Positions 1 through 64,000 of a stretch of 64,000 nt of DNA are shown in pieces. The position numbers and the translations under genes are program-made. The stretch comes from Whitmania pigra (Eukaryota > Annelida > Clitellata > Hirudinida > Haemopidae), in the NCBI GenBank assembly GCA_021613335.1, contig JAJTWR010000314.1, positions 2,097,501 through 2,161,500 of the forward strand, read 5' to 3'. Below the pieces are notes generated by a model. It was not told the DNA's origin. It made no database searches and saw only the letters and a list, made by a program, of their open reading frames with translations. The number at the start of each line of letters is the position of its first letter. Within the stretch, counting starts at the first letter, position 1.

Positions 1-2039
1 CCATTTAAATGGGTGTTACGTGGTATTATATTAAAATATTTCAGTTAAATATAGCGCAATAGATAATTTTAATGCAAAATTGGAAAAAATGTTTAAATTC
101 AAAATTTTGTTCTCTGAAACTGACCGTTCTATGGATTTTTGTGCATCAATTTAAACTCGAAAAGAAACAAAGTGAACTTACACTGCTGAATTTTTTATAA
201 CAAAATACTTTTCTGAAGTCACTTCAAGAATTGGAAACAAAAAAAAAATTGAGCATCGCAGGATGCAAATGAATCTTATGGCCAATTTTTTTTTACAGGC
301 TTTTTACTATTTAAATGTTTAAATGAATCAATGTAACCATAGAAATTCTTGTCCAACACAGTCTTTTGAAATTCCTGATAAATGTTGAACATTAGGGTGC
401 TTTTCATAGCACACAAAATAAGATCAAACTTCACCAAATTCTTAACTGCTTTTTATTGAATATGGAATTTAATGGTGATCGTCTCCAAGTAACCATTTTA
501 TATTTTTATAATTACTCCTGTTTTTCAAATATTCTTTTTCAGCATTAAGTGGAAAGTAAAACATACAAATAGTAAAATTTGAACTAATGAAATTTCTTCG
601 CGATTAATGACGATTAAACTAATTATAATTATTAGTCAATATTTAGATCAATTACGATTTATAGCGATCATTAAGATTATTCATGATAATCACGATAATT
701 ATATTAATTTCTACAGAGTAAAATAGATTAAAATAATTACGACAAATTAGATCAATTAGCTTAAATTAAATTTATCTAATCTAATCTTCTTCTCCACTGC
801 CACGGTTTGGCTGATGACGTTGAAAAGATATGTTAACAACTGTTTGTCTTCCGCAAGACCACAAATCAGACGTCCCTCAATCCTTGGAGCTCCATTGATG
901 TCCACGAAACAATCAATCGTCCAATCTAAACGGACCACCTGGACAGACAACGGAGCTGTCCGAAAGAATTTCCTAAAGAGACTTTCCTAAAAAAGATTTT
1001 GTAAAACCAATTTCTGACTAGACTCCCAAAGATAAGGTGGCAGATTTTTCTTAGCAAATCCGCGATGACAGTGTTCCCTTCCAAAGATGAGTAACATTTG
1101 AAAATGAGTTGAACGGAATTGTCGAAAGCAAGTGAAAGTTGCGGATGTAGTAAATGAATACACATCATAAGTTAGCATGCATTCTTAATGAGAGCAATGC
1201 CATTCTAAATGAGGACAGTGTCCCGGAGATTCTGAAATTCGACCTGAGGGGATTTGAGGTTTTAAGTCATGTTCTGTTTGCTGATATGTCTGGCCGAGTA
1301 GTTATGTTTTTTTTTGAGTTATTTTTAGGGGTTATTTGAAAGTCAGAAGTTATAGGTCATGTTCTGTTTGCTGATATGTCTGGCTACCTAGTTATGTCTT
1401 TTTGAGTTATTTTTAGGATTTATTTCCTTTCTTCCATGACCGTTATTGCTCTTCCAAAGCTCTAAACGAGTGACTTTTTTATGAGGACCATAATTATCGC
1501 AAAACATTTTTTTTTTTAAATTGTCCTTCAATTTACAAAATACGACAACCGCTTTGGTTAAAATGTGGTTAAAACTTTCCTCTTTGTTTATCATTCTGCA
1601 AAATACGGGAAGTAAAATAAGCAGGAAAAGTAAATCGATGGTCTTGAAAGGCTTTCATTAAAATTTTTGTTTTTGGGTCATAAAACAAGTCGATCGAATC
1701 CTTGCTAAGTTATTATTATTTGTTATTAATAAAATTATTATTATTATTTTTGATGATTATTTTTATTATATTTAGCGCCATTGTCAACCCCGTTATTAAA
1801 TCATATAATTTATATGATTATATCGTTGCTATTATATTGTTGTTGTTATTGATGTTGTTGTAATAGTGTTATAATAGTGCTATTACAAACAATTTTCGGA
1901 TTTTGTTTCGCATGTCTTTTAATCTCATTTTCCTGACGCTATTACACTGCCTTGACAGGTTTATAATTGACATAATTTTATTCGGTCTTCAGAGAAGATT
2001 CGCGGAAAAGGAAATCATTTCACAAACTTTTCTTTCCAG
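1..2039. other. AT-rich stretch without a supported gene
   Basis: This is probably intron or flanking DNA of the GPCR whose last exon starts at 2040; no upstream transmembrane exon is visible here. It contains an imperfect direct duplication (about 1259-1330 and 1349-1420). A short open frame on the minus strand (756-950) is the only protein-like segment and could not be assigned. The run-up to 2040 is TAT/TTG-rich. Confidence 0.5.
1259..1420. repeat. Imperfect direct duplication, unit about 70 bp
   Basis: Two copies near 1259 and 1349 share GTCATGTTCTGTTTGCTGAT and the following bases, a TAGTTATG stretch, then TTTTTGAGTTATTTTTAGG. They differ by a few substitutions and by T-run length. No coding role is seen. 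Confidence 0.6.
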
Positions 2040-2642
2040 AAACTTCGAGCGAACAGAAGGAGACGTGGACGAATGTGCCACAACAACCATCTACAACAAC
2101 AGCAACAACAACAACAACAGCAGCAGCAGCAGAAAACTTCTCAACAATTCCAAATGATGCCACTCCATTCCCAACAATCTCAACACTCGTCTCAACATCA
2201 ACAACAACAACAGCAGCAGCAGAATCGACCACAATCGCACATTGAGAGCAGTTCGAAGCATCGAGAGAACATAACGATAATGCTCATCATTGTAGTCAGC
2301 GTGTTCATTGTTTGCCAGCTTCCCGACGTATTCCTGCGCATCGCTGCCACCCAATTCACAGCCCAATTTCATCACACAATTAGGGACTACTTTCTTCTTT
2401 CTAATAGCATTGCCAATCTCCTTCTGGCTCTCAATTCATCCATCAATTTCTTCATCTATTGTCTGGTAGGCAGGAAGTTTCGCAATATTCTCTTCAACGC
2501 GCTGCCGATCACCTGTCGCCGAGGCGTTCAAGACTGCAGACGATGCAGGGGCGGGAATCTCGAAGGAACGTTGGAAGACGTTACCAATCGACCGGAAACT
2601 CACAGAGAGCGAATGAGCAAAACAACTCTGTCGGCGAGATGA
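2040..2642 (+). CDS. Neuropeptide GPCR (FMRFamide-receptor-like), C-terminal exon only
   Basis: This is the last exon of a class A (rhodopsin-family) receptor, a plasma-membrane sensor probably for a neuropeptide. The acceptor TTTCTTTCCAG ends at 2039 and the exon opens in the third cytoplasmic loop with KLRANRRRRGR. That loop then carries two glutamine runs (13 Q, then 8 Q). TM6 follows (ITIMLIIVVSVFIVCQLPDV, with C-Q-L-P in place of C-W-x-P), then TM7 with NSSINFFIYC in place of N-P-x-x-Y, and a basic helix-8 start (GRKFRN). These variants are typical of invertebrate FMRFamide and related peptide receptors. TM1-TM5 are not in the preceding 2 kb, so the gene is partial here. The frame stops at 2642 and an AATAAA lies near 2927. 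The ligand cannot be told from this exon. Confidence 0.85.
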   Translation, partial: KLRANRRRRGRMCHNNHLQQQQQQQQQQQQQKTSQQFQMMPLHSQQSQHSSQHQQQQQQQQNRPQSHIESSSKHRENITIMLIIVVSVFIVCQLPDVFLRIAATQFTAQFHHTIRDYFLLSNSIANLLLALNSSINFFIYCLVGRKFRNILFNALPITCRRGVQDCRRCRGGNLEGTLEDVTNRPETHRERMSKTTLSAR

Positions 2643-4232
2643 GATTTGTCTCTGGAGATGATTCCAAATAGTTTCGCGTCTGACGATATTCTTTGGAATT
2701 TTCAAACTATTAAGCGTCTCTCATGAAAATTCACGCTTTGAGAAATAGAAAAGCATTCGAAAGCTCATGATCAATAGCGCACTTTTGTGGTTTCTTTCTT
2801 TGAAGTTCGTTCCAAGGGAGAAGTTTTGTGATTTTTAAAGTGAAATTTTTTCAAACACAATGTCCATTCAATTGATTACACCGATGGCCCTTCGCCAAAA
2901 CAAAAATTATCAAGTTGACTGATTAAAATAAACTAAATTAACAAAAGGCAGAATTCGTCTTCATTACGTATGCTCTTGAGATGTCGGAAACAATCCAAAG
3001 ATTCTATTTGTAAAGATTTAAATCTATTTCGGACTCCAAATGAGTTTGTTTTTTTTATTAAAGAATGAAAATCTTGAAAAGAATGCCGAATGTTTGCATG
3101 AAACCGGATCATTAAATGTTTTCATTTACTCAGATGACTAGAATAAAGAAGGCGAGAGTTTCGATTTCTGAATTATTTTAAACCAGCTCCTTAAAAATAT
3201 TTAATTAATACATTCATGAACTTAGTTACTTAATGTACTCATGAGTTTTTAACAAAACATTGTAATTTTTATTACATTCGATAGAAAAAGATTTTTTAAT
3301 TTTTATTCGCTAGAGCACATTCCATTTCGAGATGACCTACCTAGGTAACCACGATTTATACGCTAAGGCGATTAAATAGTATTATGATTAAGTAAATTAG
3401 CTTCATTTGAATTCTGAAATTTAGCTAGTTGTCAACCTTTGAAGTTTCAATCGAAAAAGTGTAAATCCTGAGATTTCGAGAATAATTCTTATATATCTTA
3501 TTATATTGTTATTATATATTATTGTGTACAATTCTAAAAAAAAGATGTCATGCAAGAAATGGAATAATGATTGCATGTTCATCCTATTACTTTCGAAATG
3601 GTCAGAAGCTTTAACGAACGAAAGTAGAATTCATTTGTAACACGAATTTGCAGAGCAAAATGGTGAAGTTTCAAAAATACTTTCAACGTATTTTCCTCAG
3701 TATTTATATCAAGACATCTGTCATCAAAAGATAGGAACTGCGTGCGAAAGAAGCAAATCCAATGCTGACCAATGCGTGATGTGATAGCACGACACAAATC
3801 GATTCATCAATCTGAATTGATCACAAATTTCAAATTCGTGCCTGCAGCTGTTCGATAGCGTTTATTTATTTTCTTAAAAGCAGAGTTGCCGAGAAAAATT
3901 ACAGGCGATGAAATCGAAGAAGCGAGTCTCGATGAGGTAGCAGAGAAAGAACCCGACGACAGCAAACTTGCAGCGTTCAGCTGAATCGAAGTCGATATTT
4001 TTTCTGAGGCAGGGATTCGCGCAAGGTATTTAGAGATCGTCATACCGTCTCATCGTCGCCTCGGCAATGAGAGCAGCTGCGCTTGCTTTATAATCGAGTT
4101 GAGTAATTGATCTCTTTTAATGGTTGAAACGCAATTTTGATCTTCAACTCCAAAAAAATCAACATTTTGCTTTATTGCCTCGGATATAGGCCTATGCTAA
4201 TCTAGCATGTGTCTCTAAGATGTGATAAAAAA
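2643..4232. other. GPCR 3' UTR and intergenic DNA
   Basis: AT-rich sequence with an AATAAA near 2927 that may end the GPCR transcript. Near 3879-3981 an open + frame after a good acceptor ends at a stop (contains ASLDEVAEKEPDDSKLAAFS), but no partner exon was found and it is not called. Confidence 0.5.
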
Positions 4233-5344
4233 ATGGCCGAACGTGAGACATCGCCTACAAAAGATTCAGAAGATGACGAAGAAGATACGTTTGGAGACCT
4301 CATCGGATGCCAACCAATTCTCAGACAGCACCATCACCACCGTCTGTCCTTTACCCACAGAAATTCTCTCCACATTCCAGGTTCTACGGGATTAACTCTT
4401 CCGGGAATAAAATTAACAGGTCGCCAGTTTCTCGGCCCTCCTGATAGGTATGACAAAAAATTGAGGCGCCTCTCTGACCCTGGAGGTGGAGGTCTGGGAT
4501 CCCTCAGACTCGATGATGTAGGAAGGTAATGTGAAGTTATATTTATTAAAATTTGTTAATTCATTTTAAAATTTATCCCCTTTAACCACAAAAAAAAAAT
4601 AACTGCTTGTTCAGAGTTCATAGTCCAAGCGGCAAACTTTGCGACCCGAGACTGGAAGTCATAAGATCACTGAGCCCCTCGAAAATCTCTCAAGCCGCAG
4701 GAGAAGAAGGGGAGGCATTGGCCACTCCTCTCCTAGCTGCAAGGTCGTCCAGATCCAAGTCTGTTTTTCAACTACCCTGCGGCTTAAGTACCAGAAACTT
4801 TGATGGCCGCTCAAGGTGAGTTCAATTTCTAATATTCGAACCAACTACACACATTCCAAAGCGAAATACTTTAATATTTCCCCCTGCTAATCTCAGGTCA
4901 ATGTCAGTTTCTATCCAGTCGTATGGCGATGGCAAGGCTTCAACTCCGACGAAAACAAGACCAGACAGTCCAACTCCTCCGCCGTGCTTCTACGAGCAGC
5001 CGCTGATTTTAAGACCAAAACCTTTTCACTTGAAACCGATTCCACCGTTTGATTACCACCGCCACCATCTCCTACGACAGCAGTTAGACCCCATCACACC
5101 GATGATAAGAATAGACGATTCCTCAAGGCACCTCGGCGAGAGGCAAGATGAATACGATGACGAGCGAGCAGACGAGTATTGTTCCAATCCATCTTCTCCT
5201 CCGCTAGAGTACCTCAGTCCATCAGCGCTCTTTCGCAGACGAAGGAGCATTTCTCTCGAAGGATCTAGGCTAGAATCGATCATAGAAGAAAACTCAAAAC
5301 CTTCCAGAAAAATGTCACTTCCAGACTTTGACAACAACGCCTAA
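4233..5344 (+). CDS. Disordered Ser/Pro/Arg-rich protein, three exons, 313 residues
   Basis: The family is not recognised. Exons are 4233-4525, 4615-4815 and 4897-5344; both junctions split an AG|R codon (AG|A and AG|G) and the frame runs to TAA. ATG at 4233 (MAERETSPTKDSEDDEEDTF) is the first in-frame ATG after a stretch with no other good start. The product has no signal peptide, membrane segment or folded-domain pattern. It has an acidic N terminus, a His run (HHHHR), proline-rich segments and several basic-Ser motifs (RRRRSISLE, SRKMSLPDF, KLRRLSDP) that look like basophilic-kinase or 14-3-3 sites. This suggests a phospho-regulated cytoplasmic scaffold or adaptor, which is inference. It lies on the same strand as the GPCR and convergent with CFAP44. 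Confidence 0.7.
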
Positions 5345-6833
5345 TCATTGGGAGTGCTAAAGACCTAAAAGGTTGTATCATTGGGCTGTTTCGCCTGGAA
5401 CAGTTGTTTTAGAAGATGGATGTCTTGAACTTTGCAAAAACAAAATGGAGAAGAGGTAGTTTTATCCTTGGATCAATTCGTATGAATTGAGGAACCCCTC
5501 AATTGACCCACGACTCCGCTCAGTGTCGTTTTGGACGTTCGCAGCGTAAGCGTGGGCAAAGATTAGTGATGTGCTGTGGTAGAGTTTCCTGAGTAAAAAA
5601 AAAACAAAATAATTTTTCTAATCAATTTAGTTTTTTCCGTCTCTCACCGTTTGCAATGTATTTTTGTGCATTTATTTTTAAAGCAGAATATTCACGAATT
5701 ATTATCTTTTCAATTATTTTATCACCATGCCCCGAAGCGAAGACTTATTTTTCCTAATCGGATGTGAGACTACGCTCACTGAATCGAATACAACCTAGCA
5801 ATAGCACGGAATCCTGCTGTTCAAATATGAATTTAATTTCCGCTTTCATCGCGACACGTCGCCGCCGGAGCTCGAGTGGAGACTGTCGCCGTTCTGTCAC
5901 CACGGGTTGTTTTGGCTTTCGATATTATTCAATAAATCGTCTCAATCTATTAGGCACCCTGCCTATCATACCCCCTCGCACGGATGGCTAATCCAGTCAT
6001 TCCCTCTCCAGTCGTGGAATAAAGAGCTGATTAATTCAGTCTTTCCGATTCAATCAACTCGAAGGATAAAAATCGTCCTTGAAACTGGATAAAGGCCTCG
6101 AGAATGGTCATCAATTAAGGAACCGAGAGAGACGAAGGAGGGCGTCAAGAGGAAGAAGATAAGGAGAGGCGAACAAGAGTAAACAGCTCGTGTTAGGGAG
6201 ACGCATGCAGAACATGGAAACGCTTTGAAGCAACTAGCTGCGACAGGCGAGATGCTACTATTGATTCTTGCCTCGAACGATGCCCGGGATGGGACCGCAT
6301 GGTAGAAAGCGAAGTACACAAGCATACAGGCAGACGGACTAAACATCAGCAACCACTCAATGAAATTCCAGTTCGGCCACTTGAAATGAAACGGAATTCG
6401 ATTTGGAGGGCCAAATAAAATAAAATAAAATAAAATAGTTTGGCAAACCGTTCGGAACCAACACCGAGATGATTCTGAATGCGTCATTATGACCCACAAG
6501 ATGGAAAGATGGTATCAAAAAAGCCAAAAGGAAGTAAACAGACACGACTTCCAAGCTGACAGGAAGCGGTGAGAGCAAAGCTTCCTGACGGAGCGATAAA
6601 TGGAGTCCGTGGAAAACATGGCGGTCAATGAAAAACCAGGGCGGTCAAAGAAAAATTCTTTATAATTTATTTTTACGATTTTCCTTGCGCTATAAGACAA
6701 TCGAGTGGGAAATTGAAAACAGGGAGAGGTTCTTAATTAGGCTCCCGTAGTTAAAAGTTCAATCCCACCGGTGCAGGTGGACGGTCTTAAATATTCATGA
6801 GGTGCGGTTGAAAATTCATCGAGATGGGAGGAG
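5345..6833. other. Convergent intergenic region
   Basis: This lies between the stop of the 313-residue gene (+) and the stop of CFAP44 (-). It is less AT-rich than the rest and has a short (AAAAT)n tract near 6413-6437. Open frames here overlap one another on both strands, show no splice-supported structure and were not called. Confidence 0.5.
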
Positions 6834-24243
<17,410 letters not shown>

Positions 24244-24517
24244 GGCTAGCAGCCGCTTAAGTTTAAATTTTAGAGGCAGCGATGTAAATGCATACCAATA
24301 CATTAAAAAATAAACATGAACAAATTTTCAAAAAAAAATATCTGATTGGTTATATTAATTTTTGATTACAAATTTTAAATTAAAGCTCGAAAATTTGTAA
24401 ATGAGCTTGTTGATGTTTTATTCACTTCGAACTATATCGGCAGCATCGATAGCAGTCTTTTTAATATAAAATTTTAATTTAGTTTTAGATAATAAATTAA
24501 CTTATGTATAAGTTTAA
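24244..24517. promoter_or_regulatory. Candidate bidirectional promoter between CFAP44 and LIG4
   Basis: The ATG of CFAP44 (-, 24243) and of LIG4 (+, 24518) are only about 275 bp apart and point away from each other, so both promoters must lie here or in untranslated first exons. The interval is AT-rich with no obvious TATA box or CpG-rich core. The promoter role is inferred from layout only. Confidence 0.5.
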
Positions 24518-27500
24518 ATGGCAACCGTAGCATCAAAAATTTCTTTCTATCAGTTCGTTTCCCTCCTGGAGAAACTTTGCAGGTTGAATGGAGATATTAA
24601 AAAGAAAAATCTTCTGAAGTCGTTCATAAGACAATGGAGAGATTTTGAGTTAAAATTGCGATCTGCTGGTGATAGTGCTGACGTGAGTGAATTTGTATAA
24701 CTCAGCTACTCATTTTACTAAGTCTGAAATTTAGCTTGCTCAGCTTTCACATTTATTTTATGCACCAATTGTTTTTGGCTTAGCGTTTTATGTCTTTGAA
24801 AAAAATCTAATTACTTTAGACTTAAATTTGTGCCTAGAATGACTCATTCTTTCCTGCTCTGAGATTCCTTTTGCCTCAGCTTGACAAGGACAGAGAAGCC
24901 TATGGCATTAAAGAGGTAATGGTTTATACATACAATGCAGCTCTAAATAAATGTCTATTTTTAATTCTTTTTTGTTCTTTTTCCAGTATACCTTTGCAAA
25001 GCTTTTCATAAAAGTTTTTGGACTTGGTCCTAAGAGCCCATCAGCTTTAAATCTCATCAATTACAAGAATCCTAAGTCAAGCAAAGATGTAAGCATCCAG
25101 CTTTATTAATTTTTATAAATTTTGTTCCACATCTTTGATCAAAGTTAGTTCTTGCAAATATATTTTGAATTAATTTCATGCAATGTAGCATTTAGTAATT
25201 TGTTGTACATTGGAATTATTTAATTGTAGCATTATCATGCATTAATCTTCTCTTGTTCACTACCTCACATTGGCTAGGGTTTAGCCAGCAATGACTTTGC
25301 CACAGTGGCTTACCATGTCCTTAAGGACAGATGCCCTGAAAAAGGAAGCCTATCAATAGCTGACATCAACAAGGAGCTGGATTCTATAGCTGCAGGTTAT
25401 GCAGCCAAAGACCATGACAGGGTTCAAAGGTCATTGTTACGTCTGATGAAAAATGTCTCGAGTCAGGAACTGAAATGGCTCGTGAGGATTATTCTCAAGG
25501 AAATGAAAATGGGCATGGGTATGTTGTTAATATACATGGTTTTAATGTTGTATTGCCATTAATGATAGTTGGGTTATTAACTGATATAATAACAGTTCTA
25601 TTACAATTTTTCAAACAATGATTATTTAAATGTTGAATTAAATGACTATCATCAGTTAATTCAACAAATTAATTGAGTTAAGTGTTTTTACATTATTGCA
25701 TTAGTTGTTCAAAGCGATGCCTATTAACGATCCATTTAGGACAAAGGTCGATATTCCACTGCTATCACAGTGATGCTGAGGAAGTGTACAATGTCAAGAT
25801 GTCTCTGGAAAAGGTCAGCTAATTAATTATTAATTTGTAGACTCTGTAGCTTTTATTGTCCCATCAATTCATTAGCCTAACTTTATGCTGCTAATCATCA
25901 GTGCATGGCTCTCAATTAAATTTCTTATAATAAGCAACTGAAAGCTGTCTCCATATGTTGAATGAATGCAAATCAATCATTATCACTGATGTTCAAGTCC
26001 TGCTTCTGACTAGAGCCTTAACTTCCAGGTATGTCTCACCCTTAGGGACCCTGAAGTCAGGCTTCATGAAATTGAAGTTTCACTCTTCAGTCCTTTTAGA
26101 CCCATGTTGGCACAGAGGGGATCGTTGGATGATGTGAGTAGACTCCTCATAAATATTCATTCATAGAAATGCTAATTTTACTGTGCTTTTCGTGGAGGAT
26201 TTTTAAGTGTTACTAAGTATGATTGGTTGTCCGTAACAATTAAGAAATAATAATAAATAGAAAAGTAATTACAAATTGTTTATTTGTGCTTCTGAATTGT
26301 TCAATTTTTATTTTAATATTTAATTGAACACATTAATGCTGTTTTTATGTGCATGGACAAATAGTATAATGCTTTTTAAAGACTAAATGGAAATATTTTA
26401 AATTGACCAAGGTTGAGGCATCGATGAAGGGGCAGCCATATTTTATTGAGGTCAAGTATGATGGTGAACGGATGCAACTTCACATGGCTGATGGGAAGTT
26501 CAAGTACTTCTCGAGAGGGTGCGTTTTGTTTTTCACTTTTGCAAAATAGAAACAAAATTAATTTAAATACTTCTGTATAATTAAAATGCAAGGGATATAA
26601 ATCTCAAGCAAAGCATATTTTTTATGAATGAAATCTAGCAAATTTTATAAAAGTTTAGATTTATCTAGCTGGAAATCATCTATATTTCTAAATCATAATA
26701 AGCCAATTGCATTGTGATATTTGTTTGTAAATTAATATTTACTATTGATATTGATTTTCCATATGTTCAAGTCAGCATAAGAATGCTGTTTTGAATAGTA
26801 ACTCCAAGTTATTACAAAATATTAATTAAAATAATGATATTAATTACTTGAACTCAGTTTAATTACTTCAAAGGGGTGTTGACTACACCCAAACCTATGG
26901 TGAGGATCGTAACCATGGCAACACAACTCCTCACATCTTCAAGCAGTTTGAACCTTTCATCCAATCTTGCATACTCGACGGCGAAATGGTCGGTTACAAC
27001 CCCGAGGATGGCACCATCGGTCAGTTGGTTTCAGATGAATCTTCATTAGTTGTTGTGATTTACATTTCACCACAAATGAAAAATTTAACAATTAAAACAT
27101 GATTCTTTAGTGAGTGTGTTGTTGCTGTATCACTGATTAATTAAATCTGATAAGTAATCAGAACACCATTATTATTGTTATTATGGCAACAGACTTAATA
27201 TTAGATCATCCTCTTTACGACATAACAGTTTCATTTTAAGGCACAAAAGGTGAAAATTTTGACATCAAGTCAGCTCACCTTGAGAAATATCAGCCAATGT
27301 ACATCATTTTTGACATCTTGCTCCTCAATGGTAAGGTGCTATCAAACATTCCACTGAGGACGAGAAGGGAGACCCTCATGGGTGCTGTCAGGGAACTTCC
27401 TGGGAGGATCTTGATTTCCAAAGCCCGGGAAAGAAGAACCAAGTTGGTTGTTATTTCCAGTTAGTGGAATAAAAATGCTAATTACAACAAGGCTAATAAT

Positions 27501-30500
27501 ATAGTTTCTATAGCTACGGAAAATAATATGATTGTGTTATATTATTAATCAATACTTTAAAGAGCACAATAACAATGATATCAATCTGTAATTAATAATA
27601 ATAATAATATAATAATAATAATAATAACAATAACACTCACTTTTAATTAGTGCAAAATCTGTTACTAGTATTATTATGAACATAGCAAAAACCTCTGCTC
27701 TTAAACAGTCAAGAATGCATTGATGCCCTGAACGAAGCCATCGACAAGAGAGAGGAGGGAATTATGGTCAAAGACCCTGAATCTGTCTACAAACCAAACT
27801 GCAGGAACAAAGGAGGCTGGCACAAGATCAAGCCCGAGTACATTGTGGGTCAGTCGGACGACCTTGACCTGATCATCGTTGGTGGATATTTTGGGGAGAG
27901 GTCACCCATGTTGACCCACTTTCTCTGTGCTGTGGCAGTGGATCCAACAGATGGGGAGAATCCAAAAGAGTTTCATACATTCTCAAAGGTGGCCAAATTT
28001 TAATGACGATTATGGTTATGATGATGTGATGGACTGGTAATGAGTATCTGTGATGTTTCGTTTCCATGGTAATGCCTCTAATAATTTGAATTGAAACAAG
28101 TTAATTTTTATTCCATATTTAACTGTTTAATATTGTTAGCTCATCATCATCATAATCAGCATGGTTTATTGAATTATTTATTGTCTCTCTTTTTGCTCTA
28201 TTATTAGGTAGGCTCAGGCTACAACATTGAACAGTTGAAGGAATTCAACCAAAAGCTCTCCAATGATTGGCTACCATTTCAGAAATCCAGGCCTCCTAAT
28301 TGGCTGAAGTTTCCACCTGGTTTTAAGCAGAGGCCAGATGTTGTGCTTGGAGATCCATCGAAATCAATCATCTTTCAGGTATTGTTAATGTTAATGTTAT
28401 GCTAATACAATTAATGGTGACCCGTCAAAATAGCCCAGCGACAAAATAGCCCTGTCAAAACATCCCCGTCAATGTAACTTTATAAAAAAATACTTATATG
28501 AGTTGAAGACATTAACCGATAACTGATTTAAAATTTGATTAAATGAAATGAGTTGTGTGTTTTGATAATGCTGTTTTGACGGGGCTATTTTGTCGCCGGG
28601 CTATTTTGACGGGGTGCCACAATTAATGCATCATTTATGTAAATTGTTCTAATCTGTATCTGATTGGCCTGATATGCGACTGTTGATAATACTTACTTAG
28701 TAGATAATTTTTATAGCATGTAACAGTAAATAATACAGCAGCTATTGGCTCTTAGTAATTTTTATCTTTTTTTTCAAAAAATTTTAATCATTAAAATTTT
28801 TATTTTTTTTCATTTTAAAATTTTAATTTCATTCTGCAAGGTTAAAGCAGCCGAAATAATCCAATCTGACCAGTACAAAACGGGTATGACCTTGAGGTTT
28901 CCCAGGGTCGTTAAGATCAGGTACGACAAACCTTGGTATGACTGCATGACAGTTAAACAACTGGAGCAACTCCATAAGGTTATTACTGTTGTTGTTGCCA
29001 TTGCTATTACATCGCCAATTTTGTGTTCATTGATGATGATAATTCTATTGGTCTCTACTGCTAATACATGTTCATTATTATTATTATTATTATTATTGTT
29101 ACGATATTATGTTAGTGAATTGGGTGATCGATTTGAATCGGTTGGATTTTATTTTTTAACTCAAGAAATACGACGGAAAACTGACTGGAATGCACGTCAC
29201 TTCCGGTCAGTCGAAAGGAAAAGGTACGTCCAAAAAGAGAAGAACGACCACTCAACTGAAGCCGTCCGTCGACAAAAGGTTTCGAGGCATTGAGCAGGAG
29301 ACTGTGGAAAAGGTGGAATAAGTTGAATGAACGAATTTTTATTCTTCTAGCAGATTAGTGGTGAATTAATAATGAATTGAAAATCGTGTTCTTGGCTGAC
29401 TTATGGAAAATTCACTTGAGGAATTTTTACCAAAAAAAACCAATTAAAATAAAGGTTGATATGTGCTGGTGAGGATATTTAAAGCACGAATAAATTTATT
29501 TTTGAAATTATTATAACTGATCTTTATTGCATTATCTATATTTAGAAACATTACTTTGTAAACATAATCATCAGATCTCAGCTATATTTGCTGGAAAAGA
29601 ATTTTGTGTTGTGTCTGGGGACGACAAAATGAACAAGTCAAATTTGGAAGAATTGGTTGTTAAAAATGGAGGATCCATTGTCCAGAATCCAGGTGAAGGA
29701 AATTGGTTATGATATGGTAGCCCTAATCTGAATCAAATCACATTAATGTCCTCCTTATTATTCAAGTTATTAGAATTACCTACAAAAGTATTATTATCAA
29801 CAGTATTGTTGTCACTGTAATCATCTTTTGCCTTTGCACAGGCAATGAGACCTTTTGCACTGTGGCTGGTAAGACAACCCTGAAGGTCAACAACATTGTT
29901 AAAGTTGGGAACAGAGATGTCGTCAAGTTGGAGTGGTTGCTGAGGTGCGACAGGTGTCAGCAACTGTTGCCATGGTGAGTTGATTTTTGTGACTGTTTTC
30001 AGAGAGTTAGAGATATTCCAATAATTGGATAATATCGTTTTTCTTTTCTTTCCATATATTTATTAATAAACATTAATTGATCATTACTGTAGGTATATAA
30101 TTAATATTAATACTTGCATATTTTGAGGTTCTGGCACCATATTCTTCATCCTAACTAGGTTGCCAACAGACATGATCCATGCGACTCCGAGAACTAAGCA
30201 GTCTTTGGCCGACAACTACGATTGCTATGGCGACGGTTTCTATGAGGACACATCCGAAGAAGCCCTGAGAAATGTCTTTGACAATATGGATGTCGATGAC
30301 GACGTTGGTTTACGTGACATTTGTAATTTCTAATGTATTTTCTTAATTTAAGATAATTTTGAATTATTTAGCTCGTAAAATTCCAATGTTACTAATTTAA
30401 ATTTAAATTGCTGTATTTCTATCGATTTTTCTAACTTTTGTTGATTGCTAACTCTTGTTGCATCTCAGGATGTCTTGAGCAGGGAGCAAATAGCAGAAGT

Positions 30501-31149
30501 GGAATCAAAATACTTTGGAGATGAAGGCAACGTCTTTGGAATATTCAGAAGACACAAGTGAGAGTTTTGGTGTTTTGAATCTCAAAACGAGGAGTGATTC
30601 AGAGCAACTTGTTATGTGTGCAACTTGGAATTCATGCAATTTGTAATTCATGCAACTTGCAATTCATACAATTTGTAATTCATGCAACTTGCAATTCATA
30701 CAATTTGTAATTCATGCAGGGCTCATTTCCAAACTCCGGAATCCCTCAGTTCTGTTCTCTTCAGATTTTATGGTGGACTTGTTTGCACTCCAGCGGATGA
30801 TGATGATAATAATGATGATAATGATGATAATAATAAGCATCATACTGATGTTCTTATTGTTGCGTCCAATGGGTTTGTTTTGTTTTTCTGTCTTGATGAA
30901 GTTTGTATTTAAATGCAGTTAAAAATGGTTTTTATATTGCATGGTAATTGTGCAATGATGTTGAAACGCAGAGAAAGAAATTATGAAATCATGTATTACT
31001 GCAGACAACCTATTGATGGACCTCCAAATGTAAGAAAGGTGATCAGAGAGCAGTGGATTCAAGACTCAATTGAAGCTGGAAAGGTGCTGAATGAAGAAAC
31101 TTACCTGATCAGAGTTCATCAGGTGCAGGACCGAAGATGTGACACGTGA
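24518..31149 (+). CDS. LIG4: DNA ligase IV, 19 exons, 923 residues
   Basis: ATP-dependent ligase that, with XRCC4, seals double-strand breaks in nuclear non-homologous end joining. Exons: 24518-24682, 24838-24915, 24987-25088, 25278-25518, 25740-25813, 26029-26133, 26412-26518, 26874-27019, 27241-27442, 27709-27988, 28208-28378, 28841-28978, 29166-29312, 29575-29692, 29842-29974, 30159-30303, 30469-30557, 30720-30872, 30972-31149. All phases join and the total is 2772 nt; human LIG4 has 911 residues. An N-terminal DNA-binding domain (1-230) is followed by the nucleotidyltransferase domain with catalytic Lys in KYDGERMQ (about residue 270), [11 protein letters not shown] and [10 protein letters not shown]. 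The OB fold has [24 protein letters not shown]1 (about 653-735), the XRCC4-binding linker ([13 protein letters not shown], as human YDCYGDSYF) and BRCT2 follow. BRCT2 holds a D/N-rich insert coded by a GAT/AAT repeat. An AATAAA lies near 31443. Confidence 0.96.
28417..28618. mobile_element. MITE with long inverted ends in LIG4 intron 11
   Basis: A roughly 200-bp element has imperfect inverted ends of about 45 bp; the left reads CCCGTCAAAATAGCCCAGCG and continues with ACAAAATAGCCC, and the right is its reverse complement with a few changes. ACAATTAATG flanks both sides (28407-28416 and 28619-28628), a 9-10 bp target-site duplication. That size with long inverted ends fits Mutator-like elements. 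No reading frame inside. Confidence 0.8.
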
Positions 31150-31770
31150 CAGGATACAGATAATAGTTTTAATATAATGTTATTGGCTTGATTACCATCG
31201 ATTATTTTTTTTAATCTGTAGATTTGCCTTTCTGCACGTTCTGTTGGATAACTTGTTTTTGTTAGGTCTCCATAAGTTTTATGCATTATTGATTGAAGTT
31301 TTTTAAAGTCATTGCAGAATGTATATCTTGACCTTTTATGTTTAATTGCAAGAAACTGGATTTAAAAATCGTTGATATTGAGCAATATTGTTTGTTTAAG
31401 TAAATGTTTGTTTATTGCGAGTTTCAAATGCTGCATGTTGCAAATAAATAGGGATCGATAGCAACAGGTGCTAATGAACAATATAAATTAGACAACAATA
31501 AATTAAATTACATGCACAATGACATGCAACAGCTCACTGGGTTGATGCGCCTGGGCTAGATTGGATAATAGACTTGGCACGTTACTATGTTCCGTGTAAG
31601 AGCTTAGCAATTGAAAGAAAAATTAATAAGTTAATGTGAAAAATACATAAAATTGGAGTTGAAGGATTAAATAGTTTGACATAAATTAGCGGATAAATGC
31701 ACATAAATAAGTTAAATACAACAGCTTTAAAACAGAGTCACTCGGATCAATGAATGGTTAAATAGATAAA
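31150..31770. other. Convergent intergenic region
   Basis: LIG4 3' flank with an AATAAA near 31443, then AT-rich sequence up to the stop of the secreted-protein gene on the minus strand. No further gene seen. Confidence 0.5.
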
Positions 31771-33170
31771 TTAATATTCTGAGTTATTCTGTAAGTTCTG
31801 TTGGAAGTCAGTAATCCATTGTAAAGTCGAATTGTAGATGACATCGATGGTGTTGAAATCTCTGCAAAAATGATCAGCTGTGCTCACGGGATCTGAGAGA
31901 TCCTCTGATATCGTCAGTTTCCTCTCTTCCAGGGACACGTAAGGACCCACCATGCATACCATGCCGACAATTCCGCCCTCAGGATGGTAGAGCAAATCTT
32001 TGTAGAATCCTTGGAAGACTGAGTCATGTTCTTCCTCCATTATTCTGTTTATGAGGATGTACATCTCCACGAGGCTGGAGTAAAAACTACTCAATTTCTG
32101 TGCCACTTCATTTGTCGTGTTCTAGAAAGGATGAATATTTAAACGTTGGGACAAAATAGAGAATGACTTTGTTATTTTAAAATGCCCGCTTCTTGCGTGA
32201 TTATCTGTTGTACATGCGCTCGCAAATCGCAATTATATTTTTTTGACAAGTAGGTCAAACATGATACATTAACGAATCACACCTCTGCTGAATTATATGA
32301 ATTTTTCAAAAGTGGTGACTCATATTCAGCACGATGACTGCAGGCTTCTTCTTCATGAATTCGAGTTTCGATCTAATGAAAATATTTTAATCTTAATAAC
32401 CATAATGAAAATATTTTAATCTTAATAACCATAATAAAAATATTTTAATCTTAAGAACCATAACAAAAATATTTTTAATTTTAGTAACCAGACATACTGA
32501 CAAATAACTGACAAATTCAATTTCAATGTACAAACCTAAAATTCAATATGCTTCTTGTTTTTCATGCTAATTTTGTATTTTCCTAGCAAACCTTTGCACT
32601 TACTTCACCGCTCACAAAATGAATTAAAATGGAAGGTTTAGAGTTTTTATCGATCCATTAAAATGTCATTCATCACAGAATGTTCATGTCTTTTTCAAAA
32701 TATTTGAATACTTTGCTATATTATAATTTTTAACGTTTGTTTGAGCGAGACAAACCGTAGCAAGAGCATTGTTAGCGGGAAGAAAGCAGATGTTTAATCG
32801 AATAGCAAGCGTAAATTGATTAGTATGTAATTAATTACTTTAAATCGTTATTTAACCACAACATACAAAGCCAAATAAATAATAGAAGGTATAACATTAT
32901 CATGATCAAACAATTCCTATATATCTAAATCCAATGCCATTCCGAACTCACGTAATGATTTTTCAACTTTTCCAGCCCAGTCGAGAGAACTCCAACCATT
33001 TCCTTGACCAGGGCCAGAATGTCAGGGATAATATCATCCTCGAGTTTTAAGTAATCATCGTCATCACTGCACAGTTGTTCCATGACCTCTTTGAAGATCA
33101 CTGGCTTGCCGTAAGTACAAACGAAACTGCCGAGTAGGATGAAAAAAGCTGTCGCAAGGTAAAACATCAT
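31771..33170 (-). CDS. Small secreted protein of unknown family, three exons, 219 residues
   Basis: Exons from the 5' end: 32952-33170, 32283-32372, 31771-32121, all joined in phase 0. ATG at 33170 opens a clear signal peptide (MMFYLATAFFILLGSFVC with cleavage probable near TYG). The mature part is acidic and probably helical (KLEDDIIPDILALVKEMVGV, VAQKLSSFYSSLVEMYILIN) with four or five cysteines and no transmembrane segment. No known domain was recognised; a secreted helical ligand or effector is possible but unproven. It is convergent with LIG4 and upstream of the Ig-receptor cluster. Confidence 0.75.
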
Positions 33171-35627
33171 TTTATTTTCAAAAATTCGAATTGTTGTGTT
33201 GTGAACAAATATGTAATAAATCAAATAATAGAGTCAATCCCAAACTTTTGAGCAAAAATAAGCCCACCAGTTCTTGAAAAAGCGATAGTTATATTCATCG
33301 TTTTTTCTTTTTACACTACAGATGTACTTCTTAAGGTTTAAGAGGTATGTGTAAGGATAGTGCAATACCTTGCTCTAGATATAAAGGTTTCAAATGATTT
33401 CCGATTAATTAAAGAAAAGGGAAGTTTAGTCATGTAATTGTTTGATATCGGATAGCTTTCTTAAGAATCACTACTAGTTATCATTAAATTGTCTTGCATC
33501 AGCGATATTGGTCGAAAGTCGTAAAAGTATTGGATTTTCTGTGCTTTCATCGCCAGTGTACATGTTCCAAAAGTTATTATTATTATTATTATTTCAAGTT
33601 TTTCTTTAAACATTTTCTGAAATTAAAACAGATTGCTTTATCTATAATTAAATGCTGAAATAAATATAAAATATTCAATTAACATTTGTAATTATTTTTA
33701 AGATAGGATGATTTGATCGATCTACGTTTAATTAATAAGCAATTATTATGATGGCGGAAAATCCTTGGCCAAAAAAATTGCCACTTCCACATTGTCACAA
33801 CCGCATCTTAGGATACTGTTTAATAATAACTTTACGAATCATAACTAATACTTTTATTATTTTTTATGATAAATGTTGCTTTTTATTCATCTAAGTTTGA
33901 AATATAAAAAAATAAATATATTAACAATTTGATCATCAAAAATAATGTGGTTTGGTAATAATTGGACACACTCTCCTCTCGGCGCCAACGGACATTTAAA
34001 TTGCCATGACGTCACAATTGAGGTCCCATTGACAAGCCGGCATTACTACAATTCGGATTTTAATGGAAAGTATTTGTCACTAGTTATTCGAAACTAGATA
34101 GGCTTAACATTCATTTACGTCATTGCTTTTAATTTCACAAATAATTGCCAATCAAAGAACAACTTTTCCGTCATTTTGGAGTTCAAGACTCTGACTTTGA
34201 TCTTGACACATCAAAGCATTTCATTTGAATTATCAATCACGATTTCCTGTCATTTCGTCTGACATTGTAGACAACAAATTATTTTCAGGCATTACTTCCC
34301 TGTGTAATTTCACTAATTACGGGATGTTTTGGTAATTACTTTGGCGTTGCAGAGGTATTAAAACCGTCTTCACATAACGTAATCATTATTTTAGACAGAG
34401 ATTGACGACTGAGCGTTTGATTAAATTTCGATTTTAAAAGTTGGTGAATAATTAAGATATTTATTTATTTATTTGATTATAGTCCGTTGCATAACTGAGA
34501 TGATTTGGACTTGAATAATTAAGGTGTTTTTAAATTTATGAGTGAGTAGGAGATGTTCAAAGTCTGGTGATATCCAGAAGGAACCTGGAATTTCTATGCG
34601 GAGATTTAAATGAAAGTCATTCTGATGTATCAACTGTGATGTTTTAGGCAGTTATGTTTTAAAATTTGACTCATTTTTAAAATTTTGTTAATATTTACTA
34701 ATCGATTAATTGGGAAGATGGTAATTTGAAAAGAAAATTGCAAATTATTAAATGATGCTGGAAGATAACTTTATCGTCATATAGTTAAAAAATTAAGTTA
34801 ACTGTTAATTATGGTTTGTCTTATTGCATCTCAAAAAACATTGATTATCTAGTTTCACTTGTAAAAAAAATTTTATTCATAATATTCTCTTAATGCTTAC
34901 TCTACATAAATCGCAATGAGATGAACATTTAGATCTAGATCCAACATCTAGATTTTTATGCGATGAAGCTCTTTCTAGTTGTAAAGCAAACTTTGATAAA
35001 AATGTTTTATTAAATTATATAGAACAAAGTTGATAGCATAAAATAAAGTCACTGTTGTTAAAGATAACTTCTGTTGAGAAAATTAAAATTAAAAAATAAA
35101 ATGTTTTCAAATAAAAATATTAAAATAATTCTAAGGAAAGCAATTTTATGTTCCAAAATAATTATATTACATTAACCAACCGTGAGGAAAACGAACAAAT
35201 TAAAGAAACGGTTAAAATAATAATTGTAAAATAATAACAACCTTAAGAGGAAAGATGTTTCATTGGTCATAAGCAACTTTTCCTTCTAGCTAGTTCACCG
35301 TAATTAATATATAATTACACTTAACTTTGCACTCAGCTTTGTGTTAATAGCTAAAAACAATTTTGTCTTTAACTTAGCATTCATGTTGACTCATGTTACC
35401 AAGAAATGTCGAATTCTTATTTTGAACGATTTTTCATTTCAATAAATCTTTGGAAGTACTAGCAAATAAATAAAAATGTTTTTTATGAATGTAACATTAA
35501 TATATGACAGTTTATTTCTTAATATTTAATTTGAAAGTAATTCAATGTCTAAGTTCAATGACTAAACGATTAGAATGTTTTGAACGTTCTTGATTTTTAT
35601 TTTGCTTCGGTATTTGACATAAAATCA
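33171..35627. other. Intergenic DNA before the receptor cluster
   Basis: AT-rich sequence without a supported gene. Positions 35252-35419 are homologous to a block upstream of IgR2 and are listed separately. Confidence 0.5.
35252..35419 (+). promoter_or_regulatory. Duplicated block upstream of IgR1
   Basis: About 165 bp closely match 41716-41880, at a similar distance upstream of the IgR2 leader exon. Shared runs include CAACTTTTCCTTCTAGCTAG and ATTACACTTAACTTTG. It shows that the duplication copied upstream DNA; it may hold the shared promoter, which is inference. Confidence 0.5.
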
Positions 35628-37858
35628 ATGTTAAATATATTTATTTCGTTTTCTACTTTGCTTCTCGCGCAAGGTTAGTCGATAATTTGATGGTAATCGA
35701 CAAATATTTAACTCGAAACATGTTTAAGTCTGAAGTCTTATCTTAAGTTAAAATCAAGTTGTTAGCATCAACATTTTTGATAACCACAAATAATGCTAAT
35801 ATTACTAAATACCCAAATGATTGAAATTCGATCGCCGATGAAGTGTAATTGCTTAATCAGAATGATATTGAAACACCAAAAATGTATATATTTATTTGAT
35901 TGTAATTGTAACTTCATTTATATAGCGCCATATGCATAGCGTCAGAGGCGCTTCTTGTAACCATTTATATAGCGCTCCTTCCCAAGGGCGCTGGCGGCAG
36001 TGCAGGCTGGGTTTCGAACACGACACATTACGACTGTTGCCATTACCGCCGTATGCAGGCACGTAACCCATTCGGCTATCCTGCACGCTGATGATATTCA
36101 CATTTGTGTAACAGTTGCAAATAATGAAGGTATCTCACGAATTATTACCACAATTGTGGAGAAAGGAACAAAGGCAATTGTTGAATGCAACAACTCTTGC
36201 AACTTTGATTCTTTACTTTGGTCGTACAAACCCTCCAATGAAGCATGTTACGAAGATCTCATTGTTGTGGGGAGTGCATCGATCAGAAATAAAATTTCTA
36301 GAAGAAGGGATCAGTGGTTTAATGTCACAAACGACACAAATTGCAGGAGTAGTTTGTTTCTGCCGAAAATCCAGTTTGAAGCTGCTGGAGTCTATGCCTG
36401 CTGGGAGGGTTCAGTGGCCAATGGAAAAACGAATGTTATTGTCGTCAGTGAGTAACATTGATTTGTCAACAATTTATTAGGTTGAATTGAATGGTTATAT
36501 TTATACTTTAATTAATTAATTATACACAGATCAAAACAATTGTTCAATCACACCAGAGTTTCCAGACTACGAAAACATCCTTTTGAGGCAAAATGACTCA
36601 GTGACCATCAAATGTTCTTTCCAATATTCAGCAGATGAATCATGCATTGTTACTCCTATTTGGACAGACCTCACAGGATACAGAAATCTCACGATACCTG
36701 ATGATGATTTCGAAGTTAACATGGATGACAAACATGCTTGGATTCATTTGAAAGATGACGTAAAAATAAATAATGGAACTCAATTCAACTTATGCTTTGC
36801 TTTCAAGTGTTCTTTTGTCAACATCAGCGTCAAAAATCAAGGTGGACAACGAGGACGTTATGATTTTGGAATTGTACCATTCAAACTTTTTATCGATGGT
36901 ATGCCATGAAAATTTTGTTCTAGTTTTGAACTTCTATTTTTCTAATTAAGTGATTGATCAATAAAGGTGCATTAAATGAGAGCATTCTTTTGTTCGCATT
37001 AGGTTTGGCTTAAATAGGTTGAACTAAGCTAATTGCTTCCTCAGAAAATAGCGATGTCTTAAAACAGTTTATAAGACTGTACTTTTCCAAAGATTAAGAA
37101 ACAATCCATCTGTGATCAGTTGGCTTAACCACTAGAAATATGTGACGCTGAAGATTATGGCGCCACATAAATTGGATCATCAATCATCATTACTAAAATG
37201 TAGATGTATTGAATTTATATAGCGCCAAAGTGCAAAGCTTCAGAGGCGCTTCTTGTAACCATTTATATAGCGTTCCTTCTCAAGGCTGAATTGCGAACAC
37301 GACACATTGCGACTGTTGTCATCAAATCCATTTGCAGAACTTCTACGGCAAACGTGCATACTTATTAAAATATTGCTTTATTTTCAGGACCTACGAAAAT
37401 CGAAAATAATGATCACAAAACAAATGCCATCAATTTTTTACTCACAGTTGTTATTGGCTTAGCCATTGCAATCGTTATTATTATCATTATTTTCATATTC
37501 ATGTGGCAGTTTTACAAGTTGTTTTACGGTAAGTTTCATCAGATTAATAAAACATAAAAAAATTACATGTTAAGAATTATTAAGTGCAACAAGTTCTAAA
37601 TTAAAACTATTTTTTTCTGGAAAAAACATTATCAAATGGAATTCCACTTAGTATCTTTATTTATGAATTTATATTTTGTTCGGAACAGATGACAATACGC
37701 AAACGAACAACAATGTCAGCGTTTTGGGAAAAGCTCTTCCAGGCATTCCACTGGTCATAGAAGACGTTGATGTCAGGAAAGATTTCCAGTGCAAAAATAA
37801 TGTTGGATCAAGATTTGCCGAGGATGTTACCTATGATATCATAAACGACTTTATGTAA
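35628..37858 (+). CDS. Ig-superfamily single-pass receptor IgR1 with ITIM-like tail, 352 residues
   Basis: Five exons: 35628-35673 (leader, MLNIFISFSTLLLAQ), 36115-36447 (Ig-like 1), 36530-36898 (Ig-like 2), 37388-37528 (transmembrane), 37689-37858 (tail). Every intron is phase 1. Ig1 has IVECNN, LLWSYK and the end AGVYACWEGS, the usual Cys/Trp/Cys pattern of a V- or I-type fold. Ig2 has VTIKCSF and PIWTDL, with FKCSF as the second Cys. The membrane segment is uncharged, followed by WQFYKLFY. The tail has VLGKALPGIP and ends VTYDIINDFM; V-T-Y-D-I-I fits the ITIM consensus (I/V/L/S-x-Y-x-x-I/V/L). A cell-surface receptor signalling through tyrosine phosphorylation is likely; the ligand is unknown. 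An AATAAA is at 37881. The Ig1 acceptor lies just after a SINE, and a second in-phase acceptor makes its exact start uncertain. Confidence 0.85.
35905..36088 (-). mobile_element. tRNA-related SINE in IgR1 intron 1
   Basis: On the minus strand the head (about 36088 to 36002) opens GTGCAGG and closes CCTGCAC, a perfect 7-bp acceptor-stem pair, with an A-box-like GATAGCCGAATGGGTTACG and a B-box GTTCGAAACCC. The length (about 87) resembles class II tRNAs. A non-tRNA body (GGAGCGCTATATAAATGGTT, GCGCCTCTGACGCTATGC) continues to about 35905. Related fragments are at 37204-37330, about 8970-9045, 53085-53115 and 58845-58875. Confidence 0.7.
37204..37330 (-). mobile_element. SINE fragment, same family as 35905-36088
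   Basis: It shares TTATATAGCGCC, CAGAGGCGCTTCTTGTAACC and CGAACACGACACATT with the copy at 35905-36088 but has lost part of the head. It lies in the IgR1 intron before the transmembrane exon. Confidence 0.65.
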
Positions 37859-40603
37859 AGAATTTGGAAAAAAAATCTTTAATAAAATTCGTTATAGTTA
37901 CAGTTGACAGCTATTTTTGAGCAGAACAATTCTGGCTTTCTTATTGATAATTATCAAGTCATGGATATCTCCAACTCACTTGATTAACTTGATTATTACA
38001 ATTTAAACATTTAGTGCATCTTTTCACGAATTTAACAATTGCAAATATAATTTCTTGAATGTTGATTTACTTTTGATTCCAAAATCTTTATTTTTGAGCA
38101 AGTTTCTCATATTATTGAAACATGTTGTTACTGTTAAATTTTATGTTTTTGTTTTGTAGAAAAAAATATAATGTCGATATTGGACTGATGTTGCAAAGTG
38201 TTCTAATAAACGTTAATATTAAATGCTCTTTATTAAACTTTTGCATTCCGTGAAAGTAGAACGAGAGGATAACCAAGAGATAGAGATGGGCGGACGTAAC
38301 AGTAAATGATGAGTGTGAGGTCTAAAATCTTAATAACGATAGTTATATATTCTGCAGAAATTTATGACGCAGATTTAAAGGCGAATGCTGAAGACGGAGG
38401 TCTCGATAATAATATAAAACAAAATGAAACAATGTGGGACACGGCGTTCTAAATATTGTTCTAAGTACAAATCTTCTTCAAGGATGACAAAATTATAAAC
38501 TTGCTATTTTGGAATTTCATTGAGAAGAAATTGAAGTAGAGATCGTAAATCGAGTCCAATTATCAATGGGAAGAAGTACTTAAAATTGTCACAATATGCG
38601 ACATATATTTTATTCACGAAAAATTAAAAGACCAATGACCAACTATATTAATGACAATGAAAATAAACAGTGGATAAGAAAATAAGATGAAATAGGGCAA
38701 CCTGGAGGAGTAATATAAGCAATTACGTAATCAATTAATCAATTAAGCATTCATTTAATGATAAGGTCAGTGGTAGCGCTAAAATTTCAATATAAAATTA
38801 TTTATATCTAAATTATTTTCACTATTTTATATTTGTAGCATAACTTCATCCTATAATTTCATAAATCGCTTCACTCCTTAACCATTCGTTCATTGACTCC
38901 TAATTACAGTCAGAAACGTTATTAGCTTAACGATTTACAATTGTGTTCCCTTATTTCAGCAATACCAATGTAAGCTGTTACCAAAATATATTTCATTGAT
39001 TTACAATAAACAATATTTAAATTAGAACTTAATTTATAAAATCCTCCCAATATTACCAAGACCATAATTAATTGACATCTATTCACAGTCTATTAAAAAA
39101 TCATTCATTTCTGAAATTATTTCAAACGAAACAAACTTGCACAGTTCTATGATAATTCTAAGAATTATCTAAATATCTATTGCTTTTGGAAAAACATGTG
39201 CCATTGATAAGGGCTACTGAATCTAAGAAAGTAAAGCAAAGGCGTTCTTTTGCACTTGAGAATCCTTAAGGACCACTGTAATTTGTTACCTTTATTTGGT
39301 AATCGAGTAGGGTGAGATTTGAAGCACGAGACACGGTGGATGCATCTGATTATGAGAACATTAAAGGCTCAGTGGAATGGGCTAATCGCGAATATATTTT
39401 TTTTTGAGTTATCAAACGCGATGCACATAGCATGATACACTATTTTATTGAGTATTTGATCCAATCTTTTAAAAATCACGGTGACCCAAGATCCTTGAAA
39501 ATGGCTGAAGGCTACAGCAGTTTTTCAAACTGAAAAATATAAATTGCAAGCAAAGTATTGTTATTATTTATTGTTTGATTTTTAGTTAAATTTACTCAAT
39601 CTGAATCAAATAAAAGGTAAATGTGTCTCAGACTTAAGCATTTAACCTTAAGAAAATTATTAACATTTAAGAAATTTAAACCATAATATTTCAGGTAAGA
39701 TAAAGTTTGAGTAAGAAAAGAAGTCAACAATAAATGACTTTTAATCAATAGTAATTAGTTACAATTAATTTATGCTGCATCAGTAGCTCTGGCAATAATA
39801 GTTTGTCTTTATTTTATCAATTTTAATGCAAAAGCAAAAGCTTCGAATATAAGGATTCTTTTCATTAACATTGGCATAATGCTATATTAAATATTTATTA
39901 ATTTACTAATTTTAACATATTAAGTTATTTCATCGCAATTATTTTGATCTTTTTACTAATTTTTTCATGCTAATTAATCATGCAATCGATTTGTTTAGAA
40001 TTGAAGAACAAGCAGCGATCGTAATTTAGTTGCTTTACAGATAAGGATTTTTTTATTTTTGACGCATGTTTCTTGGTTTTTCCAGTTCTATTTCAGGTGT
40101 TGTTCTTCGATTAAATTATGGCCATTATTTGCAATGATATTCTTATTAATTTTAAGAACTTAATTTGAAATTTTTCATTAACCTCAATAAACATTACTGA
40201 TTTTTAATTTAATTTAATGGATTCTCATTATTTTTATTGGCATCGTGATGCTACAATAAACTAACGATCCTGCTTTTAAAAGCACAATTAATAACACTTC
40301 CATTTTTTGGTTTGACGTTAAAGAATTGCAGTAATTTGTGTAACATTATTTCTTCGAAATTTAAATTTGACTTGTTTTGTTATGGCAGGTGCATCGGTTA
40401 TTAATTGCCAGTCATTAATTTAGCGATTCAAAAACCACATTAACAGTGAGTGGTGCTTTTTTCTCAACAGCTTGTTAGTGATTATCCTATAAAAGGACAG
40501 TAAAAGTAAAATTACAATATTATTGCTTGGAATATATACTTCAATGCTTCATTATAAATTCTGTAAAATAGTTCTAAAATTCTATTAAATTAACAATATT
40601 ATC

Positions 40604-41136
<533 letters not shown>

Positions 41137-41715
41137 AATAAATGCATTTAAGTTTCTTGGACAATCTTGGCGTCTGGCGTTAGTACAAATGAAACAGAAT
41201 TATGCAGTTTTAATAAAGCTGTTTCCTCTTGATCGATAATGGATCGATAATAATCCTCTCGATGTCGGAACGGTTAAGAAGTCATGGGAAATCGTCCTAA
41301 TCATTCAATAGATATGTTTTTCAAAAATCGACACATACTCAAGCGCACAAACATTTATAGGCAAATCTCCAAATACGTTTTTAGTAAAAAAATAAATTCT
41401 AGGTTTGATATTGATTGATAGAGGATGTATTTAGTTTTCCTTAAAAAAATATTTAAGAAAAACCTAAAGATAAAAATAAATTACTTAAATTACAATAAGT
41501 TGTAGTAAAGTAAATTCTTTTACATTTAAATATTTAAGTTAAATTTTAAATCTTCAACGGCAGTTAACTCGATTAAATAGCAATTAAGTGGATAAACGAA
41601 ACGTAAAACATTCCTGGTGATACTGAAAACAGCATAAAATAAGTGCGTCACGTAACAAAATGAATAATAATCCATAATAGCAATAATAATAATAGAACAT
41701 TAACAGTTTAAAAAA

Positions 41716-41880
41716 AAGATATTTCATTGGCAATGAACAACTTTTCCTTCTAGCTAGATTACCATAATTAATATAATTACACTTAACTTTGTCCTCAGCT
41801 TTGTTGTTAATAGCTAAGTACAAGTTGTTTTTAATTTAGAAATCCCGTTGATTCTTGTTACTATGAAATGTCGACTTGTT
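41716..41880 (+). promoter_or_regulatory. Duplicated block upstream of IgR2
   Basis: Counterpart of 35252-35419. It lies about 150 bp before the IgR2 leader exon, against about 210 bp for IgR1. A shared promoter or enhancer is possible. Confidence 0.5.
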
Positions 41881-42027
41881 AACTCTGAAAGTTTTGCCGT
41901 CAAAATAAATTGAATTAAATCTCGACGAACAGCTAAAAATGTTAATGGAGATTCAAGAATAACATCCACAATAATTTCCGACAAGCTCTATTTGACTTTA
42001 TAACATTTGAGGTTTTGAAAATTACCA

Positions 42028-43951
42028 ATGTTAAAAACATTTTTAGTTTATTATGTATTGCTTGTTGTTCATGGTTAGTAAAGCATTTATTAACATCTTT
42101 ATATGCAATATAAATATGCTAAATTTTCTATTTTGCATTCATGCATTTAATTGAAAAGCAGTTATCAATTATCTGTTTAAAATTTTTAATTCTTGACAAA
42201 GTTTATTTTTGTTATTCCACATATATATTTTAATACTACTTAAGATAAAGCCGCAATATTTTACTACAAATTCAGGCAAGTTTTCAATCTATTTTATTTT
42301 TCAACAAACAAATGATTTGTTGCTTTTTACTTATTTTAGGTATACGGTATGACGGATTCGCAGATATAAATCAGAGCATGGAAGCAATTGACAAAATGAC
42401 AAAAATTGTTAAGAAAGGAAACGATGTTATTGTGGAATGTCACTTATGCGATGTCCATCAATTAAAATGGACATATAAAGCAATTAATGAGACAGAAGAA
42501 GACATTGTTGAAAATAATAACATTATTAGGAATGAAAATCATGGAAAGCGTCGACCATGGTTTAACATTAAAAACAATTCAAACTTCACGTACAATTTGG
42601 CTTTGCCAAAAATTCAACTTGATTCTGCTGGAGTTTATAGTTGCTGGGAAGGTTCGGTCGTAAAAAGAATTACACATATTGTTGTCATAAGTGAGCAAAT
42701 TTTCAATAGTCATATATATATTTAAAACCAAATATTGCTTTCAATATTTTTACGCTTTACTTTTAAACTAATAGATTCAAGCGAATCTTGTTTTGTTGAA
42801 CCAAAGTTGTCAGTTTCTGAAATCATCCTTTTGAAACACAATGATTCCGTCACCATCAGATGTTCTTTCCAATATTTAGCAGATGAATCATGCATTGTTA
42901 CTCCTATTTGGACAGACCTCACAGGATACAGAAATTTAACGATACCTGGTGATGATTTCGAAGTTAACATGGATGACAAACATGCTTGGATTCATTTCAA
43001 ACCTGGTGCTGATGTAGCAAACGGAACTCATTTCAACTTATCTTTTGCTTTCAATTGTTTTTTCTCAAACAACAACCAAGGCAAAAACATTCAAAAAAGG
43101 CTTTACGATTTTGGTCACGTGCCATTTACATTTCTTATCGAGGACAAGAAGGGTATGAAAAAGTGATTTAATTGTCATGTCATTAATTTCGCTGGCTGTC
43201 GTTTTTGTCAATGTGGATTGATTGTAGAGACGACGCAGTATTTCATTCCACATATTCTTGATTATTTCTAAACGCTTTAAAATATGTTATTCGAAAGAAC
43301 TTAGCTATCCAAAAATTTGTAAAGTTTTTGATTTTAGTGAACAAGCAAAACATAAAAATTTAAAGTATCTTTAAAAGTCAAAATTGCGCAATTGATGCAT
43401 AATCTTGATCAAGATACGATTCGGTTGAATGATAGTGATAAAACATTATTGACCTATGCTACATGACCTATGCTAATTTAATTAATAGAAAATGGCGACT
43501 CCAGTAACAACATAAAGATTAGCTTCAATTTCTTGCTCACGGTTGGTATTAGCATGGTTACAGCAATTGTGGCGGTTGTCCTGCTCTTCTTTTTCATTTG
43601 GAAGTTCTACAAACTATTTTGCGGTAAAATTCAGTTGATTACTCGAAGCTTTTAAAGATTGTAAATTTATCAGAATTAACTAAATTATATGTAGAAGTTA
43701 ATTGAAGTTTATTTAATGATAATTGACATTACTAAGTTTATTTCACTTTTTATTAAAAATAATAATATTAATTTTTATTTCAAATAGCTGACAGATTTCA
43801 TCAAAAATACGATTCCAGTGTTGTGGGCAAAGAACTTCCAAATATTCCTGCGGTCAACGAAGAGTCCACAACCATGAACAGCATTTTATGGAAACATGCT
43901 GCAATCAAGATGTCAGAAGACAATTACGATGTTATAAATGATTTTGTTTAA
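42028..43951 (+). CDS. Ig-superfamily single-pass receptor IgR2, 357 residues
   Basis: Exons: 42028-42073 (leader MLKTFLVYYVLLVVH, same 46-nt length as in IgR1), 42340-42690 (Ig1), 42775-43152 (Ig2), 43489-43623 (transmembrane), 43788-43951 (tail); all introns phase 1. Ig1 has VIVECH, LKWTYK and AGVYSCWEGS. Ig2 is almost the same as in IgR1 (DESCIVTPIWTDLTGYRN, DDFEVNMDDKHAWIH). The membrane segment is followed by WKFYKLFC. The tail has VVGKELPNIP and ends EDNYDVINDFV; the tyrosine has Asp at -2, so it is not a strict ITIM. An AATAAA is near 44082. Confidence 0.85.
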
Positions 43952-45005
43952 AAGACTAAAACATGCAAAAGCTATCAATCTTCTTTTCCATGAGCGATTA
44001 TTTGATATTGCCTGTACCTTTTTATTAAACCATTTTAACATTTTATTTTAATAATAGTAAGAGCTAGTTAATGATTGTGTAAATAAAATAAATATTTATT
44101 TGTTGGTACTTTTGTGAAGAAACAAAATGTGCGCAATTGATCTTAAAGCTATTGTGTTGGAAAGTAAAACAAAGCGGTTCTGCTGCTCACGAGTCAATCC
44201 TTAAGGCCCATTATAATTTAATTACATGTCATCTGGTCAAATTTTGCTATAAAAATAAATCAGATTAGCGGTGCAAAAGACACGGCGGATGATTATACAT
44301 TTGCATCTTATTTTTATTTTTTTTTGAGCAATTTTATTAATCATCAAAATGAACAAAACGAATCAAACAAAAGAGACACCAATATACGGATTAATAAAGA
44401 ACTCATGGATCAGCTTTAAGGAAACGCAAGCTTCCGCTAGCAAGCTGACCCTGAAATATCAATTAATTAAGAAAACGAATAATAAACCAGTCAGATAAAC
44501 AGTTAATCAAGAATACCACGAACTAAGTACAATTTGTAGGACAATTTAAATAATAAATATAATATCAGGAATGGTCCAGTCTGTTTACGATTTTTGATAG
44601 ATGAAGGAATGGTGTTGTATAGTCTAGGTCCGTAACATGTTATTGAAAAGAGCTTGAGGGTGGTTTTGGCAAAAGATGGACTATATTCGTGGGTATGACG
44701 GAGAGAGTATGAAGGTTTATGAAAAAAGAAAGGGACACAATATGTTGCCATAATAATATCAAACGTTTTACGAACAATTACAGTACGGTTGAATTGGGTT
44801 GATCTTTTAACTTACATTGATTAACGATTCTCGAAATGTCTGCAGTCTGAATCCCTCCTTCAATATTGAAAAAAGTTAACAATTTTTAAGGAATAAATTT
44901 ATTTATTATATGTTAATTCTGATTAAATTTTATTCAAGTGAAAGACCAGTTTTTATCTAAAATAATGATTGTTTTTAGGATTTTAATATTTTTTGTGTAA
45001 TGCAG
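43952..45005. other. Spacer between IgR2 and IgR3
   Basis: Contains the IgR2 polyadenylation signal, duplicated spacer sequence near 44160-44340 and a LINE fragment (44329-44751). No convincing leader exon for IgR3 was found. The best candidate, an ATG near 44921, gives a short unconvincing leader with donor GTGAAA. Confidence 0.5.
44329..44751 (-). mobile_element. LINE 3'-end fragment, copy 2, with C-terminal reading frame
   Basis: The minus-strand frame 44503-44751 contains THEYSPSFAKTTLKLFSI and GPRLYNTIPSSIK, the pattern usual at the C terminus of CR1/L2/Jockey-type LINE polyproteins. It is followed by 44329-44480, which is repeated at 16081-16232. The element is truncated upstream and lies where the IgR3 leader or promoter would be expected. 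Confidence 0.65.
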
Positions 45006-46900
45006 ACATTCTGAGTGGAAAAACTCAAGTATCAACTGAGATGATAATAACTAAAATAACAAGCAATGTTTTCATCGGATGTGAGGCACGCAATGCTGCT
45101 TCCAGACTGTGGACGTACAAATCAACAAATGTATGTCAAGCTACGGAGGATCTTGTCAAAGGGTCTGAAATTATCAGAAATAAATTAAATGAAAAGGATT
45201 ACAAACGTTATAGCATTACTACAAAAAGCAACAACTGCACATACAATTTACTTATCACAGCAATCCAATTGGGTGATGCTGGGCTGTTTGCTTGTTGGGA
45301 AGGTTCGGTTGTATTAAAAAGTTCAAACATCGTTGTCGTAAGTGAGTTATTTATGACGAATTTAATTTTTTTGTAACAATTCAACTTTGAGTAATTGATA
45401 TCCCAACTTTAAATTAATAGATTCAAATGACGCGTGCTTTTGCGAACCCGATTTCCCTTACTCCAAAAACATCCATTTGAAACAGAATGACTCAGTCACC
45501 ATCAAATGTTCATTCCAATATTCATCGGATGAATCATGCATTGTTGGAGTAACAATGCATGATTTTTCTATTTGGACAGACCTCACAGGATACAGAAATT
45601 TAACGATACCTGATGATGATTTCGAAGTTAACATGGATGACAAACATACATGGATACGTTTTAAACCTGGTGCTGATATATCAAACGGAACTCATGTCAA
45701 CTTATCTTTTGCTTTCAATTGTTCTTTCTCAAGCAACAGCCAAGACAAGCACATTCGACATGAAGGGCGCTTCGATTTCATGTGCAATTCACAACTTTTT
45801 TTTTGAGGAAGGTTTGTCTGCACAATATAACTTGGGATATTTTATTTTAGAATTAATTTTTTATGCTCATTTTACACTCATTTTATTAGCAAGTTTGAAT
45901 TGCGAGTTTAATTTTTTTTTCGTAAATAATATTTCTAATCATTTGCGTTTTAATTTATTTAAGTTGCTTCTTGGTGATCTATCTGACTTAAAAACTGTTT
46001 ATCCAAGAATTTCAATTTGAAATGATTATAATCTTATTATAACATATTATTGCGTTTAGAACTTTTATAAATTTATTTTATGATTTTGTTTTGTAGAATT
46101 TAATTTGGGTGAGATTTCAATTTTGTTTTTATTAAATTAAATTTTGCTTAATATTTTATGTAAATTTTCAACAACTCAATCAATTTATTCAAAAAAAAAT
46201 ATTAAAATATAGATTGTACTTTTGACAATATGATTTTGCAAATTTCTAATTCGTATCAATTTTGAATGCACAATTTTCTTGCACTATATTGATGGAATGA
46301 TTTGCAGATAAATGAAACATATAATAACATGTATGACTTTAATTCCAGCTACTAACACTAATCAGACAATCATCAATCTTTTGCTAATTTTCGCCATTGG
46401 CCTGGCCATTGCAATATTTGCAATTGCAATTGTACTCATGTTTGCTTGGTTATTCTACAAGTTATTTTACGGTACATTTTATTAGCTGATCTTGATTTTA
46501 AAACTTTGTACGTATTTAGTTTTTAAACTGTTAAATTGCGTAAACATTATATGCGATAAACTCACCCAGGTCGTGAAATCCTAAAATGAACCATATACTA
46601 TCAAATTAGTAAGTCAAATAACTGAATAAATTTTATTAAATAATGATATTTATCTTTAATGTTTCGCTAATTTGTACAACATTAAATTAAGTTAATTTTG
46701 TTACAACAAAAAATGTTCAAACGGTTAAAGATAGCAGCATTGTGGGTAAGAATCTTCCCAAAATTCCCGTGATGACTGAATTTTCTGGAGTCGTGGAGAA
46801 TTTTCAGTTTAAAGATTTGTCTGGATTTCGATTTTCAGAGGATGCAACTTATGACATCATAAATGACTGTGATGAACCAAAGTTAACATGCAATATCTAA
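45006..46900 (+). pseudogene. Ig-superfamily receptor IgR3, frameshifted and without an obvious leader
   Basis: Exons 45006-45341 (Ig1, FIGCEA, RLWTYK, AGLFACWEGS), 45421-45811 (Ig2), 46349-46471 (transmembrane, WLFYKLFY) and 46731-46900 (tail, IVGKNLPKIP and ATYDIINDCD). Ig2 keeps GYRNLTIPDDDFEVNMDDKH but has an 18-nt in-frame insertion near 45547-45564 and, close to its end, a run of nine T (about 45796-45804) that puts the frame into a TGA. The exon is one base longer than phase 1 requires, so one extra T explains the break. The rest of the gene stays open with good splice sites. It may be a recent pseudogene, a secreted short form, a polymorphism or a sequencing error. An AATAAA is near 46988. 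Confidence 0.65.
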
Positions 46901-49105
46901 ATGGAGATGTGATCATATGACGTCTGCTCTTCTAACATCTTTGATTTTTTAATGATCAAGAACTAACATTATCGATTTTTTTTTTTAAATAAAATGGAAC
47001 GCAGTTATTTTCATTCGTAACGAAGTAGCCAAGCATTAAAGTTAATTTATTCCATCTGTTTGTAACAGGTGCTTGTTTATTAAGGTTGATCACTTAATTT
47101 AGAATTATTTTATTCAGTTTGACTGTGTCAAAGTTTTTTAGAAGAAGTGTAAATATTTGTGTAGAAGTACTTGTCCAACAGGTCCCCATTCCCATGTAAC
47201 ATCACTGATTTTCATCCATTTTTGTTATTAGATATTTCCTTTCTTGATTGTATTAAATTATTTAATAATATTCTCTTCAATTACAATGCTGCATTGGAAA
47301 CTGTATTGTAAGAAAAAGTTATATAAGCATACTTGGAGTATTTTTTGCAATCAGAACTTCTGGCGTGTTGCCCCGTTGTTTTAAAAACTTAAAATTAAAG
47401 TCGTTTTTGCTCCTGCGTTAAGTTCATGTTCAAAGGACAATATCCAAGTTGTTTCGGCAACATTAACTTAATTAAGAATTCAGTGGTTTAAATTATTCGA
47501 TTAAAATTATTTTTCAATGTGTTTTATCTCCATAGCAAATAAATCAGAGTGGAAACACTAATTAACTCATTAAGGATTGACAGCGGTTTTTTAGTAAGCA
47601 ATTCTAATATCTAATATAATATAATAATAATTAATAATATATTAATTCTAATATTTTAATATAATTCTAATTCTAATATTAATATATAATTTAATTAAAA
47701 ATGTTTGATGTGAAATGTTTAAAATTTGAACTAGGAAACAGTTGGTCAATTTCTTGAATTAAGAAATGTTATTAATGATATTACAATAACAATGGAAATT
47801 AGATTCAATACAAACACAACTAATTAAAATTGCATCAACTTAAAAAAGATATAAAAACGCCGAGGCATATCCAACTTTGTATCCTTACTCATGCAACAAG
47901 ATCAAGCAGATCTTCAAGCTTGCATTAATGGGAAATGCTTAAGGTGTTTCTAAAATAACTAAATGTTACTCACTATTTTAGGGAAATTTCAAAAAATTTA
48001 TCGCTTATTTCACATTTGTAAGAAAATTCAAGGTTTATTACGCATATGCAAGCATTATCTATTGCCTGCCATGTTGTTACACAATTTCTGAACTGATGCT
48101 ACATTGATTTCCAAATTGTCATTGTGAACAAATGATAAGTGGAGTTTAGCAATAAAATATCAATGTAAATCCGTGAGTCATGAGAAACAGCGATGACAGT
48201 TTATAGCGTAGTTTAGCTGGTTTGACTGAGATTTAAAATTAGATAGTTGTTGTCTTGTTAATGAAATAACGTTATAATTGTAACAAAAATAAATTAACGT
48301 TTTCTGAAATATTTTCAATAAATTTAATTTTACAACTATCACTGTTAGTAGTAGTTAATCCGCTGCACCAAACTCGTGCACACAATCCCAAACCAAGCAA
48401 ATTACTTAAAATGTCGAGTCATTAGCATAACTAATTATAATCAACGTAACTAATTATAATAAACGTAACTAATTATAATAAACGTAACTAATTATAATAA
48501 ACGTAACTAATTATAATAAACGTAACTAATTATAATAAACGTAACTAATTATAATAAACGTAACTAATTATAATAAACGTAACTAATTATAATAAACGTA
48601 ACTAATTATAATAAACGTAACTAATTATAATCAACGTAACTAATTATAATAAACGTAACTAATTATAATCAACGTAACTAATTATAAAGTCTACATAACT
48701 AATTATAATCAACACACGAAAAACCCTAAAATGAAACTTTTCATCGTAGCTGCGCCTCATAATTACGAGACTAAAGGCCCTTTTCCACCGCCTCAATCAT
48801 TGAAGCTATTAATAGTTTTAATACTCAGCTAAATGTTTTAACCGTCATTTGACTGTAATTTGAAGACTTTATTTGTTGATTATAAATGCTAATAATATAG
48901 AAATATTAAGATACATTATTAACATCTGCTTAAATGTAAAAATTGTTAAATATTACTTATATGGAAGCTCGGAAAATGCGCAAGCTGTATATTTTTGTAT
49001 TAAATAGAATTTTATGCTGCTATCAATAAATGTATTTGAATCTCATACTTATTTGTTTCAATTGTAATAGTTGGAACTTTGATCAATTTTCCGGATTATG
49101 CCAAC
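46901..49105. other. Spacer between IgR3 and IgR4
   Basis: AT-rich, with no supported gene. It contains the 19-bp minisatellite at 48429-48713. Confidence 0.5.
48429..48713. repeat. Minisatellite, 19-bp unit, about 15 copies
   Basis: The unit is AACTAATTATAATAAACGT with a C variant (AATCAACGT) mainly in the outer copies; the centre is homogeneous. Length is 285 bp, 15 times 19. Confidence 0.95.
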
Positions 49106-52100
49106 ATGCTGACATCAAATTTGTCACTGAACTATTTGAGATACCTATTTCTTGTATTGATTGGTTAGTCTACAGATTTAATAACAATATTTAATATTTA
49201 TTTAAATGAATTATGTAATCTAATACAAACTTGTATTCAATGCTCAAAATAATTCCAAATTAAAAAAAAATGTAAAATTAACAATTTAGTCGCCCGGAAC
49301 ACAGCTACATCTCCAACTGGCAACTCCACTAATATAAAAACAGTAATTGGTCTCAAGGGACACAATGTCTCAATCGAGTGTCAATCCTGTAATAACCAAC
49401 CTCTTTATTGGACATACAAATTGCCAACTGGCGAAGACGAAGATATCACCGGTGGATTACATTTAGTCAGAAAAGAAATGTACCCATTAAATGAAATGCA
49501 GTACAATCTTGCACAACAAGATTGCTCTTACAACTTATTACTTCAAGAAGTAAAATTTAGTGCTGCTGGCCTGTTCATCTGTTGGGATGGTTCGACTGAA
49601 GTTTCAAAAACGAATTTCATCGTCGTAGGTAACAAAATATATTACTTATTACTATGATAACATCATTTTCATAAATTATATCTTGGTGCATCAAAGCGGA
49701 ATAAAGGACTACCGAGAGTGCCCATTCTAATTTATGACTTAGCCTTCGGGGTCTCGGTTTTCGCCTTGGTGCTCCCTTGGCAGTACAATTCCTGTCATGC
49801 TCGAAATTTTCATTCTCTGTCATATAATGGCATATACTAGTCATATAATTAATTGTGTATAAAGTCAATACTTTTTGGTACCAAAGTTATTTTTTTGCAA
49901 CAGATGACGAGAAAAACTGTTCCATCACACCAGATGTGCTACGTGCTACACCGGGATTATTGAACCAAACCATTGCATATGAAAAGAATATTTCACATTT
50001 TACAATCAGTTGCGCGCTTCATTATTCAACAGAGGGGTCCTGTGTTGCTTCTCCTATTTGGGTAGACACCACAAACAGCAGAAACATAACGACATCTGGA
50101 AATGGTTTCGAAATCAAATTAGAAAACAAAATTGCCCAGCTCGTTTTGAGACCTGATGCTGATATTGAAGATGGAACTCACTTCAAAATTTCTATCGCCT
50201 TCAATTGTTCATCATTTTCAAACAACAGCCATGATTTGCGACAGCAAGAAACATACAATTTTGGCGAAGTACCTTTCACTTTTAGTGTCAAAAAAGAGGG
50301 TAATAACTAGTTTGTAATATCAATTTTCGTTCGTCTATTAGACTAGTACAGCAAGCAGCACTCATTATCTCATTAATTTTATTTTAATGATAAGAAAATT
50401 GTGATCCCACTTGCGGCAATTATATTGTTAGTCCCATTTTAAGTTAATGGCTGTTTGCAACATAAAACATAAAACAGTATTTCATATGATACTCTTTGTT
50501 TTAAATGGGAATTTTATGAACATTTACCTTCACTTCAACGGCTAAATAAATGCAAAATAATTTTGTGGAAATTTCTTTTGTTTTGTATTTCATAGAGTTC
50601 ATTAACAATTTATTCAGAGTTATTGCAAATTATTAGTTAATTTCAAGATGTCTCTAGCGAAGTTCCCTAAAGCTCTGAAGTGTTTTTAAAAGATTTGAAT
50701 TAAATAAAAATTGTGGAATTATTAATTCCAGGAAATCAGTAATGATATAAGAAACTTAAACAATTTAATGATCGATGATTGTCAGATAATTACATTGAAA
50801 TTAATTAAAAATTCTCCTCTGACTAACATCAATGTGACTAATCAAACACAGAAACCTTCTAATCATTAAGAGAATTAAGTAGAATATTCGAGATAATTAA
50901 TGCTCATTATTTTCGTGAATTCAAAAAGTAGTTTGGCTTTGTATGAGTGATAATTTTTGTAGAAGTTCAACAGTTAGGAATACAAAATTATCTTTTATTT
51001 TGCAGAAGAAATTGTTTACACAGACCACACACCGCTTAACACTCGCGACGGTAATTATTCTTCATTCTTCATTTTAGTTAAACTTACTAGCAAAAACATT
51101 TAAAAAATTTAATTGGATAAATGTAATATTATATAACTCTATTATAATTTTTAGAAACTTATTATTTTAAAAAATTTTGTTCCTATGCTGATCAGAACGA
51201 AAGAACGAAATGGATGAATAACAACAAATTTAAAACTGCTCTTTAAGAGTAGTTTTACGAACGACGCATAATTGTTCTGATGTTTTAACCAGGCCCCACC
51301 AGAGGGGGTGAAGCCGGTGCGCCGCACTGGGGCCTAAAAATGTTTAGGGGTCTATGAACATTAAAGCTCAACATTAAAACGGGCAATTACGCATGAAATA
51401 TTTATTATTACTTTGATGCTGAAAGGGAAATTCCCTCTCAACCTCTTCCAGGGATGCCCACCTAAAGTTTCCAAATCCAGAGGGTTTTTTTTTATGTTGA
51501 AGAAGGCATAATAATTTTAGAGAGTTGAGATGAAAAACTAAAAAAATTTTATTTTAATTTTTGTATATAAGTTTTATTAAGTTTCGGCAACTTCATATCA
51601 TTCTATTATTTTATACCTTTGGCTGTCTAACTGAATCATCTAGATGTGAATAGTGATGGAAAGGGAGCCAGAAAAAGTCTCGAACTGGAACTTTTTTTCT
51701 CAAGGAGGCCCTGGTTTTAACAAAGAGTTCTTAATCATGTCTGTCATGTCTGTGCTATTAAAAAATTGATTAATGTCCTATTAATCCACAACAACCTTCA
51801 GTTAATTATTTTGAAATATCCCTTTATCATCAGCAACTTTTTTTTTACAATTTTTCAAAAAAGTTACATTAGGGTCAGCACTAGGGTTATTATGGTTGAG
51901 ATAGCTTGACGGTTTTAATAATGTTAGTAACATATTTCTATGGATAATTACTTCTTTTGTCGTGATATGTGCCATTTACTCGAACAAAATTTGATTGATT
52001 TGTTTACTTTTCTTTATTGACAGTCACAACAACGTCTGAATTTATAAAAGAAACCAGAACTATATTAAATATCGCACTCATCACTGGCGTGCCTGTGATA

Positions 52101-52777
52101 ACAGTCATTGTGATTGCAGCCTTGGTCATTTTCTGTCTGAAAAAGTATTCCAAGTTATGCTTCGGTAAAATTTGATTAAGAAAGCTTTATTTTATTTTAA
52201 TGTATTAATTTCTAATTTCCATACCCCATCTCAAAACCTGATTCTAGACGACTAAATAGCATTATGAACATGTCGCATTGTGAAATGTGAAATTTAAGAT
52301 CTTAACTTATTTTTTCCAGTATTTATAATTCCTTTTTTTTTCAAATTTTATGGTTGCACATGACGTTGAAACATTTTACAACTAATTCAATATTACTTTA
52401 TTAGTCGACAATATTTTCGTTGTAACACTTATATTTATAACGTTTTAAATTATAATGATAATTAATATTATTATATTTTATTATTATTTATTATTATTAA
52501 TAAGAATTATATAAAATTTATGTGTATTATATATGTCATTTTAATTTTTTATATTCATTTACCAGCAGCCAAAAACGCTCGAAAGATGATTAATCAAGCA
52601 AGTGTGATGGGCAAAGCTCTACCTGAGATTCCAATGACAGATGGCTACGTTGGTTTCACGACTGATTTTCAATCCAAATATATCCAAAATTATGAAGTTA
52701 TAGATGACGGTACTTACGATGCTATCGACGATACGGAATTAACTTACATCGGAAACTACATTCCAATAATTTACTAG
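49106..52777 (+). CDS. Ig-superfamily single-pass receptor IgR4, 396 residues, several tail tyrosines
   Basis: Exons: 49106-49163 (leader, hydrophobic LRYLFLVLI), 49290-49628 (Ig1), 49904-50299 (Ig2), 51006-51050 (short stalk EEIVYTDHTPLNTRD), 52024-52164 (transmembrane), 52566-52777 (tail); all introns phase 1. Ig1 has VSIECQ, LYWTYK and AGLFICWDGS. Ig2 is diverged but aligns (GSCVASPIWVDTTNSRNITT, DGTHFKISIAFNCS). The tail keeps VMGKALPEIP and then has clustered tyrosines: NYEVIDD, GTYDAIDD, LTYIGNYIPII. This is the most diverged of the four tandem genes and has more possible SH2 docking sites. A hAT-like element lies in the intron before the transmembrane exon. Confidence 0.85.
51290..51713. 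mobile_element. Non-autonomous hAT-like element, 424 bp
   Basis: The ends read CAGGCCCCACC and, inverted, CAGGGCCTCCTT, and the element is flanked by a perfect 8-bp duplication GTTTTAAC (51282-51289 and 51714-51721). An 8-bp duplication with CAGG(G/C)CC ends is typical of the hAT superfamily. No transposase frame remains. It is in an IgR4 intron. Confidence 0.85.
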
Positions 52778-53468
52778 CACAGTCATTCCAACTAATTTAT
52801 GTGTTTATTTATTATTTTTGTGTGTTTTATAGGTTACTTAATGGTAGTTGGTTGTAATAACTTTTTAGTCTTTTTTAATCTAGAAATAATTTTATTTGTT
52901 GTTTAACGTTTATTTAAAAATTAATCTAAGAGGAAAAATTGAACTCTGCATAAATTTTCATTGAGTCTTTCACTTTGCAGATGGCATTGTTTTGTTTGAT
53001 TTGTTTGTTTTTTATTGTTGTGATTCCTTAATTATTTCACTTTAGTCTGGTTTGATTTTTTAAAAATTAAATTTAACATAAGCTTCTGACGCTATGCGCA
53101 CGGCGCCTTACAAATTAATTATTATTATTATTAATATTATTATTATATTTATAATATTTACATTTAATCAATGCATGTATTTTGTATGTATCAATACGAA
53201 CAATAATGTAACTCTAATCTCTTTTATCTCAAAAACATTCCTTCTTTCTTCTTGGTCTCTATTCGAAATAATAAAGCCAACAGGTAACACCACGAACATT
53301 AAGAATTATAAAAACCAGCAGAACACAGAGCCTGAGTAAAATGAAGAAAATAAACGCCATTCAATGAGTCGTTATTCTAAAAGTCAGTTGCATACTTTGC
53401 TATGCGATAAATCGATGCAATTTAATCAATAAAAACAAACATGCAGAAGAACGCAAAATCCGTCATTA
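52778..53468. other. Convergent spacer between IgR4 and IgR5
   Basis: AT-rich. Positions 53085-53115 (CTTCTGACGCTATGCGCACG) match the body of the SINE at 35905-36088 and are followed by ATT repeats, so a SINE 3' end is likely. No gene seen. Confidence 0.5.
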
Positions 53469-55910
53469 CTATTGAGATTCAATTTTTTTGTCTTGGGGGA
53501 CGAGGTAGAGTCCTGGGTCGTTATTGAAGAATGCAGGAGAAGAGGGAATGGATGGAGCACGCTGACCGCTGGGCATTCTACATGGAGTCATGGGGACGTA
53601 TCCTAGGACGCTTGAAGTGAAATGCGGAAGCTGAGATGAAGAAGAAGACGAAGCCATAGTCGAGAATGGCTGTTTCTTACTGCTATCGAGATAAATGCTA
53701 GGAGCGACGCCTTTGTCATCGATTCTGTCGTAGACTTCAGAATCGTCTGCTGAAGCTTCCCGAAGGAGAGATGCACCGTGGTGGAATTGCTGGAGTCCTT
53801 GGTGGAGGAGGGGGGCTGCAGAGTGGGGAGCGTGTGGAGACAAAACGCCCTGGAACCCCATGGAAGATGTTTGGGGTGGGGGTGTGAGGTTGTTGTTGAC
53901 TTGCATGTTGTAGGAATTCTCGCAGGAGACCGGCTGCCGCCTGTAGGCTACATTCTCCGTCATCATGGACTGTCCCCGGGTGTACATGGTAACTGGATAT
54001 TAATTGCCAACTTATTTCAAGTTCAGTCGACTTGGATCACTACACGATTTTGCCAAGAACGTTTAGATATCTTAACAATTTAACTAACTAGTTAATAAAT
54101 TCTATGTAGATACCTACGCGAATCGTCGCTGGTCCTTTTGCGGTACTTGACAAGGAAGAGGCTCACCAAGACTATGACCAAAATGGCGAAAAAAGCCAGA
54201 ATGCCGGCAAATACAAAGGTGATAGTCGATGACTGATTTTCATGGTGATCTGCTGCTGCGGGAGAATAACATATTAATAAAATAATAATATTAATACACA
54301 ACTTTGTGTATTTGCAATGTTTTTCAATAATTTTTAGCCATTAAACTTAACTAAAAAATATTTGAATTTTTTAAATTAATATTATTATTTCGCTAAATTA
54401 TTATGTTCTTTAGGCTTTTCTTATTTGAAGCCTGGAGATGATAACACGATCAACTAATGTCTTATTCATTTCATTTTAATTTAAATCCATTAATAATTAA
54501 TCTATTTCTTAAGCTTTTAAATGGAAATCAATGCTAATTACTTCCTTCTTTCAATTCTACTTCTAATCATAGTAATTTCAAAAACGTTCAAATTGGTTCC
54601 TAATTACGAATAATTGCTTATGTGATTCATTGCTGGGAAATTTAATAAAAGAATATAAAGTTGTGTAATCCTCGGTTTTAATGATGAATTACCCTTTTCA
54701 GATGGGTTTAATTCAGAGGCGCCGAGGTGAGGAGTGACAAATTTAGTCGTAGTGGAAGTGGTGCTCTCTACATGTACAGGCGTTTCAGCTGTTAAAAGGA
54801 AAAATAATTTCATAATTTAAAAATAAATTCATAAATTACAAATATGCCATGTACATTTCTTGACATAGTAAGGTAGTCCAAAAAGTAATTTGTACAGGGG
54901 AATATATTACATTGAGAGCGAAATTCAAGATGGTTTATCCTGTATTCGATGAATATCAATAATAAAATACGAAAACAAGAACATCGCACTAGATACCTTT
55001 TAAATAAAATGTAGGAGTGACGAAATTAGTCTCAAATATTGGTTCCTTCGTAGAATATTCAGCCTTGGTTTTCTGAGTCTTCAGACACTTGAATTTAATT
55101 AAGAATTTGTAATAACTGCCATTTATAAAGTTCTCGTCGATTTTTAGGATGGCCGTAAAAGATCGATTTTCAAACTGAGTTTCGTGAATTTCAAGATCGT
55201 TGTTCTGTGAGCCAAGCCATACGCCCTCAGCATAACAGTTACTTTGTGAGTGATATTTCACATTGCAAGTGATCTTGAAGGTATCACCTTCTTTCACCAA
55301 TGCAAAACCCTGTTCGCTGGTTTTCATTGGAAAGACATCACACTTTGTATATTCAGGTTCTATAAAATAAAATTAGCTTCAAAATAGCATCAAAAATTTG
55401 TTAATTCGCTTAAAAATCTTGCATTTATTTTACAACCGATTGAGCACCTACCTGCCACAATGATATTAGCAGAATAGCCGTATCTATTAATCAAACCCTG
55501 GGTGCAATGATAAATATCGTTCTCTTCTGGTGAAACATTAAGGAACTTTAAGTCTCTTTTTTTGAATTCTTGAGTGTCCTGTTCAATGACTTGAAATATG
55601 TGACTCATTGAGTTAGGTACCGCAGTACCGGGATATATCGGGTCAGTGCCATGCCTCTCATTTGTCCATAGTATGGCAGTCTTAACCGGATATTGGTTCT
55701 CTATTATTTTACATGGCCAGATATATTGTTGGCCCAACATGAGTACTTCATTTTCTGGTCTTGTTTGAGTCTCTAACAAGAAAAGTTATAAATTCTTAAG
55801 CAATTATTTTAGTAATAATTATGTCAACTAAAAAATGGCCACAAGAACCAACCGTCCGAATAAGAGGAAGAAAGTATCATCATAAAACATATAGCACAAG
55901 TCAGAACCAT
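53469..55910 (-). CDS. Ig-superfamily single-pass receptor IgR5 with long tyrosine-rich tail, 499 residues
   Basis: Exons from the 5' end: 55853-55910 (leader MVLTCAICFMMILSSS), 55452-55772 (Ig1: YIWPCK, AILWTNE, NDIYHCTQG), 54997-55359 (Ig2: FKITCNV, GVWLGS, IKFKCL), 54693-54788 (Ser/Thr-rich stalk VESTTSTTTKFVTP), 54118-54255 (transmembrane, then KYRKRTSDD stop-transfer), 53469-53992 (tail, about 174 residues). All introns are phase 1. The tail has DDSEVYDRIDD, close to the Y-D-x-I motif of IgR1-4, plus LGYVPMTP (Y-x-x-M, the p85 PI3-kinase SH2 motif), NSYNMQV, PSIYLD and LYLVPQD. This suggests coupling to PI3-kinase and so a possibly activating receptor, which is inference. It runs opposite to IgR1-4 and head-to-head with IgR6. 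Confidence 0.85.
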
Positions 55911-56910
55911 TTTCCTATTACACGATTTCGAGTGATTAATAAAAGGGTCACCTAAAGTTAAAAAATAGTTAAATAGTTATTTTGTAACTAGAACTTCATA
56001 TTAAAAAAGTTGTTGAATTTTAAACGAGGTATAAAGTGTTCTATGTGAAATATACAAAACAGCTTCCCAGAATTTAAAGGTTCTACTTCAATGATGTTGT
56101 TAAAAATTGCTTAAAGTTTTTAATAACATTACTATGCCATTCAAATCCAACCTTAGTTTGAGCTTCACAAAAGATTTTAAATTTTCGACAACTCAATCCA
56201 AACTAGGAAGCATCCTTATGCATGATTCGTAACGAGCTGAGGCTGAGACTAAAACGTCCTAATGACGAAAGGGATGTTTTCAAATAAGCTCTGAGTGTCA
56301 GATGGTTAAAGGGAGAAATTTAGAAAGAGAGAGAATTGCAGAGGTCTGGGAGAATGTACCCTAACGACTGGCAGTTAAGAAGACGTAATTATGATAATTT
56401 CTGGAAATTGTTGTAACAGCATTAAACAATGTCATTCAATATAACCAATCTTATAACGACAATCATGCAGTGGTAAGCAACATATATTTTCTAGTACTTT
56501 CTCCACAAAATAGATTTCTCGGAAGGTGATTGCTTATCAACCCATAGAAGTTTCTCAGTTATGAGAACAATTACAAGGAAATGATGCTATTCGAAAGAGA
56601 TCCTGTTCTGCATGTTACGCACTGTGCTTTGCAGTCTTAATCACCTTAATTAAATTGGGCTGACAAGCTTGACGGATGAAGAGATTCAATGAATAATTTA
56701 ATTATTATTTTTATTAAAGTAATATATATTTTTTTATATTTAATTCTGATGATGTTGTTTATTTAAAATCATATATTTATTCGAAATACAATTATTCATG
56801 TCTGGAATTCCCATTGTCTAAATGAGGCCGCAAAACAGACTTGTTCCGTTTGTCTGAATGTCTTTTTCGGCTTTGCTAACTTTAGTGACTTTGAGGTTAA
56901 ATTTGCGAAA
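55911..56910. promoter_or_regulatory. Divergent spacer between IgR5 and IgR6
   Basis: The 1-kb interval separates the ATGs of two receptor genes transcribed away from each other. No other gene or clear motif was recognised. A shared regulatory region is plausible from layout only. Confidence 0.4.
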
Positions 56911-59900
56911 ATGTTCGTGATTTGGTTGTTAAATTTGCTGCTTTTAATAGCTGGTTAGTAAGATTATTATGTTGTTGTTGACCTTAACCATTCGTAATGT
57001 TGAATTATGGCCAAGCAAGATAATTCTTATTATAATCGTCACTAATAATGGTTAATCAGATTTTTTTATTGCAAGCTTTAGTGTTTTTTCAATTTATTTA
57101 AAAACTTTTATTGAGAAATGAGCAAATTGTGGGTTTTGTTTCTTCTGTTTTAGAAATTGGACAAAGCAGCTCTCAAGACACTGCAAAAAAACTGTTAATC
57201 TTAGATGGAGATTCACTGAATTTGGAGTGCAAGCTTTCAGATCAGCATGATAGAGTTATGTGGGTGTTTAAAGATTTGTTAGGTGTTGAACAAGTGATTT
57301 ACAACATGGATGAGTCTCGAGATGAATATTCTTTCAACTGCTTAATGAAAAGCCATTGTTCCATGGAGCTGAAATCTATTTCTAAAGCAAATGCTGGAAA
57401 ATATGTATGCAAGGCAAATACACCAACTAGCCCCTTCACTCCCGTGGTTGTATATGATGTGAATGTTGGAAGTTGGTACTCATTGTTGAATTTGTCATAA
57501 ATGATTGTTTTATCTTAATTTATCCTATTAACTAACATTGTTTCTTTCAATCATCCACTTTTAAGACAAAATAATTTCAGGCAACTTATTGTATTGTGAT
57601 ATCAAGATTTATGCATAAATAAATAAATAAATAAAATGAATAATTCATATTCCAAAATTTTGGGCTTTTTGGGCAAAATTTGTTCATTGAAAGATGGAAA
57701 TTTTTGAAATAGTAATAGATTATTAAATGAAGTAAATGTACTGATTTACAGGGCTAAGTTGTCACTCAAACATCGGTTCCAATCTTGAGGCAATTGCAGT
57801 TAGTGATTGCAAAGGGGTAAAAGCCACAAATCTTCGGCAAACCTGCACCCTCGAATACCGTGGTTCTTGGATCGAGATTCCCATCAGGTGAGGATGTTGA
57901 TGATAATGTAACTTCGCCATTGTTAAGAAGCTATTAATAGCGTTTTAATAACACATTGCAAATAGGTGGAGGAGAAGGTGGAAGAATGGAACTTATGTGA
58001 ATCAAAACCATTCAAACATGGATAAGAAAGGCAATCCAAATGATGTTATGAACGTCACTGTGGAATTTCGGGAAGAGGTCACGGCAGAAATGTCGAACCA
58101 ATCTTTTGAGTGCTCGGTACAGGACCAACGAATTCTACCTTGCACTTTGAAATTGAGTCCCATCTCTTGTAAGTGTTGTTGAAATTGAGCTAAAAATACT
58201 TATAACTCATCCCTTATATTAATAATAATGTCATATATTAATGTTTGTCTTGAAATTTCAAATTCAAAATATTTAATGTGACTTGAACTAGATATTTTTT
58301 CTTTGTAATTAACTAACTATTTGTATGCTTAATAGATTGACAATATATTACTTATAATTAATTATATATTGTTAGATAACCACTTCTAATATTTGCTTCT
58401 ATTTCATATAATTTCTAATTTGTCTAAGTGGATGTGGATGAGGATTGTCAAACATTATTGATGTCTAAGATGTTTAAGTGGTGATGCCTTCTTGCAGATG
58501 CCAAAAATCACACAAAACAGCTTTCTCAGATGAGCGACCCTCAGAAGCCCGTGAAATGTGAGGCAGACACCAATGACGGGCTTCAGTGCAGCTATGCGTG
58601 GTTCATTCCAAACACTGAGGAGAAGATAGAGAACCAGGAATTGTTGCCAAAAGATATAAAAGAGCAAGGTGTTTACAGATGCATAGCCACATGTGCCATT
58701 GGGGAAATCAATGATTGCAAAGTTCTTGCCAATGAGTTCGAGTTGGTTTCGGCCAATAAATCTTCTATGATGCCTATAAGTGAGTGTCCAAATTGCCATT
58801 TATACTTGCAAAAATCCTTGAGATCTCTGAGTCAATTACGCTTGTGATGCTATGCATGTGGCTCCTTACAATTTAACTATTATTATTATTACAGTAAAAC
58901 CTTTCTATAAAGAATATCTCTATAATGAAATATTTGTTATAACGAAATTGCTTTATGGTCCCAGCCAATTTCAAGACATCTATAGCATGATACTTTTTTA
59001 AAATTTTAAATTCGTTTATTTCAAAACTCTGAACGAAGAATACAAAAAACAAAAAAAATCGCAAATTTATGGTATCCCAAGGGAATATAACTCCTGTCTA
59101 GGGGATAACTGGTAACAAAATTATGGTTAGTGCTTGGATGGGTGACTGTCTGGGAATATCAGGCACCATAGACTTTTTTCCACTTCAAATCTTCTTCTGA
59201 AGACGATCATCTCATACATAAGTGGTCCGATCAACTGAGAGTGAGAATGCTAACGAACATGAGAAAATTGATGATAACAATGAAAGAATGAAGAAAACAT
59301 GATAAAGCCTACGAATATTTGACAATGAAAGAATGATCAAATGGGGTTGTGCTATGACACAAACAAAGGATTTTAAAATGAATAATGGGGATAAAGGGGT
59401 TAGGAAATATAAATCTCTACATTAATCTCAACAGAATGTATTTTTTAAGACAGGATTTAAATAGTGGGAAACTGTTTACAGAAGTAAGGGATTTTGGTAG
59501 AGAAGAGAACATGAGTGGACCTTGACAACTTAAGGAGAATTTTTGAAGGTGGTATGGGAAAATTCAGATCTGAATTGAATGGATTCAAAGATGCTAAGAA
59601 TGGATGTCTGAAGATTTGGAAAACATATTATTAAAGGACAAAGGCAGCAATTTATATTAATAATAAATATAAAGAGGCAAGTTTGGAATTTATTGGTGAA
59701 TATGTTGCTCTACAACATGATGCCTGTTCTCTACTCAAGGGTGAGAAATGTCATGAAGGAACAAAAAGTAAAAAGCGACTCAAGATGTTAATTGATTTGC
59801 AATCAAGATGGGACTGATATATTACAAAATCTTGTGATTGGCAAATCAAAAGATCCTAGGTATCTTAAAGGGGTCAGTCATTTACTTCTGCTATGCAATT

Positions 59901-62900
59901 GCTCATCTAACAATTAAGCATGGATGACAGGAACACTCTTTCAGGAAACCCTCCTAAAATTCAACTAAAAAATGTTCAGTGAACATAGAAAAGTTTGCCT
60001 GCTGCTTAGTGCCCAGCTCATGTCACAACTGTTTTAAATTTGTCAAATGTTGAGCTCATCTTCTTGCAAAAAATTTCTGCCCAGCCATGGGATCAAGGAT
60101 TCATCCAAAAACACAAAGGTTCATTGTAATAAGGCATTGGTTCACCATTACATAAGATTCTTAGGTAAGTTTGTAAATCAAAACGTCCCTGCTTATATTC
60201 CATATTAATTTTATTTTGAAATTCTACGTACACACTTTTAGACTAAGGGAAATTATTTGAGGAGTTAAAGCCATGTCAGATTTTTTAAAGAATTGATCCC
60301 ACTTGCTTGGGATAAAGTTATATCTCAAAGTATCAGAAATTGCTGCGGAAAAGCTGAAATTTGAGTTTTCAGAGGACAATGCTGCTACAAATGAAAACCC
60401 TGTCTTGGACTCTCAGGAAGCAAATGATATAACTGAGCTATCAACACAGTTTAGGGAACTACAGAAGCGACTACCTGATAAAGGGCTTTCAACAGCATTC
60501 GATTATATTACATTTGATGATGATGTGGCAGTTTGAAAAAATACCAGTGCAACTGATTAGTCTTCAAAGTCTCAAAACAAAGAGGGAAATATAGACTTAA
60601 GTGAATCAGTAGTAATGAAAGAGAGCATGCACCCTCTATCCCAATAAAAGAACAAGTCTTACAAAGTCTTCATGTGTTTGACACATTTGACATGAATTCA
60701 TTGTTATCCAGTGATTTCCATCAACATCTTTCAAATAGTGTAAGGGAAATTAGATTGTTTTAGGTCTAAAATGAAGCAGATTACAATTAAAAATTTTTAA
60801 TTTTTTTAAAAAAAGAATGTTGCATGTAATTTTTTTAAATATTAAATTTGAATATGAAATAGAAGTTAGAATTTAAATGAAATGGGAGTTTTGTTTAAAA
60901 AAAAATCCGAATCAATTCACATTGACTAAGAAACTAAATAACATAAGTAACTCTATAACAAAAAGAATACCCTTATTACGAAATTTTCTATAACAAAATA
61001 TGTTTTTTTTATTATAATCCAAGTGGCTTTACTGTGTTGGTTTCAATATTGATGATGATGGTTGTTAATTCTTGTGAATTTGGGCAGCACGACTCCTGCA
61101 AACCCTTTTTTGTTATTAATATAAATTATTACCAAAACCAAAATCTCTCTAAAAATGGGATTCTTGACTATGGAACAACACGCATGTCTGGAATGTTGCA
61201 AACACTTAGCTATCATCAGAAACAAATGATACATAATTTTGCACATTTTTATTTCAATTTTTAAATTCTAAATTTATTTTAAAATTAACATTTTGTTCAT
61301 TTTTATTTCAAAAGTGATGATATCAATACAATCAATTAATCAAATGTATCTTTTTTGTTTTGTCAGTTGCAATTGTTGTTGGGATATGTCTCCTGTTCCT
61401 GGTCCTTGCAATTGTGGGAATAATTTTGTATAGAAGAAGGTAGAAAGGATGACTTTTTGTCAATGTTTGTTTTATGGACTTTACCACCATCACTTTCAAC
61501 AATTCATTGTTGTCAACAGCTTGGTGACATTTAAATTAAATCTCCAATTCATGCTGGAGATAATGAAGATGTGGCTTAATAATAACGATAATCAAAGATT
61601 GTCATGGAAATGTGTTTTGTCACTCATTAAGTTGTAAATGCAACTTATGCAGACATCAATCATTATCAATTTGTTTACTTTGTACAGGAGAGCTGCTGTC
61701 AAAAAAGAGAAGGATGTGGACAATAAAGAGCTAAAGGGTGTCACATCAAATGAACCTCTGTTGTCTGGCACTGCCCAAAACCATCCTGCTGCCACGCCCA
61801 TACCAGTATCAGGCCAATCAGCTGATAAGCCAAGCCTCTCCGGCCCATCGCACAATGGAGGGGGTGGGGGCAGTGCAAGTGGAAGAAAGCCCCAATTCAA
61901 GAGAGGCACTTCAGGCAAGGGTTCCATTGATTTCCAAACAATCCAGGAGGAGGGTGATAAAAGTAAATTTGAATTCTCTTTAGTTCTATTTTAATTAAAT
62001 TATTAACTTAATAATGTTTTTACATTAAATTTTGTGGTTCTACACAATTCTAATTTGCCTTAAATTATAAATTCAGTTGGTCATTACTCAACAGACCAGG
62101 TAGCCCAAATAGGGCAGAAGATAATACTAAATGATGCCAGGGGTCCGGTCATGGGCGTAGGCCATCTCGGTGATCGCATCTATTGTGTGGCGAAAGGCTC
62201 CAACAAGCTCTTCATGTTTGTCGACAGTCCTCCCTACAATCGCATGATACCAGAGGAGGTGGTCGTTGGAGAGTTGACCAATCCGCAGGCCTTGGTGGTA
62301 TGCCCTGGAAGCAAGTCTCTCTATGTCAGTGACTATTCAGAGAAGAACATTGTTTTCAGGTTTGTCTTTAGTATGCTTTGTGGATACAGCATCCATGGTG
62401 TGCGTACGTGTATATTTTTGCAATTCATCCAAATGCACCAATAATGAATGCAGGATTTTCCCAATGGTTAAAGAGGGCAACAAGGTTTCCAGGGGTAGAC
62501 TGGATGGCAATCCTGCTGGTATTGCATTGGTCCATTCGAAGCCCAATACGATCGTGGTCATCCTGAAACGAGACAGAAAGATGCATATTGAGATCTATGA
62601 TTCATCAGTCTCAAAAGATTCTCGAGGTTCGGTGAGCGAGTCGGAGACTTGGGAAAAGAAGTACATCATAACGACCACCAAAGATGTTATGTTGCCTCTT
62701 TGCGTTACCACGGTCGTTATTAAAGAAGATGCATCCCCTTCCTCTTCTTCCTCAGAGAGACTGTATCTTCTCTATGGATCTGGAAAGTACCTGAGCACTG
62801 GTGGAGAGTTTGAATCCTATAAAGTGTCACAGATCAACTTGGAGACCAGCCTGGTCTACAACACCTACGACCTCAAGGAACTTTCTCAGGGCAATGGAGA

Positions 62901-63141
62901 TAAATTTGTCACAAACAACATGACTTGTGATGATTCACAAGGAGGCATTCTCATCCTTGGCAAGAAAGGTCAACTGATGCACTTGAACTCTGAACTGACC
63001 CTTTTCAATGAAGAGGCAAAGTTGGGATCTTCCCACCATTGCTTCTGCTTCAGGCCCAAGGAAAGAATAGTCATATTAGGAAGTTCAAACAAGTCCTATC
63101 TCGTCTGCTACAAGTTGAAAGACCTGAGTGCCAGATGCTGA
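56911..63141 (+). CDS. IgR6: Ig-like receptor with cytoplasmic beta-propeller-like domain, 766 residues
   Basis: Nine exons: 56911-56953 (leader MFVIWLLNLLLLIA), 57154-57471, 57752-57887, 57966-58168, 58498-58779 (ectodomain), 61367-61439 (transmembrane), 61688-61962, 62077-62359, 62454-63141. Phases agree and the total (2301 nt) is a multiple of three. Ectodomain: Ig-like 1 (LNLECK, VMWVFK, AGKYVCKA), a second Cys-containing Ig-like region across two exons (LSCHSN to NQSFECS), and a third (VKCEA, YAWFIPN, QGVYRCIATC). The membrane helix (AIVVGICLLFLVLAIVGIIL) is followed by RRR. Inside, a Gly/Ser-rich linker leads to about 320 residues of repeated strands such as MGVGHLGDRIYCVAKGSNKL, PQALVVCPGSKSLYVSDYSE and GGILILGKKGQLMHLN, which resemble NHL/SMP-30-type propeller blades. 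The donor of exon 2 (GTTGGT) is non-consensus but fits the phase. AATAAA is at 63722. Confidence 0.82.
58892..61034 (+). mobile_element. Decayed Tigger/pogo-type DNA transposon in an IgR6 intron
   Basis: The ends are inverted: CAGTAAAACC at 58892 and its counterpart GGCTTTACTG at 61034, with further related TATAACGAAAT sequence inside, as in Tigger/pogo elements. A transposase of the DDE_1/CENP-B-like family can still be followed in broken frames between about 59500 and 60540, including the regions matching L-K-G-E-K, the V-I-G-K-S-K stretch and the C-P-A-H region. Many stops and shifts are present. The left flank is TA; the right TA seems mutated. Confidence 0.72.
59121..59173 (+). repeat. 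5S rRNA-like 3' segment inside the Tigger remnant
   Basis: The stretch GGTTAGTGCTTGGATGGGTG followed by ACTGTCTGGGAATATCAGGC resembles the 3' half of animal 5S rRNA (usual GGTTAGTACTTGGATGGG and CCTGGGAATAC), and a T run follows at once. Only the 3' half is recognisable, so this is a pseudogene or the head of a 5S-derived SINE, not a working gene. Confidence 0.65.
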
Positions 63142-64000
63142 CGCTGTTGATGGCCAGTGGCTGATGCAACTATTCAGCAGTTTTTAATGTTTATTTTTGT
63201 AAGTTAATGTATATTTTTAAAATTTTGCTATTTTAAACGTTTTAGTCCATTTGGTTGTTAGGGTAGATGTGAAATTTTTTTCTTTATTTGTCATGATGAT
63301 GTAATATTATAAGATTAACAAGTTAGTTTGGTCTGATTGCAAATTTGCGTGAAACTTTGTGATGAAATCATGATTTGCTATCATAATTATGAAAAAGTAT
63401 TTCATCTTAAATTATTAACCAGTTTTGCATTTTACAAAACTGACTGCATTAAATAGTTGGGATTCATTGATTGGAATTATTTTAGAAGTGATCATGGATA
63501 ACTTTTAGTATTTGTTATTTTATTAAAGAAAAATTATTTGTTTAACTTTTTCGTTTTATTTTCAATTTGTTGGAATCGCTTATGGAGATCTGATTCCGAT
63601 GGAAGTTTCATCAAGGTCACAGAAATGTTGATGGAGTAATTTGTATTCTGTAATTTCTTTTGCTTTGCTTTATTAAGCATGAACCAAAGACTCATTTCTC
63701 AGTCTATTTTTACTTCTTTCAAATAAAGATGACTCATCAAATGCCCAGAAACACAATGACTTAAATGCCCTAATTTGTTTTTCATAACAATTTTCACAGT
63801 TATGAAATGAATTCACAAAACAGGAGTGATTGTCACATACTACCTTAATAATTGATATTCAATCTGAAGTGGACTAGTAAGTATGAAAGTGCGTTTGTCT
63901 TCTACGGAGGTAATGGCCTATTTATGGAAATGAATTTCACTTGGGTTAATTTTGTTTAAATGATGCGCTTTGGTCGAATTAAGTTAAATTATAGCCTGAC
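63142..64000. other. IgR6 3' UTR and flank
   Basis: AT-rich sequence with an AATAAA near 63722; nothing else recognised up to the window end. Confidence 0.5.

Follow-up and report, generated by a model that had tools for sequence, protein, structure and literature searches.

In mammals, the ectodomain likeness of CEACAM1 to CEACAM3 and CEACAM4 is maintained by gene conversion or recombination, and CEACAM3 has been proposed to be a recombinant of the CEACAM1 gene, which supplied the IgV exon, and the CEACAM4 gene (PMC2832619, PMC7026191). Primate Siglec-11 and Siglec-16 are inhibitory and activating members whose ectodomains are homogenised by gene conversion (PMC5701461), and in Siglec pairs a charged transmembrane (TM) residue couples to DAP12 (PMC2832619). 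Hydractinia Alr proteins are IgSF type I receptors encoded, along with many pseudogenes, in a few clusters within one large region (PMC11067881), and they carry ITIM/ITAM motifs (PMC12065747). Botryllus FcoR proteins, haplotype-clustered Ig receptors of 520-610 aa, contain a sushi domain and ITIM, hemITAM and core Y-x-x-I/L/V motifs (PMC12065747). In a protostome, the oyster IgSF receptor CgIgIT2 bears an immunoreceptor motif and recognises microbes (PMC11999971). As far as the literature was found, published paired receptors with converted ectodomains are vertebrate cases; a word search of open-access literature returned none from protostomes, which is not proof of absence.

The window analyzed here is the whole stretch of 64,000 nucleotides from the leech Whitmania pigra. 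Exon models were made by hand with GT-AG splice sites, from sequence alone, and place the following features in it.

35628-37858, plus strand: IgR1, 352 aa, all four junctions phase 1
35628-35673, plus strand: IgR1 leader exon
36115-36447, plus strand: IgR1 Ig1 exon (V-like)
36530-36898, plus strand: IgR1 Ig2 exon (four-cysteine)
37388-37528, plus strand: IgR1 TM exon
37689-37858, plus strand: IgR1 tail exon, short, with LPGIP and the strict ITIM VTYDII
42028-43951, plus strand: IgR2, 357 aa, short tail with LPNIP and DNYDVI
42028-42073, 42340-42690, 42775-43152, 43489-43623 and 43788-43951, plus strand: IgR2 exons
45006-46900, plus strand: IgR3, Ig1, Ig2, TM and short tail, probable pseudogene
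49106-52777, plus strand: IgR4, 396 aa, long tail with LPEIP and YVGF-x11-YEVI-x4-YDAI
49106-49163, 49290-49628, 49904-50299, 51006-51050, 52024-52164 and 52566-52777, plus strand: IgR4 exons
55910-53469, minus strand: IgR5, 499 aa, diverged Ig1-Ig2, long tail with YDRI and YVPM
55910-55853, 55772-55452, 55359-54997, 54788-54693, 54255-54118 and 53992-53469, minus strand: IgR5 exons
56911-63141, plus strand: IgR6, nine exons, 766 aa, three Ig-like domains, TM and cytoplasmic region

A preliminary description of this DNA had counted six leader-Ig-TM-tail genes, of which five are complete, with a leader, two or three Ig domains, a TM segment and a tail; the frames of IgR1, IgR2, IgR4, IgR5 and IgR6 run uninterrupted from ATG to stop. 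The sixth, IgR3, is probably a pseudogene. No leader exon was found in a search upstream of it, and its Ig2 exon is frameshifted by a 4-base deletion and also contains an 18-base insertion, in which 14 bases repeat, as reverse complement, the 14 immediately preceding. That nearly all junctions are phase 1 was borne out (23 of 26 in the five intact genes, the three exceptions being phase 2 and each within IgR6), as was the division into five genes on the plus strand and one on the minus strand, IgR5 alone being modelled on the latter.

The window is one edge of a larger Ig receptor complex. A whole-genome search (178 Mb) with two four-cysteine Ig2 queries gave matches confined to one contig: 23 of 23 with the limit set at E 10, and 22 of 22 with the limit at E 1. 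Both counts take in the locus of the query, and four among the 23 are weak when judged singly (E 0.01-0.25). An HMM search over 263.5 kb, window included, likewise yielded 23 Ig2 loci, every one with an Ig1 exon directly upstream. The genome-wide copy count, a check proposed in the preliminary description, stands at 23 Ig2 loci on one contig, in three groups over 0.77 Mb, larger than the six-gene cluster noted at first. Chance is not the explanation: leaving out the query, the closest paralogous Ig2 exon scores 1.5e-51, and a profile built from six Ig1 exons matches solved Ig domains.

As read from sequence, the receptor plan consists of a V-like Ig1, a conserved four-cysteine Ig2, a single TM segment and a tail with tyrosine motifs. 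Within the near cluster, IgR1-3 have short one-motif tails (EDVTYDII, EDNYDVI and EDATYDII), and IgR4, G7, G9, G10, G11, G13 and G14 have long three-motif tails. Because the tail proteins are distantly homologous (IgR1 with IgR4 at 7e-8), the difference between the classes appears to be one of motif loss or gain and not of unrelated tails. The contrast first drawn, between short Y-D-x-I tails in IgR1-4 and those of IgR5 and IgR6, consequently needs to be redrawn: the strict ITIM of IgR1 and the YVPM of IgR5 are present, but the tail of IgR4 is long, with a tandem YEVI-x4-YDAI, and the main contrast lies between IgR1-3 and IgR4. The canonical ITIM pattern, [SILV]xYxx[ILV], occurs in IgR1 and is absent from the tails of IgR2, IgR3, IgR4 and IgR5. 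Across the complex, with IgR5 omitted, it occurs in 7 of 17 tails (shuffled mean 2.7, equalled in 19 of 2000 shuffles), the downstream tails having been chosen partly by their tyrosine motifs. All seven long tails contain the array [YF]xx[ILVF]-x11-[YF]xx[ILV]-x3-4-Yxx[ILV], a pattern drawn from these same tails; the ten others tested lack it. None of the 17 tails contains the canonical ITAM, YxxI/L x6-8 YxxI/L; a looser x6-12 pattern is matched by nine, mostly at x11.

The strongest evidence for paired receptors sits just outside the window, in the exons shared by IgR1 and G10 and in conflicting trees. G10 is an intact gene 36 kb from IgR1, its frame unbroken between ATG and stop.

Contig C324:2169659-2170463, about 8 kb beyond the end of the window: gene G10, near-identical to IgR1 over a block that includes IgR1 36115-36898, its two Ig exons and the intron separating them

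IgR1 and G10 DNA is 95.8% identical in Ig1, identical at 82 of 82 aligned bases (100%) in the intron between the Ig exons (intron 2), and 99.7% identical over the 369 bases of Ig2. Both Ig exons lie within the near-identical block, which stops about 57 bases into the following intron. Beyond it, the DNA encoding the TM segment and tail (IgR1 37388-37858) is barely or no more similar to G10 than shuffled sequence: 72.7% against 69.8% for the TM exon, 74.3% against 72.5% for intron 4, 80.0% against 73.9% for the tail exon, and 74.1% against 75.0% for the 3' flank. The TM proteins are nevertheless homologous (43%). Nearly the same ectodomain is thus joined to both tail classes, a single-tyrosine tail with a strict ITIM in IgR1 and a three-tyrosine, ITAM-like tail in G10; this is the only near-identical ectodomain pair in which both genes are intact.

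Trees of the ectodomain and of the TM segment plus tail, with nine rows each, conflict. The TM-plus-tail tree separates short from long tail classes at 100/99, and the ectodomain tree joins IgR1 with G10 at 100/99 and places IgR2 and G13 as sisters at 93/94, below the star threshold; each of these groupings unites one short and one long tail. Only one of six inner branches is starred in each tree, the remainder being poorly resolved. G13 contains frameshifts, and IgR2/G13 may represent a second, weaker mixed pair. The preliminary description had proposed a paired-receptor locus from the tail motifs of six genes. That motif-only basis is the weaker one, and the proposal now draws on the near-identical ectodomains of IgR1 and G10, their contrasting tails and the conflict between trees.

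The explanation we favor, and consider probable on balance, is an annelid complex of type I Ig receptors in which recombination or conversion keeps ectodomains alike and tails signal in opposed or graded ways, probably in immunity. In such a model, the Ig exons would undergo recombination or gene conversion, so that the ligand-binding part stays alike while tails diverge. Ligand clustering would lead to phosphorylation of tail tyrosines, and phosphorylated tails would recruit SH2 proteins, producing a graded or opposed response from candidate activating and inhibitory tails. The assembly holds 80 SH2 exon matches; a single clear tandem pair, on contig C327, fits into about 1.1 kb. The site of action would probably be immune cells meeting microbes or altered self, although the immune role is suggested by sequence features. 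More tentatively, an annelid may have evolved paired activating and inhibitory Ig receptors independently of vertebrates, with about 23 clustered loci and ligand-binding exons copied between genes with one-motif and three-motif tails. If this holds in a protostome, a design with the same outside and different insides arises repeatedly, perhaps under microbial pressure, and a simple animal would be at hand for testing why such pairs evolve. The bacteria of the leech gut and bladder have been studied in detail.

The leech genes resemble the CEACAM genes as Ig receptors common in ectodomain and unlike in tyrosine tails. However, they lack specific sequence kinship beyond general Ig matches, their second domain differs, and their ITAM-like spacings are x11 and x3-4 rather than x6-8. 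IgR1 and G10 resemble Siglec-11 and Siglec-16 as two members with ectodomains alike, but the second leech tail, that of G10, bears its own motifs instead of relying on a charged TM residue. LILR, KIR and SIRP are likewise clusters of Ig receptors with contrasting tails; in contrast to them, no charged-TM partner is seen by eye in the leech, and there is no evidence of membership. Like CgIgIT2, the leech genes encode protostome IgSF receptors with immunoreceptor-like motifs, but the oyster receptor, in the available part of its description, is a single protein with five Ig domains and not a clustered pair.

Short tails could instead be hemITAM-like and not inhibitory, the whole family being activating and differing in strength alone. 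The hemITAM consensus has acidic residues before one tyrosine, as do the short tails, and only one of the three satisfies ITIM position -2: IgR2 and IgR3 have just the core YxxI, with D or A at that position. Moreover, no central TM charge is seen by eye in IgR1, IgR2, IgR4, G10, G11 or G14, which implies that an adaptor-coupled partner as in vertebrates is lacking; in G9, an arginine sits close to the outer edge of the TM segment. The strict ITIM of IgR1 speaks against this alternative, as does the lack, in all three short tails, of the glycine that precedes the tyrosine of the classical hemITAM, and we regard it as somewhat unlikely.

The likeness of IgR1 and G10 might also have arisen neutrally, from tandem duplication and unequal exchange within a cluster rich in repeats, with no functional pairing. 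Birth and death of genes is plain here: IgR3 and G13 are frameshifted, no TM segment or tail was found for G8 and G12, and G7 has a truncated Ig2, with neither a leader nor a convincing TM segment found. Ig2 similarity is scattered across many gene combinations. Across 66 gene pairs, dS is smaller for Ig2 than for Ig1 in 51, and in 65 the amino-acid sequences agree better in Ig2 than in Ig1. With finite, non-zero dS, dN/dS exceeds 1 in no pair for either exon, many dS values being near saturation; there is accordingly no apparent pairwise sign of an arms race. What makes a neutral origin unlikely is that IgR1 and G10 are both intact, that the shared block spans the two Ig exons before stopping in the next intron, and that IgR2/G13 offers a second mixed pair.

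Ig receptors widely serve in neuronal, adhesion and gamete recognition roles, and the genes could be an expanded non-immune family of such receptors. Among the matches of the Ig1 profile are V domains of pIgR (best, 2.9e-10), TCR, PD-L1 and CD8, but also I-set domains such as that of contactin-1 (8.8e-9), and Robo. LILR, KIR and SIRP are not among the best 60 of its 1346 matches, which are general Ig matches only, and single-sequence Pfam V-set scores fall below cut-off for IgR1, IgR2 and G10 and are absent for IgR4. By sequence, Ig2 has no believable relative in the PDB (four unrelated rows, best E 0.19). Its predicted structure (pLDDT 80) is similar to V-type PDB domains (TM about 0.4-0.6, E down to 8e-5), so that its general fold would resemble these domains, no more being claimed; a predicted Ig1 structure was set aside as a poor model (pLDDT 57). 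The non-immune alternative is nonetheless decidedly unlikely, as clustering, partial conversion, pseudogenes and tandem tyrosine tails recall the Hydractinia Alr, Botryllus FcoR and CEACAM loci. The outcome that the preliminary description named as refuting, placement of all six genes in a known non-immune family with one-to-one orthologs, did not emerge from searches that covered Pfam, the PDB and the genome itself.

Alr resembles the leech complex, by description alone, in its clustered IgSF type I receptors and pseudogenes, but its host is a colonial cnidarian, and the available portions of its descriptions mention no pair with the same ectodomain and different tails. FcoR shares clustered Ig receptors and a Y-x-x-I-type core, but the leech receptors differ in having no Pfam sushi match at E 0.05 in IgR1, IgR2, IgR4, IgR5, IgR6 or G10. 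A role in colonial allorecognition is unlikely because the host is an annelid. Gene content agrees: bacterial contigs had brought a sponge or tunicate host into consideration, but innexins and erythrocruorin linker hits indicate an annelid, and 58 antistasin-domain exon matches suggest a leech; the three COX1 hits that were translated appear to be bacterial.

At two other places on the contig (2240.4/2244.3 kb and 2852.1/2857.1 kb), nearly identical copies in inverted orientation could be fold-back errors, but that IgR1/G10 or other parts of the cluster are mis-joined haplotypes is very improbable, since alleles would also match in TM segment, tail and flanks, and IgR1 and G10 do not.

The cytoplasmic region of IgR6, read as a propeller in the preliminary description, has no Pfam match at E 0.05, apart from a DUF3377 row that falls on the TM segment, and no PDB match by sequence at E 10. 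One further related open frame exists in the genome, a 43% identical stretch on contig C100. Because a coiled-coil open frame immediately precedes that stretch on its strand, the region would fit a cytosolic-type domain. The Ig part of IgR6 has six further similar loci on the same contig as the gene itself.

Hand-built models that follow splice signals and reading frames were made for the six Ig-superfamily receptor genes of the window, IgR1 to IgR6. Five of them run open from ATG to stop, and a further gene, G10, lies past the window end on the same contig, JAJTWR010000314.1 (C324).

IgR1: 352 aa, five exons, open from ATG to stop
IgR2: 357 aa, five exons, open from ATG to stop
IgR4: 396 aa, six exons, open from ATG to stop
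IgR5: minus strand, 499 aa, six exons, open from ATG to stop
IgR6: 766 aa, nine exons, open from ATG to stop
G10: C324:2169373-2171300, 36 kb from IgR1, intact

The preliminary description of six leader-Ig-transmembrane-tail genes therefore applies to these five IgR genes but not to IgR3, whose hand-made model has no recognisable leader and whose four-cysteine second Ig exon (Ig2) is frameshifted by a 4-base deletion. Its observation that nearly all junctions are phase 1 was borne out (23 of 26 in the five intact genes), the three exceptions being phase-2 junctions of IgR6. IgR3 also carries an 18-base insertion at 45532-45564. Of its bases, 14 repeat the preceding 14 in reverse-complement form, giving a hairpin; from its sequence the insertion looks like a template-switch mutation. 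By eye, introns 1 and 3 of IgR1 each contain one copy of a similar dispersed repeat (35930-36110 and 37190-37290).

The genome-wide copy count that had been proposed was run, and Ig2 queries place all matches on C324 alone. The IgR2 Ig2 query gave 23 matches at E up to 10, including itself, four of them weak taken singly (E 0.01-0.25); a diverged Ig2 query gave 22 at E up to 1. The matches form three groups, at 2134-2184, 2228-2244 and 2827-2907 kb. An iterated HMM search covered 263.5 kb (the window and fetched stretches), the stretch between the regions being covered by the Ig2 queries alone. This search found 23 Ig2 loci including IgR5, all with a V-like first Ig exon (Ig1) upstream, and eight additional Ig1 exons, seven of which represent IgR6 and six loci resembling its three-Ig part (five recognised by tblastn, the sixth by HMM and eye). 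The searches and gene models establish a one-contig complex with predicted receptor architecture and disrupted copies. C324 also holds three inverted pairs of closely similar Ig1-Ig2 genes that face each other a few kb apart (2228436-2231561, 2240422-2244301 and 2852116-2857088), which may be either palindromic duplications or fold-back assembly errors.

In Pfam, the receptor genes matched V-set, I-set and Ig_3, mostly under cut-off; IgR6 exceeded the cut-off for I-set, and IgR4 had no Ig match at E 0.05. A profile built from six Ig1 exons and run against solved structures matched, among the best 60 of 1346 matches, pIgR (2.9e-10), contactin-1 (8.8e-9), sodium channel beta-2, TCR beta, PD-L1 and CD8 alpha. 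Ig2 had no believable relative by sequence in the PDB; its AlphaFold model (pLDDT 80) matched V-type domains in Foldseek with moderate scores. Four cysteines and one phenylalanine are invariant across 13 aligned Ig2 domains.

Tails were modelled at 18 of the 23 Ig2 loci; G8, G12 and three diverged loci yielded none. Short tails with a Y-D-x-I motif had been ascribed to IgR1 through IgR4. This is correct for IgR1, IgR2 and IgR3, each with a single YDII or YDVI close to the end, whereas the IgR4 tail is long and carries a three-motif array, exemplified by YAGI-x11-YEVI-x4-YESI in G10. A pattern drawn from these tails (permitting F in place of Y, F within the first motif, and x3 instead of x4) recovered the array in every one of the seven near-cluster long tails (IgR4, G7, G9, G10, G11, G13 and G14) and in none of ten other tails tested. 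The two classes are homologous (IgR1-IgR4, 7e-8). Independently of motif selection, tblastn matched the IgR4 tail to G9, G10, G11 and G13 (E 2e-6 to 2e-11) and the IgR1 tail to IgR3 (2e-12). Motif counts in a set of 17 tails that excludes IgR5 are partly circular, because downstream tails were selected for tyrosine motifs, or LPxxP as alternative criterion: LPxxP occurs in eight (shuffled mean 0.12), YxxI/L at x6-12 spacing in nine (0.26), the tandem x4 motif in five (0.09), and a strict ITIM in seven (2.7; reached in 19 of 2000 shuffles). The x6-8 ITAM consensus occurs in none of the 17. As described earlier, one short tail, that of IgR1, fits the strict ITIM. The other two do not, and with acidic residues preceding the tyrosine, the short-tail motif could equally be a hemITAM-like signal.

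IgR1 and G10 were compared segment by segment. Over aligned bases, identity is 88.6% in the leader, 83.5% in intron 1, 95.8% in Ig1, 100% in intron 2, 99.7% in Ig2 and 82.0% in intron 3, compared with 72.7% in the transmembrane (TM) exon, 74.3% in intron 4, 80.0% in the tail and 74.1% in the 3' flank (shuffled controls, 69.8 to 78.7%). The high-identity block found by blastn (811 bases, 96.8%) stops about 57 bases inside intron 3. The TM exons are 43% identical as protein, so that the inner parts are old relatives and the outer parts recent copies. Nine-row trees, from which G7, G8 and G12 were excluded because each is missing at least one of the TM and tail models, have one starred inner branch of six each. 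In the TM-tail tree the two tail classes split at 100/99; the Ig1-Ig2 tree joins IgR1 to G10 at 100/99 and IgR2 to G13 at 93/94, under the star threshold, and implies three tail-class changes, two forced by starred branches. Because G13 is frameshifted near the Ig2 end, the IgR2/G13 pair is historical at best. Among 66 near-cluster pairs, Ig2 is closer than Ig1 by amino acids in 65 and has lower dS in 51 (IgR1-G10: 0.074 in Ig1, 0 in Ig2); no pair with finite, non-zero dS has dN/dS above 1. These comparisons demonstrate one predicted ectodomain common to two tail classes, and the suggested paired-receptor-like locus with contrasting tails holds insofar as near-identical IgR1 and G10 ectodomains sit on a short and a long tail.

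Recombination or gene conversion may have spread the ectodomain across tail classes. Published work models CEACAM3 as a CEACAM1 gene (IgV exon) recombined with a CEACAM4 gene (PMC7026191), and ascribes the close likeness of CEACAM1 to its ITAM relatives to gene conversion and recombination (PMC2832619); that of Siglec-11/16 is likewise put down to gene conversion (PMC5701461). Searches of open-access literature turned up no protostome same-ectodomain pair, judged mostly from titles and abstract openings. The receptors would recognise immune ligands, and their tails would signal by phosphotyrosine through SH2 proteins; the SH2 domain has 80 exon matches in the genome, with one clear tandem pair on contig C327. 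Hydractinia Alr (PMC11067881) and Botryllus FcoR (PMC12065747) are invertebrate analogues of the complex, and oyster CgIgIT2 places such tyrosine motifs in use among protostomes (PMC11999971).

On contig C100, an open frame (3880787-3881881) downstream of a coiled-coil frame on the same strand is 43% identical to the IgR6 cytoplasmic region over ~75 query residues. The genome has 44 innexin exon matches (four full-length within one open frame), 58 antistasin-domain exon matches, clustered in part, and five annelid erythrocruorin linker-domain matches (four on one contig, one of the five under the family cut-off). This gene content suggests an annelid, perhaps a leech. Bacterial contigs, one exceeding 1.5 Mb, represent three different-looking bacteria by COX1. 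Elsewhere in the window lie DNA ligase exons (ATP-dependent; PF04675, PF01068; 25278-28003) and, at 17998-19734, frames resembling a non-LTR reverse transcriptase by eye (Pfam: a weak zf-RVT match alone), preceded by an 850-base (ATA)n tract (17170-18025); a (TTA)n tract spans 40604-41135. The C-terminal part of a rhodopsin-family GPCR (1971-2642), one loop of which carries long glutamine tracts, matched Srw and 7tm_1 as sole receptor families in Pfam; by its motif it presumably resembles an FMRFamide receptor.
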